Assembly: GCF_011927785.1 (NCBI RefSeq)
Contig: NZ_JAATJK010000001.1
Coordinates: forward strand, 3,505,001 to 3,569,000
Source: Micromonospora profundi
Lineage (GTDB): Bacteria; Actinomycetota; Actinomycetes; Mycobacteriales; Micromonosporaceae
Direction of reading: 5' to 3'
Length of the DNA: 64,000 nt
Position numbers and translations under genes: made by a program. Shown here in pieces: positions 1 through 64,000 of the stretch. The notes under the pieces were generated by a model. That model did not search any database and was not told where the DNA came from. It saw only the letters and a program-made list of their open reading frames with translations. Numbering within the stretch: position 1 is the first letter of the stretch; each line of letters begins with the position of its first letter.

Positions 1-333
1 GAGGCGACAGCCGATCGGGTGGTGATCAGCTGGCAGGTCCGGCCGGAGCTGTACCAGCCGTTCGGGATCCAGCACGGCGGCGTGTACTGCTCGGTGGTGG
101 AGACCGCGGCCAGTGTCGGCGGCGGGCTGTGGCTGGCGGACCGGGGCAGGGTGGTGGGGGTGTCGAACCAGACCGACTTCCTGCGGGCGGTCCGCGACGG
201 CGAGCTGCGGGCGGTCGGCACTCCTGTGCACCGGGGCCGCAGCCAGCAGCTCTGGCAGGTGGAGATCACCGACGCCGACGAGCGGCTGGTCGCCCGTGGT
301 CAGGTCCGGCTGCAGAACCTCTCCAACGACTGA
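1..333 (+). CDS. PaaI-type hotdog thioesterase, 5' end outside window
   Basis: The frame is already open at base 1, so this is the C-terminal part of a longer gene. The visible part holds the hotdog-fold helix with the HGG motif (FGIQHGGVYCSVVETAAS), which is typical of PaaI/YbgC acyl-CoA thioesterases, followed by the beta strands SNQTDFLRAV, GTPVHRGRS and VARGQVRLQNL. The family hydrolyses small or aromatic acyl-CoA thioesters in the cytoplasm; the substrate cannot be read from this fragment. A GTG at 19 could be called as a start, but the residues before it fit the family, so the true start is upstream of the window. Confidence 0.8.
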   Translation, partial: EATADRVVISWQVRPELYQPFGIQHGGVYCSVVETAASVGGGLWLADRGRVVGVSNQTDFLRAVRDGELRAVGTPVHRGRSQQLWQVEITDADERLVARGQVRLQNLSND

Positions 334-337
334 GCGG

Positions 338-1669
338 TCAGCTGCGGGCCTCGTCCAGCACCGGCTCGGCGTCGCTGTCAGCGTCGGTGTCGACCTCGTC
401 GGGGACCCGGCTCACGCGTACCTCGGTGATGGCCCTGTGGTCGATGCCGGCCACCGTGAGCACCCACCCGTCCAGGGTGACGTCCTCCCCGGCGACGGTG
501 GGGATGTGCCCGAGGTGGGTCAGCACCAGGCCGGCGACCGTGGTGTAGTCACCGACCGGCCGCGACGGCAGGTCGACGCCGATGTCCGGCAGATCGTGCA
601 CCGGGAAGGTGCCGGGCAGCAGCACCGCGCCGTCCGGGTCGCGGCGCACCGAGAAGCCGTCCCGGTCGGTCTCGTCGTAGATCTCCCCGACGATCTCCTC
701 CAGGATGTCCTCAAGCGTCACGATCCCGTCGACGGCGCCCCGCTCGTCCACGACAAGCGCTATGTGCTGGCGCTCGGCCTTGAACTGGCGCAGCGCGTCC
801 ACCACGGGCAGCGAGTCCGGCAGGAGCATCGGAGGCCGGGCGATCTCGTCGATCGGGCGGTCGTCGGGCACACCCACAAGGTCACGCAGGTGGATCACGC
901 CGGCCGTGTCGTCCAGGCCGCCGTGGCGCACCACCGGCGCCCGGGAGTGCCCGGTGGCGGCCAGGACCAGCCGCGCGGCCTCCGCGGTGGTCCCGCTGTC
1001 GAGCGTGAAGACCTGCAACCGGGGTACGAGCACAGCCCGCAACCGCCGGTCGGCGATCTCCACGGCGCCGGCGATGATGGTGCGCTGTTCCTTGGTGAAG
1101 CCGTGGTTGCCGGCGACGATGTCCCGCAGTTCGTCCGGGCCGATCTCGTCCGGCTCGTGTTTCGGGTTGAGCCCGACCAGTCGGACCACCAGGTCGCTTG
1201 TCGCGCCGAGCGCCCAGACGGCCGGGCGGGTGAAGGTGGCGAGCAGGTCGAGCGGGCGGGCCACGAGCAGCGCCCAGCGCTCGGCCGACTGCATGGCGAT
1301 CCGCTTGGGAGCCAGCTCGCCGAAGACCAGGGTGACGAAGGTCAGCACGAGGGTGACCGCCACGATCGCTGCCGTCTCGGCGGCGCTGCCGAACATCCCG
1401 AGCAGGGGCACGAGGGGCTTGGCCAGCGAAACCGCCGCCGCCGCGGAGGCCAGGAAGCCGGCGAGGGTGATGCCGATCTGGATGGTGGCCAGGAAGCGGT
1501 TCGGGTCCTTCGCCAGCCGGGCCAGCACCCGCCCGGCCCTGCTGGTGCGCTCCAACCGCTGGATCTGGCTGTCCCGCAGCGACACCAACGCCATCTCACT
1601 GCCTGCGAAGAGTGCGTTGATGACGATCAGAATTCCGACCAGGGCCAGTTGGCTCCCGTAGCTCTGCAC
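338..1669 (-). CDS. CNNM/CBS-pair membrane protein (hemolysin C/CorC family)
   Basis: This is a 443-residue membrane protein. It has an N-terminal CNNM (DUF21) domain with about four hydrophobic segments in residues 1-150, including the family motif FGELAPKRIA. Two CBS domains follow (about 205-330, with VTLEDILEEIVGEIYDE at the second), then a C-terminal CorC/HlyC transporter-associated domain (about 345-430). Family members are linked to Mg2+ or other divalent cation efflux and homeostasis, with CBS domains that bind adenine nucleotides. The start is GTG. The downstream neighbour is convergent, with only 4 bases between stop codons. The hemolysin name is historical and no toxic role is implied. 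Confidence 0.88.
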   Translation of the reverse strand: MQSYGSQLALVGILIVINALFAGSEMALVSLRDSQIQRLERTSRAGRVLARLAKDPNRFLATIQIGITLAGFLASAAAAVSLAKPLVPLLGMFGSAAETAAIVAVTLVLTFVTLVFGELAPKRIAMQSAERWALLVARPLDLLATFTRPAVWALGATSDLVVRLVGLNPKHEPDEIGPDELRDIVAGNHGFTKEQRTIIAGAVEIADRRLRAVLVPRLQVFTLDSGTTAEAARLVLAATGHSRAPVVRHGGLDDTAGVIHLRDLVGVPDDRPIDEIARPPMLLPDSLPVVDALRQFKAERQHIALVVDERGAVDGIVTLEDILEEIVGEIYDETDRDGFSVRRDPDGAVLLPGTFPVHDLPDIGVDLPSRPVGDYTTVAGLVLTHLGHIPTVAGEDVTLDGWVLTVAGIDHRAITEVRVSRVPDEVDTDADSDAEPVLDEARS

Positions 1670-1795
1670 GCCGTGTTCGCTCCCTCTCCGGTGGAGGCGC
1701 CGGTCGGTCCACGCGGCGCCCGCCGGTCGGTGACCCGCCCGGCGTACGCGTGTCTGTGCCCCGTCGGACGCCTGACGAATCCTGCCGGGGCGACG

Positions 1796-2437
1796 CTACG
1801 CGGATCCGGTGACCGGCGCGGCGGGAAGGTCCAGGACGTACGAGTCGCCCTCCGGGCGGAAGCCGAGCCGGTGGTAGTAGGGGGCGACCATGCCGGGCGG
1901 GCTGATGACCCTGTGGAAACCCCGTTCGGTGAAGAGGCGACTGCGCCGGTAGACGAACTCGCCGGGGGTGAAGTCGCGGAACTTCGGGGTGACGTAGTCC
2001 AGGTCGATCTGGGCGACCCCGTGCGCCCCGGCGTGCGACAGCACCACGCCGACGACCTCGTCGGCGGTGACCACGAGGAACGCCGAGCGGTTCGTGGCGG
2101 TCGGGTCCCAGTGGAAGTCGGGGTTGAACCGGGCGATGTCCGGCGCGTGCACCCGCAGCGTGTGGGCCAGGAACTGGTCGTCGACGCCGACCTCCACCAC
2201 CTGGTAGGTCTGCTCGTCGTGGCGGGTGGCGAGCATCGTCCGCAGGTACCAGATGTTGATCACCGAGAGGACGATGTTGAGGCCCACCATGGGCCAGACC
2301 TCGATGGCGGCGTTGTAGCCGATCAGCACCACGCAGCCGACGAGGTTGAGGGCGCGCAGGCGCAGGACGCGCGACTGAAGTAGCGACCAGACCAGCACCG
2401 CGGAGCCGGCCCAGCCGACCAGATCCAACCAGTTCAC
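1796..2437 (-). CDS. YgjV-like membrane segment fused to GNAT-like domain
   Basis: The first ~75 residues form three hydrophobic helices (VGWAGSAVLVWSLL, ALNLVGCVVLIGYNAAIEV, NIVLSVINIWYLR) in the manner of the small YgjV membrane family. Residues ~80-205 resemble an acyltransferase fold (AFLVVTADEVVGVVLSHAG, then YYHRLGFRPEGDSYVLDL at the end). The start is GTG at 2437. The function is unknown; a membrane-anchored acetyltransferase is an inference. It lies 9 bases downstream of another acetyltransferase gene on the same strand and is probably co-transcribed with it. Confidence 0.6.
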   Translation of the reverse strand: MNWLDLVGWAGSAVLVWSLLQSRVLRLRALNLVGCVVLIGYNAAIEVWPMVGLNIVLSVINIWYLRTMLATRHDEQTYQVVEVGVDDQFLAHTLRVHAPDIARFNPDFHWDPTATNRSAFLVVTADEVVGVVLSHAGAHGVAQIDLDYVTPKFRDFTPGEFVYRRSRLFTERGFHRVISPPGMVAPYYHRLGFRPEGDSYVLDLPAAPVTGSA

Positions 2438-2446
2438 CCCGCGAGA

Positions 2447-2947
2447 CTAGTGCCCGCCCAGGCCAGGCCCCTCGGTGGGCAGTTCGAGCAGCCACTCCTG
2501 CACCTCGGCGCCGCGGCCGTTGGCGTACCCCGAGTCCTCGCCGACCACGACGAAGCCGCACTTGCGCAGGACCGCGAGGGAGGCGGCGTTGTCCTTGGCG
2601 GCGCGGGCGTACACCGGCCGGGGCAACTCGCGCAGCAGGGCGGTCAGGGCCGTCGTGGCGTGACCCCGGCCCCACCGGGCCCTGTCGATCCAGTAGCTGA
2701 CCTCAGTGCGGTCGCCCACCGGGAAGGCTGTGACGTGGCCGACGACCTCGCCGTCGACCTCGATGGTGCGGACCACGTTCGCCGGGTCGGTGAGCACCCG
2801 CGCCCAGTGCCTGGCGAACTCCCGGTGGTCGGACGGGTCCTCGGGGCCGAATGCGGCCATCCGGTTGGCCTCCGGGTCCTGCTGGTGCAGGAAGAACTCC
2901 ACGAGGTCGTCCTCGCGGACCGGGCGCAGCCGCACGTCGAAGGTCAT
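2447..2947 (-). CDS. GNAT family N-acetyltransferase
   Basis: A 166-residue GNAT protein. The N-terminus VRLRPVREDDLVEFF is the usual beta1-alpha1 of the family. A YWIDRARWGRGHATTALTALL stretch carries the acetyl-CoA pyrophosphate loop, and NAASLAVLRKCGFVVVGE is the beta6/alpha4 region. It belongs to the RimJ/RimL-like branch; the substrate is not predictable. An upstream GTG would add 32 residues of low-complexity Arg/Pro sequence, so the ATG at 2947 directly before the conserved beta strand is preferred. No clear Shine-Dalgarno is visible. Confidence 0.8.
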   Translation of the reverse strand: MTFDVRLRPVREDDLVEFFLHQQDPEANRMAAFGPEDPSDHREFARHWARVLTDPANVVRTIEVDGEVVGHVTAFPVGDRTEVSYWIDRARWGRGHATTALTALLRELPRPVYARAAKDNAASLAVLRKCGFVVVGEDSGYANGRGAEVQEWLLELPTEGPGLGGH

Positions 2948-3053
2948 CGGACGAGGGTACGTAGCAGGGGTGACAGTCTGAGCCGGCCGTAGCTGCTCCG
3001 ACGGCCGGTCGCTCACGGTGGTGACCCGCACGGCCGGCCGCATGCGGTGCGGC

Positions 3054-4525
3054 TCAGGCGATCACGGCCGCCACAGCCAACGCGGCGGCGCACAGGGAAC
3101 TCGCCACCGACAGCAGGCGACGCCAGGGCACCCGCGCGTCGACCGCCGGCAGGGCACGCCACCGGGTCGCCGCCAGGGCCACCGCCGCCGCCGACAGACC
3201 CGCCCCGAGCGGCCACAGCCAGGCGGGCACCAGGGACCAGTCCCCCAGTCGGTGCCCGAGGCCGAGGTAGGCGAACGCCCACACCGTGGAAGCCAGCAGG
3301 GTCACGCGGTCCAGTTCACGTCGGCGGGCGGTGCCGAACAGGGAGAGGCCGCCGACGAAGGTGAAGGCCACCGCGAGACCGGCGCCGATCCACAGTGGCA
3401 GCGCCGGTGTCGCCGCCTCGGCGTCTTCCTGCGCCACTCCGAGCAGTCGCAGACCGACCGCCTCGACGCCCTTGTCGGTGTTGGCGAGCACCACCACCGC
3501 CCGGCCGGTGGCGCGCTCGAAGCCGACGTAGGAGCGGAACCCGCCGGTCCCGCCGTTGTGCCAGACGATCTCGCGGTCGCCGTGGCGGGTAGTGAACCAC
3601 CCGTACCCGATGCGGGTGTCGTCGTCGCTGCGGAAGCGGGCGGTGGCAGCGTCGGCGCCCGGCGCGGTGCCGGTGAGGGTGGCCGCGACCAGGCGGGCCA
3701 GGTCCTCGGCTGTGGACCAGGGGCCGACGCCGGCTGCGGCGTACCCGGCTCCCCACCAGGGGTCGGACGGCCGCCCACCGGCCCGACTTCCGTGGGCGCG
3801 GTCGGCCGGCAGGTCGTCGGCCCCGGTGGCGACCACGGTCGCGGTCATTCCGAGGGGTCGCAGCAGCCGTGCCTCCAGCAGATCGGGGTACGTCGCGCCG
3901 GCCTTCGCGGCGAGCGCCTGGCCGAGAACCGACGGGCCGACGTTGGAGTAGTGCACCTCGCCGCGCCCGTCGCCGGGGGTGGCCCGGTCGGCGATGTTCC
4001 GGACGCCGTGGACGTCCTGCCCGGCGTAGGGGTTGCCGCCGGAGACGTTGGACCAGAGGACGCGCGCCCAGCCCAGCGCGGAGCCGGCGGCCAGCCGAGG
4101 CAGGCCGGCCCGGTGCTGGACAGCTCGGCCAGCGTGACGTCGCGGGCGGGGCCGGTGACCGTGGGCCACGTGTCGCCGAGCCGATCGTCGGGGCGCACGA
4201 CACCGGCGGCGGCCTGGTCGGCGAGGAGCATTCCGGTGAGGACCTTGGTGACCGACCCGATCTCGAACGCGGTGCGGGTCTCGACGGGCCGGCCGTCGGG
4301 GTCCCGGTCGCCCAGGCCGGCGGTGCGGATCCGCCCGTTCTCGACCAGGGCGACGGCGAGCCCGCGGTGCCCCTTCGGGTCGGGCACGGCCGCCCGGGCG
4401 GTGCGAGCGAGGTCGGGGTCGCCGGTCACCTGTGCACCGAGACGTGGGACGCGGGGCATCAGCGCGGCCCCGACGAGGCCGGCGGCGAGCGCCACGACGA
4501 GTGCGGTGACGACTGTTCTCCGCAT
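3054..4525 (-). pseudogene. Serine hydrolase (class C beta-lactamase-like), frameshifted
   Basis: Two overlapping frames together encode one beta-lactamase/DD-peptidase family protein. The first, from 4525, has a signal peptide (MRRTVVTALVVALAAGLVGA) and the SxxK motif (GSVTKVLTG). The second carries the rest: the Y-S-N motif (HYSNVG), the HNGGTGGF motif, and three or four C-terminal membrane helices. The frames join at 4111-4120, where the expected sequence for Ser-Ser-His-Arg-Ala-Gly needs one more C. The enzyme would act on peptides or esters outside the membrane. The ATG at 4525 follows AAGGA; a GTG at 4555 lacks this. A sequencing error cannot be excluded. Confidence 0.8.
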
Positions 4526-4601
4526 GCTGTTCCTTCGGTCGGAGGGGGTGGCCACCTGGCGGTGGCTCGACGATCGAGGGCTGCGACGGGCGTGGGCCGG
4601 C

Positions 4602-5114
4602 TCATCGGCCGGCGGCGGCGAGGATGGCCAGAAGCGGCACCACGCGTTCGGCGGGAACGGCGTACCGGCCTCGGCCGACGCTGCGCAGCCAACCGGCGGC
4701 GGTGAGCTGGCGTAGGTGGTGGTGGAGCTGGCCGGTGGTGCCCAACTCCTCGATCTCGGCCAGTTCGCCGGTGCCCTGCCGGCCGCCGAGAACCTCCCGC
4801 AACAGCCGGAGCCGCACCCCGTGGGCCAGCGCGGACAGGGTGGCGGCCAGCTCCGTCCAGTCGCCGTCGAGCAGATCGTCGACGGTGCGCCCGTACTGCC
4901 AGTCGTAGTGCTGGTCGGCGACGCGGACGGTGCCGGTGTAGAGGACGGCGCCCGTGCCGTCGGACGGCAGGCGCTGCTTGAGGCCGTCGAGAGCCCAGAA
5001 GGTGCCCTCGGGTGCGGATGGTGTGTCCGGCGGGGCAGGTGTCGACGTCAGGAGCTCGGTCAGGGCGGCGACCTGCGCCTCAAGCGCGGTGAGTCGCTCT
5101 TCGATGCGCGTCAC
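4602..5114 (-). CDS. ArsR-like winged-helix transcriptional regulator
   Basis: A 170-residue protein with an N-terminal coiled-coil-like helix (RIEERLTALEAQVAALTELL) and a C-terminal winged helix (about 85-165: LSALAHGVRLRLLREVL, then the recognition region TTGQLHHHLRQLTAAGWLRSVGRGRYAV). Such proteins usually repress their own gene and neighbours. Codons upstream of the GTG at 5114 are out of character, and this GTG sits about 7 bases after a good -10 box, so the mRNA is probably leaderless. The serine hydrolase gene lies 76 bases downstream on the same strand and is the likely co-transcribed partner. Confidence 0.8.
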   Translation of the reverse strand: MTRIEERLTALEAQVAALTELLTSTPAPPDTPSAPEGTFWALDGLKQRLPSDGTGAVLYTGTVRVADQHYDWQYGRTVDDLLDGDWTELAATLSALAHGVRLRLLREVLGGRQGTGELAEIEELGTTGQLHHHLRQLTAAGWLRSVGRGRYAVPAERVVPLLAILAAAGR

Positions 5115-5120
5115 GCGTCG

Positions 5121-5149
5121 ATAATACGAACATACGTATTTTCGTGCAA
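5121..5149 (-). promoter_or_regulatory. Promoter and overlapping operator of the winged-helix regulator
   Basis: On the minus strand TTGCAC (5149-5144), a 17-base spacer and TATTAT (5126-5121) form a good sigma70-type promoter. The perfect inverted repeat AATACG-N6-CGTATT (5123-5140) covers the -10 box and most of the spacer, as expected for an autorepressor site. Transcription would start at about 5114, the first base of the GTG codon. Confidence 0.65.
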
Positions 5150-5176
5150 GCGGCGTTTCGCAGCGCGGCTCGACAC

Positions 5177-5190
5177 GGGCCGTTGGTCCC
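5177..5190. promoter_or_regulatory. DosR/DevR-like box upstream of the P-type ATPase
   Basis: GGGCCGTTGGTCCC is a near-palindrome that matches 11 of 14 positions of the mycobacterial DosR consensus GGGACTWWAGTCCC as I remember it. Its reverse complement is almost the same as the box at 7972-7986 before the first universal stress protein. It lies about 103 bases before the ATPase start. Confidence 0.5.
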
Positions 5191-5292
5191 GGGTCCAGCG
5201 GGCGCAACGCCCCTGCCTCCCCGGAGCCCACCGCGCGAAGGTGGGTGGGGATGGCGTGCCTTCGACACGCCGCGCGAGGTAGGGAGCTCACG

Positions 5293-7908
5293 GTGGCCAA
5301 GACCGGCGTACCGGTCCGAACGCTGGAGGCAACGGTCGACGTGCCCACCCCGGGAGGGCTCGATTCGGCGGAGGCCGCCGCCCGGCTGCGGGCGAACGGA
5401 CCCAACGCGGTGGCGCCGCCACCGCGCCGGCATGTGGTCCTTCGGGTCCTGCGCCAGCTCACCGACCCACTGGTCGCGTTGCTGCTCGCCGCGGCAGTGG
5501 TCACCACCGCGCTCGGCGACTACCCGGACACCGCAGTGATCCTCCTGGTCGTGCTGGTGAACACGGTCATCGGGTTGGTGCAGGAGATCCGCGCGGACCG
5601 GGCCATCGCGGCGCTGGGCCAACTCGCCGCCCCCGCCGCCCGGGTGGTGCGCGACGGCCGCGACCAGGCCGTCCCGGCCGCCGACCTGGTGCACGGCGAT
5701 CTGGTCCGGATCGAGGCCGGCGACATCGTGCCCGCGGATCTGCTGCTGGTCGAGGCCAACCGGCTGCAACTGGACGAATCCGCGTTGAGCGGTGAGTCCG
5801 TGCCGGTGGGGCGCACCGCCGGTCAGGAAGCGCTGGCCGGGACTGTCGTCACCACCGGACGCGCCGACGGCACGGTGATCCGGACGGGGCCGGCGAGCGC
5901 GCTGGGCAAGATCAGCGCTCTGGTGGCCGGCACCCGACCGAGCGCGACACCGTTGCAGCGCCGGCTCTCGTCCCTGGGCCGCACACTCGGTCTGATCGCT
6001 GTCGCGCTGTCGGGTCTGGTCTTCGCCATCGGCGTGATCAGCGGTCGACCGATCGTGGAAATGGCCGTCACGGCGGTGAGCCTTGTCGTCGCGGCGGTGC
6101 CCGAGTCGCTGCCTGCGGTGGTGACCCTGGCGTTGGCGCTCGGCGCCCGGAGGATGGCCGCCGCGAAGGCCATCCCGCGCCGCCTGCACGCGGTGGAGAC
6201 CCTCGGCTCGGTGACCGTGATCGCCTCCGACAAGACCGGAACCCTCACCGAGGGCCGGATGGCGGTGCAGCAGGTCGTCACCACCGACGGGGCGCGTTAC
6301 CAGGTCACCGGCAGCGGGTACGCCCCGCACGGCGCCGTACACCAGGATGGTGCCGAGGTGGCCGTACCGGAGGATCTGCGCCGGCTGGCGCGGGCCGGGC
6401 TGCTCTGCAACGACGCCGCCCTGTCACCTCCGGACGACGAGCGACCGGACTGGGGTGCCGTGGGCGACCCGCTCGAAGCGGCGCTCGTCGCCTTCGCCGC
6501 ACGGGCCGGCCTCGACCCGCAGACCACCCGCAGCGCGTGGCCACGGGTAGCCGAGCACCCCTTCGACCAGGCACAACGCCGGATGGTCACCGTGCACCGC
6601 TCCTGCGACCAGCGCTACCTCGTGGTCTGCAAGGGCGCCCCGGAGAGTGTTCTCGACCCCGCGCTGCTCGACGCCACCGACGACGAGATCGCCGCGCTGA
6701 CCAGCGGCGCCCACCAACTCGCCGGCGAAGGACTGCGGGTCCTCGCCGTGGCCGCCGCCCTGGTGGACACCGTGCCGGACCTCGCCGCGCCGACCGGCCT
6801 GCGCCCGCTGGGGCTGACCGCCGTCGGTGACCCGCTACGCGCGGCCGCTCCGGAGATCGCCGACAGTCTCGACACCGCCGGGGTACGTCTGCTGCTGATC
6901 ACCGGTGACCACCCCGCCACCGCCGCCGCGATCGGCTCCCAGCTGGGCCTGTGGCGCGATGGTGACCCTCTGGCCCGTGGCGACGACGACTCCACGCCGA
7001 CGCATCCGGACACCCGGGTCTTCGCCCGGACACAGCCGGAACAGAAGCTCGACATCATCGCCGACCTGCAGTCCCGTGGCCACGTGGTGGCGATGACAGG
7101 CGACGGGGTCAACGACGCACCCGCTCTGCGCCGCGCCGACATCGGGGTGGCGATGGGCGGCGGCACCGAGGTCGCCCGGCAGGCCGCCGACCTGGTCCTC
7201 GTCGACGACGACCTGTCCACCGTCACCACAGCGATCGGCGAGGGCCGGCGCATCTACGACAACATCCGCCGGTTCCTGCGGTACGCCCTCTCCGGTGGAG
7301 TCGCCGAGATCCTGGTGATGCTTGTCGGCCCGCTGTTCGGCCTGGCAGTGCCACTGCAACCCGCGCAGATCCTCTGGGTGAACCTGCTGACCCACGGGGT
7401 GCCCGGTGTGGCTCTCGGCGCGGAACCGGCCGAACCCGGCACGCTGCGTCGAGCGCCCCGCTCGCCGCAGGAGTCGGTGCTCGGTGCCGGTCTGGGCCGG
7501 GACGTCCTGTTCACCGGCGCGTTGATCGCCGCCGTCGTGCTCGGCGCCGGCGTGGTCGCCGCCGCCCGGGACCTGCCCTGGCAGTCCGTGGTCTTCGTGG
7601 TGCTCGGCCTGGCCCAGCTCGGCGTGGCGCTGGCGGTCCGGGCTCCCCGGCCTGCGGGCACGCGGCGCGGCAACCCCGGCCTGCTCGTCGCGGTCGCCGT
7701 GTCGGCGCTGCTCCAGGTCGGCGGAGTTCTGCTCCCCCCGCTGCGCGAGCTGCTCGACACCGAGCCGCTGACACCGGCAGTGCTGCTGGCCTGCGCGGCG
7801 GTCAGCGCCCTGCCCGGCCTGGTGCTGCGGCTGACCCGCCGCCGTCCGACACCGCCGTCGGCACCGTCCGACGGCGCAGTGGACGCCGCCGTCGGGCGGT
7901 CGCACTAG
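5293..7908 (+). CDS. Cation-translocating P-type ATPase (P2-like)
   Basis: An 871-residue ATP-driven cation pump. It has an N-terminal cation-ATPase domain (about 10-60), paired membrane helices, the actuator loop SGES (about 165), and the phosphorylation motif DKTGTLT with Asp313. The hinge motif is TGDGVNDAPAL (about 602), and there are roughly six C-terminal helices. The helix before the phosphorylation site has VPESLPAV, as in Ca2+/Mg2+/Mn2+-type P2 pumps, not the CPC of heavy-metal pumps. The GTG at 5293 is chosen because GGGAG lies just upstream; an in-frame ATG at 5245 lacks this. Its neighbours are universal stress proteins, as with ctpF in mycobacteria. Confidence 0.9.
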   Translation: MAKTGVPVRTLEATVDVPTPGGLDSAEAAARLRANGPNAVAPPPRRHVVLRVLRQLTDPLVALLLAAAVVTTALGDYPDTAVILLVVLVNTVIGLVQEIRADRAIAALGQLAAPAARVVRDGRDQAVPAADLVHGDLVRIEAGDIVPADLLLVEANRLQLDESALSGESVPVGRTAGQEALAGTVVTTGRADGTVIRTGPASALGKISALVAGTRPSATPLQRRLSSLGRTLGLIAVALSGLVFAIGVISGRPIVEMAVTAVSLVVAAVPESLPAVVTLALALGARRMAAAKAIPRRLHAVETLGSVTVIASDKTGTLTEGRMAVQQVVTTDGARYQVTGSGYAPHGAVHQDGAEVAVPEDLRRLARAGLLCNDAALSPPDDERPDWGAVGDPLEAALVAFAARAGLDPQTTRSAWPRVAEHPFDQAQRRMVTVHRSCDQRYLVVCKGAPESVLDPALLDATDDEIAALTSGAHQLAGEGLRVLAVAAALVDTVPDLAAPTGLRPLGLTAVGDPLRAAAPEIADSLDTAGVRLLLITGDHPATAAAIGSQLGLWRDGDPLARGDDDSTPTHPDTRVFARTQPEQKLDIIADLQSRGHVVAMTGDGVNDAPALRRADIGVAMGGGTEVARQAADLVLVDDDLSTVTTAIGEGRRIYDNIRRFLRYALSGGVAEILVMLVGPLFGLAVPLQPAQILWVNLLTHGVPGVALGAEPAEPGTLRRAPRSPQESVLGAGLGRDVLFTGALIAAVVLGAGVVAAARDLPWQSVVFVVLGLAQLGVALAVRAPRPAGTRRGNPGLLVAVAVSALLQVGGVLLPPLRELLDTEPLTPAVLLACAAVSALPGLVLRLTRRRPTPPSAPSDGAVDAAVGRSH

Positions 7909-7971
7909 GCGGATGTCGGGCCGCCATCGCCGGCACGCGGACGCCTTCTGGGGCGGTCGCGGGCCGGCGAC

Positions 7972-7986
7972 GGGACCAATGGCCCC
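7972..7986. promoter_or_regulatory. DosR/DevR-like box upstream of the first USP gene
   Basis: GGGACCAATGGCCCC is a near-perfect dyad (two unpaired positions per arm pair) about 76 bases before the USP start. It matches 11 of 14 core positions of the remembered mycobacterial DosR consensus and pairs with the similar box at 5177-5190. Confidence 0.5.
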
Positions 7987-8061
7987 CGGCCTCCTGCCCT
8001 CCTGCCCTGATCATCGGGCCGACGCCGTAGGAGAATGGAACTCGAACGAAGGAGGAACGTG

Positions 8062-8943
8062 ATGACCAAGCGATCCGGTGCCCCCGTGGTGGTGGCTGTT
8101 GACGGTTCGACATCAGCGCTGGAGGCGGTGCGGGTCGCCGCCCGCGAGGCCTCGACGCGAGGCCGGGCGCTGCGGGTGGTGCACGCGTTCATCTGGCCGC
8201 TCTACGAGGTGCCGCTGACGCCGGCACCGGGCGCTCCCGCCGACGCCGGGTTCCGCGCCCAGGCCGACAAGCTTGTCGCCGAAGCGGTGACCGAAGCCAC
8301 CAAGGTCGCTCCGGACCTCACCGTCACCGGCGCCGTGATCGACGGCGCCGCCACGCCGGTGCTGCTTGCCGAGGCGCGGGACGCGAAGCTGTTGGTGCTC
8401 GGCAGCCGGGGTCTGGGCGGGTTCGGCGGGCTGCTGCTCGGCTCGGTGGCGGTGCAGGTCTCCGCCCGCGCCGACTGCCCGGTGCTCGTGGTCAAGGGTG
8501 AGGCCCGCGCCGACGGGCCGGTCGTGGTCGGGGTCGACGGCTCGACGCTGTCCGCCGAGGCGCTGGGCTTCGCGTACGAGGCCGCCTCGTTGCGGGGCAC
8601 CAACCTGGTCGCCGTGCACGGCTGGACCATCCCCGTCCCGCCGAGCGACCTCCTGCCGCTGGGGTACGACGTGCAGGCGCTCGCCGCCGAAGAGGAGCGC
8701 GTGCTCGCCCAGGCGCTCGCCGGCTGGTCCGAGCAGTACCCGGACGTGCACGTACGGCGGCGCGTGGCGTACGGCGCACCCGCGCGCCTGCTCGTGGAGG
8801 AGTCGGCCGGGGCGCAGCTCACAGTTGTCGGGGCACGGGGCCGGGGCGCGCTGGCCGGCGTGCTGCTCGGCTCGGTGAGCCACGCGGTGCTGCACCACTC
8901 GCAGGGCCCGGTGGCTGTCATCCGGCAGAGCAAGAAGAACTGA
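8062..8943 (+). CDS. Universal stress protein, two UspA domains
   Basis: A 293-residue protein made of two UspA domains (about 9-145 and 153-290). Each starts with a VVVxVDGS strand and ends with the ATP-binding G-x2-G-x9-G(S) motif (GSRGLGGFGGLLLGSV and GARGRGALAGVLLGSV). Proteins of this class bind ATP and act in stress and dormancy responses in actinobacteria. The ATG at 8062 is preceded by AAGGAGG at good spacing; the ATG at 8035 would put that ribosome-binding site inside the gene. A hairpin at 8953-8985 ends the unit. Confidence 0.9.
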   Translation: MTKRSGAPVVVAVDGSTSALEAVRVAAREASTRGRALRVVHAFIWPLYEVPLTPAPGAPADAGFRAQADKLVAEAVTEATKVAPDLTVTGAVIDGAATPVLLAEARDAKLLVLGSRGLGGFGGLLLGSVAVQVSARADCPVLVVKGEARADGPVVVGVDGSTLSAEALGFAYEAASLRGTNLVAVHGWTIPVPPSDLLPLGYDVQALAAEEERVLAQALAGWSEQYPDVHVRRRVAYGAPARLLVEESAGAQLTVVGARGRGALAGVLLGSVSHAVLHHSQGPVAVIRQSKKN

Positions 8944-8952
8944 CGTCGCGTT

Positions 8953-8985
8953 GTCCGCGCCGGCCGCACCAGGGCCGGCGCGGAC
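8953..8985 (+). terminator. Hairpin after the first USP gene
   Basis: A perfect 13-bp stem (GTCCGCGCCGGCC paired with its complement) around a 7-base loop lies 10 bases after the stop codon. There is no U-tract, which is common for high-GC actinobacterial terminators. Confidence 0.6.
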
Positions 8986-9019
8986 CCTGTCCGGTGCGCG
9001 CGTCGGCGCGGGCAGAGCC

Positions 9020-9079
9020 GTGCCGGTGATCGGTGCCGGCTGGTTCGTGCCGGTGATCGGTTCGGCTGGTTCGTGCCGG
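9020..9079 (+). repeat. Imperfect 26/27-bp tandem repeat
   Basis: GTGCCGGTGATCGG followed by a GGCTGGTTC-type half occurs at 9020-9046 and again at 9047-9072, then a third partial GTGCCGG at 9073. It lies between the two USP genes and has no coding content that I recognise. Confidence 0.6.
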
Positions 9080-9143
9080 CGCGTTCGGCGGCGTGGCCGG
9101 GGCGCACCGCCGACAATGAGCTGACCGACCCTGGGAGAGCCCG

Positions 9144-10019
9144 ATGAACCGACCTGTCGTGGCAGGCGTGGACGGATCGCCGTCAAGCCTCGTCGCCGCG
9201 GAGCACGCCGCCCGCGCCGCCCTGCTCCGGTCCCGGCCACTGCTGCTGGTGCACGGCTACCTGCACCCCCTCGGATACGGCGTGCCGCTCAACCCGTACG
9301 ACCTCGGGGTGCCGGCACCGTCGGCCGAGGCGCAGAAGATGCTTGAGCGTACGGCGGCGGACCTCGCCGACCGGTGGCCCGGCCTCACCGTCGAGGTGCG
9401 CCAGGTCGCCGGTGGACCCGGCGCCACGATGATCGAGGAGTCCCGCCAGGCCGACCTGGTCGTGGTGGGCAGTCGAGGACTGGGCGGGTTCGTCGGGCTG
9501 CTGCTCGGCTCGGTGGGCGCGCAGGTGGCCGCGCACGCGCACTGCCCGGTGCTCGTGGTCCGCCCCGACGAGCAGCCCATCGACATGGACGCGCCGGTGC
9601 TTGTCGGCGTGGACGGCTCCGAGGCGTCCCGACTCGCCGCCGGCTACGGCGCGGCCGAGGCGACGCTACGGAAGGTGCCGCTGGTGCTTGTGCACGTCGG
9701 CCCGCCCGGCGAGGACCGCGCCACGCCGGAGGAGGTCGAGGAGTCGCAGGCCGCGTACCAGGCCGAGGCGGTGCGGCTGCTCGCCGACGCGTCCGCCGCC
9801 GTCCGCGCCGAGTATCCCGACCTGGTGGTACGGGAGCATCCGGTCCGGGCGGCCGGCGCGGCCCAGGGGCTCATCGAGGCCAGCGGCACGGCGTCGTTGC
9901 TGGTCGTGGGCACCCGGGGCCGGCACGGGTTCACCGGTCTGCTGCTCGGCTCGGTCAGCCAGGCAGTCATCCAGCACGCACACTGCCCCGTGCTCGTCGC
10001 GCATCGGTACCCGGCCTAG
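9144..10019 (+). CDS. Universal stress protein, two UspA domains
   Basis: A 291-residue paralogue of the preceding gene, with two UspA domains (about 4-140 and 150-288). The ATP-binding motifs are GSRGLGGFVGLLLGSV and GTRGRHGFTGLLLGSV. The two genes probably arose by tandem duplication. The start ATG at 9144 follows GGGAGAG. I see no DosR-like box directly before it. It is convergent with the FMN reductase gene and their last 4 bases overlap. Confidence 0.9.
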   Translation: MNRPVVAGVDGSPSSLVAAEHAARAALLRSRPLLLVHGYLHPLGYGVPLNPYDLGVPAPSAEAQKMLERTAADLADRWPGLTVEVRQVAGGPGATMIEESRQADLVVVGSRGLGGFVGLLLGSVGAQVAAHAHCPVLVVRPDEQPIDMDAPVLVGVDGSEASRLAAGYGAAEATLRKVPLVLVHVGPPGEDRATPEEVEESQAAYQAEAVRLLADASAAVRAEYPDLVVREHPVRAAGAAQGLIEASGTASLLVVGTRGRHGFTGLLLGSVSQAVIQHAHCPVLVAHRYPA

Positions 10020-10651
10020 GTGACCGGGGCGTCGTCGCCTCTGCCGAGCATCTGCAGGAAGTCGGTGGTGAGGGCGAACGGGTCGGCCGGGCCGCTGGCG
10101 GGCGGCCGGAGTTCCACCTGGTCGGCCAACTCTCCGGCGGCGCGCCCGATCCGGCCCCGCAGGGCGCCGTCGGCGGCGCCACCGGACCAGTCCTCCGGCG
10201 CGGCGAAGACCGATGTGGGGACCACCACCGCCCGCAGATAGCTGAACATCGGGCGGATGGCGTGCTCCAGAGCCAGCGAGTGCCGTGCGGTGCCGCCGGT
10301 GGCCCCGATCAGCACCGGCCGGCCGACGAGCGACTCGGCCTCCAGCACGTCGAAGAAGGACTTGAACAGCCCGTTGTACGACGCGTTGAAGATCGGCGTG
10401 ACGGCGATGAGCCCGTCGGACCCGGTCACCGCGTCGACGGCCTCGCGCAGCGCGGTCGGTGGGAACCCGGTGAGCATGTTGTTCACCACGTCGTGGGCGT
10501 ACTCCCGCAGGTCGACGACGCGCAGCTGCACTGTGTTGCCGCGCCGGACCAGCTCGTCGCGGGTGGCCGCGGCGAGCTGGTCGGCGAGCAGCCGGGTGGA
10601 CGAGGGCTGGCTCAGCCCCGCGGAGACCACGGCCACTGTGCGCTGGGTCAT
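10016..10651 (-). CDS. NADPH-dependent FMN reductase, CE1759 family
   Basis: A 211-residue flavodoxin-fold reductase. The FMN phosphate loop is VVSAGLSQPSSTRLLADQL (about 9-27), and VTPIFNASYNGLFKSFFD (about 85-103) lines the flavin. It transfers electrons from NAD(P)H to FMN. It overlaps the upstream LLM monooxygenase by ATGA. The same two-gene arrangement is known in corynebacteria (CE1758/CE1759), where the reductase presumably supplies reduced flavin to the monooxygenase. Confidence 0.88.
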   Translation of the reverse strand: MTQRTVAVVSAGLSQPSSTRLLADQLAAATRDELVRRGNTVQLRVVDLREYAHDVVNNMLTGFPPTALREAVDAVTGSDGLIAVTPIFNASYNGLFKSFFDVLEAESLVGRPVLIGATGGTARHSLALEHAIRPMFSYLRAVVVPTSVFAAPEDWSGGAADGALRGRIGRAAGELADQVELRPPASGPADPFALTTDFLQMLGRGDDAPVT

Positions 10652-11787
10652 CGGGCCACCTCGGGTGCCTTGCCGGTGACGTCGTCGACGGCGTGCACCG
10701 TGCTGTCCGCGCCGCCGCCGGCAGTGGCGACAAGCGAGGCGTGCGTGGGCGCGTCCGGCACGTGCGCCGGGCGCAGCGACTCGAACTCCTTGCGCAGCAC
10801 CGGCACGACCTCCTCGCCGAGCAGGTCGAGCTGCTCCAGCACCGTCTTCAGTGGCAGCCCCGCGTGGTCCAGCAGGAACAGTTGGCGCTGGTAGTCGCCG
10901 ACGTAGTCGCGGAAGCCCAGCGTGCGGTCGATGACCTGCTGCGGGCTGCCCACTGTCAACGGGGTCTCCCTGGTGAACTCCTCAAGCGACGGCCCGTGTC
11001 CGTAGACCGGGGCGTTGTCGAAGTACGGCCGGAACTCCCGGACCGCGTCCTGCGAGTTGCGGCGCATGAAGACCTGCCCGCCGAGGCCGACGATGGCCTG
11101 GTCGGCGGTGCCGTGGCCGTAGTGCGCGTACCGCTCGCGGTAGAGCCCGACCATCCGCTGGGTGTGCTCCTTGGGCCAGAAGATGTGGTTGGCGAAGAAG
11201 CCGTCCCCGTAGTAGGCGGCCTGCTCGGCGATCTCCGGGCTGCGGATCGAGCCGTGCCAGACGAACGGCGGTACGCCGTCGAGCGGGCGCGGCGTCGAGG
11301 TGAACGACTGCAACGGCGTGCGGTAGCGGCCCTTCCAGTCGACCACGCCTTCGCGCCACAGCCGGCGCAGTAGGTCGTAGTTCTCGATCGCGAGGGGGAT
11401 GCCGGCGCGGATGTCCTTGCCGAACCACGGGTAGACCGGGCCGGTGTTGCCGCGGCCCATCATGAGGTCGACCCGACCGTCGGCCAGGTGCTGGAGCATC
11501 GCGTAGTCCTCGGCGATCTTCACCGGGTCGTTCGTGGTGATCAGCGTGGTCGCTGTGGACAGCAGCAGCCGCTCGGTGCGGGCCGCGATGTAGCCGAGCA
11601 TGGTGGTCGGTGACGACGGCACGAACGGCGGGTTGTGGTGCTCGCCGGTGGCGAACACGTCCAGCCCGACCTCTTCGGCCTTCAGCGCGATGGCGACCAT
11701 CGCCTTGATCCGCTCATGCTCGGTCGGCTCCCGACCGGTGGTCGGATCGACAGTGACATCGCCGACGGTGAAGACTCCGAACTGCAT
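10648..11787 (-). CDS. LLM-class flavin-dependent monooxygenase, CE1758 family
   Basis: A 379-residue luciferase-like TIM-barrel protein starting MQFGVFTVGDVT. Typical elements are the EHHNPPFVPSSP segment (about 48), GRGNTGPVYPWFG (about 112), and the flavin-phosphate region near PLTVGSPQQVIDRTL. It would use FMNH2 and O2; the substrate is unknown. The ATG at 11787 follows GAGGAG, so the GTG seven codons upstream is not used. The next gene, the FMN reductase, overlaps by 4 bases and supplies its cofactor. Confidence 0.88.
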   Translation of the reverse strand: MQFGVFTVGDVTVDPTTGREPTEHERIKAMVAIALKAEEVGLDVFATGEHHNPPFVPSSPTTMLGYIAARTERLLLSTATTLITTNDPVKIAEDYAMLQHLADGRVDLMMGRGNTGPVYPWFGKDIRAGIPLAIENYDLLRRLWREGVVDWKGRYRTPLQSFTSTPRPLDGVPPFVWHGSIRSPEIAEQAAYYGDGFFANHIFWPKEHTQRMVGLYRERYAHYGHGTADQAIVGLGGQVFMRRNSQDAVREFRPYFDNAPVYGHGPSLEEFTRETPLTVGSPQQVIDRTLGFRDYVGDYQRQLFLLDHAGLPLKTVLEQLDLLGEEVVPVLRKEFESLRPAHVPDAPTHASLVATAGGGADSTVHAVDDVTGKAPEVAR

Positions 11788-11837
11788 GACCAGCTCCTCG
11801 CGTGTCAACCGGACCCGGTGGTGACCCGGATGCTTCC

Positions 11838-11859
11838 GTCAACATACTTGACGAGTCAA
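11838..11859 (-). promoter_or_regulatory. Overlapping inverted repeats before the LLM/FMN reductase pair
   Basis: GTCAA (11838-11842), TTGAC (11848-11852) and GTCAA (11855-11859) form two overlapping perfect dyads about 50-70 bases upstream of the LLM start. The spacing suits a dimeric regulator. The rest of the stretch up to 12078 shows no gene or hairpin that I can support. Confidence 0.45.
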
Positions 11860-12078
11860 CTATTCCATCGGCCGCCACCGCCGGGGACGGCGGCAGGGTC
11901 GTGCGCGCCCGTCACGCCGACCCGAGGACCTGCCACCCGGGCTCCCCTGCCACACCGAGTCCCGGACGACAGCCAGGCCGCAGGTAGCGAGCACGCCCAG
12001 GGCGACGAGCCTGATACGGGGCCACGGCACGTCCTCAGTCCGCTTGATGCCGACTGCGGCTACCGCCGCACCTCCGGG

Positions 12079-12570
12079 TCACTCCGGGCAGATCCGCCAC
12101 TCGCCGCCCTCCTTGACCATGGGATAGATGAAGCCCTGGGTGCTGCCGGTGGTCCGGGTCACCATCGCCATCACCGTCCCGCTGACCGCACCGTTGCGGT
12201 TGGAGACCTTCGCGTTGGTGATCCGGTAGCTGGCAATCTTCGGCAGGCCCGCCTCCTCCCGGATGTACGCCTCCTCGGTGACCTGACGCCGCTCCCGCGC
12301 GCAGAGGCGCCGGTATGCCTCCGCGTGGTTGCCGGCACGGGTGTCGTCCAGGTAACCGGCGACGGCCTCCCTGGCCGGCCCGGTCGCCTCCTTGATGGTG
12401 TTGTAGAACCAGAAGCCGCCACCGACACCACCGATGCAGCAGACCAGCAGTACCGCTGCCACCACGGTCACCACGATCTTGATCGTCCGGTTGTTCTTCG
12501 GCGGTGGAGGGTTGGGCATGGCGTACGTCGGGGGATAGCTCACCCCGGCAGGGTAGGCGCCCTCGTCCAC
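12079..12570 (-). CDS. Small membrane-anchored protein, DUF4878-like
   Basis: A 163-residue protein. It has a proline-rich cytoplasmic start (about 1-30), one hydrophobic helix with CC (about 31-55: IKIVVTVVAAVLLVCCIGG), and an extracytoplasmic domain (about 62-163) with cystatin/NTF2-like features (AVAGYLDDTRAGNHAEAYRRLCARERRQ). Domains of this kind occur widely in actinobacterial lipoproteins and membrane proteins of unknown role. The start is GTG at 12570; a second possible start is the ATG at 12519 before PNPPPP. It stands alone on this strand. Confidence 0.65.
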   Translation of the reverse strand: MDEGAYPAGVSYPPTYAMPNPPPPKNNRTIKIVVTVVAAVLLVCCIGGVGGGFWFYNTIKEATGPAREAVAGYLDDTRAGNHAEAYRRLCARERRQVTEEAYIREEAGLPKIASYRITNAKVSNRNGAVSGTVMAMVTRTTGSTQGFIYPMVKEGGEWRICPE

Positions 12571-12594
12571 GCCATGGACCAGGCCACCTGCCCG

Positions 12595-12700
12595 TCAGCC
12601 GGGCTGCCAGTCATGCAGGCCGAGTGCGGGGCTGATCAGTTCGGCGAGCGGGTTGATCTGGAACATCTCGATGCCGGTGGGGCCGGTCGCCTCTGCCCGC
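12595..12700 (-). pseudogene. Possible gene remnant (C-terminal fragment)
   Basis: Read on the minus strand, this stretch is open for about 35 codons after an in-frame stop. It ends IEMFQINPLAELISPA, then LGLHDWQPG and a TGA. The sequence looks protein-like but has no start codon or upstream part. I do not recognise the family. It may be the remains of a gene cut off by a recombination event next to the glycosylase gene. Confidence 0.3.
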
Positions 12701-12801
12701 GCAACTCATCCGATTGAGGAGCGGGCATGCCAGCGTCAGCAGAAAGCACCTGCCGATGGCGCCTTGTTCTCTGTGCGGGGACCTTCTGCTTTCCTTGAAG
12801 G

Positions 12802-13431
12802 GTGACGTACGCCTGGCTCGACGCTCCCGCGACCGCGGTCGCCGATACCGCGCGCCTGCTCCTCGGCTGGCTGGCGGTCGCCAACGGCGTCACCATCAGG
12901 ATCACTGAGACCGAGGCATATGCGGGACTGGGCGGCGACCCCGCAAGCCACGCCCATCGAGGGCGAACCTCACGTAACGCGGCAATGTTCGGCCCGGCTG
13001 GCCACCTTTACCTCTACCGCATTTACGGATTGCACACCTGCGCCAATGTGACGTGCGGACCTGAGGGGCAGCCCGCGGCAGTTCTCCTGCGCGCGGGGCA
13101 GGTCGTGTGCGGCGCCGACCTTGCCCGCTCGCGGCGGCCTGCGGCAAAGCGCGATGTCGATCTTGCTTCGGGACCGGCGCGCCTCGTCGAGGCGCTTGGC
13201 TTGCAGCTCACGGCCTATGGCACATCGGTGGTTGATGGCACCGGCCCGCTGACGTTGTATCCCCCGACTGAGCCAGCTCCGGACGAGCGTGTCGTGGCTG
13301 GTCCTCGCGTTGGCGTGACCGCTGCGCACGATCTGGCGTGGCGATTTTGGATCGCCGGCGACCCGACCGTCAGCGCCTACCGTCGTCACGTCCCGCGTAG
13401 CAGCGAGAAGAATCTTGAAAGTATGGCTTGA
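12802..13431 (+). CDS. DNA-3-methyladenine glycosylase (AAG/MPG family)
   Basis: A 209-residue base-excision repair glycosylase that removes alkylated purines. The family features are the catalytic-Glu segment RITETEAYAG (about 33-42), DPASHAHRGRTSRNAAMFGPAGHLYLYRIYG (about 46-76), the CANVTCGPEG turn, and the C-terminal GPRVGV region. A stop codon lies two codons before the GTG at 12802, fixing the N-terminus. GAAGG abuts the start codon with almost no spacing. Codon use (GCATAT, TATCCC, GATTTTTGG) is less GC-rich than in the neighbours, which suggests acquisition by transfer. Confidence 0.88.
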   Translation: MTYAWLDAPATAVADTARLLLGWLAVANGVTIRITETEAYAGLGGDPASHAHRGRTSRNAAMFGPAGHLYLYRIYGLHTCANVTCGPEGQPAAVLLRAGQVVCGADLARSRRPAAKRDVDLASGPARLVEALGLQLTAYGTSVVDGTGPLTLYPPTEPAPDERVVAGPRVGVTAAHDLAWRFWIAGDPTVSAYRRHVPRSSEKNLESMA

Positions 13432-13520
13432 CCCTACTTGCGGTGAGGTCGTCCGGCAGAGGCTGCGTGAGCCGAGCGGCACCAGCCGCCGACCGACCAC
13501 CCTCAGGTTTAAACGACTTG

Positions 13521-13549
13521 TTGACAAGACGGCGTTCATGGGGTGTGCT
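13521..13549 (+). promoter_or_regulatory. Promoter for the 146-residue DNA-binding protein
   Basis: A perfect -35 TTGACA (13521-13526), a 17-base spacer and TGTGCT (13544-13549). The predicted start point falls on the ATG at 13556, giving a leaderless mRNA. Confidence 0.6.
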
Positions 13550-13555
13550 CGGGAC

Positions 13556-13996
13556 ATGACGATCGACGACCCGTTCACCGCGCCCGATCCAGCCCGCGCC
13601 CGCGCCCACCGCAGCCACGAGGCGCTGCATCGGATCAGCGAGCGGCACGCCGGCACCGCCGACCGGCGGGGACGCTGGGCACACCCGTCCGTGCTGGACC
13701 CGTGGGAGGCCGTCGCCCTGGTCACCGCGCTGGCCGTGGGCGGGGCCGAGCGGGAGCCGACGGAGGAACCTGTCGACACGGCCGACCTCACCGCCGCGCT
13801 GACGCTGCTGCCGCACGTACGCGCCGAGCTCGACGCGCTGGAGGCCGGGCTGCTGACCCTGGCCCGGGACCGGGGGCTGACCTGGCAGTCCATCGCGTAC
13901 GGGCTGGGGCTGGGCAGCGCGCAGGCCGCCCGGCAGCGCTACGAGCGGGTCGCCGCCCGGTCGGCCGAGCAGACCGCACCGCGACAAGAGGGCTGA
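13556..13996 (+). CDS. Small predicted DNA-binding protein
   Basis: A 146-residue protein starting MTIDDPFTAPD. The C-terminal ~45 residues (LLTLARDRGLTWQSIAYGLGLGSAQAARQRYERV) look like a helix-turn-helix of the type found in actinobacterial proteins that decide between DNA sites. The first half is helical and charged with no known motif. The ATG lies directly at the predicted transcription start behind TTGACA-17-TGTGCT, so translation probably initiates without a leader. Target and role are unknown. Confidence 0.65.
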   Translation: MTIDDPFTAPDPARARAHRSHEALHRISERHAGTADRRGRWAHPSVLDPWEAVALVTALAVGGAEREPTEEPVDTADLTAALTLLPHVRAELDALEAGLLTLARDRGLTWQSIAYGLGLGSAQAARQRYERVAARSAEQTAPRQEG

Positions 13997-14079
13997 CCGG
14001 CAGGCCGGCCGGCGAGGGCGGCACGCCGCTGACGCTCGGACGGGCACACTGTGCGCACGACGAATCCGGGAGGAGCTTC

Positions 14080-14433
14080 ATGGACCGCGCGGAGATGCTG
14101 GCGTACTGCCTGGCCAAGCCGGGGGCGTGGCTGGACCGGCCGTGGGAGAACGACGAGGTGGTGAAGGTCGGCAGCCGGATCTTCGCGTTCCTCGGCAACG
14201 GCGACGGCCAGCCGACGGTCGGTCTGAAGTGCGGCGCGACACGCGAGATCGCCGACGAGTGGCTGCACCGTCACCCCGACGATGCCCGTCCGATGGCCTA
14301 TATCGGCCGGTCCGGGTGGAACACGCTGCAACTCGACGGCGGAATCGACGCCGACGAGTTGACCGAGGCCGTCGACTCGTCGTACGACATGGTGGTGGCG
14401 AAGCTCCCGAAGCGCGAGCGCCCGACGGCCTGA
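14080..14433 (+). CDS. MmcQ/YjbR family protein
   Basis: A 117-residue single-domain protein of the MmcQ/YjbR family (CyaY-like fold): LAYCLAKPGAWLDRPWENDEVVKVGSRIFAFLG, then VGLKCG and the closing WNTLQLDGGIDADELTEAVDSSYDMVVAKLPKRE. The fold is often linked to nucleic-acid binding, but the biochemical role is not established. The ATG at 14080 is preceded by GGGAGGAG at six bases. It is convergent with argH, 46 bases away. Confidence 0.85.
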   Translation: MDRAEMLAYCLAKPGAWLDRPWENDEVVKVGSRIFAFLGNGDGQPTVGLKCGATREIADEWLHRHPDDARPMAYIGRSGWNTLQLDGGIDADELTEAVDSSYDMVVAKLPKRERPTA

Positions 14434-14479
14434 GCCGGCCGCGGCGCCGGAAGCGGGAAGCTCCGGCGCCACGGCGAGG

Positions 14480-15964
14480 TCAGCGGGGGACGACCCGCTC
14501 GGTGGCCCAGTCCCGCCAGCCGGCCACCCGGTCCGCCGCGGCGGCGAGCTGGTCGGCGACCGGGCCGGGGCCGGTCGAGCCGGGAGTGGTCCGGGCGGCG
14601 AGCGCCGAGCGGACCGACAGCACGTCGCGCACCGACGGATCGAGGTGCTCGCTGACGGCTGCCAGGTCGGCGTCGGAGACCTCCTCCAGCTCGCACTCGC
14701 GGACCGCGCAGAGCGCCACCAGACGGCCGGTGATCTCGTGCGCGTCGCGGAACGGCACGTTGCGCCGGACCAGCCAGTCGGCGACCTCCGTGGCGAGCGA
14801 GAACCCGACCGGCGCGGCGGCGACAAGGCGATCCACCCGGACCGTCATCGTCGAGATCATTCCCGCCAGGGCCGGCAGCAGCAGCTCCAAGGTGTCGACA
14901 GCGTCGAAGGCCGGCTCCTTGTCCTCCTGCATGTCCCGGTCGTAGGTCATCGGCAGGCCCTTGAGCATCGTCAGCACCGTCATCAGGCCACCGACAAGCC
15001 GGCCGGACTTGCCCCGGGCCAGCTCGGCGATGTCCGCGTTCTTCTTCTGCGGCATGATCGACGAACCGGTCGCGAAGGCGTCGTCCAGCTCCACCCACCC
15101 GAACTCGTGCGAGGTCCAGAGCACCACCTCCTCACCGAGACGGGACAGGTGCACCCCGATCATCGCGGTGGTGAAGAGGAACTCGGCCACGAAGTCCCGG
15201 TCGGCCACCGCGTCCATCGAGTTGGCGAACGACGTGCGGAAACCCAGCTCCTTGGCCACCGCCACCGGGTCCAGCGGAAGGCCGGAACCGGCAAGCGCAC
15301 CCGCGCCGAGCGGGCTGATCGCCGCCCGGTGGTCCCAGTCGTGCAACCGCTCCAGGTCGCGCAGCAGCGGCTGCACGTGGGCGAGCAGCCAGTGCCCGAA
15401 CGTGACCGGCTGGGCGTGCTGGAGGTGGGTCATGCCGGGGGCGGCGGTGTCGATGTGCCGCTCCGCCTGCTCGATGAGCGCCTCCGCCAGCTCGACCAGC
15501 CGGCTCGCCACGCCCCGGGCGTGATCGCGCAGGTAGAGCCGCAGGTCCGTGGCCACCTGGTCGTTGCGGGACCGGCCCGCGCGCAGCTTGCCGCCGAGGC
15601 TGCCGAGGCGCTCCAACAGGCCCCGCTCCAGCGCGGTGTGCACGTCCTCGTCGTCGACGGTGGGACGGAACGCCCCCGAGGCGCACGCCGCCTCCAGATC
15701 GTCCAGGGCCGCCAGGATCCGACCCAACTCCTCCGGGTCGAGGAGGCCGGCGCCGGCAAGCACCCGGGCATGCGCCCGGGAACCCGCGATGTCGTACGGG
15801 GCCAGCCGCCAGTCGAACTGCACGCTCACCGACAGGCGGGCGAGCGCCTCAGCGGGGCCACCGGCGAACCGGCCACCCCACAGGCTTGTCCGATTGGTGG
15901 CCGCGCTGTTCTCGGTCAAGCTCTTGTCGTCCACCCCGCCCATTGTGGTCCCCATGCTCGTCAC
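14480..15964 (-). CDS. argH: Argininosuccinate lyase
   Basis: A 494-residue enzyme that splits argininosuccinate to arginine and fumarate, the last step of arginine synthesis. It has the superfamily signature [10 protein letters not shown] (about 298-308) with the catalytic Ser, the TxxxxHxQxAQPxxFG block ([16 protein letters not shown]), and [14 protein letters not shown] near the N-terminus. It is the last gene of the arg operon and overlaps argG by GTGA. The GTG at 15964 is coupled to the argG stop; ATG codons 3 and 7 codons later are alternatives. Confidence 0.97.
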
Positions 15965-17159
15965 CCGCCCAGCCGGGCGTCACGCGCCGCGGCCATTCCA
16001 CTCGGCAGCCCCCAAAGCTGCACGAAACCCTTCGCCAGGGACTGGTCGAACGTGTCCCCGGTGTCGTACGTGGCCAGCCCGAAGTCATACAGGCTCGCCT
16101 CGGAGCGCCGGCCGGTGACTGTGGCACGACCGCCGTGCAGCGTCATGCGCACCTCGCCGCTCACGTGCCGCTGCGCGTCGTCGATGAACGCGTCAAGCGA
16201 GTCCTTCAGCGGCGAGAACCACAGGCCGTCGTAGACCAGCTCACCCCACCGCTGGTCGACGCCCTTCTTGAACCGGGCCAGGTCCCGTTCCACTGTCACC
16301 GCCTCCAACTCCTGGTGGGCGGTGATCAACGCGATGGCGCCGGGCGCCTCGTACACCTCGCGGCTCTTGATGCCGACGAGGCGGTCCTCGACCATGTCGA
16401 GCCGGCCCACGCCGTGCGCGCCGGCGCGGCGGTTCAGCTCCCGGATCGCCTGGTACGGGGTGACGGTCTCGCCGTCGAGTGCCACCGGCACGCCACCGTC
16501 GAAGGTGATCACGACCTCGTCCGGGTCGCGGCTCTGCGCCGGGTCCTCGGTGTACGAGTAGAGGTCCTCGATCGGGGCGTTCCAGATGTCCTCCAGGAAG
16601 CCCGTCTCCACGGCGCGGCCCCACAGGTTCTGGTCGATCGAGTACGGGGACTTGGCCGACACGTCGATCGGCAGGCCCTTCTCCTCGGCGAACGCGATGG
16701 CCTTGTCGCGCGTCCACGCGAAGTCCCGCGCCGGGGCGATGATCTTCAGGTCGGGGGCGAGCGCGTTCAGGCCCACCTCGAACCGGACCTGGTCGTTGCC
16801 CTTGCCGGTGCAGCCGTGCGACACGATCGTGCCGCCGTGCTGACGCGCCGCCGCCACCAGGTGCTTGACGATCAGCGGCCGGGACAGCGCCGAGACCAGC
16901 GGGTAGCGGTCCATGTAGAGGGCATTCGCCCGGATCGCCGGCACACAGTATTCGGCGGCGAACTCGTCGCGCGCGTCGACCACCTCGGCCTCGGCGGCGC
17001 CGCAGTCGAGCGCCCGCTGCCGAATCGCGTCGAGGTCCTCACCGCCCTGCCCGACGTCGACCGCCACAGCGATCACCTCGGCGCCGGTCTGCTCGGCCAG
17101 ATAGGGAATGGCAACGGAGGTGTCCAACCCTCCGGAGTACGCGAGGACGACCCGCTCGG

Positions 17160-17163
<4 letters not shown>
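15961..17163 (-). CDS. argG: Argininosuccinate synthase
   Basis: A 400-residue enzyme that joins citrulline and aspartate with ATP. The N-terminal PP-loop [15 protein letters not shown] (about 8-22) binds ATP, and the segment [15 protein letters not shown] (about 118-132) is the family hallmark. The ATG at 17163 overlaps the argR stop by ATGA and has GGAAGGG upstream. Translation is therefore coupled to the repressor gene. Confidence 0.97.
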
Positions 17164-19910
<2,747 letters not shown>

Positions 19911-19914
<4 letters not shown>

Positions 19915-20816
19915 GCTCCGCCCGTCCCGTCTTCCGGCACCACCATCGTTCCGAACCCTTCCGAGGTGAAGACCTCCAGCAGAGTGGAGTGCGCCACCCG
20001 GCCGTCGACGACGTGCGCCGCGGGCACTCCCCCACGGACCGCTCGCAGACACGCCTCCATCTTCGGCACCATCCCCGACTCCAGGCTGGGCAGCAGCTTG
20101 GCCAGGTCGTCCGCGGCGATCTCCGAGATCAGGCTCGTGGTGTCCGGCCAGTCGGCGTACAGGCCCGCCACGTCGGTGAGCACGACGAGCTTGCGGGCCT
20201 GCAGCGCGATCGCCAGCGCGGCGGCGGCGGTGTCCGCGTTGAGGTTGTGCAGCACCCCGTCGACGTCCGGCGCCACAGTGGAGATCACCGGAATCCGGCC
20301 CGCCTCGATGAGGTCGGTCACCGCCGACACGTCGACCGACTCGACGTCCCCGACCTGACCCACGTCGACAGGCAGCCCATCCACGTACGCCGGGCGGCGC
20401 ACCGCCGTGAACAGCCGGGCGTCCTCACCGGAGAGGCCCACAGCGAACGGGCCATGCGAGTTGATCAACCCGACCAGCTCGCGGCCGACCTGCCCGACGA
20501 GCACCATTCGGACCACGTCCATCGCCTCGGCGGTGGTCACCCGCAGGCCACCGCGGAATTCGCTGGCGATGCCCAACCGGCCCAGCATGGCGGAGATCTG
20601 CGGACCACCGCCGTGCACCACCACAGGCTTGAGACCGGCGTAGCGCAGAAAAACCATGTCGGCGGCGAACGCCTGCTGCAACGCGGGGTCGGTCATGGCG
20701 TTGCCGCCGTACTTGATGACCACAGTGGAGCCGGAGAAGCGCGCCAGCCACGGCAACGCCTCGATGAGCGTCTCCGCCTTGACCTGGGCGCGGGTGAGAT
20801 CGGTGCTGAGACTCAC
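19911..20816 (-). CDS. argB: Acetylglutamate kinase
   Basis: A 301-residue kinase that phosphorylates N-acetylglutamate. Glycine-rich [10 protein letters not shown] (about 31-40) binds ATP and [17 protein letters not shown] binds the substrate. It has the long N-terminal helix ([20 protein letters not shown]) typical of arginine-inhibited hexameric enzymes, so feedback inhibition by arginine is likely. The GTG start at 20816 overlaps the stop codon of the repeat-derived frame at 20813-20935, which separates it from argJ. Confidence 0.96.
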
Positions 20817-20935
20817 CGGGCCAGCCTTTCGTTCGCGACTGCGGGACTCCGCTGCGCTGCGTTCCTCGCGCTCACCGAGCCTGCCTTTTCGTTCGCGACT
20901 GCGGGACTCCGCTGCGCTGCGTTCCTCGCGCTCAC
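20813..20935 (-). CDS. Repeat-derived 40-residue relay ORF between argJ and argB
   Basis: This open frame is two 60-bp units in tandem, encoding [17 protein letters not shown] twice with short linkers. Its GTG (20935) overlaps the argJ stop as GTGA, and its own TGA overlaps the argB GTG as GTGA. The other junctions in this operon overlap by 4 bp directly. I infer that the unit was inserted and duplicated in frame while preserving coupled translation. The peptide has no recognisable fold and may have no function of its own. Confidence 0.5.
20827..20935 (-). repeat. Two direct copies of a ~49-bp element, 60-bp period
   Basis: The identical stretch begins TTTCGTTCGCGACTGCGGGA and ends TCGCGCTCAC on the plus strand, at 20827-20875 and 20887-20935. 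On the minus strand each copy starts with GTGAGCGCGAGG. The start resembles the element at 36077-36105 (TGAGCG, then CGCAGCG, then AGTC). Confidence 0.85.
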
Positions 20936-22104
20936 GTGGAGTAGGCCGAATTCTCGTGTACGTACGCGTGGGACAGGTCGTTGGTCCAGATCGTCGCCTC
21001 CGCCGTACCGGCGTGCAGGTTGATCCGGATGGTCACGTCCCGGCCGGTCAGGTCGACCTTCGACCGGTCCTCGGCGGCAGCGCCGCCCCGACACACCCAC
21101 ACCCCGTTGACGGCCACGTCCACCTCGTCCGGGTCGAACGCGGCAGCGGTGGTGCCGACCGCGGCGAGGATCCGGCCCCAGTTCGGGTCGTTGCCGAACA
21201 GCGCGGTCTTGACCAGGTTGTTGCGCGCCACCGACCGGCCCACCTCGACCGCGTCGTCCTCGTCGGCCGCGCCGACAACGTCGATGGCGATCTGCTTGGT
21301 GGCGCCCTCGGCGTCGGCGACCAGTTGTTGGGCCAGGTCGTGACAGGCCGCGGTGACCGCGGCGGCCAACTCGGCCGGTGTCGGCTCGATGCCACTGGCG
21401 CCGCTGGACAGCAGCAGCACCGTGTCGTTCGTCGACATGCAGCCATCGGAGTCGACCCTGTCGAAGCTGACCCGGGTGGCAGCGCGCAGCGCCTCGTCCA
21501 GCACGGCAGGCCCCGCCACCGCATCGGTGGTCAGCACGCACAACATGGTGGCCATGCCCGGCGCGAGCATCCCCGCGCCCTTCGCCATCCCGCCGACCGT
21601 CCAGCCGCTGCCCTGGGCCACTGTCGTCTTCGCCCGCGTGTCCGTGGTCATGATCGCCTCGGCGGCGGCCACTCCGCCGTCACGGGACAGCTCACGGATC
21701 GCCGATCGGACGCCCGGCAGCAGCTTCGGCATCGGCAGCCGCTCACCGATCAGGCCGGTCGAGCAGACCGCCACCTCACCGGCCCCGAGAATCAACCGCG
21801 GGCTGACCGAGGTCAACGCGGCGGCGGTGTGCTCGGCGGTGGCATGCGTGTCCTGGAAGCCGGCCGGGCCGGTGCAGGCGTTGGCCCCACCGGAGTTGAG
21901 CACCACAGCGCGGACCACACCGCCCTGCACGACCTGCTGGGTCCAGAGCACCGGCGCGGCCTTCACCCGGTTGGTGGTGAAGACGCCCGCGACACCGGCG
22001 TCCGGGCCGTCGTTGACCACCAGCGCGACGTCCGCACCGCCGCTGGCCTTCAGACCGGCGGCCACCCCGGCCGCCCGGAACCCACGAGGGGTGGTGACAC
22101 TCAT
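20932..22104 (-). CDS. argJ: Glutamate N-acetyltransferase / amino-acid acetyltransferase
   Basis: A 390-residue bifunctional ornithine acetyltransferase that recycles the acetyl group between acetylornithine and glutamate. The precursor cleaves itself before Thr186 in [14 protein letters not shown], and this Thr becomes the nucleophile of the beta chain. The oxyanion-hole Thr-Gly occurs in [12 protein letters not shown] (about 110). The start at 22104 overlaps the argC stop (ATGA). The stop TGA doubles as the GTGA start of the following repeat-derived frame. Confidence 0.96.
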
Positions 22105-23102
22105 GGTGCAACTCCCCAGATCGACAGGCCCGTCGTCTCCGGCAGGCCGAGCATCAGGTTGGCGTTCTGCACGGCCTGGCCGGCGGCGCCCTTGCCCAGG
22201 TTGTCCAGGGCGCTGAGCACGATCAGCCGGCCGGAGTCGGCGTCCACTGTGGCTTGCAGGTGGCAGGAGTTCGACCCCAGCGTGGCGCCGGTGTGCGGCC
22301 ACCTGCCCTCCGGGAGCACGTGCACGAACGGCGCGTCGGCGTATGCCTGCGCCAGCACCTGCTGCGGGTCGACACCGCGCGCCGGCACGGCGGTGACAGT
22401 GGCCAGGATGCCGCGCGGCATCGGCGCCAGAACGGGAGTGAACGACAAGCTCGTCGCCCCGGTGGCCTGCTTGATCTCCGGCACGTGCTGGTGGGTGCCC
22501 ACCCGGTACGGCGACAGGTCACCCAGCACCTCGCTGGCCAGCAGGTGCGGCTTCGCCGCCCGGCCCGCCCCGGACGTGCCGGAGGCGGCGACGACCACCA
22601 CGTCCGCCGGGTTGGCCGCGCCGTCGGCGATCAGCGGCGCGAGCGCCAAGGTGATCGCGGCGGCGTAGCAGCCGGTGTTGGCGACCCGGGTGGAGGAGGC
22701 GATCAGCTCCCGCTGGCCGGGCAGCTCGGGCAGGCCGTAGGTCCACTGGCCGGCGTGGGTGCCGCCGTAGTACTGCGCCCAGGCGTACGGGTCGGCGAGC
22801 CGGTGGTCGGCGCCCAGGTCGACGACGCGCACCTCCGGCGGGAGCTGGGCCGCGAGGGTCGCCGACTCGCCGTGCGGCAGGGCCAGGAAGACCAGGTCCG
22901 CGTCGGCCAGGATCGCCGGGTCGGTCGCGCCGAACACCAGGTCGAGCCCGATGAGCTGCGGGTGCGCCACGTCGACGCGGTGCCCGGCCTGGCTGTGGGC
23001 GGTGGCGGCGACAAGGTCGAACTCCGGATGCCCGGCGATCAGGCGCAGCAGCTCACCTCCGGCGTAACCGCTCGCCCCGGCGACCGCGACTCGAATCCCC
23101 AT
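22101..23102 (-). CDS. argC: N-acetyl-gamma-glutamyl-phosphate reductase
   Basis: A 333-residue NADPH-dependent reductase and first gene of the arg operon. The dinucleotide loop is VAVAGASGYAGGELLRL (about 5-21). The catalytic Cys145 lies in VANTGCYAAAITLAL, and the C-terminal His region is GRWPHTGATLGSNSCHLQ. The ATG at 23102 has GGAGG five bases upstream; an ATG eight codons earlier would sit on this site and is rejected. Confidence 0.96.
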   Translation of the reverse strand: MGIRVAVAGASGYAGGELLRLIAGHPEFDLVAATAHSQAGHRVDVAHPQLIGLDLVFGATDPAILADADLVFLALPHGESATLAAQLPPEVRVVDLGADHRLADPYAWAQYYGGTHAGQWTYGLPELPGQRELIASSTRVANTGCYAAAITLALAPLIADGAANPADVVVVAASGTSGAGRAAKPHLLASEVLGDLSPYRVGTHQHVPEIKQATGATSLSFTPVLAPMPRGILATVTAVPARGVDPQQVLAQAYADAPFVHVLPEGRWPHTGATLGSNSCHLQATVDADSGRLIVLSALDNLGKGAAGQAVQNANLMLGLPETTGLSIWGVAP

Positions 23103-23112
23103 ACCCACCTCC

Positions 23113-23124
23113 GCATGACTATGC
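23113..23124. promoter_or_regulatory. Possible second ARG-type dyad near the argC start
   Basis: GCAT-GACT-ATGC, a small dyad with the TGCAT half-site flavour of ARG boxes. Its centre is about 52 bases (five helical turns) from the main box at 23160-23180, which would allow looping or cooperative binding of ArgR hexamers. Confidence 0.35.
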
Positions 23125-23159
23125 AACGAAGGCTAGCAGCGGTGCAGGTCACCTGCAAC

Positions 23160-23188
23160 TTAATACAACGGTATGCATGGTGATGTAA
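23160..23188 (-). promoter_or_regulatory. argC promoter with overlapping ARG box
   Basis: On the minus strand TTACAT (23188-23183), a 17-base spacer and TATTAA (23165-23160) form the promoter. The box CCATGCATACCGTTGTATTA (23180-23161) fills the spacer and -10. It closely resembles the Streptomyces ARG boxes as I remember them (CCATGCATGCCCATTGCATA). ArgR binding here would block the whole argCJBDFRGH operon. Confidence 0.75.
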
Positions 23189-23198
23189 GAACGGCCCC

Positions 23199-23294
23199 AA
23201 CCCCCGCGATCTTGCAGTTACTGCCCCCGCATAGCGGACAACAGGTGCACATCAACGACACAAACTGCAAGATCGCGGAGGTGAGGTGGGGGTT
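23199..23294. repeat. Long inverted repeat between pheT and argC
   Basis: A perfect 16-bp arm (CCGCGATCTTGCAGTT, 23204-23219, paired with 23263-23278) encloses 43 bases. Outer arms AACCCCC and GGGGGTT reach 23199 and 23294 and overlap the pheT stop codon. It lies just after pheT and may end that transcript, but it looks more like a dispersed repeat element than a simple terminator. Confidence 0.6.
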
Positions 23295-25872
23295 ACGCTC
23301 CGCGGAGGGTTGCTCCTAGGCGTTCTGTTGCTACTGCTACCGCCGCGTCGCGGGCTGCTACCGCTTCCTCGACAGTCAGCGTCCGGTCCGGTGCGCGGAA
23401 CGTGAGCTTGTACGCAAGCGACCGGCGACCCTCGCCGAGCTGCGCGCCGGAGTACACGTCGAAGAGCCGCACGTCCTCCAGCAGCTCCCCCGCGCCGGCC
23501 TCCAGCGCCCGGCGCACCTGCTCCGCCGGCACCGACTCGTCCACCACAAGGGCCACGTCGATCAGCGCTGGCGGGAAGCCGGACACCGCCGGGGCGGGCG
23601 TCACCGGGGCCACTGGCAACGCGTCGAGGCTCAACTCCATGGCGCAGATACGCCGGGGCAGCTCCAACGCCGCCACCACTGTCGGGTGCAGCTCACCGGC
23701 GTGCCCGACGACCACGCCGTCGACCCGCAGCTCGGCGCAGCGGCCGGGGTGCCACGGGGCGTGTTCGGCGGCACGCACCTCGACCCACTCGTCGGGAATA
23801 CCGGCGGCGGCCAGCGTGTCCCGGGCCGCCTCGATGGCGTCCGCCCAGCCGGCCGGCCGGCCCGGCCCCCACCATCCGGCCGGGTCCACCTCACCGGCGA
23901 GCACCACTGCCGCGTGCACGGGCTGCGCCGGCACCACAGCGTCGGCGGCGGCGAACTCGGCGTCGGTGGGACGCCGGTCCACACCCATCTCCGGCGGGCT
24001 GCCGGCGTCCCGGCGCGGGTGGAAGACCGCACCGATCTCGTAGAGCGCCAGGTCGCGGTGACCCCGACCGATGTTGCGCTTGAGGATGCCGAGCAGCGGG
24101 CCGAGCAGCGTGGTGCGCAGCAGCGGCTCCTCCTCCGACAGCGGGTTGGCCAGCCGCACCGCAGGTCGGCGCGGGTCGTCGGCCGGCAGGCCGAGCAGGT
24201 CCGCCAGCTGCGGCGACACGAACGGGTGCGCGAGCACCTCGACGTACCCCCGCGCAGCAAGCGACAGGGCGACCGCCCGGCGCCGACGCTGGCGCGGGGT
24301 CAGGCCGCGCCCGGGCGGCGCGGTGGGCAGCACCGACGGCACCTTGTCGTACCCGTCGAGGCGGACGACCTCCTCGACCAGGTCGGCCGGGTCGGTGAGA
24401 TCGGGCCGCCACGACGGCGGGGTGACGCTGAGCGCCACGCCGGCACCGCTGGCCGTGCCGACCGCTCCCGGGTCCTCGGCCAACCGGTCCGCGCCCTGCG
24501 CGACTGTGCAACCGACCCGCTCCAGGAGGGCGACCACCCGCGCCGGCGGGTACTCGACGCCGATCCGCCGGGTGGGCAGATCCGCCGGCAGGCTGATCGG
24601 GGTACGCGGACGGACGTGGTCGATGTCCAGGATCTCCGCGCTCGGTGTGCCGCCGCCGTGCTCGGTGAGCAGGCGTACGGCCCGCTCCAGCGCGACGAGC
24701 GCCACGGCTGGGTCGACGCCCCGCTCCCAGCGCTTGGCGGCCTCGCTGAACAGCTTGTGCCGGCGGGCCGTCCGCCCGACCATCGCCGGGTCCCAGTGCG
24801 CCGCCTCGAAGAGCACGTTTGTGGTGCCGGCGACGACCTCGCTGGTCTCCCCGCCCATCACCGCCGCGAGGGAGATCGGCGTGCCGGCGCCCTCGCCCGC
24901 CACGGCGCTGGGCAGCCCGGCGTCGCAGATCACCATGTCGTCGGCGGCGAGCACCCGGTCGACGCCGTCGAGGGTGGTCAGCTTCTCCCCCGGCACGGCG
25001 CGGCGGACCACGAGCGGCCCGGCGATCCGGTCGGCGTCGAAGGCGTGCATCGGCTGGCCCAGCTCCAACATCACGTAGTTGGTGATGTCGACAGGCAGGG
25101 AGATGCTGCGGATGCCTGCGGTGACGAGCCGCTGCTGCATCCACGACGGGGTGGGCGCGGTCGGGTCGACGCCGCGGACCAGGCGGGCGGTGAACCGGTC
25201 GCAGCCGACCGGGTCACGCACCTCCACCGGGTACGCCGGCGTCTCGGTGCCACGCGGCGCCGGCACCAGGGCCGGATCGCGCAGTGGCACGTCGAAGGCG
25301 TGCGACAGCTCCCGAGCCAGGCCGCGCAAGCTCAGCGCGTACCCCCGGTCCGGGGTGATCTCCAGGTCGAACACCACGTCGTCGAGGCCGACCACCGGCC
25401 GCGCGTCGTCGCCCGGCTTGGCGGCCACGTCCGGCGGCAGCACGATGATGCCGGAGTGGTCGTCGCCCAGGCCCAGCTCCTTCGCCGAGCAGATCATGCC
25501 CGCCGAGTTGTGCCCGTACGTCTTGCGCGCGCCGATGGCGAACCCGCCAGGCAGCACACCGCCGGGCAGGATCACCACCACCCGGTCGCCGACGGCGAAG
25601 TTGCGCGCCCCGCAGACGATCTCCTGCGGCTCACCGGTGCCGTTGGCGTGACCGACGTCGACGCGGCAGAACCGGATCGGCTTCTTGAAGCCGGTGAGCT
25701 CCTCGATCTCGCGGACCTCACCGACGACGAGCTGACCGGTGACCGACTCGCGCAGGTCCACGACGGACTCGACCTCGATGCCGAGGTCGACAAGGGCCTG
25801 CTCCAGGTCGCCGGTCGGCAGGTCGGCGGGCAGGTCGACGTACTCCCGCAGCCAGCTGACAGAAACTCGCAT
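23293..25872 (-). CDS. pheT: Phenylalanine-tRNA ligase, beta subunit
   Basis: An 859-residue subunit of the alpha2-beta2 synthetase. It has the N-terminal tRNA-binding (EMAP-like) domain with KKPIRFCRVDVG and CGARNFAVGDRVVV (about 40-155), then B3/4 editing and B5 domains (HPTRRIGVEYPPARVVALLERVGC region). The core catalytic-like domain includes NPLSEEEPLLRTTLLGPLL, and a C-terminal ferredoxin-fold anticodon-binding domain (PPALIDVALVVDESVPAEQV to the end) completes it. The ATG at 25872 lies 41 bases after the pheS stop. Confidence 0.97.
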   Translation of the reverse strand: MRVSVSWLREYVDLPADLPTGDLEQALVDLGIEVESVVDLRESVTGQLVVGEVREIEELTGFKKPIRFCRVDVGHANGTGEPQEIVCGARNFAVGDRVVVILPGGVLPGGFAIGARKTYGHNSAGMICSAKELGLGDDHSGIIVLPPDVAAKPGDDARPVVGLDDVVFDLEITPDRGYALSLRGLARELSHAFDVPLRDPALVPAPRGTETPAYPVEVRDPVGCDRFTARLVRGVDPTAPTPSWMQQRLVTAGIRSISLPVDITNYVMLELGQPMHAFDADRIAGPLVVRRAVPGEKLTTLDGVDRVLAADDMVICDAGLPSAVAGEGAGTPISLAAVMGGETSEVVAGTTNVLFEAAHWDPAMVGRTARRHKLFSEAAKRWERGVDPAVALVALERAVRLLTEHGGGTPSAEILDIDHVRPRTPISLPADLPTRRIGVEYPPARVVALLERVGCTVAQGADRLAEDPGAVGTASGAGVALSVTPPSWRPDLTDPADLVEEVVRLDGYDKVPSVLPTAPPGRGLTPRQRRRRAVALSLAARGYVEVLAHPFVSPQLADLLGLPADDPRRPAVRLANPLSEEEPLLRTTLLGPLLGILKRNIGRGHRDLALYEIGAVFHPRRDAGSPPEMGVDRRPTDAEFAAADAVVPAQPVHAAVVLAGEVDPAGWWGPGRPAGWADAIEAARDTLAAAGIPDEWVEVRAAEHAPWHPGRCAELRVDGVVVGHAGELHPTVVAALELPRRICAMELSLDALPVAPVTPAPAVSGFPPALIDVALVVDESVPAEQVRRALEAGAGELLEDVRLFDVYSGAQLGEGRRSLAYKLTFRAPDRTLTVEEAVAARDAAVAVATERLGATLRGA

Positions 25873-25913
25873 GACTTCAGACCACCGTTCCCGTGTCTCG
25901 TACCCGCATCGCC

Positions 25914-26981
25914 CTACGCTCCGGTCCCGAACGCCCGGCTGAACCGCACGTCGCCCTCGAAGAGGTGGCGGATGTCGCTGACCCCGTGCCGGATCATCAG
26001 GGTCCGGTCGATGCCCATGCCGAAGGCGAACCCGGAGTAGACCTCCGGGTCGACGCCGCAGGCGCGCAGCACCCGGGGGTTGACCATGCCGCAGCCGCCC
26101 CACTCGACCCACTGCGGACCGTCGCGGTGCTCGGGGAACCACACGTCGAACTCCGCCGACGGCTCGGTGAACGGGAAGTAGTGCGGCCGCCACCGGGTCT
26201 TGGCCTCCGGGCCGAACATGGCGCGGGCGAAGTGGTCGAGCGTGCCCCGCAGGTGTGCCATCGTGATGCCCTTGTCGACAACCAGGCCCTCGGCCTGGTG
26301 GAACACCGGGCTGTGGGTGGCGTCGATCTCGTCGGTGCGGTAGACGCGGCCAGGCACGATCACGTAGATCGGCGGCTTACGGCTGAGCATCGTGCGGGTC
26401 TGCACCGTCGACGTGTGCGTTCGTAGAACAAGGCCCGAGCCCTGCGGTGCGATGTGGAAGGTGTCCATCAGCCCTCGCGCCGGGTGGTCGGCGGGGATGT
26501 TCAGCGCGTCGAAGTTGACCCACTCCAGGTCGACCTCGGGACCCTCGGCCACCTCGTAGCCCATCCCGACGAAGAGATCACTTATCGACTCCATGAGGGT
26601 GCTCAGCGGATGCCGGGCACCACGCGGACGCCGGGCGTACGGCAGTGTGACGTCCACCCGTTCCTCGACCAGCACCCGCTCGGCCTGCTCGCGCTCCACC
26701 ACCTCGGCGCGCTCGGCGTAGGCGGCCTCGATGGCGCGGCGGGCCTCGTTGACCCGCTTACCGGCGTCGGACTTCGCAGCCGGCGGCAGCGCGCCGATCT
26801 CCCGGCGCGCGAGGGACACCGGGGACCGGTCACCGAGGTGCGCGGGGCGCAGCGCGGTCAACGCGTCCGGGTCGGCGGCGGCCTCGAACGCCTTCGTGGC
26901 GTCGGCGACGGCCTCGGCCAGGGCGGTCGGGTCGAGCAGGGCGACCTGCTTCGGGTCGTACGGATCGTTGCGGTAGCTCAT
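25914..26981 (-). CDS. pheS: Phenylalanine-tRNA ligase, alpha subunit
   Basis: A 355-residue catalytic subunit. An N-terminal coiled coil (about 15-100) precedes class II motif 1. Motif 2 includes [23 protein letters not shown] with the Phe-binding HSPxFHQ sequence, and motif 3 is [19 protein letters not shown] near the end. It attaches Phe to tRNA-Phe together with PheT. The ATG at 26981 agrees with the family N-terminus; a longer frame to 27020 has no support. A -10-like TAGACT lies at 27041-27036. Confidence 0.96.
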
Positions 26982-27035
26982 GGCGTACGGGCACTCCCTC
27001 ACGGCGGCGCCAGCCCTCACCGGGGCGGCTAGGCG

Positions 27036-27041
27036 AGTCTA
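27036..27041 (-). promoter_or_regulatory. Possible -10 box for pheST
   Basis: TAGACT on the minus strand, about 55 bases before pheS. No convincing -35 accompanies it. Confidence 0.3.
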
Positions 27042-27104
27042 CGGACGCGCGGCTGTGCCGCAGCCCGCCGGTAGGAGTTACGCAGGGAGCAGGTCAGGCC
27101 CGCC

Positions 27105-27124
27105 GCCCGCCGACACCGGCGGGC
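27105..27124 (-). terminator. Hairpin between the trmH-like gene and pheS
   Basis: A perfect 8-bp stem GCCCGCCG with a 4-base loop, without a U-tract, 77-96 bases after the methyltransferase stop. It could end the ribosomal-protein transcript or attenuate pheST. A short ATG-started frame encoding MNAQRRSFSQPAGVGGRRA overlaps it but contains one Phe only, so a leader-peptide role is weak. Confidence 0.4.
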
Positions 27125-27200
27125 TGGCTAAACGAACGCCGTTGCGCGTTCATCGAGTGAGGCTCTCCCCTGCGGTCGGTCGCGCCGGGTGTGGTCACCA

Positions 27201-27998
27201 TCAGCGCTGCGCTCTCGCTGAAGCGTACAGGCAGACCGCCGCGGCGGCAGCCAGGTTGAGGCTCTCGGCGCGCCCGTACAGCGGCACCCGCACGCGGGCG
27301 TCGGCGGTGGCTGTCAACTCCTCGGGCAGACCGTGCGCCTCCGAGCCGAACAGCCAGGCGGTGGGCCCGACGAGCCGCCCGTAGTCGGTAAGATCGTCGA
27401 GATCGCTGTCGCCGTACCCCGTGGTGGCGAAGATCGACAGCCCGGCGGCGCGCAGCGCGTCGACAACGGCGACCGGGTTGGGCGCGCGGACCACGTCGAC
27501 GTGGAAGAGGCTGCCGGCGGAGGCTCGCACGCACTTGCCGTTGTACGGGTCGACGGCGTCGCCCGCGAAGATCACCGCGCCGGCCCCGGCGGCGTCGGCG
27601 GTGCGCAGCACGGTGCCGGCGTTGCCCGGGTCGCGGATCTCGGCGAGCACCGCCACCAGGCGCGGCGCGCTGGCGAGGGCCTGCTCCAGCGGCACGTCCA
27701 GGTGCCGGCACACGGCGACCAGACCCTGCGGGGCGACGGTCTCGGCCAGCGCGGCGAGGGCGTCGTCGGTCACCTCGGAGACGGGCACGTCGGCGCGGGC
27801 CGCCGTGGCGGCCAGCTCCGGGTGCCGGTCGAGGGCTGCGGGCGTACCGAACAACTCGGTGACCACCCCCGGCCGCGCGAGTGCCTCGCGGACCGCCTGC
27901 GGCCCCTCGGCCAGGAACCGGCCGGCGGCGTCGCGGTCCCGGCGGCGCTGCAAGCGGCGGGCGGCGACAACCCTTGGGGTACGCGGGGTGAAGGCCAT
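27201..27998 (-). CDS. TrmH/SpoU family RNA methyltransferase
   Basis: A 265-residue SPOUT methyltransferase. The N-terminal substrate-binding domain (about 10-95, RFLAEGPQAVREAL) is followed by the knotted catalytic domain with its three motifs. These are EIRDPGNAGTVLRTADAAGAGAVIF (about 148), LFGSEAHGLPEEL (about 218) and VRVPLYGRAESLNLAAAAAV (about 238). It 2'-O-methylates rRNA or tRNA with SAM. The position next to infC-rpmI-rplT suggests a 23S rRNA target, like the TsnR/RlmB group. GGAGGAG precedes the ATG. Confidence 0.92.
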   Translation of the reverse strand: MAFTPRTPRVVAARRLQRRRDRDAAGRFLAEGPQAVREALARPGVVTELFGTPAALDRHPELAATAARADVPVSEVTDDALAALAETVAPQGLVAVCRHLDVPLEQALASAPRLVAVLAEIRDPGNAGTVLRTADAAGAGAVIFAGDAVDPYNGKCVRASAGSLFHVDVVRAPNPVAVVDALRAAGLSIFATTGYGDSDLDDLTDYGRLVGPTAWLFGSEAHGLPEELTATADARVRVPLYGRAESLNLAAAAAVCLYASARAQR

Positions 27999-28022
27999 GG
28001 TGTGGGCTCCTCCGGCACGATT

Positions 28023-28064
28023 GAGGCGCCCCCCGGACGGCGGTGCCGACACGGGAGACGCCTC
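28023..28064 (-). terminator. Imperfect hairpin after rplT
   Basis: GAGGCG (28023-28028) pairs with CGCCTC (28059-28064), with CCCGG/CGGG inside. It is in the 83-base gap between rplT and the methyltransferase gene. It may be a partial terminator or processing site. Confidence 0.3.
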
Positions 28065-28081
28065 GCTCTGGTGCGTGGGGA

Positions 28082-28474
28082 TCAGGCGGCCTGAGCCGCC
28101 GCGCCGCCGGTGCCCTCGGCCGTGACCGCGGCCCGGGCCAGCTCCACGATCGCCGCGAAGGAAGCGGCGTCGTTGACAGCCATGTCGGCCAGGATCTTGC
28201 GGTCGACCTCGATGCCGGCCAGACGCAGGCCCTGGATCAGGCGGTTGTAGGTCATCCCGTTCGCACGGGCACCCGCGTTGATCCGCTGGATCCACAGCTG
28301 CCGGAAGTCGCCCTTGCGGTCACGACGGTCCCGGTAGGCGTACTGCATCGAGTGCAGCACCTGCTCCTTGGCCTTGCGGTACAGCCGGGAGCGCTGACCG
28401 CGGTAACCGCTCGCGGTCTCCAGCAGGGTACGACGCTTCTTCTGGGCGTTCACAGCCCGCTTGACGCGTGCCAT
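28082..28474 (-). CDS. rplT: 50S ribosomal protein L20
   Basis: A 130-residue protein binding 23S rRNA early in large-subunit assembly. The sequence [38 protein letters not shown] and the [22 protein letters not shown] region are diagnostic. It has an Ala/Gly-rich tail (about 118-130). It follows rpmI by 32 bases in the classic infC-rpmI-rplT operon. Confidence 0.98.
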
Positions 28475-28506
28475 CTCAACTCCTTATTACGTAAAGGTGG
28501 CGCGCG

Positions 28507-28701
28507 TCAGCGGCCGAGCAGCTTCTTGATGCGCTTGACGTCGGCCTTGGCCAGCACGACCGTGCCGGTCAGCCGGCGGGTCTGGGTGGAGGGCTTCTTC
28601 TCCAGGTTGTGGCGAAGGCCGGCCTGCTGGGCAACGATCTTGCCCTTGCCGGTGACCTTGACCCGCTTACCCATACCCGTGTGGCTCTTCATCTTCGGCA
28701 T
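28507..28701 (-). CDS. rpmI: 50S ribosomal protein L35
   Basis: A 64-residue basic protein, MPKMKSHTGMGKRVKVTGKG, ending in RIKKLLGR. The length and motif KxHxGxxKR are typical of L35. It lies between infC (20 bases upstream) and rplT. Confidence 0.98.
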   Translation of the reverse strand: MPKMKSHTGMGKRVKVTGKGKIVAQQAGLRHNLEKKPSTQTRRLTGTVVLAKADVKRIKKLLGR

Positions 28702-28721
28702 GTGGAACGTCTTCTCCCCTG

Positions 28722-29387
28722 TTACTGGCCGCTGGTGTCGGCGGCGGTGCCGCTGTCAACGGCTGCTGCGGTCTCGCCCGCCGCTGCGGTCTCGTCGGCT
28801 GCCGGGGCAGACTCGTCCCCTGCCCGCTCCCGAGGTGCACCACGGGACGCCGTAGCGGCGACCGCGGAGGCCTTGACGGCCCGATGCGGAGCGAGAACCA
28901 TGATCATGTTTCGGCCGTCCTGCTTGGGGGCGGCCTCGACGTATCCCAGTTCCGTGATCTCCGATTCGAGCCGACGCAGGAGCCGGTAACCCAGCTCAGG
29001 GCGGCTCTGCTCGCGACCGCGGAACATGATCGTCACCTTGACCTTGTCGCCCGCCTTGAGGAACCGCACCACGTGACCCTTCTTGGTCTCGTAGTCGTGC
29101 GGGTCGATCTTCGGCCGAAGCTTCATTTCCTTGATGACGGTCTGCTGCTGGTTACGCCGCGCTTCGCGCGCCTTGAGTGCGCTCTCGTACTTGAACTTGC
29201 CGAAGTCCATGAGCTTGCACACCGGCGGGCGCGCCATCGGCGCAACCTCGACCAGGTCCAGATCGACGTCCGCGGCCAGCTGAAGGGCGCGCTCCAGCGG
29301 GACGATGCCCACCTGCTCACCCTCGGGGCCGACCAGTCGGACCTCACGTGCCCGGATCTGCTCGTTCACGCGTGGTTCGACGCTGAT
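28722..29387 (-). CDS. infC: Translation initiation factor IF-3, ATC start
   Basis: A 221-residue IF-3. It has an N-terminal domain ([22 protein letters not shown]), a basic linker ([19 protein letters not shown]), and a C-terminal domain ([41 protein letters not shown]). An Ala/Glu-rich tail lies beyond residue ~185. A GTG at 29369 is 22 bases from the GAGGAGG ribosome-binding site. An in-frame ATC at 29387 lies right behind it and adds ISVEPR, which matches homologues. Rare start codons are the basis of IF-3 autoregulation in other bacteria. Confidence 0.95.
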
Positions 29388-29405
29388 GGGGCCTCCTCGA
29401 GTCGT

Positions 29406-29485
29406 TTCTGCTCAGTGCCGACCCCTGCGGCCCCCGGGTGGGGGTCATCCTGGAAAGCAGAAGGCCCCGGCATATGCCAGGGCCC
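29406..29485 (-). promoter_or_regulatory. Structured infC leader with terminator-like hairpin
   Basis: In mRNA order there is first a strong hairpin (29485-29463, GGGCCCTGGCATATGCCGGG region), followed by TTCTGCTTTCC. Then TTCTGCT (29462-29456) can pair with AGCAGAA (29412-29406), enclosing GACCCC (29446-29441) paired with GGGGTC (29425-29420). The U-rich tail of the first hairpin is part of the second stem, so the two may be linked as terminator and antiterminator. The remaining part of 29388-29776 holds only the promoter at 29648-29677. Confidence 0.55.
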
Positions 29486-29647
29486 GCTCGACCGGTCGGC
29501 ACGATCACAGGATCGCGCATCCGACGCCGGGACATGCCCGGAATCGGGGACCGGACCCGGCCACCGTAGCGGCGACTCGGGTGGGAGCAGGCGCTCCGCT
29601 TTCGTGGCTGCCTGCTCGCATGCGGAGACAGCCTGGTCGACTTGACA

Positions 29648-29677
29648 AGACTACACCGCCGCCCTGGTCACCCCCAA
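29648..29677 (-). promoter_or_regulatory. Candidate promoter for infC-rpmI-rplT
   Basis: TTGGGG (29677-29672), an 18-base spacer and TAGTCT (29653-29648) on the minus strand. This would give a leader of about 250 bases before the ATC start, consistent with the structured leader. Confidence 0.4.
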
Positions 29678-29776
29678 ACCGGGCACGCCCTCCGCGCGCC
29701 GCTCCCCCGGCCAGCGGTAGGCGGAGCTGGAGGCTGACCGGGGGATCGGTCAGCGAGGCGGCTGCGGTGGCGCCTT

Positions 29777-30247
29777 CTAGCGGTCGGCGCGCTCGGCGAG
29801 ACGGGACTTGTGCGCCTCGTGCAGTCGGCGCAGGGCGCGGACGCCCTCGACGGCCGACTCCTTGTCGGCGGCCTGAAGGGCGATAAGCGGCAGCAGATCG
29901 TCGTCGTGCAGCTCCAGGCTGGCCCAGGGCGCGCCCCGGTCGAAGCGGACACCCCGGATGACCTCCCAGGGCAGCTGGTACGAGCTGATGACGTTACGCA
30001 CCCGCACGCCGTGGGCGTCGGCCTCCACCCGTGGGCGGGTGAAGAGCAGGAAGCCCAGCGCGCCGAACACGCCCAGGCCGACCATGGCGAGCTGATCGCC
30101 GCGCTGGAAGGTGCCGTAGCCGTTGCCTGTCGGGCCGCTCAGCGATGTGGCGACGGCCCCGAACACCACCACCAGGGCGACCGCCGCAGACCAGCAGACC
30201 ACCCGGATGCGGCGGGGCTTCAGGCGGACCAGCTCTGTTTCACTCAC
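29777..30247 (-). CDS. PH-domain membrane protein
   Basis: A 156-residue protein with two hydrophobic helices (about 16-36 and 55-75) and a C-terminal bacterial PH-like domain (VEADAHGVRVRNVISSYQLPWEVIRGVRFDRGAPWASLEL, about 76-125). This is a common actinobacterial family of unknown role. The start is GTG at 30247. It is downstream of hisG on the same strand, separated by 214 bases that include a long inverted repeat. Confidence 0.8.
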   Translation of the reverse strand: MSETELVRLKPRRIRVVCWSAAVALVVVFGAVATSLSGPTGNGYGTFQRGDQLAMVGLGVFGALGFLLFTRPRVEADAHGVRVRNVISSYQLPWEVIRGVRFDRGAPWASLELHDDDLLPLIALQAADKESAVEGVRALRRLHEAHKSRLAERADR

Positions 30248-30357
30248 CCCACCAGTCTGCCACCCACCTCAGGGCGACGACCGCACCACCCGCCGAGCGT
30301 CGCCACAGCCACCCGTCGAGCCACCCGCGGCGGGCCGACCACCGCAGGCGCAGCGAT

Positions 30358-30430
30358 GATCGTGCTCGAAACAGGATGCAGTGGGCTCGGTGGCACCGGG
30401 AGGCCACTACATCCTGGATCGAGTGTGATC
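30358..30430. repeat. Imperfect 27-bp inverted repeat after hisG
   Basis: Arms 30358-30384 and 30404-30430 match at 21 of 27 positions, with CAGGATG-N-AGTGG / CCACT-N-CATCCTG as the inner core and a 19-base loop. It lies 32 bases after the hisG stop. It could serve as terminator, but its size and imperfect ends are more like a small mobile or dispersed element. Confidence 0.55.
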
Positions 30431-30461
30431 GTCCCGCCGACGGCGGACCCCAGCCGGCGGG

Positions 30462-31307
30462 TCAGAGGCGGCAGGCGTGGATGTTCGTGACGAGGATCGC
30501 GCGGGCGCCCAACTCGTACAGCTCGTCCATGATCCGGTGGACGTCGTCGCGGAGCACCATTGCCTGCACGGCCACCCAGCCCTCGCGGTGCAGCGGCGAC
30601 ACTGTGGGCGACTCGATGCCGGGGGTCAGGCCGCTGGCGCGGTCCAGCAGACCGGCCGGTACGTCGTAGGCGAGCATCACGTAGCGGCGGGCCACCAGCA
30701 CGCCGTGCAGGCGGCGCAGCAGCTGCTCGGCCTGTGCGTGCGACGGCGCGCCGGCCCGGCGGACCAGCACGGCCGACGAGCGCAGCAGTGGCTCGCCGAA
30801 CACCACAAGGCCGGCCTGACGCAGTGTGGCGCCGGTCTCCACCACGTCGGCGACGACGTCGGCGACGCCGAGTCGGACGGCGTTCTCGACAGCGCCGTCG
30901 AGGCGGATCACGTCGGCCTTGACGCCAAGCTCGCTGAGGTGCCGCTCGACAAGCCCCGGGTACGCGGTGGCGACCCGGTGCCCGCCGAGATCCTGCACGG
31001 AGGCGATGTCGTCAGGGCGGGCGGCGAAGCGGAAGGTGGCCCGGCCGAACGCGAGGTCGACGACCTCCTCGGCCGGTGCGGCCGAGTCGATCAGCAGGTC
31101 CCGGCCGGTGATGCCGAGGTCGAGGTCACCGGAGCCGACGTAGGTGGCGATGTCCTTGGGACGCAGGTAGAAGAATTCGACGTCGTTGGCCTCGTCGCGG
31201 CAGACGAGGTCCTTGGGGTCGGTGCGCTGGCGGTAGCCCGCCTCGCGCAGCATCTGGGCGGCCGGCTCGGCCAGGGTGCCCTTGTTGGGAATGGCGACAC
31301 GCAGCAT
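30462..31307 (-). CDS. hisG: ATP phosphoribosyltransferase (long form)
   Basis: A 281-residue enzyme of the first step of histidine synthesis, condensing ATP and PRPP. It starts MLRVAIPNKGTLAEPA. The PRPP-binding region is VVADVVETGATLRQAGL (about 150-166). The C-terminal ~80 residues form the regulatory domain of the long-form hexameric enzyme, which is inhibited by histidine. The ATG at 31307 is used; the longer frame lacks support. It is 46 bases downstream of hisE. Confidence 0.96.
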   Translation of the reverse strand: MLRVAIPNKGTLAEPAAQMLREAGYRQRTDPKDLVCRDEANDVEFFYLRPKDIATYVGSGDLDLGITGRDLLIDSAAPAEEVVDLAFGRATFRFAARPDDIASVQDLGGHRVATAYPGLVERHLSELGVKADVIRLDGAVENAVRLGVADVVADVVETGATLRQAGLVVFGEPLLRSSAVLVRRAGAPSHAQAEQLLRRLHGVLVARRYVMLAYDVPAGLLDRASGLTPGIESPTVSPLHREGWVAVQAMVLRDDVHRIMDELYELGARAILVTNIHACRL

Positions 31308-31353
31308 GACGGAGTGCTCCTTCAGATCGGATGTGATCAACGACGGGGCGCAC

Positions 31354-31617
31354 TCACAGATGTCGGTAGACGTCCTTGAGGTCGAGACCGGTGGCGAGCA
31401 TCAGCACCTGGACCTGGTAGAGCAGCTGGGAGATCTCCTCGGCGGTACGCTCCGGCCCCTCGTGCTCGGCGGCCATCCACGACTCGGCCGCTTCCTCGAC
31501 GACCTTCTTGCCGATGAAGTGCACACCCTTGTCGAGGGCGGCGACGGTGCCCGAGCCCGGGGTGCCGGCAGCGGCCTTGGCCTGCAGCTCGGCGAACAAC
31601 TCCTCGAACGTCTTCAC
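31354..31617 (-). CDS. hisE: Phosphoribosyl-ATP diphosphatase
   Basis: An 87-residue all-alpha MazG-like enzyme that hydrolyses phosphoribosyl-ATP, the second step of histidine synthesis. The conserved metal-binding block is [14 protein letters not shown] (about 37-50) followed by [14 protein letters not shown]. The GTG at 31617 fits family length. No good ribosome-binding site is visible, and an upstream ATG at 31716 would add 33 residues rich in Gly and Pro. It is divergent from the ABC transporter operon. Confidence 0.93.
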
Positions 31618-31736
31618 GGAAGGCGATTCTTCCAGCCGCCCCAGCCGGGTACCGCCCCCGGGTCCGAATGGTCCACCTCCCGGACGCCCGGAGGGCGGCG
31701 TCGGGAACAATTCCACACCAGGATGGTGGGAAGATC

Positions 31737-31766
31737 TTCAAGCAGGCCTGTCGATGCCTCTACGCT
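31737..31766 (+). promoter_or_regulatory. Candidate promoter of the ABC transporter operon
   Basis: TTCAAG (31737-31742), an 18-base spacer and TACGCT (31761-31766). The ATG at 31774 falls on the predicted start point, and there is no Shine-Dalgarno, so the mRNA is probably leaderless. Confidence 0.45.
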
Positions 31767-31773
31767 GACCGCC

Positions 31774-32637
31774 ATGGCCAGCCGCTCACGTCTCCTCGCG
31801 CTCACCCTCGCCGGCTTCGTCGTCGCCGCCACCGCCGGATGCGCTCCCCAGGACGAGGAACCCACCCCCACCGTCACCGCCGCCGGGTCCTGCACCAAGG
31901 ACAGCCTGCCCACGCGGACGCCGGGCAAACTCACCATCGCCACCGACCAGCCCGCCTACGAGCCGTGGTTCCGGCAGGACAAGCCGGACAACGGTGAGGG
32001 CTTCGAGGCCGCCGTCGCGTACGCGGTGGCCGAAAAGTTGGGCTACGCCCGCGCCGACGTCACCTGGACCCGGGTCAAGTTCGACACGGCTATCGCGCCC
32101 GGCCCGAAGAGCTTCGACTTCGACATCAACCAGTTCTCCATCACCGAGGAGCGCAAGCAGGCTGTCGACTTCTCCGCACCGTACTACCTGGTGCGGCAGA
32201 CAGTCATCGCGTTGAAGTCCTCGAAGATCGCCGGCAAGACCTCGCTGGCCGACCTCCGCAACGCCCGCCTCGGCGCCCAGGTCGGCACCACCAGCTACCA
32301 GGCGATCACCGACGTGGTCAAGCCGACGACCAAGCCGCAGGTCTACAACAGCAACGACGACGCCAAGAAGGCCCTGCAGAACGGGCAGATCGACGGTCTC
32401 GTGGTGGACCTGCCGACCGCCTTCTACATCACCGGCACGGAGATCACCGACGCGATGGTCATCGGGCAGGTGCCGCAGGTCGGGGTGCCCGAGGCGTTCG
32501 GACTGCTGCTGGACAAGAACTCCCCGCTGACGTCCTGCGTGAGCACCGCGGTCGGGCAGCTCAGCGAGGCGGGCGCGCTCGGTGAGTTGGAGCGCAAGTG
32601 GCTCGCGCAAGTGGCGGGAGCGACCGAGCTCCGGTGA
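31774..32637 (+). CDS. Amino-acid ABC transporter substrate-binding lipoprotein
   Basis: A 287-residue family 3 solute-binding protein. It has a signal peptide with lipobox (VVAATAGCAP, Cys about 23) and the two-lobe domain from residue ~45 (GKLTIATDQPAYEPWF, then DFDINQFSITEERKQAVDFSAPYY). It is anchored outside the membrane and delivers a polar amino acid, perhaps glutamate, glutamine or cystine, to the permease encoded next. It overlaps the permease start by GTGA. Confidence 0.9.
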   Translation: MASRSRLLALTLAGFVVAATAGCAPQDEEPTPTVTAAGSCTKDSLPTRTPGKLTIATDQPAYEPWFRQDKPDNGEGFEAAVAYAVAEKLGYARADVTWTRVKFDTAIAPGPKSFDFDINQFSITEERKQAVDFSAPYYLVRQTVIALKSSKIAGKTSLADLRNARLGAQVGTTSYQAITDVVKPTTKPQVYNSNDDAKKALQNGQIDGLVVDLPTAFYITGTEITDAMVIGQVPQVGVPEAFGLLLDKNSPLTSCVSTAVGQLSEAGALGELERKWLAQVAGATELR

Positions 32638-33479
32638 CCCTGCTGGAGCACACCCCGTCCGAGGCGCAGCTGCGGCGCTCGGCGTACCGCCGCCGGCAGA
32701 CCGTGTACAGCGTGCTGGTCGCGGCCTCCTCCACGGCGGCGCTCGGCACGCTGCTGGTGGTGGCGGTGACCGGCGCGCCGGGCTGGGACCGGGTGCGGCA
32801 GTCGTTCCTGGACCCGGAGATCGCCCGGGACGCGCTGCCGGCCGTGCTGACCGGGCTGTGGCTCAACGTCCGGCTGCTCGTCTGCTGCGCGGCGGGCGCC
32901 CTACTGCTCGGGCTGGTGATCGCCGTGCTGCGCACGCTGCGCGGGCCGATCTTCTTCCCGGTACGGGCGCTGGCCGCCGGCTACACGTACACCTTCCGTG
33001 GTCTGCCGTTGATCATCGTGCTGTACCTGCTCACCCTCGGCGTGCCCGGGTTGCGCCTGCAGGGCATGCCGCCGGTGCTGGTGCTCGGCGGGCTCGCGCT
33101 GGTCCTCACCTACGGCGGCTACCTCGCCGAGGTGTTCCGGGCCGGCATCGAGTCGGTGCACCCCAGCCAGCTCGCCGCGGCCCGCTCGCTGGGTCTCACC
33201 TACCGGCAGACGATGCGGCACATCGTCCTGCCGCAGGCCGTGCGCCGGGTGGCCCCACCGCTGCTCAACGACGTGGTGGCCCTGCAGAAGGACGTCGGGC
33301 TGGTCTCGCTGGCCGGGCCGATCGACGCGGTACGCGCCGCCCAGATCGCCACCGCCCAGTCGTTCAACTACACGCCGTACGTCGTGGCCGGGGTGCTGTT
33401 CGTGCTGCTGGCGATCCCGCTGATCGCTGTCACCGACTGGGTGACGCTGCGCTCGGCCCGTCGACAGTCGGGAGGCTGA
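32634..33479 (+). CDS. Amino-acid ABC transporter permease
   Basis: A 281-residue inner-membrane protein of the HisM/GlnP family with about five or six helices. The EAA loop (about 190-210: AARSLGLTYRQTMRHIVLPQAVRRVAPPLLND) contacts the ATPase. The GTG at 32634 is coupled to the binding-protein stop; a GTG 12 codons upstream lies inside that gene. A short intracellular N-terminal stretch (about 1-25) precedes the first helix. Confidence 0.92.
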   Translation: MTLLEHTPSEAQLRRSAYRRRQTVYSVLVAASSTAALGTLLVVAVTGAPGWDRVRQSFLDPEIARDALPAVLTGLWLNVRLLVCCAAGALLLGLVIAVLRTLRGPIFFPVRALAAGYTYTFRGLPLIIVLYLLTLGVPGLRLQGMPPVLVLGGLALVLTYGGYLAEVFRAGIESVHPSQLAAARSLGLTYRQTMRHIVLPQAVRRVAPPLLNDVVALQKDVGLVSLAGPIDAVRAAQIATAQSFNYTPYVVAGVLFVLLAIPLIAVTDWVTLRSARRQSGG

Positions 33480-33481
33480 CA

Positions 33482-34225
33482 GTGGAACTGCTGCGCTGCC
33501 GCGGACTGCGCAAGGAGTTCGGCGGCCACGTCGTCCTGGACCGGCTGGACCTGACCGTCGCCGAGCACCGGGTGGTGGCGTTGATCGGCGCCTCCGGTTC
33601 GGGCAAGTCGACACTGCTGCGGTGTGTGAACCTGCTGGAGGACCTCGACGACGGCACCATCGAGCTGGACGGGGAGGACATCTCCGACCCCCGGGTGGAC
33701 CCCGACCAGGTCCGGCGGCGAATCGGCATGGTGTTCCAGGCGTACAACCTGTTTCCCCACCTGAGCGTGCTGGAGAACATCACCCTCGCGCCCCGGCGGG
33801 TGCATCGGCGGGATCGGGCCGACGCCGAGGCTCAGGCGCGGGACCTGCTCGACCGGGTGGGGCTGGGCGACAAGGCGCACGCCTATCCGGACCGGCTCTC
33901 CGGCGGGCAGCAGCAGCGGGTGGCGATCGTCCGGGCGCTTGCCAACTCACCCCGGCTGATGCTGCTCGACGAGGTGACATCGGCGTTGGACCCGGAACTC
34001 GTCGGTGAGGTCCTGTCGATGATCCGGGACCTGAAGGCTGACGGGATGACAATGGTGCTGGCCACCCACGAGATGGGCTTCGCCCGGGAGGTGGCCGACG
34101 AGGTCTGCTTCCTCGACGCGGGCCGGGTCGTCGAGAGCGGCCCGCCCGAGCAGGTGCTCGGCGAGCCGACACAGCCGCGTACCCGGCAGTTCCTGCGCCG
34201 GATCATCGAAGCCGGCCGCCTGTGA
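33482..34225 (+). CDS. Amino-acid ABC transporter ATP-binding protein
   Basis: A 247-residue ATPase of the GlnQ/HisP group. It has Walker A GASGSGKST (about 34-42), Q-loop VFQAYNLFPHLSV, signature LSGGQQQR (about 140), Walker B LMLLDEVTSALD, and switch His in ATHEMGFAREVAD. The GTG at 33482 follows GGAGG. It is the last gene of the three-gene transporter operon and converges on ribH with a 10-base gap. Confidence 0.95.
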   Translation: MELLRCRGLRKEFGGHVVLDRLDLTVAEHRVVALIGASGSGKSTLLRCVNLLEDLDDGTIELDGEDISDPRVDPDQVRRRIGMVFQAYNLFPHLSVLENITLAPRRVHRRDRADAEAQARDLLDRVGLGDKAHAYPDRLSGGQQQRVAIVRALANSPRLMLLDEVTSALDPELVGEVLSMIRDLKADGMTMVLATHEMGFAREVADEVCFLDAGRVVESGPPEQVLGEPTQPRTRQFLRRIIEAGRL

Positions 34226-34235
34226 CGGCCCCGGG

Positions 34236-34742
34236 TCAGCCGCCGAAGCCGACCCGCTGGACGTTGCCCGTGGCCACGCTCCGCACGGCCAGCGCCGCGT
34301 CGAGCGCCGCCACCGTCGCCGACCAGCCCTTGTCCTCCGCCGAGCCGGGCAGCCCCGCCCGGTCCCGGGCCTGCTCGATGGTCTCCACAGTCAACACACC
34401 GTGCGCCACCGGCTTGCCCTCGTCCAACGCCACACGGGTCAGACCGTCGGTGACCGAACGGCACACGTAGTCGAAGTGGGCGGTGGCGCCGCGCACCACC
34501 ACGCCGAGCGCGACCACCACGTCACAGCGGCGCGCCAGGGCCTGCGCGACCACCGGCAGCTCGACGGAGCCGGCGACGCGGGCCACCACGGACCGCGCTC
34601 CGCACGCCTCCGCCGCCGCCACCGCGCGCTCCAGCATGTGGTCGGTCAGCTCGCCGTGCCACCGGGCGGCCACCACCCCGACGGTCAGCCCCGCGGCGTC
34701 CACCGCGTCGACTCCCGGCTCACCGAAACCCGCCATCGTCAT
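34236..34742 (-). CDS. ribH: 6,7-dimethyl-8-ribityllumazine synthase
   Basis: A 168-residue lumazine synthase. It catalyses the condensation of the pyrimidine intermediate with 3,4-dihydroxy-2-butanone phosphate. It has [20 protein letters not shown] (about 21-40), the [13 protein letters not shown] substrate loop, and the [17 protein letters not shown] block containing His. The ATG overlaps the ribBA stop (ATGA). It is the last gene of the rib operon. Confidence 0.96.
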
Positions 34743-36025
34743 GCTCCGATCTCGTCATCGACGACCGGACGCCCCAACGGCGCCTCGGACATCTCGTCCA
34801 ACTCGTCAAGCAGGTGACCCATCCGGTCCCGCTTGGTGCGCAGGTAGCGCAGGTTCTCCGGATGCGCGCCGACAGGCAACCCTTCCCGCCCGGTGATGGT
34901 CAGCCCGTAGCCCTCCAGACCGGCCCGCTTGGCGGGGTTGTTCGTCAACAGTCGCATCGACCGCACGCCCAGGTCGTAGAGGATCTGCGCGCCGGTGCCG
35001 TAGTCGCGGGCGTCGGCAGGCAGACCCAGGTCGAGGTTCGCGTCCACAGTGTCCCGGCCCTGGTCCTGCAACTGGTACGCCTGCAACTTGTGCAGCAGCC
35101 CGATGCCGCGCCCCTCGTGCCCGCGCACGTAGAGCACCACGCCCCGGCCCTCACGCCCGACCCGGGCCAGCGCGGCGTCCAACTGCGGGCCGCAGTCGCA
35201 GCGCAGTGAGCCGAACACGTCCCCGGTCAGGCACTCGGAGTGGACCCGGACCAGCACGTCCTGGCCGTCGCCGAGGTCACCCAGCACCATCGCCACGTGC
35301 TCGGCCGAGTCGTGCTCGGCGCGGTAGCCGAGCGCCCGGAAAACCCCGTGCCGCGTGGGCATCCGGGCGTCCGCGACCAGCTCGACCTGCTTTTCGGTAC
35401 GTCGCCGGTAGGCGACCAGGTCGGCGATGGTGACGAGGGTGAGCCCGTGCTCGGCGGAGAACTTCTCCAGGTCAGGCAGGCGCATCATGGTGCCGTCGTC
35501 GTTGACCAGCTCGCAGAGCACGCCCGCGGGACGCAGCCCGGCCAGCCGGGTCAGGTCCACCGCGGCCTCGGTGTGCCCCGGCCGGCGCAGCACCCCACCC
35601 TCGCGGGCGCGCAGCGGCACCACGTGCCCCGGTCGGGCCAGATCGGTCGGGTCGGTGCTCGCGCTTGCCAGCAGCCGGATGGTGTGCGCGCGGTCGGCCG
35701 CCGAGATGCCGGTGCTGACACCCTCCCGGGCGTCAACGGTCACCGTGTACGCGGTGCCCCGCCGGTCCTGGTTGGTGTGGTGCATCGGCGGCAGGTCGAG
35801 CCTGTCGCACTCGCTCTCCGTCAACGGCACGCAGACGTACCCGGAGGTGTACCGCACCATGAACGCCAGTAGTTCCTGCGTGGCCAGCTCGGCCGCGAAG
35901 ATCAGGTCGCCCTCGTTCTCCCGGTCGGCGTCGTCGACCACGACGACCGGCCGCCCGGCGGCGATATCGGCGACCGCCTGCTCGATGCTGCCAAAGCTGC
36001 TGACTCGCTCGCTGCGCTCGCTCAT
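34739..36025 (-). CDS. ribBA: Bifunctional DHBP synthase / GTP cyclohydrolase II
   Basis: A 428-residue fusion. The N-terminal DHBP synthase (about 12-210) has [16 protein letters not shown] and [11 protein letters not shown]. The C-terminal GTP cyclohydrolase II (about 215-410) has the zinc site [17 protein letters not shown] and [10 protein letters not shown]. Together they start both branches of riboflavin synthesis. The first nine residues MSERSERVS come from a repeat also found at 36077-36105, so the enzyme's N-terminus appears to be borrowed from the repeat. The conserved domain begins near [17 protein letters not shown]. Confidence 0.95.
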
Positions 36026-36105
36026 GCCGACACTCCGCTTCGCTCCGTGCCACCATGAGGCACCCCCGCGCTGAACCTGCTGACTCGCTCGCTGCGCTCG
36101 CTCAT
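35997..36105 (-). repeat. Two identical 29-bp copies carrying a start codon
   Basis: CTGCTGACTCGCTCGCTGCG and the following CTCGCTCAT occur at 35997-36025 and 36077-36105 on the plus strand. On the minus strand each copy begins ATGAGCGAGCGCAGCGAGCG. One copy supplies the ribBA start, the other the start of the small frame at 36022-36105. Confidence 0.9.
36022..36105 (-). CDS. Repeat-derived 27-residue relay ORF between ribM and ribBA
   Basis: The frame encodes [19 protein letters not shown] followed by TERSGVSA. Its ATG (36105) overlaps the ribM stop as ATGA and its stop overlaps the ribBA ATG as ATGA. It begins with the same repeat as ribBA itself. No fold or homologous function is recognisable. 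I infer that it keeps ribosomes moving from ribM into ribBA after a repeat duplication; a functional peptide is possible but unsupported. Confidence 0.5.
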
Positions 36106-36791
36106 GCGACGGCCTCCGTGTAGGTGGGCGGACGTACGGATCTCGGCCGGGTCACGCGCGACGTGCGCCACCAGGCGACGAAACCCCAGGCGCAGAAGGC
36201 GCCGTAGACCAGGTACATGGCAGCCGACGGGTAGAAACCACCGCGCAGCAGCAGCGGCACGCCCACCGCGTCGACAGCGATCCAGACCAGCCAGAACTCC
36301 ACCCAGCCGCGAGCCATGCCGTAGGTGGCCAGCAGGCTGCCGGTGAGGATCCAGGCGTCCGGCAGCGGGCCCCACGAGCCCAGGGCGGCGAGCACCGGAT
36401 ACGCGAGCGCGGTGCCCACCACTGCGGCCAGCAGCATCGCCAGGCGTTCCCGACCGGTGGCCCAGCGCGGCACCACAGCGGCCTGCCCGGCGTCGGTGCG
36501 GCGGTTGCGCCGCCAGCGCCACCACCCGTAGACGCTCACCGCGAAGAAGAACACCTGCCGGCCGGCCTGCCCGTACAGGTCGTGGGCCTGCGGGGTGGCG
36601 AACACCCCGCCGAGGAAGACGGTGAGCAGCAGCGCGTTGCCGATCATGCCAACCGGCCAGGCCCAGACCACCCGGCGCAGCCCGAGCAGCGCGGACAGGA
36701 GCCCGAAGCCGTTGCCGACGATCTCCCGGACCAGCACCGGCGAACCGGCCACCTGCACCTGGGCATCGAGCAGCCAACCGAGCGGGCCCAT
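36102..36791 (-). CDS. ribM: PnuC-family transporter, probable riboflavin transporter
   Basis: A 229-residue membrane protein with about seven helices and PnuC-type motifs ([71 protein letters not shown]). PnuC proteins import nicotinamide riboside. In actinobacterial rib operons the related RibM/PnuX imports riboflavin, and the location between ribE and ribBA under an FMN riboswitch favours that role. The start overlaps the ribE stop as TGATG. Confidence 0.82.
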
Positions 36792-37432
36792 CAGGCCACC
36801 CCGCCCGTGCTACCGGTCAGCCCGGCGTCGGCGTCGGTGAGCCGAGCGCCGAGCAGCCGCTCGACGTACTTGGCCACCACGTCGACCTCCAGGTTCACCG
36901 GGTCGCCGACGCCCTTCGCGCCGAGGGTGGTGAGCTTCAGGGTGGTCGGGATCAGCCCGACGGCGAACTCGTCCGCGCCCACCTCGGCCACGGTCAGCGA
37001 GACGCCGTCGATGGTGATCGAGCCCTTCTCCACCACGTACCTCGCCAGGGAGGCGGGCAGCCGGAACCGGACCGTCTCCCACTGCTCGGCCGGTTCCCGG
37101 GAGATCACCTCGCCGACGCCGTCGACGTGGCCCTGCACCAGGTGCCCGCCGAGGCGGCTGCCCAGCGCGGCGGCCCGCTCCAGGTTGACCGGGTCGCCGG
37201 CGCGCAGCGCGCCGAGCGCGGAGCGGCGGAGCGTCTCACCCATCACGTCGGCGGTGAAGACGCCGTCGGCCGCCTCCACGACGGTCAGGCAGACGCCGTT
37301 GACGGCGATGGAGTCGCCGTGCCGGGCGTCGGACGTGACGAGCGGGCCGCGTACGGCGACGAGCGCCGAATCGTCAGCCGTCGGCGTCACTCCGACGATT
37401 TCGCCCAACTCCTCGACAATGCCGGTGAACAT
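36791..37432 (-). CDS. ribE: Riboflavin synthase, alpha chain
   Basis: A 213-residue enzyme that converts two lumazine molecules to riboflavin. Two homologous lumazine-binding barrels are visible, starting MFTGIVEELGEI and HLVQGHVDGVGEVI (about 98). The catalytic-site pattern VNGVCLTV / IDGVSLTVAE appears in both. A one-base gap separates it from the ribD stop. Confidence 0.96.
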   Translation of the reverse strand: MFTGIVEELGEIVGVTPTADDSALVAVRGPLVTSDARHGDSIAVNGVCLTVVEAADGVFTADVMGETLRRSALGALRAGDPVNLERAAALGSRLGGHLVQGHVDGVGEVISREPAEQWETVRFRLPASLARYVVEKGSITIDGVSLTVAEVGADEFAVGLIPTTLKLTTLGAKGVGDPVNLEVDVVAKYVERLLGARLTDADAGLTGSTGGVA

Positions 37433-37433
37433 G

Positions 37434-38495
37434 TCAGCCCTCCCTCTTCCGGGGCAAAGCGGTTATCCGTAGATCCGGACCGATCTGCGTAACGTCGACG
37501 AACTCCAGATCGATTGCCTCAGCGATGGTCGTCACTCCCGCGTCGACGAGGGCGGTCGGACCGGCGCCGAGCAGCCGGGGCGCGACGTACCCGACGATCT
37601 TGTCGACCAGGCCGGCGGCCAGGAACGCGCCGGCCAGCCGAGGGCCGCCCTCCAGCAGGACCGCGCGGACCCCTCGCCGGTGCAGCTCCGCGAGCAGCGC
37701 CGGCAGGTCGACCCGGCCGTCCGGGCCGGCGCCCACCTCGGCGGCGGTCGCGATCCACGTCCGTGCGGCGCCGTCGCGGACCTGGGCGTCGGAGGGGGTA
37801 CGCCCCGAGCTGTCCACCACCACGCGCAGCGGCTGCCGGATGGCAAGGCTGCCGTCGCGCAGGTTGCGGGCTGTCAGCCGGGGATCGTCGGCGAGCACGG
37901 TGCCGACCCCGGCGACGACCGCGTCGACAGTGCCGCGCAGCGCGTGCACATCGATCCGGGCCGCCTCCGAGGTAATCCACATGCTGGTGCCGTCGGCCGC
38001 CGCGGACCGCCCGTCCACAGTCGCGGCGTACTTCCAGATGACGTACGGCCAGCCCCGGCGCATCGAGGTCAGCCAGGCGACGTTTCCGGCCTCGGCCTCG
38101 TCGCCGCGTACCCCCAGATCGACACGGACCCCGGCGGAGCGCAACGTGGCGGCGCCACCGGAGGCCACCGGGTTCGGGTCGGGTACGGCGATCACCACCC
38201 GGGCCACGCCGGCCTGGACGAGCGCGGTGCTACAGGGGCCGGTGCGGCCGGTGTGGTCGCAGGGTTCCAGTGTGACGACAGCGGTACCGCCCTTGGCCCG
38301 CCGCCCGGCCTGGGCCAGCGCGACGATCTCGGCGTGCGGCCCGCCGGCGTAGGCGTGGAAGCCCTCGCCGACGACCTCGCCGTCCGCGTCGAGCAGCACA
38401 CAGCCGACCACGGGGTTGGGGCTTGTGGTGCCCAGACCGCGCGCCGCCAGCTCGATCGCACGCCGCATCGCCTCATCGACGGAGACGCTGGCCAT
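37434..38495 (-). CDS. ribD: Bifunctional riboflavin deaminase/reductase
   Basis: A 353-residue fusion. The N-terminal deaminase (about 1-145) has the zinc site HAE (GGPHAEIVAL) and PCDHTGRTGPC. The C-terminal reductase (about 150-350) has TVDGRSAAADGTSMWIT and LEGGPRLAGAFL. It performs the second and third steps of riboflavin synthesis. It is the first gene of the operon, starting at the ATG at 38495 behind AGGG-type sites, about 155 bases after the FMN riboswitch. Confidence 0.96.
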   Translation of the reverse strand: MASVSVDEAMRRAIELAARGLGTTSPNPVVGCVLLDADGEVVGEGFHAYAGGPHAEIVALAQAGRRAKGGTAVVTLEPCDHTGRTGPCSTALVQAGVARVVIAVPDPNPVASGGAATLRSAGVRVDLGVRGDEAEAGNVAWLTSMRRGWPYVIWKYAATVDGRSAAADGTSMWITSEAARIDVHALRGTVDAVVAGVGTVLADDPRLTARNLRDGSLAIRQPLRVVVDSSGRTPSDAQVRDGAARTWIATAAEVGAGPDGRVDLPALLAELHRRGVRAVLLEGGPRLAGAFLAAGLVDKIVGYVAPRLLGAGPTALVDAGVTTIAEAIDLEFVDVTQIGPDLRITALPRKREG

Positions 38496-38650
38496 CGCCC
38501 TGCCCTCTCGCTCGCCAGTGCGCGCGGCGGGTCGGGAGGCGGCATGGGCCGCGGGCAGGCGGCGGCGGATTCCGGGAACGGCACAGCCGCCCCCGGGAGG
38601 TCGGCACGGCACGCTGAAGCCAGCGGCCGGCTCGGACCCGTCCGTCCCGC

Positions 38651-38818
38651 GCGCTGTCTCCCATCCGGACTGTCTGGGGGCAGACGAGCCGCCCCCAACC
38701 GTCGGCCCCGGAGTTTCACCAGGTCCACCGGGCGGCAGAGCCGTCCGGGTCGCGGGCTGACCACGGTCTGGACCGTGGATCACCGCCGGTTCGGAATTTC
38801 ACCGAGTCCCGCCAGCGC
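38651..38818 (-). promoter_or_regulatory. FMN riboswitch (RFN element) of the rib operon
   Basis: On the minus strand the conserved core is GGACTCGGTGAAATTCCG, then AACCGGCGGTGATCC, AGCCCGCGA, GGTGAAACTCC, GCCGACGG and AGTCCGGATGGGAGA. The closing stem P1 pairs GCGCTG (38818-38813) with CAGCGC (38656-38651). FMN binding should turn down ribD-ribE-ribM-ribBA-ribH. The stretch 38496-38897 holds no gene. A weak -10 (TAAGAC, 38841-38836) may start the leader. Confidence 0.95.
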
Positions 38819-38897
38819 GTGGTGGGTACCCCGAAGTCTTACACGCCGACGGGGTTCCGTCTTCCTTCAGGCGAGCTACTTCACAGCCTCGTCATGC

Positions 38898-39854
38898 TCA
38901 CGGGACACCACGGCGGCGGTCCACAGCGACGTACGACCCGGGTTGGCTCTTGGCGACCGTCTTCATCTCCGAGGCCACAGCGATGGCCTCGAGGGGGTCG
39001 GTGAATCGCTTGCCCGCGTCGGATAGTGAGACGCCGATGGAGAGGGTGACCAGGGCGGCCCTGCGGATGGTGCCCCGGCGGTCCTTCAGCTCGACGAAAC
39101 CGCGCTCGCGGTCGGTGGGGTCGTAGAGGGTGTCGGCGGAGTTCTCGAAGTCGACAACCGCCCGGGAGGTCAGCGGGCGCACCTGGCCCGGGGTGCAGAC
39201 GATGACGAAGTCGTCGCCGCCGACGTGGCCGAGAAAGGCCGGCGGCAACCCGACCGCCACCACGGCCCGGTGCAGGCTGCGCGCCAGCGTGGAGATGAAG
39301 TCGTCGCCGCGGACGAAGCCGTACCGGTCGTTGACGCTCTTGAACCTGTCGATGTCGACGTAGCCGACCGCGTAGTCCACCCCCTGCCGGACCCGGTCGC
39401 TGATCTCCCGGCGGATCCTGCTGTTGCCGGGCAACCCGGTCAACGGGGAGACCTCGCGGAACTCCTTGTTGCGGCGCAGCGTCGAGGAGACCCGGGCCAC
39501 CAGCTCGGCGGTGTCGAAGGGCTTGACGAGGTAGTCGTCGGCGCCGGCGCTGAGCCCGTGGACCTTGTCCACGGTCATCCCCTTGGCCGTCAACATGATC
39601 ACCGGCAGGGCGGAGGTCATCGGGTCGGCGCGCAGCCGCCGGGTCAGCTCCAGACCGTCGATCCGGGGCATCATGAGGTCGACCACCGCCAGGTCGGGTC
39701 GCTCCCGCTCGATGACGTCCAGAGCCTCCTGGCCGTCGCTGGCGAGGATCACCTCGAAGCCGTGCACGCGCAGATTGAACTCGACGAACCGAGCGATGTC
39801 CTCGTCGTCGTCGACGACGAGGATGACGTCCTTACGGTCGCCGTCGGGCTCCAC
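38898..39854 (-). CDS. Response regulator with GGDEF-like output domain
   Basis: A 318-residue PleD-like protein. The receiver domain (about 8-125) has the acidic pocket VVDDDEDI, phospho-acceptor Asp59 in VVDLMMPR, and Lys in YLVKPFD. The GGDEF domain (about 140-305) includes PLTGLPGN and DIDRFKSVNDRYGFVRGD. The active-site motif reads GGDDF (212-216), with Asp for the usual Glu, so cyclase activity is uncertain. It may sense or make c-di-GMP. The GTG is one base after the rpe stop, so it is coupled to rpe. No partner kinase is in the window. Confidence 0.85.
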   Translation of the reverse strand: MEPDGDRKDVILVVDDDEDIARFVEFNLRVHGFEVILASDGQEALDVIERERPDLAVVDLMMPRIDGLELTRRLRADPMTSALPVIMLTAKGMTVDKVHGLSAGADDYLVKPFDTAELVARVSSTLRRNKEFREVSPLTGLPGNSRIRREISDRVRQGVDYAVGYVDIDRFKSVNDRYGFVRGDDFISTLARSLHRAVVAVGLPPAFLGHVGGDDFVIVCTPGQVRPLTSRAVVDFENSADTLYDPTDRERGFVELKDRRGTIRRAALVTLSIGVSLSDAGKRFTDPLEAIAVASEMKTVAKSQPGSYVAVDRRRGVP

Positions 39855-39855
39855 C

Positions 39856-40536
39856 TCAGGCGCCGGGGGCCGCGCGCTCCGCCAACGCCCGCAGGTGCCG
39901 GACCGCCTCCGCCGGGTCGGCGGCCCCGTAGACGGCGGTGCCGGCCACGAACGCGTCGGCGCCGGCGGCAGCGGCCTGCTCGATGGTGTCGGCGGCGATC
40001 CCCCCGTCCACCTCGATGCGCAGCTCCAGGTGCCCGGCGTCGACGTGCCGGCGCACGGCGCGGACCTTGTCCAGCATTTGCGGGATGAACCGCTGCCCGC
40101 CGAAGCCGGCCTTGATCGTCATGATCAGCAGGGTGTCGAAGCTGGGCAGCAGGTCGAGGTACGGCTCGATCGGCGTGTCCCGGTCGATGGCGAGCCCGGC
40201 CTTTGCGCCGGCCGCCCGCAGGTCCTTGGCGAGCGCCACCGGGTCGTCGGCCGCCTCGGCGTGGAAGGTGACGTTGTAGGCGCCGGCGTCGGCGTAGCCG
40301 GGGGCCCACCGACGCGGGTCCTCGATCATCAGGTGCACGTCGAACGGCATCGTGGTGGCGGCACGCAGGCTCTGCACCACGGGTAGCCCGATGGTCAGGT
40401 TCGGCACGAAATGGTTGTCCATCACGTCCACGTGCAACCAGTCCGCGGCGTCCTCGACGGCACGGACTTCTTCGGCGAGGCGGGCGAAATCGGCGGCCAG
40501 GATGCTCGGCGCGACGATCGGCGGCGGTACGGTCAC
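39856..40536 (-). CDS. rpe: Ribulose-phosphate 3-epimerase
   Basis: A 226-residue TIM-barrel enzyme of the pentose phosphate pathway. Characteristic parts are [14 protein letters not shown] (about 7-20), [16 protein letters not shown] (about 35-50) with metal ligands, [14 protein letters not shown] and EVDGGI. The GTG at 40536 sits 7 bases after a TACACT -10 and has no Shine-Dalgarno, suggesting a leaderless mRNA. Confidence 0.96.
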
Positions 40537-40542
40537 GGGGCC

Positions 40543-40548
40543 AGTGTA
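40543..40548 (-). promoter_or_regulatory. Candidate -10 box of rpe
   Basis: TACACT on the minus strand, six bases before the GTG start. The -35 region is poor. Confidence 0.4.
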
Positions 40549-40712
40549 CGAACGCGGTCACCCGTTGCCCGCATCGCGGCACCACTTGGAGCGCGTTGTG
40601 ACCTGGCGGTGACCAACAGTACAGAACTGGGCGACCCGGACCACCAAATCCGGACGAACAGACATCAGTGGCTGGCCGATCGACGGAAACGCGACGACAC
40701 TCCAACGGGGAT

Positions 40713-40727
40713 GGTGCCGTAGGCTGC
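40713..40727 (+). promoter_or_regulatory. Candidate -10 region of the first septum-formation gene
   Basis: GGTGCCGTAGGCTGC contains TAGGCT and lies 77 bases before the ATG. Nearly the same sequence lies 79 bases before the ATG of the paralogue (41686-41700). Confidence 0.4.
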
Positions 40728-40789
40728 ACGCCCGCCGGGGACTCGCCGCGGGACGCGGGGACCGGCCGCCAGCTCCGGGAGGGCGGACG

Positions 40790-41680
40790 ATGCGACGGTG
40801 GCTTGCAGCGCTGGCGCTGGCCGGCGTCACCGCGGTACTGCTGGCCGGCTGCGGGCCCGCGCGAGGCGCGGACGGTGACCTCACCGACGACTGGCCGGCG
40901 CTGAGCGCTCCGCGTCCGTTCACACCGGCCAGCGACACCTGCCTACCCCGGATCACCTCGATCGTGCAGGCAAGCACGTACGAGACGGTGGACTGCGCGC
41001 GCAGCCACCTAGCCGAGGCGATCCACGTCGGCACCTTCACCGGCCCCGCCGCGCTGACCCCCGCCCGCCCGGGGCCCGGCTCGGCGGCACTGCGGGCGGC
41101 ACGCGCCGAGTGCGACCAGCGGGCCCGGGAGATGCTCGGCGGTGACTGGCACACGGCGCGGCTCACCCTGTCGGTCTCGCTGCCCTCGGCCGCGGCCTGG
41201 TCGGGCGGAGCGCGCTGGTTCCGCTGCGAGCTCGCCGAGACCGACAGCATCGACAACACCCGTCCGGTGAACCGCGTCGGCAGCCTGCGCGGCGCGCTGA
41301 TCGGCGACGCTCCCCTGTTCCACCGCTGCTTCGACCCCAAGCTGATCGGCGACAACCTCAACTACATGGCGCCGGTGCTCTGCACCGAGCCGCACCGCGC
41401 CGAGTTCGTGGGCGTCTACGAGGAACAGGACATGAGCTGGACGCAGTTCGCCCGCTCCGGCGACCAGGCGCACCAGCGCTGCATGGAGTTGATCGCCACG
41501 TACGCCGCCGTGCCGAACAACAGCGACCTGCCGTACCGGGCAGGGTCCATCTACTACCCACCGTCGCGGCGGGAGTGGGAGGAGGGTGACCGTGGCGTCA
41601 GGTGTTTCCTGTGGACGGACGACCGCAAATTCACCCGCTCCATGCGCGGTGCCGGCCCCGAGGGACTACCCGCAATCTGA
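40790..41680 (+). CDS. Septum-formation family lipoprotein, copy 1
   Basis: A 296-residue secreted protein. It has a signal peptide with lipobox (VTAVLLAGCGP, Cys about 21) and two related halves with paired Cys residues (DTCLPR, VDCARSHLAEAIHVGTFTG; then FHRCFDPK, VLCTEPHRAEFVGVYE). The HxAExxxVG pattern in both halves is typical of actinobacterial Septum_form proteins, whose name comes from septum localisation in a relative. Its precise role is unknown. It has a tandem copy of identical length directly downstream. Confidence 0.8.
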   Translation: MRRWLAALALAGVTAVLLAGCGPARGADGDLTDDWPALSAPRPFTPASDTCLPRITSIVQASTYETVDCARSHLAEAIHVGTFTGPAALTPARPGPGSAALRAARAECDQRAREMLGGDWHTARLTLSVSLPSAAAWSGGARWFRCELAETDSIDNTRPVNRVGSLRGALIGDAPLFHRCFDPKLIGDNLNYMAPVLCTEPHRAEFVGVYEEQDMSWTQFARSGDQAHQRCMELIATYAAVPNNSDLPYRAGSIYYPPSRREWEEGDRGVRCFLWTDDRKFTRSMRGAGPEGLPAI

Positions 41681-41685
41681 GTCAC

Positions 41686-41700
41686 GGTGCCGTATGCTGC
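41686..41700 (+). promoter_or_regulatory. Candidate -10 region of the second septum-formation gene
   Basis: GGTGCCGTATGCTGC with TATGCT. It duplicates the sequence and spacing of the site before copy 1, which suggests that gene and promoter were duplicated together. Confidence 0.4.
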
Positions 41701-41764
41701 TGCGCCGTGGCGCTACCGGTCGGCTGAGGGCTGGCGGGAGGCCACCAGCGGCGGGAGGTCGGAG

Positions 41765-42655
41765 ATGCGACGGTGGTTGGCGGCGGTGGCCGGGGGCGCG
41801 GCGGTGGCCCTGGGCCTCGCTGGTTGTGGCGCACCCGCCGGAGTCGACCGGGACCTCGTCGACGACTGGCCGGCACCCGTCGCCGCGCAGCAGTTCGTAC
41901 CTGAGGCCAACGTGTGCCACCACGCCTCCCAGCAGGTCGGCTTCCTCAGCGGCTACAACCCGATGGGGTGCGACGAGTCGCACCGGGTCGAGACCATGCA
42001 CGTGGGCACGTTCACCGGCCCGGCCGCCGAGCGCGACACGCCCCCACCCCCCGGCTCGGCGGGCATGCGGGCCGCGCAGGACGCCTGCGAGGCCGAGGTC
42101 AGCAAGGCCCTCGGCGCCGACCGGCGCAGCGGTCGCCTCGGCCTGACCGTCGTCCTGCCGTCCGACCCCGCCTGGGCCGGCGGCGCGCGCTGGTACCGCT
42201 GCGACGTCGCGGAGATCGCCAGCATCGACGACACCGCCGTCGACCTGCGCACCGGCAGCCTCCGAGGGGCGCTGACCGGCGCGGCGCCGCTGGCGTACCG
42301 CTGCTTCAAGCCCAAGCTCGTCAAGGACAAGATCGAGGAGATGGTGGCGGTTTCCTGCACCGCCAAGCACCACGCCGAGTTCGTCGGGATCTGGCAGGCC
42401 CCGGACATCAGCTACGCGGAGTTCAACCGCACCGCCAAGCGGACGCACCGTGCCTGCCAGTCCTTGACAGCCAAGTACGCGAAGGTGCCGGACAACTCAC
42501 AGCTCGACTTCCGCGTCGGAACGATCTTCTACCAGCCGTACGAGCAGGAGTGGAAGAACGGCAACCGGGGCGTGCAGTGCTTCCTGTGGATCAGCGACCG
42601 GGCATTGACCCGTTCGATGAAGAACGCCGGCACGAAGGGCCTCCCGGTCACCTGA
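41765..42655 (+). CDS. Septum-formation family lipoprotein, copy 2
   Basis: A 296-residue paralogue of the previous gene with the same architecture: lipobox ALGLAGCGAP, then NVCHHA, MGCDESHRVETMHVGTFTG, YRCFKPKL and VSCTAKHHAEFVGIW. The lengths are identical and the conserved Cys pairs are kept, while many surface positions differ. The ATG at 41765 follows GGGAGG. It ends 15 bases before a very strong hairpin. Confidence 0.8.
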   Translation: MRRWLAAVAGGAAVALGLAGCGAPAGVDRDLVDDWPAPVAAQQFVPEANVCHHASQQVGFLSGYNPMGCDESHRVETMHVGTFTGPAAERDTPPPPGSAGMRAAQDACEAEVSKALGADRRSGRLGLTVVLPSDPAWAGGARWYRCDVAEIASIDDTAVDLRTGSLRGALTGAAPLAYRCFKPKLVKDKIEEMVAVSCTAKHHAEFVGIWQAPDISYAEFNRTAKRTHRACQSLTAKYAKVPDNSQLDFRVGTIFYQPYEQEWKNGNRGVQCFLWISDRALTRSMKNAGTKGLPVT

Positions 42656-42670
42656 GCCCCAAGCTGAGCT

Positions 42671-42723
42671 GAAAGGAAGGGTCCCTTGTTAACGCGCAGC
42701 GTTAACAAGGGACCCTTCCTTTC
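42671..42723. terminator. Perfect 25-bp hairpin between convergent genes
   Basis: Arms 42671-42695 and 42699-42723 are fully complementary around a GCA loop. They begin GAAAGGAAGGGTCCCTTG and centre on GTTAACGC. Runs of A and T at the ends make it work in both directions, for the septum gene and rsmB. It resembles a dispersed hairpin family that I recall from Micromonospora genomes. Confidence 0.9.
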
Positions 42724-42737
42724 GCGTTGGCGCGGAC

Positions 42738-44174
42738 TCAGCCTCGGCGCAGGACGGCCAGGAACATCGCGTCGGTGCCGTGCCGGTGCGGCCAGAGCTG
42801 CACAGTGGGACCGTCACCCAGGCCGGGCATGCCCGCCGGCAGCAGCGGCCGGGCGTCGACGAAATCCACCGACACGCCGCTGCGCCGCGCCGCCTCGGTC
42901 ACCGTCACATGCGTCTCCACCGTGTGCGGTGAGCAGGTGACGTACGCGACGAGCCCACCGGGGCGCACCGCGCGCAGCGCCGCCCCCAGCAGCTCGCGCT
43001 GCAACCGGGTCAGCTGCGGCAGGTCCGACGGCTGGCGACGCCACCGCGACTCCGGCCGGCGACGCAACGACCCCAGACCGGTGCACGGGGCATCCACAAG
43101 CACCCTGTCGAAGTGCCCCTCCGGCAGCTTCGGGTCCGCGCCGACCTCACGGCCGTCGGTGGCCAGCACTGTCACCGGCAGACCCCGGGTCGCCTGGGAC
43201 ACCAGCCGGGCCCGGTGCTCGGCCACCTCCACGGCCGTCAGCCGGGCATCGCGCTGCGCGGCAAGCGCACCGAGCAGACCGGCCTTTCCACCCGGACCGG
43301 CGCACAGGTCCAGCCATCGCCCGTCCGGGCCGTCCAGCGGTGCGTCGGCGAGCGCGACAGCCACGAGCTGGGAGCCCTCGTCCTGGACATGGGCGCGGCC
43401 GTCGACCACCGCCGGCACGTCACCCGGCGCGCCGCCGGGCAGATAGACCGCGTACGGCGAGAAGGCGCCTGGCGCGCCGCCCACCTGGTCGGCCAGCTCG
43501 ATCGGGTCGATGAGGCCGGGGCGGGCGCACAGGTGCACCGGAGGCCGCTCGTTGTCCTCGATCAGGAGCCGGGCCGTCTCGCCCAGGTCACCGTCGAGCG
43601 CCTCGGAGAACGCCCGCACGATCCACTGTGGATGGCTGTACGCCAGCGCCAGGTGTCCGACCGGGTCGGTTTCCATGGGCGGGGCCAGCTTGGCCACCCA
43701 CCCGTCGGAGTCGAGCGTGGACACCTCGCGCAGCACCGCGTTGGCGAAGCCGGTGGCACCCGGCGCAACTGAGCGGACCAGGTCCACTGTCGACGAGACC
43801 GCCGCGTGCGCGGGCACCCGTGTGTGCAGCAGTTGGTACGCCCCGATCCGCAGCGCGTCACGGGCCGGCGGGTCGATGCGCTCCACGTCCCGGCCGGCCG
43901 CGTCGCTGAGAATCGCGTCCAACGTGCCCAGGTGTCGCAGGGTGCCGTAGGTCAGCTCGGTGGCGAAGGCCGCGTCCCGACCGAACAGCCCCTCGTCGCG
44001 CAGGATGATGGGCAGCACCAGGTTGGCGAACGCGTCGTCGCGGTGCACGGCGGCCACCGCCTCGTACGCCGCACGCCGTGGCCGGTCCAGCGGGGGCCGG
44101 ACGGGCCGGCGGTCCCCACCGCGGCCGGTCGACGGGCCTCCACGGCTCGGGCGGGTGCCCTCGGGGGCCGTCAC
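42738..44174 (-). CDS. rsmB: 16S rRNA (cytosine-967-C5)-methyltransferase
   Basis: A 478-residue enzyme. The N-terminal NusB-like RNA-binding domain (about 28-165: [23 protein letters not shown]) is followed by a SAM-dependent domain with [14 protein letters not shown] (about 290), [18 protein letters not shown] with the general Cys, and the nucleophile Cys in [12 protein letters not shown] ~25-residue Arg/Gly-rich start precedes the first domain. The GTG overlaps the fmt stop (GTGA). Confidence 0.94.
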
Positions 44175-45097
44175 GCGAGGGCCTCGCCGGCGCTGACCCG
44201 GACGCCGCGCGCCCAGTCCGTCGCCGGCATGGCCCGCTTACCCGCGGCACGCACCTCGCCGAGGCGCACCGGCACGGTGGCCGTGCCGGCGAGTACCTGG
44301 GACTTCTCCACAAGCAGTTCCCCTGGCTTCAGGTCGGGGCCGTCGGGCACCGGCACGACGGCGCCGAGTTTCACCCGCTCGTCCCGGAAGGTCGTCCACG
44401 GCCCCGGCGCCGGAGTGCAGGCGCGGATCCGCCGGTCCACGGCGAAAGCAGGGTCAGCCCAGCGCACCCGGGCGTCCTCCACTGTCAGCTTCGGCGCCAG
44501 CGACACGCCGTCGGCGGGCTGCGGCTCGGCCCGGGCGGTGCCGTCGGCGATCGCGTCGAGCACCGCCACCAGCAGGCCGGCGCCGGAGTCGGCGAGCCGC
44601 TCCAGCAGGTCACCGGAGGTGTCGGAGGGACGGATCTCGTCGGTAAGGGTGCCGAAGACCGGCCCGGTGTCCAGACCCTGCTCCAACTGGAAGACGCTGG
44701 CCCCGGTCAGCTCGTCGCCGTGCAGCACCGCGTGCTGCACGGGCGCGGCGCCGCGCCAGGCGGGCAGCAGCGAGAAGTGCAGGTTGATCCAGCCGTACGT
44801 GGGGATCTCCAGCGCGGCCGGCGGCACCAGCGCGCCGTAGGCGACCACCGGCACGCAGTCCGGTGCCAGCTCGCGCAACCGGTCGAGGAACTCGGGGTCG
44901 CGCGGGCGGGCCGGGGTGAGCACCTCGACGCCGTGCTCGTCGGCCCACGCGCCGACCGGGGAGCGGGACAGGCCGCGCCCCCGTCCGGCAGGCGCGTCGG
45001 GCCTGGTGACCACTGCCACCAGCTCGTGCCGGGAGGCCGCCACGGCGGCCAGGGCGGGAACGGCCACGGCCGGCGTACCGGCGAAGATCACGCGCAT
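44171..45097 (-). CDS. fmt: Methionyl-tRNA formyltransferase
   Basis: A 308-residue enzyme formylating initiator Met-tRNA. It starts [16 protein letters not shown]. The folate/formyl site is [25 protein letters not shown] (about 105-130), and the C-terminal domain (about 205 onward) binds tRNA. The ATG at 45097 is 5 bases after the def stop. Together def and fmt add and remove the formyl group of new proteins. Confidence 0.96.
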
Positions 45098-45102
45098 CCG
45101 GG

Positions 45103-45660
45103 TCACCGCCCCAGACCGAAAGGGTCGCTGAGGTGCGGGCTCAGCTTGACCGTCGGCGGGGCTGCCGCGTCGTACCACTCGGCCTGACGGATCGCCTTCA
45201 TAGCTTCCTTACGCCCCTCCGGATCGAGCCGGTCGAGGAAGAGCACCCCGTCGAGGTGGTCGGTCTCGTGCTGCACACAGCGGGCCATCAGGCCGGTACC
45301 GACGATCTGCATCGGGTCGCCGAACGAACTGAAGCCCTTGGCGATGACGTTCTGCCGGCGCTTGGTGTCGAAGTAGAGCCCGGGGATCGACAGGCAGCCC
45401 TCCGGGCCGTCCTGCTCCTCCTCGTCGGGAAACTCCAGCACCGGGTTGATCAGGTGCCCGAGAACGTCGTCGACGTCGAAGGTGAACACACGCAGGCTCA
45501 CACCGAGCTGCGGCGCGGCCAGGCCGGCGCCGCCCTGCTCACGCATCGTGTCGGTGAGGTCGGCCACAAGCCGACGCAGCTCGGCGTCGAAATCGACCAC
45601 CGGATCGGCCGGCGTGCGCAGCACCGGATCCCCGAACAGACGGATGGGCTGGACGGTCAC
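45103..45660 (-). CDS. def: Peptide deformylase
   Basis: A 185-residue metalloenzyme that removes N-terminal formyl groups. All three motifs are present: [10 protein letters not shown] (about 46), EGCLSIPG with the metal-binding Cys (about 87), and QHETDHLDG with the two His ligands (about 130). The GTG at 45660 has AAGGAG nine bases upstream. That site forms the second and third codons of a longer frame starting at the ATG at 45678, which has no ribosome-binding site of its own. Confidence 0.93.
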
Positions 45661-45702
45661 GCGGGACGGCTCCTTCATGGGTGGGACGTGCAGTGCCGTA
45701 CC

Positions 45703-45708
45703 AGTCTA
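45703..45708 (-). promoter_or_regulatory. Possible -10 box of def-fmt-rsmB
   Basis: TAGACT on the minus strand, about 42 bases before the GTG start of def. No clear -35 is visible. Confidence 0.35.
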
Positions 45709-45770
45709 CGGAGTGCGCGGTCGCGCGCCGGTCGGCGTACCTCGATCGGCAGCCATCGGTGTGCCCAGCG

Positions 45771-48224
45771 TCACCGGCCCGCCCCCGGGCACGGCTCTGA
45801 CGCGGCACGGGTCAGCAGGTCGCGGACCCGCTCGCCATCGGGGTGGCCCAGATCGTCGAAGATGCCGACAGCACGCCGCCAGGTACGGGTGGCGCCCGCC
45901 ACGTCCCCCGCCATGTGCCGGCTCTCGCCCAGCCGGGACAGGGTGTCCGCCTCGTCGTAGCGGTCGCCGATCCGCCGGTACAGGGCGAGCGCCCGCCCGT
46001 AGCAGCGGATCGCCTGGTGGTGGTCGTCCAGCCGAGCGTGGATGAAGCCGACGCTGTCCCAGGTGTTCGCCTCGCCGTGCCGGTCACCGGTCCGGCGCAG
46101 CAGCGCCAGCGCCTGCTCGCAGTGCGCGAGCGCCGGGGCGTACTGGCCGAGTTGGGCATGGGCCCAGCCGACCGCGTTGCGGGCGCTTGCCTCGCCAGCC
46201 AGGTGACCGGCGGCCCGGTACAGCGCCAGGGCCCGCTGCGCGTGGTCCAGCGCCTCGGCGTACCGGCCGAGCCAGTCGAGCATCGCGCCGAACGCGCGAT
46301 GGGTACGCGCCTGCCCGGTGTGGTCACCGAGCCCTTCGGAGATCACCAGAGCCTGCCGGTAGTTTCTCGCCGCCTCGTCCACCTGACCCAGCCGGGACAG
46401 CACCCGGGCGAGGTCGCGGTGCGCGTTGGCCTGCCCGTGTCGGTCACCGGCCCGGACCGCCCCGGCCAGGGCCGTCCGCTGCGCGACTGCCAGGTCCGGC
46501 CAGCGTCCCCGTCGTTGCAGGAAGTCGACAAGGGTCCAGGCCAGCTGCCAGGCGTGGCCGTCGAACCCGGCCCGCCGCGCGTGGGTGACCGCCGCCAGGA
46601 GCACCGGGTACTCGACGGTGAACCAGGCGAGCGCCTGAGGGTGGTCGGTGATTTCCTCGGGCAGCACTCCCGGCGCGGCGGCGGCAAGGGCGACCGGATC
46701 CCGGCCCGGTTGCAGCAGCAGCGCGGCGGCGTGGGCGGTGTGCAGGTAGTGGTCCAGCCCGCGCCGGATCGCGGCCCGCCGTTCCTGCGCCGGTTCGAGG
46801 CGTTCGGCCTGCTCGGCCGCGTACGCCCGGAGCAGGTCGTGCGCGCCGAACCGGCCGGAGGCGTGCTCGGTGACGAGGTGCGCGTGAGCCAGCTCGGCCA
46901 GCAGCCGAGGCACCTGGTCCCGGGGCAGGCCCGCCAGGCTGGCCGCTGCCGCAACCCCCAGCTCCGGCCCCGAGTGGCAGCCGAACAGCCGGAACAGGCG
47001 GGCCGCCGCGGGTGTCAGACTCCGGTACGACCAGGAGAAGACGGCCTGTACGTCGGTGCCGGCGTCCCCACCGTCGAGCGAGTCCAGCGGGCGCGGCGCC
47101 TCGCGCAGCTCGGCGGCGAGGGTGGTCAGCGGGAACGCCGGGTTCGCCGCGCCCCGGGCGGCGAGCACCGCCAGCGCCAGCGGCAGCCGTGCACACCGCT
47201 CGATGATCTCGTCCACCGCACTCGGCTCGACGGCCAGCCGGTCGGTGCCGAGCCTGCGGGCCAGCAGTTGCCACGCCTCGGCGGTGCTGAGCAGGTCGAC
47301 GCCGATCGGCCGGGCGCCTTCGGCGGCGACCAGGCCGGCGAGCCGGTTGCGGCTGGTGACCAGGACCACGCAGCTCGGGTTGCCGACAAGCAGGGGTCGG
47401 ACATGGTCGGCGTCTCGCGCGTTGTCGAGCAGCACCAGCATCCGCCGGCCGGCGAGCAGGCTGCGGTAGAGGCCCACCTGCGCGGGCAGGTGGGTGGGGA
47501 TCCGCTCGGGTGGCACTTCGAGGGCTTCGAGGAAGCCGCGTACCGCCTCGACGGGGGTCATCACCGAACCGGTGGAGTCGAACCCGCGCAGGTCGACGTA
47601 GAGCTGGCCGTCCGGGAAGCGGTCGGCCACCCGGTGCGCCCAGTACACGGCGAGCGTCGTCTTGCCGACCCCTGCCGTGCCGGACAGCGTCATCACGGTG
47701 ACGGGGGCCATCCCGCCGTCGCCGCAGGCCCCGGACGCGGCATCGAGCTGGGCGAGCTGGGAGATACGTCCGACGAATCCGGGCAGCGCCGGAGGCAGTT
47801 GGCGGGGCACCGGGAACCGGGCGGACGTCGTACCGGCCCCCGGCCGCCCCGTAGGCACCGGATCCCGGTTCGGGCGCCGCCGCAGCTCCTCGACGCGGTC
47901 CCGAGCGGTGGCCAGCACGCCCTGCTCGGACGGCGTCGCCCCGAGCAGTCGGATGAGGGCGTCGAACCGCTCCGGCGGAGGCAGGATGTTGCCGGCGAAG
48001 TACTCCCCGATGATCCCCCGCGACCAACCGGTCTTCGCGGCCAACTGCCGGTACGTCAGCCGGGTTTCGCCCTGCTGGCGGGCCTCCCGGCGGCGCAGCT
48101 GGCGCAGCAGCCCGGCCAGGTCGTGCAGTGTCTGCGCCTCGGCGCCGCCGCGGGCCACCTCGAACGCTCCGGGCGACCCCTGCGACGCCTGACGCGCGCC
48201 AGGTGGCACCCGTTGGTCGGACAT
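45771..48224 (-). CDS. HTH/NB-ARC/TPR regulator (AfsR-like STAND ATPase without SARP domain)
   Basis: An 817-residue signalling protein. An XRE-like HTH (about 54-92: LTYRQLAAKTGWSRGIIGEYFAG) precedes an NB-ARC ATPase with P-loop GTAGVGKTT (about 181-189) and Walker B MLVLLDNARDADHV. A winged-helix part follows (LFRLFGCHSGPELG region). From ~560 there are about six tetratricopeptide repeats (EALDHAQRALALYRAAGHLAGEASARNAVG and similar). Such proteins are ATP-dependent switches controlling morphology or secondary metabolism. It is divergent from a secreted protease gene, which may be its target. The ATG at 48224 is preferred over one four codons earlier. Confidence 0.88.
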   Translation of the reverse strand: MSDQRVPPGARQASQGSPGAFEVARGGAEAQTLHDLAGLLRQLRRREARQQGETRLTYRQLAAKTGWSRGIIGEYFAGNILPPPERFDALIRLLGATPSEQGVLATARDRVEELRRRPNRDPVPTGRPGAGTTSARFPVPRQLPPALPGFVGRISQLAQLDAASGACGDGGMAPVTVMTLSGTAGVGKTTLAVYWAHRVADRFPDGQLYVDLRGFDSTGSVMTPVEAVRGFLEALEVPPERIPTHLPAQVGLYRSLLAGRRMLVLLDNARDADHVRPLLVGNPSCVVLVTSRNRLAGLVAAEGARPIGVDLLSTAEAWQLLARRLGTDRLAVEPSAVDEIIERCARLPLALAVLAARGAANPAFPLTTLAAELREAPRPLDSLDGGDAGTDVQAVFSWSYRSLTPAAARLFRLFGCHSGPELGVAAAASLAGLPRDQVPRLLAELAHAHLVTEHASGRFGAHDLLRAYAAEQAERLEPAQERRAAIRRGLDHYLHTAHAAALLLQPGRDPVALAAAAPGVLPEEITDHPQALAWFTVEYPVLLAAVTHARRAGFDGHAWQLAWTLVDFLQRRGRWPDLAVAQRTALAGAVRAGDRHGQANAHRDLARVLSRLGQVDEAARNYRQALVISEGLGDHTGQARTHRAFGAMLDWLGRYAEALDHAQRALALYRAAGHLAGEASARNAVGWAHAQLGQYAPALAHCEQALALLRRTGDRHGEANTWDSVGFIHARLDDHHQAIRCYGRALALYRRIGDRYDEADTLSRLGESRHMAGDVAGATRTWRRAVGIFDDLGHPDGERVRDLLTRAASEPCPGAGR

Positions 48225-48322
48225 GCGGCAACCCACCCCCCGTCGCGGTCACCCGGCCGCCCCGGATGCCGACACGGGCAGGCTAGTTCCGACCCCGGGC
48301 TGTGAGATAGGTACGCGCCGAT

Positions 48323-48344
48323 GTCTGACAGATCCACATCAGAC
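48323..48344. promoter_or_regulatory. Dyad GTCTGA-N10-TCAGAC
   Basis: A perfect 6-bp inverted repeat in the 249-base gap between the divergent regulator and protease genes. One helical turn between half-sites suits a dimeric repressor or activator. Confidence 0.45.
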
Positions 48345-48352
48345 CAATGCCC

Positions 48353-48388
48353 GTCCAGCGGTGTCCGGCGGTGTCCAGTCGCGTCCAG
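48353..48388 (+). promoter_or_regulatory. Four GTCC[A/G]G direct repeats at exact 10-base spacing
   Basis: GTCC starts at 48353, 48363, 48373 and 48383, each followed by AG or GG. All copies face the same side of the helix, as with operators of SARP/OmpR-type activators (which typically use 11-base spacing). The site lies about 90-120 bases before the protease gene. Confidence 0.45.
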
Positions 48389-48427
48389 GATCCGCCGCGT
48401 TGATCCGGCGTCACGTGCCACCGTCCC

Positions 48428-48448
48428 GGTGCGGGTTCGGCCCGCACC
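48428..48448 (+). promoter_or_regulatory. Hairpin in the protease leader
   Basis: GGTGCGGG pairs with CCCGCACC around TTCGG, 25 bases before the protease ATG. It may stabilise the mRNA or act as a weak attenuator. Confidence 0.4.
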
Positions 48449-48473
48449 ACCAACCCTGGGGAAGGGGTACCTG

Positions 48474-49754
48474 ATGATCCGTCCGCAACAGACCGCCCGA
48501 CGGTCCTCGGCGATGCTGCGTCGCATCGCCGTCACCGCGTGTGGCCTCGCGCTGCTCGTCACGGGCGTGAACGCCGCACCGGCCGCCGCCGCACCGGGTG
48601 GAAAGGCAACCACCACCGGATCGTTCGTCGACAGCGCGCCGGTGCCCGGCGGCTTCGCCTCCTGGACGGAGCTGCTCCGGTTGCAGCAGCGCATGAACAC
48701 CGCCGCCGCGCGGATCACCAACGCGGCCCAGCGCAGCGCCAACTCCGGCTTCGCCGGTGTCGTGGCCGACCCCACCACCCGGCAACTCCAGGTCTACTGG
48801 AAGGGTGAGCCGCCGGCAAACCTGGTGGCCACCGCCCGGGCCACAGTCGCAACCCGGGTGCTGCCCGCCCCGTACTCCCAGCGGGAGCTCGTCGCCGCCG
48901 CCGCCCGGCTGCGCGCCGCGGCCGGCGACAGGATCACCACCGTCGGGCCGCGTGCCGACGGCGCCGGCCTGCTCGTCGGTACGCAGGACGGGTTGCTCGG
49001 CGCCACGAGCCTCGCCGGCGTTCCGGTGACAGTGCAGACCGGGGTCGCCGCCGCACCCGCAACCCGGTGGGACGACACGGCGCCGTGGTGGGGTGGCGCC
49101 GCGTGGCGCAACACCGCCACCGGAGGCGGCTGCTCGACCGGCTTCGGGGTCTTCCAGGGCGGGGTGGCTCGGATGCTCTCCGCCGCGCACTGCGCCAACC
49201 TCAACGTCGTCGCGGCCGACCCGACCGGGCAGACGATCGGCGTCGTCGGAACCCGCAACACCGGCACCGACACCCTGCTCATCGCGGGCAGCTCCGGCGG
49301 CCGGGTCTTCAACAACAGCACGAACGCTGCCGGCGGGGTGGTCAGCGAGTTCAGCAACCAGGTCATCGGCGCGCAGGCCAGCCAGGTCGGCAACTTCGTG
49401 TGCACCTCCGGCGCGTACTCCGGCACCCGGTGCTCGATCCAGGTGAAGGCCCGGAACCTGTGCATCAACGTGCGCAACTTCGGCACTGTCTGCGGCCAGG
49501 TGCAGGCCGAGAGCACCACCCGCACCAACGCCGTCGGTCAGGGTGACAGCGGCGGTCCCGTGGAGATCGTGAACGCGGCGAACACTCTCCAGGTCTGGGC
49601 GACAGGCACCAACACCGCCATCGACGACACCAACACCGCGACGGCCTGCACCGGCTACGTGACCACGGGCCGGGTCTGCGCCTGGCGGATGTACTACGAG
49701 GACATCTTCTCCGGCATGGCCGGTGTCGGCGCCTCGGGCGTGATCCTCGGCTGA
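48474..49754 (+). CDS. Secreted trypsin-like serine protease
   Basis: A 426-residue exported S1-family protein. The signal peptide reaches AAPAAAAPGG (about 40). A propeptide-like region follows (about 42-195). The catalytic domain has His239 in LSAAHC, Asp266 in TGTDTLLI and Ser359 in GQGDSGGPV. It has six or more Cys and resembles streptogrisin/alpha-lytic endopeptidases. It would digest extracellular protein. The ATG at 48474 follows GGGGAAGGGG. The regulatory gap holds a dyad and phased repeats. Confidence 0.9.
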   Translation: MIRPQQTARRSSAMLRRIAVTACGLALLVTGVNAAPAAAAPGGKATTTGSFVDSAPVPGGFASWTELLRLQQRMNTAAARITNAAQRSANSGFAGVVADPTTRQLQVYWKGEPPANLVATARATVATRVLPAPYSQRELVAAAARLRAAAGDRITTVGPRADGAGLLVGTQDGLLGATSLAGVPVTVQTGVAAAPATRWDDTAPWWGGAAWRNTATGGGCSTGFGVFQGGVARMLSAAHCANLNVVAADPTGQTIGVVGTRNTGTDTLLIAGSSGGRVFNNSTNAAGGVVSEFSNQVIGAQASQVGNFVCTSGAYSGTRCSIQVKARNLCINVRNFGTVCGQVQAESTTRTNAVGQGDSGGPVEIVNAANTLQVWATGTNTAIDDTNTATACTGYVTTGRVCAWRMYYEDIFSGMAGVGASGVILG

Positions 49755-49824
49755 GGCGACCGTCTCACCTCAGGTGGCCGGGTCGGTTGCACAGTCCGTG
49801 CGCCGGCCCGGCCGCCTGCTGGCT

Positions 49825-50808
49825 TCAGGCGCTGACGCCCGGCTCCCCGGCGAGGACGGCGTTGCCGCGAAGCAGCGCGGGCTCCGGCAACGGCAGTTGG
49901 ATCTTGTGGGCGGACTCCCAGTCGTAGACCAGGCCGGGACGCACCTGCGCGGTGAAGTAGTCCACGGCGCTCATCCCACCCACGACCGGCTCGTCGACCT
50001 CAGCGACGAGCTGGGCCGGAACGAGGGAGAAACCGTTCTGCAGGGCGGCGCTGAGACGGCGGTGCCCGTCGACAACGAAGAAGTACTCGCCGGTGAAGCC
50101 GATCTTCAACGGCTCCAGCGCCTCGTCACCGGCCTCGGCCACGTCGCCGACGAACTCGCTGTCCCACAGGTCGCGCAGGGTGGCGATGTCCTCGGTCGGG
50201 TAGACCCGGGCCGGGTCCAGCAGCAGCAGCGGCGGGGCATCCCGCAGCACGTCGACGCCGAGCGTGCCCTCGTACGCGGCGATGATGTGCTCGACCACCT
50301 CGGCGGCGGACGCCCGGGTGGTGTCACAGATCAGGTCGTAGTTGCGCAGGCGGGCCTTGTCCACCCCGTAGCGGACGATGAACCGGCTGCGCTCACTCTC
50401 GCTGCGCTCCCGGAGCTTGGCCTTGGCCTCCTCCAGCGAGGCGTAGCTCTCCGCCGGGCCGGACGGGCGGGCCAGCACCCGACGGGCCGCCTCCCCCGGC
50501 TCGGTGATCATGTGCACCTTGAGCGCGTCGGTGAAGAAGTGCCACGCCAGCCGGGAATCCATGATCAGGCTTTCACCGGAGGCGGCGATGTCCCGCTGGA
50601 GCTGGTCGACGTAGCCGTCGACGGCCTGGTCGAGCTCGGCGTGCAGGTTGAGTTGCAGGGCGGTCATCTGCCGCTGCTGCGCCATCTCCCGATAGAGGTC
50701 GCCCACACTGACCCGACGCATCCCGAGCCGGTTGGCGATCTCCACCGAAACCGTGCTCTTGCCGCTGCCGAGGTCGCCGTTGAAGACGATCGATTGTCGA
50801 ACGGTCAC
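49825..50808 (-). CDS. Nucleotide kinase-like protein fused to ParB-like domain
   Basis: A 327-residue protein. The N-terminal half (about 1-180) has a cytidylate kinase-type P-loop FNGDLGSGKST (about 9-19) and a DSRLAWHFF segment like CMP kinases. The C-terminal half includes YFFVVDGHRRLSAALQNGF (about 250), a ParB/Srx-like nucleotide-binding pattern. This could be a two-part nucleotide-dependent enzyme, and the real substrate is unknown. The GTG at 50808 follows AGGGGTGG; a GTG seven codons earlier would include that site. Confidence 0.7.
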   Translation of the reverse strand: MTVRQSIVFNGDLGSGKSTVSVEIANRLGMRRVSVGDLYREMAQQRQMTALQLNLHAELDQAVDGYVDQLQRDIAASGESLIMDSRLAWHFFTDALKVHMITEPGEAARRVLARPSGPAESYASLEEAKAKLRERSESERSRFIVRYGVDKARLRNYDLICDTTRASAAEVVEHIIAAYEGTLGVDVLRDAPPLLLLDPARVYPTEDIATLRDLWDSEFVGDVAEAGDEALEPLKIGFTGEYFFVVDGHRRLSAALQNGFSLVPAQLVAEVDEPVVGGMSAVDYFTAQVRPGLVYDWESAHKIQLPLPEPALLRGNAVLAGEPGVSA

Positions 50809-51050
50809 GACTGGTCCACCCCTGATCACCGGCTCAAAGACATCATCGACATCGCGTCCGACCGACGCGTTCCCACGATCGGGCGAGGATCCAGCTCGGC
50901 GCGTCTGACGCCCCGTCGCGACCTGGAGCCGCCGTACGCCATGGCATGACGGGCGATGCTACCACTGCGACGCCACCACTTTGCCGCACGCAGTGTGCGA
51001 AGACACGCCCCCAGGCCAGGCCCGGCGCCCTCGGCACGCACCGGAAACGG

Positions 51051-52997
51051 TCAGAAGAGGCTCAGCGGATCGACCTGGAGACGGACCGGGTCGGCGGCCT
51101 TGCGGGCGGCCCGCGTACCGGCGGCCGAGTGCAGCGCCTCGGCGAGCGCGGCGGCCCGCGCGCGGGGCACCCGGACCAGCATCCGCTCCCGACCCTCGTC
51201 GGCCGGCACCGGACCGAGCACCTCGGCGTCGCCCGGCAGCCGGGCGGCGGCGAGCAGATCGGCCACCGCCTCGGCCGGGCCTGTGACGCTCGCCATCCGC
51301 ACCGCAGGCGGAAAACCCAGCTCCCGGCGCTCAGCCAACTCCCGGCCGGCGAACCAGGCCGCATCCCACCGCAACAACGCCTGCACCGGGGCGAGCGCGC
51401 CGTCGGCGACCACCACCACCCGGCCGGCCGGAGCCGGGCGGGCCAGGGCCGCCGCCGCCATCCAGCGACGCAACGCCTCCTCACCCGCGCGCAGGTCCGC
51501 CCGGGTCAACAGCGCCCACGAGTCGAGCAGCAGCACCGCGCCGTAGCCGCCCTCGGCGACCGGCTCGGCCCCAGGCGTGGCCACCACCAGGGACGCGCCG
51601 CCCGGCACGTCGGTCAGCACCTCCTCCCGGCCCGAGGTGCGCACCGGCACGCCGGGAAACGCCCGCCCCAACTCCTCGGCCGTACGCCGGGCGCCGGTCA
51701 CCGCCGCGCGCAGCCGCCGCCCACCGCACTGCGGGCAGGCGTACGCGGCGGCCACCCGGGCGCACCAGCGGCAGGCCGGGGTGCCACCGGCCGACGGCAG
51801 CGCCAGTGGGCCGGCGCAGTGCGCACAGCGGGCCGGGGTCCGGCAGTCGTCGCAGGAGATCGAGGGCAGATAGCCGCGTCGGGGCACCTGCACCAGCACC
51901 GGCAGGTCCGCCCGGACGGCGTCGCGGGCAGCCGTCCACGCCAGGCTGGGCAGCCGCGCGGTGGCCGCACCCGGGTCACGGGCCAACTGGGGGTCGTCAC
52001 CGGTCGGCGCGATCGCGGGTACCCGGGCTCGTACCGTCGCCCGGTCGGCGACGACCTCCCGCGCCCACCCGGTCTCCAGCAGCAGCTGCGCCTCTGCGGT
52101 GCGGGCGTACCCGCCGACGAGCGCGCCGGCCTCGGCCAGCTGAGCTCGGGTGAGCAGCACATCGCGGGCGTGCGGATAGGGCGCCCGGGGCTCGGAATGC
52201 AGGTCGTCGCCGTCGTCCCAGACAGCGACCAGACCGAGGCGGTCCACCGGGGCGAACATCGCCGCGCGGGTGCCGATCACCACCGGCACCTCCCCCCGCC
52301 GGGCGGCGAGGAACGCCCGGTAGCGCCGGGCCGGCCCGAGCGCGGCGGAGAGGCTGACGTGCCGGTCCGGCCCGAGCACGCTTGTCAGCGCGGCGTCGAG
52401 CCGGTTCAGGTCACGGGCGTCGGCCACCACGACCACCGCGCCACGCCCCCCGGCGACGGTGGCGGCCACCGCGTCGGCGTAGCGGGCGGCCCAGTCCTCG
52501 CCGGGCAGCGCCGACCAGACCGCACGGGGTGCCCGACCGTCGGTGAGCGCCGCCAGCAGAGCCGGCCCGGTCGGGTAGTCGCGCCATCCGCGCGGATCCA
52601 CCGGCGGCTCGGATCCGGCCGCCGCGACCGCGTCGACGCCGGCGGCGGCCTCGGCTGGGGCGGGTTGGTCGGCGCGGGCTTCCTTCTCCACGCGGGCGTG
52701 CCGGGGCGGTACGGCGAGCCGGAGCACGTCGGCGAGGTTGCCCGCGTACCGGTCGGCGACCGCCCGCGCCAGCCGGGCGACTTCGGGCGACAGCACCGGC
52801 TCCGGCGAGACCACCTTCTCCAGGTAGGCGAGCCGGCCGGTGTGCCCGGAGTCGTCGGCGCGGGCCAGCAGCCACCCGTCGACGAGTTGCCCCGCGAAGC
52901 GCACCTTCACCCGGGTGCCGGGCACCGCAACCTCGTCCAGGTCGGCCGGCACCAGATAGTCGAACGGCCGGTCCAGGTGTGCCAGACCGACGTCCAC
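51051..52997 (-). CDS. priA: Primosomal protein N' (PriA), probably helicase-inactive
   Basis: About 648 residues. The N-terminal 3'-end-binding domain (LDRPFDYLVPADLDEVAVPGTRVKVRFAGQ) and the zinc-binding block with paired Cys (CDDCRTPARCAHC; ACRWCARV; YACPQCGG) are clear. The helicase P-loop (GxGKT) is not visible where expected (WSALPGEDWAARY) and DEAH is replaced by WDDGDDLH, as known for actinobacterial PriA. It would help restart of replication without unwinding. The start is uncertain: PVARVCV codons before the GTG at 52997 also fit the family but have no start codon. Confidence 0.85.
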   Translation of the reverse strand: MDVGLAHLDRPFDYLVPADLDEVAVPGTRVKVRFAGQLVDGWLLARADDSGHTGRLAYLEKVVSPEPVLSPEVARLARAVADRYAGNLADVLRLAVPPRHARVEKEARADQPAPAEAAAGVDAVAAAGSEPPVDPRGWRDYPTGPALLAALTDGRAPRAVWSALPGEDWAARYADAVAATVAGGRGAVVVVADARDLNRLDAALTSVLGPDRHVSLSAALGPARRYRAFLAARRGEVPVVIGTRAAMFAPVDRLGLVAVWDDGDDLHSEPRAPYPHARDVLLTRAQLAEAGALVGGYARTAEAQLLLETGWAREVVADRATVRARVPAIAPTGDDPQLARDPGAATARLPSLAWTAARDAVRADLPVLVQVPRRGYLPSISCDDCRTPARCAHCAGPLALPSAGGTPACRWCARVAAAYACPQCGGRRLRAAVTGARRTAEELGRAFPGVPVRTSGREEVLTDVPGGASLVVATPGAEPVAEGGYGAVLLLDSWALLTRADLRAGEEALRRWMAAAALARPAPAGRVVVVADGALAPVQALLRWDAAWFAGRELAERRELGFPPAVRMASVTGPAEAVADLLAAARLPGDAEVLGPVPADEGRERMLVRVPRARAAALAEALHSAAGTRAARKAADPVRLQVDPLSLF

Positions 52998-53056
52998 GCA
53001 GACGCGCGCGACCGGCGACCCCTCTGCGGGTCGCCGGTCGCTACGCCTGGTGGCGG

Positions 53057-54250
53057 TCAGGCTCCCGCGGCCGACTTGAGGTCGGCGGCCCGGTCGGTGC
53101 TCTCCCAGGTCAGGTCCGGCAGCTCCCGGCCGAAGTGGCCGTACGCGGCGGTCTGCTGGTAGATCGGGCGGAGCAGGTTGAGGTCGCGGATGATCGCGGC
53201 CGGACGCAGGTCGAACACCTCGCCGACGGCCTTCTCGATCGAGGCAACCGACACGGTCTCGGTGCCGAACGTCTCGATGAACAGGCTCACCGGGTGCGCC
53301 TTGCCGATGGCGTAGGCGACCTGCGCCTCGCACCGCTCGGCCAGGCCGGCGGCGACCACGTTCTTGGCCACCCACCGCATCGCGTACGCCGCGGAGCGGT
53401 CCACCTTGGACGGGTCCTTGCCGGAGAAGGCACCGCCGCCGTGCCGGGCGTACCCGCCGTAGGTGTCGACGATGATCTTGCGACCGGTGAGGCCGGCGTC
53501 ACCCATCGGACCGCCGATCTCGAACCGGCCGGTCGGGTTGACCAGCAGCCGGTAGCCGTCGGTGTCCAGACCCAGGCTCTCCAACTCCGGGGCGATGACG
53601 TGGTCGCGCACGTCGGGGGTGAGCAGCGACTCCAGCGAGATGTCAGCGGCATGCTGGCTGGACACGACGACGGTGTTCAGCCGGACCGGGCGCAGCCCTT
53701 CGTACTCGATCGTCACCTGGGTCTTGCCGTCCGGGCGCAGGTACGGGATCGTGCCGTCCTTGCGCACCGCGGCGAGGCGACGGGCCAGCCGGTGGGCCAG
53801 GGCGATGGGCAGCGGCATCAGCTCGGGGGTCTCCGAGCAGGCGAAGCCGAACATCATGCCCTGGTCGCCGGCGCCCTGCGCGTCCAGCGCGCTCTCCGAC
53901 GCACCGGTACGCAGCTCGAAAGCGTTGTCCACGCCCTGCGCGATGTCCTCCGACTGCGCCCCGATGGAGACGCTGACGCCACAGGACGCGCCGTCGAAGC
54001 CCTTCTTCGACGAGTCGTAGCCGATGTCGAGGATGGTCCGGCGCACAATCGTCGGGATGTCGGCGTACGCCTTGGTGGTGACCTCACCGGCGATGTGCAC
54101 CTGGCCGGTGGTGATCATGGTTTCCACCGCAACCCGGCTGTGGGGATCCTCGGTGAGCAGCGCATCGAGGATGCCGTCGCTGATCTGGTCGGCGATCTTG
54201 TCCGGGTGGCCTTCCGTGACCGATTCGGACGTGAAGAGGCGGCGTGTCAC
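53057..54250 (-). CDS. metK: S-adenosylmethionine synthetase
   Basis: A 397-residue enzyme making SAM from Met and ATP. It starts [22 protein letters not shown] with the catalytic His, then [11 protein letters not shown] and [10 protein letters not shown] (about 110-130), and the P-loop-like [16 protein letters not shown] near residue 275. The start is GTG with AGGAG upstream. It sits between coaBC and priA but has its own promoter (54284-54312). Confidence 0.97.
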
Positions 54251-54283
54251 GGCACTCCTAAGCGTGTGAAGTCATTCTGCGGC

Positions 54284-54312
54284 AGTCTAATCACCACTGC
54301 GGCCAGTGTCGG
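54284..54312 (-). promoter_or_regulatory. Candidate metK promoter
   Basis: CCGACA (54312-54307), a 17-base spacer and TAGACT (54289-54284), about 35-60 bases before the GTG. No SAM riboswitch is recognisable. Confidence 0.55.
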
Positions 54313-54339
54313 GACTCGGAGCTTGCTGTGTTCCACCCG

Positions 54340-55548
54340 TCAGGAGCGGTCGGTCAGCCGCGCCACGACGAGATCCCACACGGTGTCGGCCACAGCCTCC
54401 TTGACCTGCTCCGGCAGGCGGCTCGCCGAGCCGTCCGCTCCGATGACCGTCACCGTGTTGGTGTCGGCACCGAAGACCTTGTCGGGCCCGACCTCGTTGA
54501 CCACGATGAGGTCGGCCCGCTTGCGGGCGAGTTTCGCCCGCGCATTGGCCTCCGCGTCGCCGGTCTCGGCGGCGAACACCACAAGCACCTGATCCGGTCG
54601 CTTGCGCTGGCCGAGCTCCGCCGCGATGTCCGGGTTCGTGACGAGCTCGATGGTGGGCGCGACACCGTCGTCCGACTTCTTGATTTTGCCAGGCGCGTAC
54701 GTCGCCGGCCGGAAATCGGCAGGAGCCGCCGCCATCACGACAGCATCGGCCTCGACGGCGGCCTTCAGGGTGGCCTCCCGCAGCTCCGCGGTGGAGCCCA
54801 CCCGGACCAGGTCGACACCGGCCGGGTCGGCGAGGGAGACGTTCGCCGCGATCAGCGTGACCCGGGCACCCCGGGCCACCGCCGCACGGGCGAACGCGTA
54901 GCCCTGCTTGCCCGAGGAGCGGTTACCCAGGAAGCGGACCGGGTCCAGAGGTTCCCGGGTGCCGCCCGCTGTCACCACCACGCGGCGACCGGTCAGGTCG
55001 GCAGGGGTGGTGCCGCCACGGGCCAGGATCCGGCGGGCGACCGCGAAGATCTCGGCTGGATCGGGCAGCCGGCCCTTGCCTGTGTCGACGCCGGTGAGCC
55101 GCCCGACGGCCGGCTCGATGACCCGGACGCCCCGGGAGCGCAGCGTCGCGACGTTGGCGACAGTGGCCGGGTGCTCCCACATCTCGGTGTGCATGGCCGG
55201 GGCCAGCAGCACCGGGCAGCGCGCGGTCAGCAGCGTGTTCGTCAACAGGTCGTCGGCGAGCCCGTGGGCGGCCTTCGCGAGCAGGTCCGCTGTTGTCGGA
55301 GCGACCACCACCAGGTCGGCCTGCTGGCCGAGCCGGACGTGCGGCACCTCGTGGACGTCGGACCACACGTCGTCGGCTACCGGCTGGCCGGACAGCGCCG
55401 ACCAGGTCGGCGCTCCGACGAACCGGAGCGCCGACGCGGTAGGTACGACGCGGACCCGATGACCTGATTCGGTGAAGAGCCGCAGGAGCTCACACGCCTT
55501 GTAGGCGGCGATGCCACCGCCGACCCCGAGGACGATCCCGGCGGACAT
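54340..55548 (-). CDS. coaBC: Bifunctional phosphopantothenoylcysteine decarboxylase / phosphopantothenate-cysteine ligase
   Basis: A 402-residue fusion of coenzyme A synthesis. The N-terminal CoaC flavoprotein (about 1-185) has GVGGGIAAYKACELLR, catalytic-His region DVHEVPHVRLGQ and PAMHTEMW, where His replaces the Asn of the common PxMNxxMW motif, as in other actinobacteria. The C-terminal CoaB (about 190-400) has VTAGGTREPLDPVRFLGNRSSGKQG. It is 14 bases after rpoZ. Confidence 0.95.
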   Translation of the reverse strand: MSAGIVLGVGGGIAAYKACELLRLFTESGHRVRVVPTASALRFVGAPTWSALSGQPVADDVWSDVHEVPHVRLGQQADLVVVAPTTADLLAKAAHGLADDLLTNTLLTARCPVLLAPAMHTEMWEHPATVANVATLRSRGVRVIEPAVGRLTGVDTGKGRLPDPAEIFAVARRILARGGTTPADLTGRRVVVTAGGTREPLDPVRFLGNRSSGKQGYAFARAAVARGARVTLIAANVSLADPAGVDLVRVGSTAELREATLKAAVEADAVVMAAAPADFRPATYAPGKIKKSDDGVAPTIELVTNPDIAAELGQRKRPDQVLVVFAAETGDAEANARAKLARKRADLIVVNEVGPDKVFGADTNTVTVIGADGSASRLPEQVKEAVADTVWDLVVARLTDRS

Positions 55549-55562
55549 CGACGTGCCGACGC

Positions 55563-55826
55563 TTACGGCTGGTCGGTCGGCTCGGCGGTGAGCAGGCCCG
55601 CGTTGATCTCACGCATGGCGATGGAGAGGGGCTTCTCCTGCGGGGTGGTCTCAACGAGCGGGCCGACGTACTCCAGGAGGCCCTCACCGAGCTGGCTGTA
55701 GTAGGCGTTTACCTGACGCGCCCGCTTGGCGGCGAAGATCACAAGCGCGTACTTCGACGTCGTCTTCTCGAGGAGCTCGTCGATCGGCGGGTTGGTGATG
55801 CCTTCGGGGTTGGCGATGGATCCCAC
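55563..55826 (-). CDS. rpoZ: RNA polymerase omega subunit
   Basis: An 87-residue subunit that binds beta-prime. The core is [32 protein letters not shown] (about 12-43) followed by [20 protein letters not shown]. The start is GTG with AGAGG upstream. The order gmk-rpoZ-coaBC is conserved in actinobacteria. Confidence 0.97.
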
Positions 55827-55890
55827 GAATTAACCTCTGCGTCTTTCGAGCCGCGCGGACGCGGTGCTGAGTCTCAACGGCGGCCGGCCG

Positions 55891-56424
55891 TCAGCCACGC
55901 ACGCGCGACCAGGCCGGATCCGGATAAGAAGAACCGAGTAAGCCTACCAGCTCGTCAGCCACCCGCCCGGTGTGGTCGTGCGTCAGGGCGTGGCCGAAGG
56001 CCGCCGCCACGGCGGCGTCGGGCCGGTGCCCCGGCGGGCTCAGCAGCACCAGCCGGGCGTCGGGCAGTCTCGCCCGGACCAGCTGGGCGCCGGCGACGTC
56101 GAGCGAAAGTAGGACCGCCTGCCCGGCGTCGAGCCGGGCGCGCAGCGGGGGGTACGGGGTGCCCCTGTGGTACGGACCGATCCGGGACCATTCGAGCAGG
56201 TCACCGGCGGCCGCCCGGCGCTCGAACTCCGCGGCGGAGAGAAAGACCCGGTCTTCCCCATCGATCTCGGACTCCCGGCGCGGCCTGGTAGTTGCCGGCA
56301 CCGGGATCCACACGGACGGAGAACGCGCCCGGACAAGCTCGACGACACTCTCCCTGCCGGAACCCGAAGGTCCAGCCAGGACAGTGAGCCGAGCCGCCGG
56401 GCGCGCCTCGTCATCCGTGCTCAC
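55891..56424 (-). CDS. Guanylate kinase homologue with lost catalytic residues
   Basis: A 177-residue protein at the place of gmk between mihF and rpoZ. The fold is recognisable (LTVLAGPSGSG, VPATTRPRRESEIDGEDRVF, GDLLEWSRIG, LDVAGAQLVRARLPDARLVLLSPPG). However, the P-loop reads GPSGSGRES with Arg24 for the essential Lys, and the GMP-binding DYxF is EDRVF. YGT is HRGT, and the Arg-rich lid is missing. It is also shorter than usual. It is probably inactive as a GMP kinase, so a second gmk should exist elsewhere in the genome. I leave the symbol empty. Confidence 0.8.
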   Translation of the reverse strand: MSTDDEARPAARLTVLAGPSGSGRESVVELVRARSPSVWIPVPATTRPRRESEIDGEDRVFLSAAEFERRAAAGDLLEWSRIGPYHRGTPYPPLRARLDAGQAVLLSLDVAGAQLVRARLPDARLVLLSPPGHRPDAAVAAAFGHALTHDHTGRVADELVGLLGSSYPDPAWSRVRG

Positions 56425-56449
56425 TGCTTGTTTCTACACGCTGCCAGGT

Positions 56450-56767
56450 TCAGTTGGCGGCGAACTCTCCAAGCAGTGCCTTGCGCTGCTGCTCGCCGAG
56501 GCCGCGCAGGCGACGGCTGTCAGCGATCTTGAGCTTCTCCATGATCTGGGTAGCCCGGATCTTGCCAATGCCCGGCATCGCCTGGAGGACGGCCGAAACC
56601 TTGAGCTTGCCGACGACGTCGTCGCCCTCGGCCCGTTCGAGGACGGCACCGAGGGTGGTCTTGCCCTGCTTGAGCTGTTCCTTCAGCTCGGCACGGGCCT
56701 TGCGGATCTCCGCAGCCTTCTCGAGCGCGGCAGCGCGCTGTTCGGGGGTCAGTGACGGGAGCGGCAC
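56450..56767 (-). CDS. mihF: Integration host factor, actinobacterial type
   Basis: A 105-residue nucleoid protein, MPLPSLTPEQRAAALEKAAEIRKARAEL, with the C-terminal helix-two-turn-helix (VSAVLQAMPGIGKIRATQIMEKLKIADSRRLRGLGEQQR). It binds and bends DNA and is essential in mycobacteria. The GTG start follows GAGGAG. It is 25 bases from the gmk-like gene and has its own promoter. Confidence 0.96.
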   Translation of the reverse strand: MPLPSLTPEQRAAALEKAAEIRKARAELKEQLKQGKTTLGAVLERAEGDDVVGKLKVSAVLQAMPGIGKIRATQIMEKLKIADSRRLRGLGEQQRKALLGEFAAN

Positions 56768-56870
56768 CAGTTCTCCTCAGGTCCCTATCGCGGCGGGCGG
56801 GGCGCACCGCCGCATCTGTGAAACGTGGTGTCGCTGTGAACCAAGGGGTCCGTGGTTCCCAGCGCGGGGA

Positions 56871-56899
56871 AAACTAGCGGTCAACGGAACTTTCGGCAA
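56871..56899 (-). promoter_or_regulatory. Candidate mihF promoter
   Basis: TTGCCG (56899-56894), a 17-base spacer and TAGTTT (56876-56871) on the minus strand, giving a leader of about 95 bases. Confidence 0.5.
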
Positions 56900-56945
56900 C
56901 GTGGGCACGCGATGATCATCGGAGAGTGACCGAGCCGTCAGTCAG

Positions 56946-57782
56946 TCACCGGGCAGCCAGAACGGCCCGGCACTCGGCCAGCACCCGGTCCGCGGCGGCC
57001 CGCAGGGCGGTGCCGTCCGGACCTGCCGAGAGCACCTCCCGGGAGTACGACGGGAGCACTGCGGGAAGGCTGGAACCGAACACTGTGCGTAGGTCCGCGG
57101 CCCCTGCACCCTGTGCTCCGAGCCCCGGCGCGAGCAGCGGACCACCCACGCCGGAGAGGTCATGACCGGTGTCTCCGATGGTCGCGCCGACCACCAGACC
57201 GAAGCTCCCGAGGGGGTCTGCACCCCTGTTGAGCTGGGAAATCTCGTCAATCACGGTCTGCGCGACGGTGCGCCCGTCGGCCGTACGGGCACGCTGGACG
57301 GCGGCGCCCTCGGGGTTCGAGGTGAGGGCGAGCACGAAGACACCGCCGCCGTGCTGGGCAGCGAGTTCGAACATCGGGGCCAGCGAACCTACTCCCAGGT
57401 AGGGGCTCGCGGTGACGGCGTCGACATACAAAGGGCTGGATGGATCGAGGTACGCGGAGGCGTACGCGCTGACCGTTGAGCCGATGTCGCCACGCTTGAC
57501 GTCCAGCAAAACGAGCGAACCGGCTTCCCGTAACTGTCGGATAGTTGACTCAAGGATCGCCACACCGCGGGACCCGAACCGCTCGAAAAAGGCCGACTGA
57601 GGCTTGACCACCGCAACCCGGTCACCGAGGGCGTCAACGACGGTCCGGGTGAACCGGTCAAGACCGTCAACGTCGTCGGCGAGACCCCAACGGGCCAGCA
57701 GACCGGGATGCGGATCGATGCCCACACAGAGCGGCCCCCGCTCGGTGATCGCCCGGTGCAGCCGGGTGCCGAAGGTCTCCAT
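56946..57782 (-). CDS. pyrF: Orotidine-5'-phosphate decarboxylase (type 2)
   Basis: A 278-residue TIM barrel, last step of UMP synthesis. The N-terminus METFGTRLHRAITERGPLCVGIDPHPGLL and the catalytic LLDVKRGDIGST (Lys/Asp about 92-100) identify the actinobacterial type 2 family. The ATG at 57782 lies about ten bases behind AGGAG. It follows bioA by 74 bases and is apparently part of the carAB-pyrD unit. Confidence 0.96.
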   Translation of the reverse strand: METFGTRLHRAITERGPLCVGIDPHPGLLARWGLADDVDGLDRFTRTVVDALGDRVAVVKPQSAFFERFGSRGVAILESTIRQLREAGSLVLLDVKRGDIGSTVSAYASAYLDPSSPLYVDAVTASPYLGVGSLAPMFELAAQHGGGVFVLALTSNPEGAAVQRARTADGRTVAQTVIDEISQLNRGADPLGSFGLVVGATIGDTGHDLSGVGGPLLAPGLGAQGAGAADLRTVFGSSLPAVLPSYSREVLSAGPDGTALRAAADRVLAECRAVLAAR

Positions 57783-57856
57783 GGGAGTGTTCTCCTCTCC
57801 TCGTCCGGGCGGCAGCCCCGCCCGGGTCACACCGTCGACCCGGTGAACGGGCCCTC

Positions 57857-59131
57857 TCAGCCGGCCGCCACCGCCGCCGCCACCCCGGCCGCGATGCGGG
57901 CCAGGTCGGCGTCGTCGGTGACGTACGGCGGCATCGTGTAGATCAGGTCGCGGAAGGGTCGTAGCCACACGCCTCGGTCGATGGCCGCCGCGGTGGCCGC
58001 CCCGAGGTCCACCTCGTGATCGAGCTGGACCACCCCGATCGCGCCGAGCACCCGTACGTCGGTCACGCCGGGCGTGCCGCGCAGGGGCTCCAGACCGGCG
58101 CGCAGGCCCGCGCCGACCCTGGCGACCTGTCCCGCCCAGTCCCCCGCCCGCAGCAGCCCGAGGGAGGCGTTGGCGACGGCACAGGCCAGCGGGTTGCCCA
58201 TGAAGGTGGGCCCGTGCGCCAGGACACCCGCGGCGGAGATGCCCCGGGCGATCTCCGGGGTGCACAGGGTCGCGGCCAACGTCAGGTAGCCGCCGGTGAG
58301 CGCCTTGCCCACGCACATCACGTCCGGGGACACTCCGGCGTGCTCGGCGGCGAACATCGTGCCCGTACGGCCGAACCCGGTGGCGATCTCGTCGAAGATC
58401 AGCAGCGCGCCGTGGGCCTGGGTCACCTCGCGCAGCACCCGCAGGTACCCGGGATGGTGGAAGCGCATCCCGCCGGCGCCCTGCACCACCGGCTCCACGA
58501 TCACCGCGGCCAGTTCGTCGGCGTGCCGTTCGACGGCGTCGACCAACGCGGCCACGTACGCCTCGTCCGGCGGATCGGCGAACCCGCCCGGCGGCACCGG
58601 GGCGAAGACCTGCCGGGGCAGCACGTCGCCCCAGAGGTGATGCATCCCACCTTCGGGGTCGCAGACGCTCATCGGGTGGAAGGTGTCACCGTGGTAGCCG
58701 CCTCGCCACGTCGCGAGCCGGCGCCGCTGCGGCCTGCCGATCGCCCGCTGGTACTGCAGGCACATCTTCATCGCCACTTCGACGCTCACCGAGCCGGAGT
58801 CGGCCAGGAACACGTGCTCCAGACCTTCCGGGGCCAGCTCGACAAGGGTCCGGGCGAGCTGGACCGCCGGCTCGTGGGTGAGGCCGCCGAACATCACGTG
58901 GCTCATCCGGCCGAGCTGGTCGGTCACCGCCGCGTCCAGCACCGGGTGCCGGTAGCCGTGGATCGCCGCCCACCAGGACGACATCCCGTCCACCAGTTCC
59001 CGCCCGTCGGCCAGACGCAACCGCACTCCCTCGGCGCTGCTCACCACGTACGGCTGGTTAGCCGATGGCAGCGCCGTGTACGGGTGCCAGACGTGCGCCC
59101 GGTCGGCGGCCAGGATCTCCTCGGGCGTCAC
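57857..59131 (-). CDS. bioA: Adenosylmethionine-8-amino-7-oxononanoate aminotransferase
   Basis: A 424-residue PLP enzyme of biotin synthesis that transfers the amino group of SAM to KAPA. It has VWHPYTAL (about 14-21), [49 protein letters not shown], the Asp of [14 protein letters not shown], and the Schiff-base Lys in [10 protein letters not shown]. The GTG at 59131 has AAGGAG five bases upstream; a GTG five codons earlier is rejected. It is an unexpected guest inside the pyrimidine operon. Confidence 0.93.
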
Positions 59132-59544
59132 GCGCACTCCTTCCACAGCTGGACGGGCCGGTCACCGCAGACGGGCCGCCACCACCGGCCGGCCCGGTCC
59201 GACGCGACCCGGTCCGTCGACGCGGCCCGGTCCGTCGACGCGACCCGGTCCATCGACGCGGCGCGGAGGCCGGGCACCGCCCGGACGGCAGGCACGGCGC
59301 GGCCGCGCCGGACCACTTGTGCGCGTCCTTTGCTCTGCTTCAACCCACGCAACGGCCAGCGTCCGGTATCCGGACAACGGGTGGTGCGTCGGGTGAAGCA
59401 GAGCAAAGGACGCGAGGACAGGTCGGCGGCCGGAGCGGCACGACGCACGATCACGCCACCCGACACGCAAACCGGAGCGGCACGACCCACGACCACGCCA
59501 CCCGACACGGAGGCCGCAGTCGGCTCGACCGCCCCTGCGGTCAC
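59128..59544 (-). CDS. Repeat-derived 138-residue relay ORF between pyrD and bioA
   Basis: The frame starts at a GTG that overlaps the pyrD stop (GTGA) and ends with a TGA overlapping the bioA GTG (GTGA). It contains a 42-bp duplication ([13 protein letters not shown] / [13 protein letters not shown]), a 93-bp inverted repeat, and an 18-bp tandem repeat giving [18 protein letters not shown]. There is no recognisable fold. The 409-base gap has no other gene. The most economical reading is a repeat-built bridge that keeps translational coupling from pyrD to bioA; a real protein cannot be excluded. Confidence 0.45.
59191..59266 (-). repeat. 18-bp tandem repeat, about four units
   Basis: ACCCGGTCCGTCGACGCG and close variants at 59207, 59225 and 59243, with a shortened unit before (59191) and a partial unit after. 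The period equals six codons, and the encoded hexapeptide is [T/M]DR[V/A]AS. Confidence 0.85.
59322..59414. repeat. 93-bp inverted repeat with 21-bp perfect arms
   Basis: Arms at 59322-59342 and 59394-59414 (core GCGTCCTTTGCTCTGCTTCA) are perfect. Pairing continues imperfectly inwards for about ten more bases. The centre has its own hairpin GTCCGG-TAT-CCGGAC (59361-59375). It lies inside the relay frame and resembles dispersed REP-like elements of Micromonospora. Confidence 0.85.
59430..59510 (-). repeat. 42-bp direct duplication
   Basis: CCGGAGCGGCACGAC begins both copies (59430 and 59472), which also share CACGCCACCCGACACG. The period is 14 codons and keeps the minus-strand frame open. Confidence 0.85.
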
Positions 59545-60583
59545 CGGCCGGCGACCGGGTCAGGTGCTCCCGTGGTGGCCTTCGCGCGGGCGACGGCCCG
59601 GACCAGGGCGGGTCCCCGGTAGATGAAGCCTGTGTAGAGCTGCACCAGGGCGGCGCCGGCGTCGAACATGCGAGCGGCGTCGTCCGGGTCCAGCACTCCG
59701 CCGACCCCGATGATCGGCAGCCGGCCACCGGTCTCCCGGTGGACGAAGGCGACCACCTCCCGGGCCCGACCGGTCAGCGGACGGCCGGACAGTCCGCCGG
59801 TCTCCGCACCGCGCTGCGCGTCCGTCGGGGCAAGCCCGTCACGGCCGAGCGTGGTGTTGGTGGCGATCACCCCTGCCGCGCCCCGGGCCAGGCAGACCTC
59901 CAGCAGTTCGGCGATGGCCGCCTCGGTCAGATCAGGGGCGATCTTGACCAGGACCGGCTTCTCCCCCACCAGGGCCGCGAGCAGCGCATCCAGGTGCGTA
60001 CGGTCCTGCAACGAGCGCAGGCCCGGTGTGTTCGGTGAGGAGACGTTCACGGCGAAGTAGTCGCCGTGCCCGCGCAGCGCACGGTACGAGGTGAGGTAGT
60101 CCTCGACAGCCTCGTCGAGCGGGGTCACCTTGGACTTGCCGAGCGAGATGCCCAAGGGCACACCGATCGGGCGCGGCAGCGCGGCCAGCCGGGCGGCCAG
60201 CGCGGCGGCACCGGCGTTGTTGAAGCCCATCCGGTTGACCACCGCCTCGCTGGCCGGCAGCCGGAACAGGCGCGGCCGGGGGTTGCCCGGTTGCGCGTGT
60301 GCGGTGACAGTGCCCACCTCGACGAAGCCGAAGCCGAGCGCCGGCCACGCCGCCAGCGCCGCGCCGTCCTTGTCCATGCCGGCGGCCAGCCCGACCGGGT
60401 TCGGGAACCGGACTCCGAAGACCGTGCGCGGCGCGCTCACCGCGTACCGGGTGCGCAGGGCGGCGAGCGCGGCGGGCCGCCGGGACAGCGCGGCCAGCCG
60501 CCGCAGTGTCCACTCGTGCGCGGCCTCCGCGTCGCCACCGCCGAGCCGGAACAGCCAGGGCCGTACCGCCCGCTCGAACACTG

Positions 60584-60587
<4 letters not shown>
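59541..60587 (-). CDS. pyrD: Dihydroorotate dehydrogenase (quinone), class 2
   Basis: A 348-residue membrane-associated flavoenzyme. The N-terminal helix ([35 protein letters not shown]) is typical of the quinone-linked class. FMN and substrate sites are [15 protein letters not shown] (about 60), [25 protein letters not shown] with the catalytic Ser (about 180), [10 protein letters not shown] and [11 protein letters not shown]. The GTG at 60587 overlaps the carB stop (GTGA). Confidence 0.95.
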
Positions 60588-63923
<3,336 letters not shown>

Positions 63924-63931
<8 letters not shown>

Positions 63932-64000
63932 TGCTGCGCCCCTCGCTGTGGGTCGGGTCTGCACTGGTCTGCCGGCCCTCGATCAGCTCGGCGAAACGGT
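63924..64000 (-). CDS. carA: Carbamoyl-phosphate synthase, small subunit, C-terminal end only
   Basis: The frame entering from the window edge reads [20 protein letters not shown] and ends with a TAA inside the first codons of carB. The RFxELIEG ending and the overlap with carB identify it as the 3' end of carA. The rest of the gene, with the glutaminase site, is outside the window. Confidence 0.85.

Follow-up and report, generated by a model that had tools for sequence, protein, structure and literature searches.

The window analysed here, a stretch of 64,000 nucleotides from Micromonospora profundi, contains two kinds of short repeats, A and B, that are inserted between co-directional genes, with a four-base stop/start overlap at either end and an open frame in between. 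It is very likely that A and B are two short-repeat families of Micromonospora that resemble mycobacterial MIRUs, have spread by insertion at NTGA overlaps and carry relay frames by which the coupling of the neighbouring genes would be kept. MIRUs (mycobacterial interspersed repetitive units) were reportedly described by Supply et al. in 1997 as elements without dyads.

Repeats at the argJ-argB and pnuC-ribAB junctions

Repeat A is present between argJ and argB as two tandem units of 60 and 59 bp (20816..20935, minus strand; TRF period 60). The stop codon TGA of argJ (20932..22104, minus strand; Pfam ArgJ, E 2.9e-131; start assigned by a home-made gene caller) lies inside a GTGA at 20935-20932, and from there a relay frame of 40 codons extends to the GTGA at 20816-20813 that starts argB (19911..20816, minus strand; assigned by Pfam AA_kinase and argB relatives). 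In related genomes we found empty, one-unit and two-unit alleles of this junction, the empty site being a plain NTGA overlap. Across genomes the unit number was zero, one, two or three, both here and at a third A locus. In one relative (L165) the N-terminus of argB is itself derived from the element by in-frame fusion.

Repeat B forms a single 80-bp unit with a relay frame of 27 codons and ATGA at both ends (36026..36105, minus strand). It separates a pnuC-like transporter gene (36102..36791, minus strand; Pfam NMN_transporter, E 1.7e-48) from ribAB (34739..36025, minus strand; Pfam DHBP_synthase and GTP_cyclohydro2). The junction covers 36022-36105 on the minus strand and consists of the ATGA that includes the pnuC stop, the 27 codons, and the ATGA of the ribAB start. 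A partial second copy of B (35997..36025, minus strand) supplies ribAB with its N-terminus ([10 protein letters not shown]) through in-frame fusion, and the ribAB N-terminus is element-derived by in-frame fusion in a relative (L174) as well. Among the relatives' loci (best 30 of 41 genomes), 8 pnuC-ribAB alleles were occupied and 22 were bare. The original prediction, made for three junctions of the window, was that a low-complexity repeat is framed by four-base overlaps; this geometry is confirmed at argJ-argB and pnuC-ribAB, and at the third junction, pyrD-bioA, there is a real open frame with weak evidence for the rest.

Placement of A and B at gene overlaps

In the genome of M. profundi the stop codon of the upstream gene lies within the NTGA of the element for 25 of 35 A arrays and for 9 of the 10 B copies that a profile search detected at E < 0.002. 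The A arrays were collected as sites from BLAST and two patterns, and rescoring with the profile covered only the stretches fetched; weaker copies do exist, as a degenerate one at 218925 in a background stretch (E 0.04) shows. The corresponding values were 20/27 for A arrays in relatives (top-scoring loci) and 15/22 for B loci chosen by BLAST score, or 16/22 after correction of a 9-bp offset; two of these 22 are copies from the M. profundi genome already counted among the 10. As background we used ordinary same-strand neighbour pairs, 37/248 of which have an NTGA-type overlap, with gene starts from the home-made caller and therefore approximate. The enrichment of A and B at four-base overlaps, which had been suggested from the window alone, is thus clearly seen, with binomial P values of 9e-14 to 3e-7. 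Eight of the 35 A arrays were at neither NTGA nor TGATG.

Empty sites point in the same direction. Bare alleles at argJ-argB, pnuC-ribAB and the third A locus are ATGA or GTGA overlaps without insert (best-scoring loci; each of the two window junctions is covered in 30 of 41 genomes, the third locus in 24 of 25), as expected if A and B had inserted into such overlaps. The proposal that repeats occasionally become the N-terminus of genes is also borne out, since besides ribAB in the window and the fusions in L165 and L174, the gene after genome position 6625699 has an N-terminus derived from an element.

Some searches gave little. A 19-base core of B with one mismatch allowed matched two genome sites, both at the pnuC-ribAB junction, and the backward-read control also gave two. 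A loose pattern search was uninformative (13 matches versus 11.1 expected). No match to A or B was obtained in plasmids, and none to B in phages.

Relay frames are retained in occupied alleles

At the three loci, a chain of frames reaches the downstream gene in 30 of 31 occupied alleles with inserts of 21 to 196 bp, compared to 14.8 to 19.9 under the null models. By locus the counts were 12/13, 10/10 and 8/8 (the last for pnuC-ribAB), versus 6.2, 5.4 and 3.2 for a random frame and 7.4, 7.4 and 5.1 when length was kept; the alleles share descent and the loci are the best-scoring ones, hence these are no independent random trials. The length-kept nulls are fairly close to the observed counts. 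In the M. profundi genome the chain reaches the gene in 24/27 A arrays at an overlap (null 12.5) and in 28/35 of all A arrays (null 16.3), and in relatives it does so in 23/27 A arrays (null 6.2). The chains of A and B therefore exceed those of shuffled sequence in every set.

The distance from the last A unit to the gene start was 2 mod 3 in 23/27 cases (56, 59, 62, 89 or 110 bp), while two of the remaining distances were 0 mod 3, one was 1 mod 3 and one was left unassigned. Four shortened B copies had lost 9, 9, 21 and 27 bp ahead of the NTGA. Short inserts at the third A locus, some recognisable as decayed A, keep their chains as well. Half of the inter-unit periods of A in relatives (8/16, from 4 arrays) were 61 bp, a class that breaks the simple relay; extra internal starts lead to the gene in two of these arrays (L259, L270) and not in the other two (L264, L278).

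If unit length is fixed at 2 mod 3, the frame comes free. The near-constant unit lengths (59-61 or 80 bp) would thus also fit a possible, though rather doubtful, alternative, namely that a mover recognises NTGA or gene borders and that the frames are a by-product of unit length without any selection. B units vary about equally at the three codon positions (45, 37 and 42 in 20 units), so the peptide is not clearly conserved, which would agree with such an insertion bias. By simple arithmetic, however, intragenic NTGA must far outnumber overlaps, yet few of the 35 A arrays look intragenic (464471, perhaps 394160 and 1054066), which speaks against insertion bias alone. So does the finding that copies bearing indels are either still 2 mod 3 or have turned into in-frame fusions (L165, L174). 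Both explanations share the insertion step and their probabilities overlap.

Sequence, structure and coding properties of the elements

The A unit is about 56-62 bp long with a frame of 20 codons, the B unit 80 bp with 27 codons. B is palindromic in its 3' half, terminal ATGA included (TCATG...CATGA), with a nested GTGCC...GGCAC dyad. No clear palindrome was found in A, and no terminal inverted repeats are visible by eye in A. Both terminal NTGA could have arisen as a short duplication or belong to the element itself. A common consensus start had been proposed for two of the repeat types; this is suggestive at most, the A array of the window matching the B profile at E 0.05.

Median Shine-Dalgarno pairing energies were −4.7 kcal/mol for A (22 arrays) and −6.1 kcal/mol for B (20 units), as compared to −5.8 kcal/mol for gene starts (248) and −2.5 kcal/mol for random 16-mers (400). 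The relay peptides matched no Pfam family at E values up to 0.01. Variation by codon position was 24, 23 and 30 in the A2 units (23) and 1, 4 and 16 in the A1 units (13); relative to expectation, the nonsynonymous/synonymous ratio was 0.59 for B, 0.40 for A2 and 0.05 for A1. The A1 ratio hints at constraint on the peptide, for units that all come from a single genome and in part belong to tandem arrays.

The palindromic half of B, and the reported role of the senX3-regX3 MIRUs in driving downstream gene expression (PMC4213456), would fit elements that work at the level of RNA or DNA structure, as binding sites or as internal promoters, with the relay frame being incidental. We regard this as improbable: five single units folded like shuffled sequences (z −1.39 to +0.55), compensatory changes in predicted pairs amounted to 0/21 in B and 3/10 in A, and the sole Rfam match in the window was an FMN riboswitch away from the repeats. 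RNA structure as the main constraint was consequently set aside as a weak candidate.

Relay frames outside A and B

The third junction of the window, the spacer between pyrD and bioA, has a frame of 138 codons over repeats of a different kind (59128..59544, minus strand); its membership in the class of A and B is weakly supported. The spacer comprises 409 bp with 75% GC; in 18% of its shuffled versions the frame likewise stayed open throughout, and on the reverse strand two of the three frames are open. It contains tandem repeats and an inverted repeat (59322-59414), sequences similar to which occur on both strands elsewhere. In relatives (best 30 of 31 genomes) spacer length ranges from 30 to 364 bp, and only 12/25 loci have a chain that reaches bioA; four further loci with an unmatched flank are outside the 25, and the entry L223 is misplaced. 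On these grounds the spacer was rejected as a third family. Two observations favour membership: a bare −4 overlap in two of the 12 loci that reach bioA (L233, L236), and a chain to bioA in 11/20 occupied alleles, the M. profundi one included, versus 5.4 to 6.9 expected.

Among the background pairs, 57 of the 248 were testable and gave 17 relay chains versus 12.9 expected (18 direct fusions were excluded from the count); A and B copies account for five of the 17 chains. A rule that holds for overlaps in general, as the original prediction had envisaged, is therefore not upheld: apart from A and B, relay frames are about as frequent as chance would give. That chance accounts for A and B too, stops being rare in GC-rich DNA so that any insert resembles an open relay frame, agrees with this background rate and may well explain the pyrD-bioA spacer, but is very improbable for elements that begin exactly at the upstream stop far above background and exceed shuffles in every set.

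Relation to known repeats

The name (D)TGA is used for such coupling sites in the context of MIRUs. REP elements consist of a short palindrome beside a fixed tetranucleotide and are mobilised by RAYT/Y1 transposases. The 3' half of B resembles this arrangement, but a Y1 transposase (PF01797) is missing from the M. profundi genome (0 matches) and, this genome included, from 28/41 genomes of the genus. With only 13/41 genomes positive, it was rejected as the mover.

That A and B match no described system, as originally assumed, does not hold. According to PMC12548453, mycobacterial MIRUs have the same layout: they are apparently mobile, insert at start codons, hold an internal frame with coupling at −4 nt and are present in many mycobacteria. 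Two further sources describe them as short tandem repeats of 46-101 bp with 41 loci in M. tuberculosis (PMC3914561), give unit lengths of 77 and 53 bp, and confine the senX3-regX3 MIRUs to M. leprae and the tuberculosis complex (PMC4213456). Like A and B, MIRUs are short units scattered through the genome, alone or as tandem arrays, and vary in copy number. As in most, though not all, A and B copies, their inner frame overlaps both neighbouring genes at NTGA, and their insertion into (D)TGA sites corresponds to the ATGA or GTGA of the bare alleles seen here. The 77 and 53 bp reported there are 2 mod 3, as are 59 and 80 bp. In contrast to MIRUs, A and B occur in other host genera, and the likeness rests on layout, by description; B has an inner palindrome while MIRUs are said to be dyad-free and A has no clear one; and empty sites are directly visible here. 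The B profile, applied to 54 of 80 argB loci including mycobacterial ones, gave a best E of 0.07; these loci need not contain a MIRU.

Small non-autonomous repeats such as RPE of Rickettsia, NEMIS, ERIC and RU-2 also have an open frame that can be fused to host genes (PMC2229807). These MITE-like repeats differ from A and B in mostly having terminal inverted repeats, and the accessible part of that source describes no placement at stop-start overlaps. Our literature search found no report of these repeats in Micromonospora, Salinispora or other non-mycobacterial actinobacteria; subscription journals were mostly outside it, and absence from print is not implied.

Proposed mechanism and implications

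For A and B as MIRU-like families we propose the following. A copy would enter an existing NTGA overlap of two co-directional genes, probably by transposition, and leave NTGA at either end. The element frame (20 codons in A, 27 in B) would then start on the upstream stop and end on the downstream start, and ribosomes terminating on the upstream gene could re-initiate on the relay frame and once more on the downstream gene, aided by the Shine-Dalgarno-like tract within the element. Coupling would be preserved and the insertion tolerated. Tandem multiplication and decay may follow, with frame-breaking changes selected against, and some copies would end as the N-terminus of the downstream gene. 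The idea of a spreading, tolerated repeat with its own start thus gains from the placement, the empty sites and the kept chains; tolerance and transposition are its conjectural part.

B-profile matches were also found in 12 genomes from other families. Of 20 B copies retrieved from beyond Micromonospora, 19 belong to other families and one to a sister genus; all have a frame of 25-29 codons, and 19/20 end at ATGA or GTGA. The upstream stop was exact in 9/20 and TGATG in one, a weak count, since the codon model of the caller fits Micromonospora only. One may speculate, tentatively, that a single actinobacterial class of relay elements has MIRUs, A and B as its branches, uses dedicated machinery for NTGA at gene borders and colonises overlaps order-wide, with the frame under selection. 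If the frame rather than the sequence were selected, old copies would leave in-frame scars and new N-termini, and some of the short frames and atypical N-termini of these operons would be insertion fossils.

The layout of A and B extends the MIRU kind instead of founding a new one. New are two non-mycobacterial families, a series of alleles that includes empty sites, the persistence of frames while copies decay, and B-like copies in further families of the order. These findings suggest that mycobacteria are not alone in having the MIRU layout. Annotation in this genus should take into account that an N-terminal extension, for example MSERSER or [10 protein letters not shown], can be an inserted repeat rather than a domain. 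Single junctions offer empty sites, one, two or three units, short remnants and in-frame fusions, and with this natural allele series termination-reinitiation in operons, and its cost, become testable with natural variants from a harmless genus.

Repeat elements at gene junctions of M. profundi

The genome of M. profundi consists of a single contig of 6,933,450 bp with the window at 3505001-3569000, and its nearest named relatives, as judged by argB, are M. chokoriensis and Micromonospora sp. H61 (96% identity each). All three junctions considered here are on the minus strand of the window. The original prediction of small relay frames with a four-base stop/start overlap (NTGA) at either end was confirmed for argJ|argB and pnuC|ribAB. 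The argJ|argB frame has 40 codons, bounded on both sides by GTGA, and is made up of two units of repeat A (TRF period 60). The pnuC|ribAB frame, 27 codons bounded on both sides by ATGA, consists of one 80 bp unit of repeat B, and a partial second copy of this repeat constitutes the N-terminus of ribAB. Pfam confirmed the flanking genes of both junctions, and a Pfam search with the two relay peptides gave no match. An FMN riboswitch (Rfam RF00050, 73.2 bits, minus strand, window 38649-38820) is located on the same strand upstream of genes including pnuC and ribAB, and the B element therefore probably lies inside a riboswitch-controlled riboflavin operon. At window positions 8371-10001, segments of 90-123 bp are repeated within adjoining open frames (8035-10019), which probably encode tandem universal-stress-type proteins.

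Repeat A was searched in the M. profundi genome by BLAST (22 matches) and by two pattern scans (47 and 55 matches; 1 and 4 for the backward-pattern controls). The surroundings of every match were fetched, and a profile applied to the fetched sequence only (E ≤ 0.01) revealed 50 units in 35 arrays. The upstream coding frame stops exactly at the TGA of the first NTGA in 25 of the 35 arrays, and 2 more show TGATG instead; a −4 overlap was present in 37 of 248 same-strand neighbours in a background set made up of the window and 17 further 20 kb stretches. Some of the remaining eight (394160, 464471, 1054066, 2226620, 3693039, 5665393, 6860678, 6924891) are weak or partial matches. The one at 464471 sits within a long frame, and the stop of its upstream frame follows 1302 bases further on; this A-like sequence is possibly an intragenic copy with in-frame readthrough.

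For repeat B, a sequence-only profile gave 10 copies at E < 0.002, nine of them with the upstream TGA within the NTGA of the element. In four of these nine the NTGA comes later than in the full unit, by 9, 9, 21 and 27 bp, all multiples of three. By hand count, all nine measure 2 mod 3 between their first and last NTG, and the tenth copy (3481080), which is away from an overlap, measures 1 mod 3. In a second set of 22 arrays, from 20 loci chosen by BLAST score (18 from relatives), 15 arrays fit directly and one more after correction of a 9 bp offset; units of tandem arrays in this set were spaced by 80 bp without exception.

Occupied sites mostly retain the reading frame

Related genomes carry both bare and occupied sites. 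At a third A locus (6669339 in M. profundi), the best 24 of 25 genomes had inserts of at least 20 bp in 13 cases and of 0-15 bp in 11, and by eye only some short inserts still look like A (e.g., L295 and L297). Among the best 30 of 41 genomes, argJ|argB was bare in 20, allowing a start shift of up to 6 bp, and held one unit, two units or an in-frame fusion in 10; M. rosaria has three units there. For pnuC|ribAB, 22 of the best 30 of 41 genomes had a bare overlap, and the other 8 carried an inserted B or what is left of one. ATGA or GTGA holds the upstream stop in 84/84 rows of the three loci together.

We traced the frame from the first NTGA, restarting at every NTGA. Against a null of 16.3, the chain arrived at the downstream gene in 28 of all 35 A arrays of M. 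profundi; for the 27 arrays located at an overlap the count was 24 (null 12.5). Relatives, sampled at 28 top-scoring loci of which one gave no match, contributed another 27 A arrays, and in 23 of these the chain was complete as well (null 6.2). It was complete in 12/13, 10/10 and 8/8 occupied alleles of the three loci, compared to 6.2, 5.4 and 3.2 for a random frame and 7.4, 7.4 and 5.1 with length kept. The only miss (L292) terminates in TGATG, still a tight junction. Periods between A units in M. profundi are 59 (n = 10) or 60 bp (n = 5), none being 1 mod 3, and in 23/27 arrays the gene starts at a distance of 2 mod 3 from the last unit. Contrary to frame retention, 8 of 16 periods in relatives, from four arrays, are 61 bp; additional internal starts still reach the gene in two of these arrays (L259, L270), but fail in the other two (L264, L278).

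Distribution of the repeats

Among 200 genomes, repeat A was found in all 23 of the genus and in one of the six that represent other genera within the family; two of the remaining genomes gave marginal matches. Among 150 genomes, repeat B was found in 14/15 of the genus, in 1/4 from elsewhere in the family, and in 12 belonging to other families. Copy numbers from these searches are lower bounds, since stricter filters were applied and at most 26 or 30 candidates were scored per genome. Twenty B copies were taken from outside the genus, one of them from a sister genus and 19 from other families. Their frames span 25-29 codons and end in ATGA or GTGA in 19/20; by a codon model that had been trained on a different genus, the upstream stop was exact in 9/20 and TGATG in 1/20. 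One genome from another family of the order (G092) has at least 27 B-like copies, visibly of more than one type, which look like further subfamilies. No Y1 transposase was found in the M. profundi genome, and searches of plasmids for A and B and of phages for B gave no match.

No general enrichment of relay frames at overlaps

The three junctions had been proposed to reflect one general rule. In the background set, 57 of 248 pairs had a usable spacer and NTGA, and 17 relay chains were found versus 12.9 expected from shuffled spacers. Five of these chains are copies of A or B. Beyond the two families there is thus no enrichment of relay frames, and the general rule is not supported.

The pyrD|bioA spacer (59128-59544, minus strand) does contain a 138-codon open frame. 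It has 75% GC, and 18% of its shuffled versions are open throughout; two of its reverse frames are open as well. Among relatives, its length ranges from none (bare −4 overlap, n = 2) to 364 bp, and the chain gets to bioA in 12/25. An inverted repeat of 45 nt (window 59322-59414), with arms 82% complementary and 3 nt apart, has lookalikes at other sites on both strands in this and related genomes, and is a separate kind of dispersed palindromic repeat.

Putative mechanism and similarity to MIRUs

A ribosome terminating on the upstream gene would re-initiate first on the relay frame and, after finishing it, on the downstream gene, with the element supplying a Shine-Dalgarno-like tract ahead of the last NTGA. 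Median pairing energies with the anti-Shine-Dalgarno core were −4.7 kcal/mol for A and −6.1 for B, versus −5.8 for gene starts and −2.5 for random sequence. Type A1 units vary chiefly at third codon positions. Repeat B varies roughly evenly at all positions, and thus its frame rather than its peptide seems to be kept. Structure as a constraint on the elements is weakly suggested.

The view that no such system had been described does not hold: the layout and logic are already known from mycobacterial MIRUs. According to a 2025 review (PMC12548453), these units appear to be mobile; they enter at start codons, where their internal frame becomes coupled to the gene with a spacing of −4 nt. Other reports describe 41 MIRU loci with lengths of 46-101 bp (PMC3914561), and give unit lengths of 77 and 53 bp, each 2 mod 3, for MIRUs from which the gene downstream can be expressed (PMC4213456). 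Repeats A and B are MIRU-like in layout and logic.
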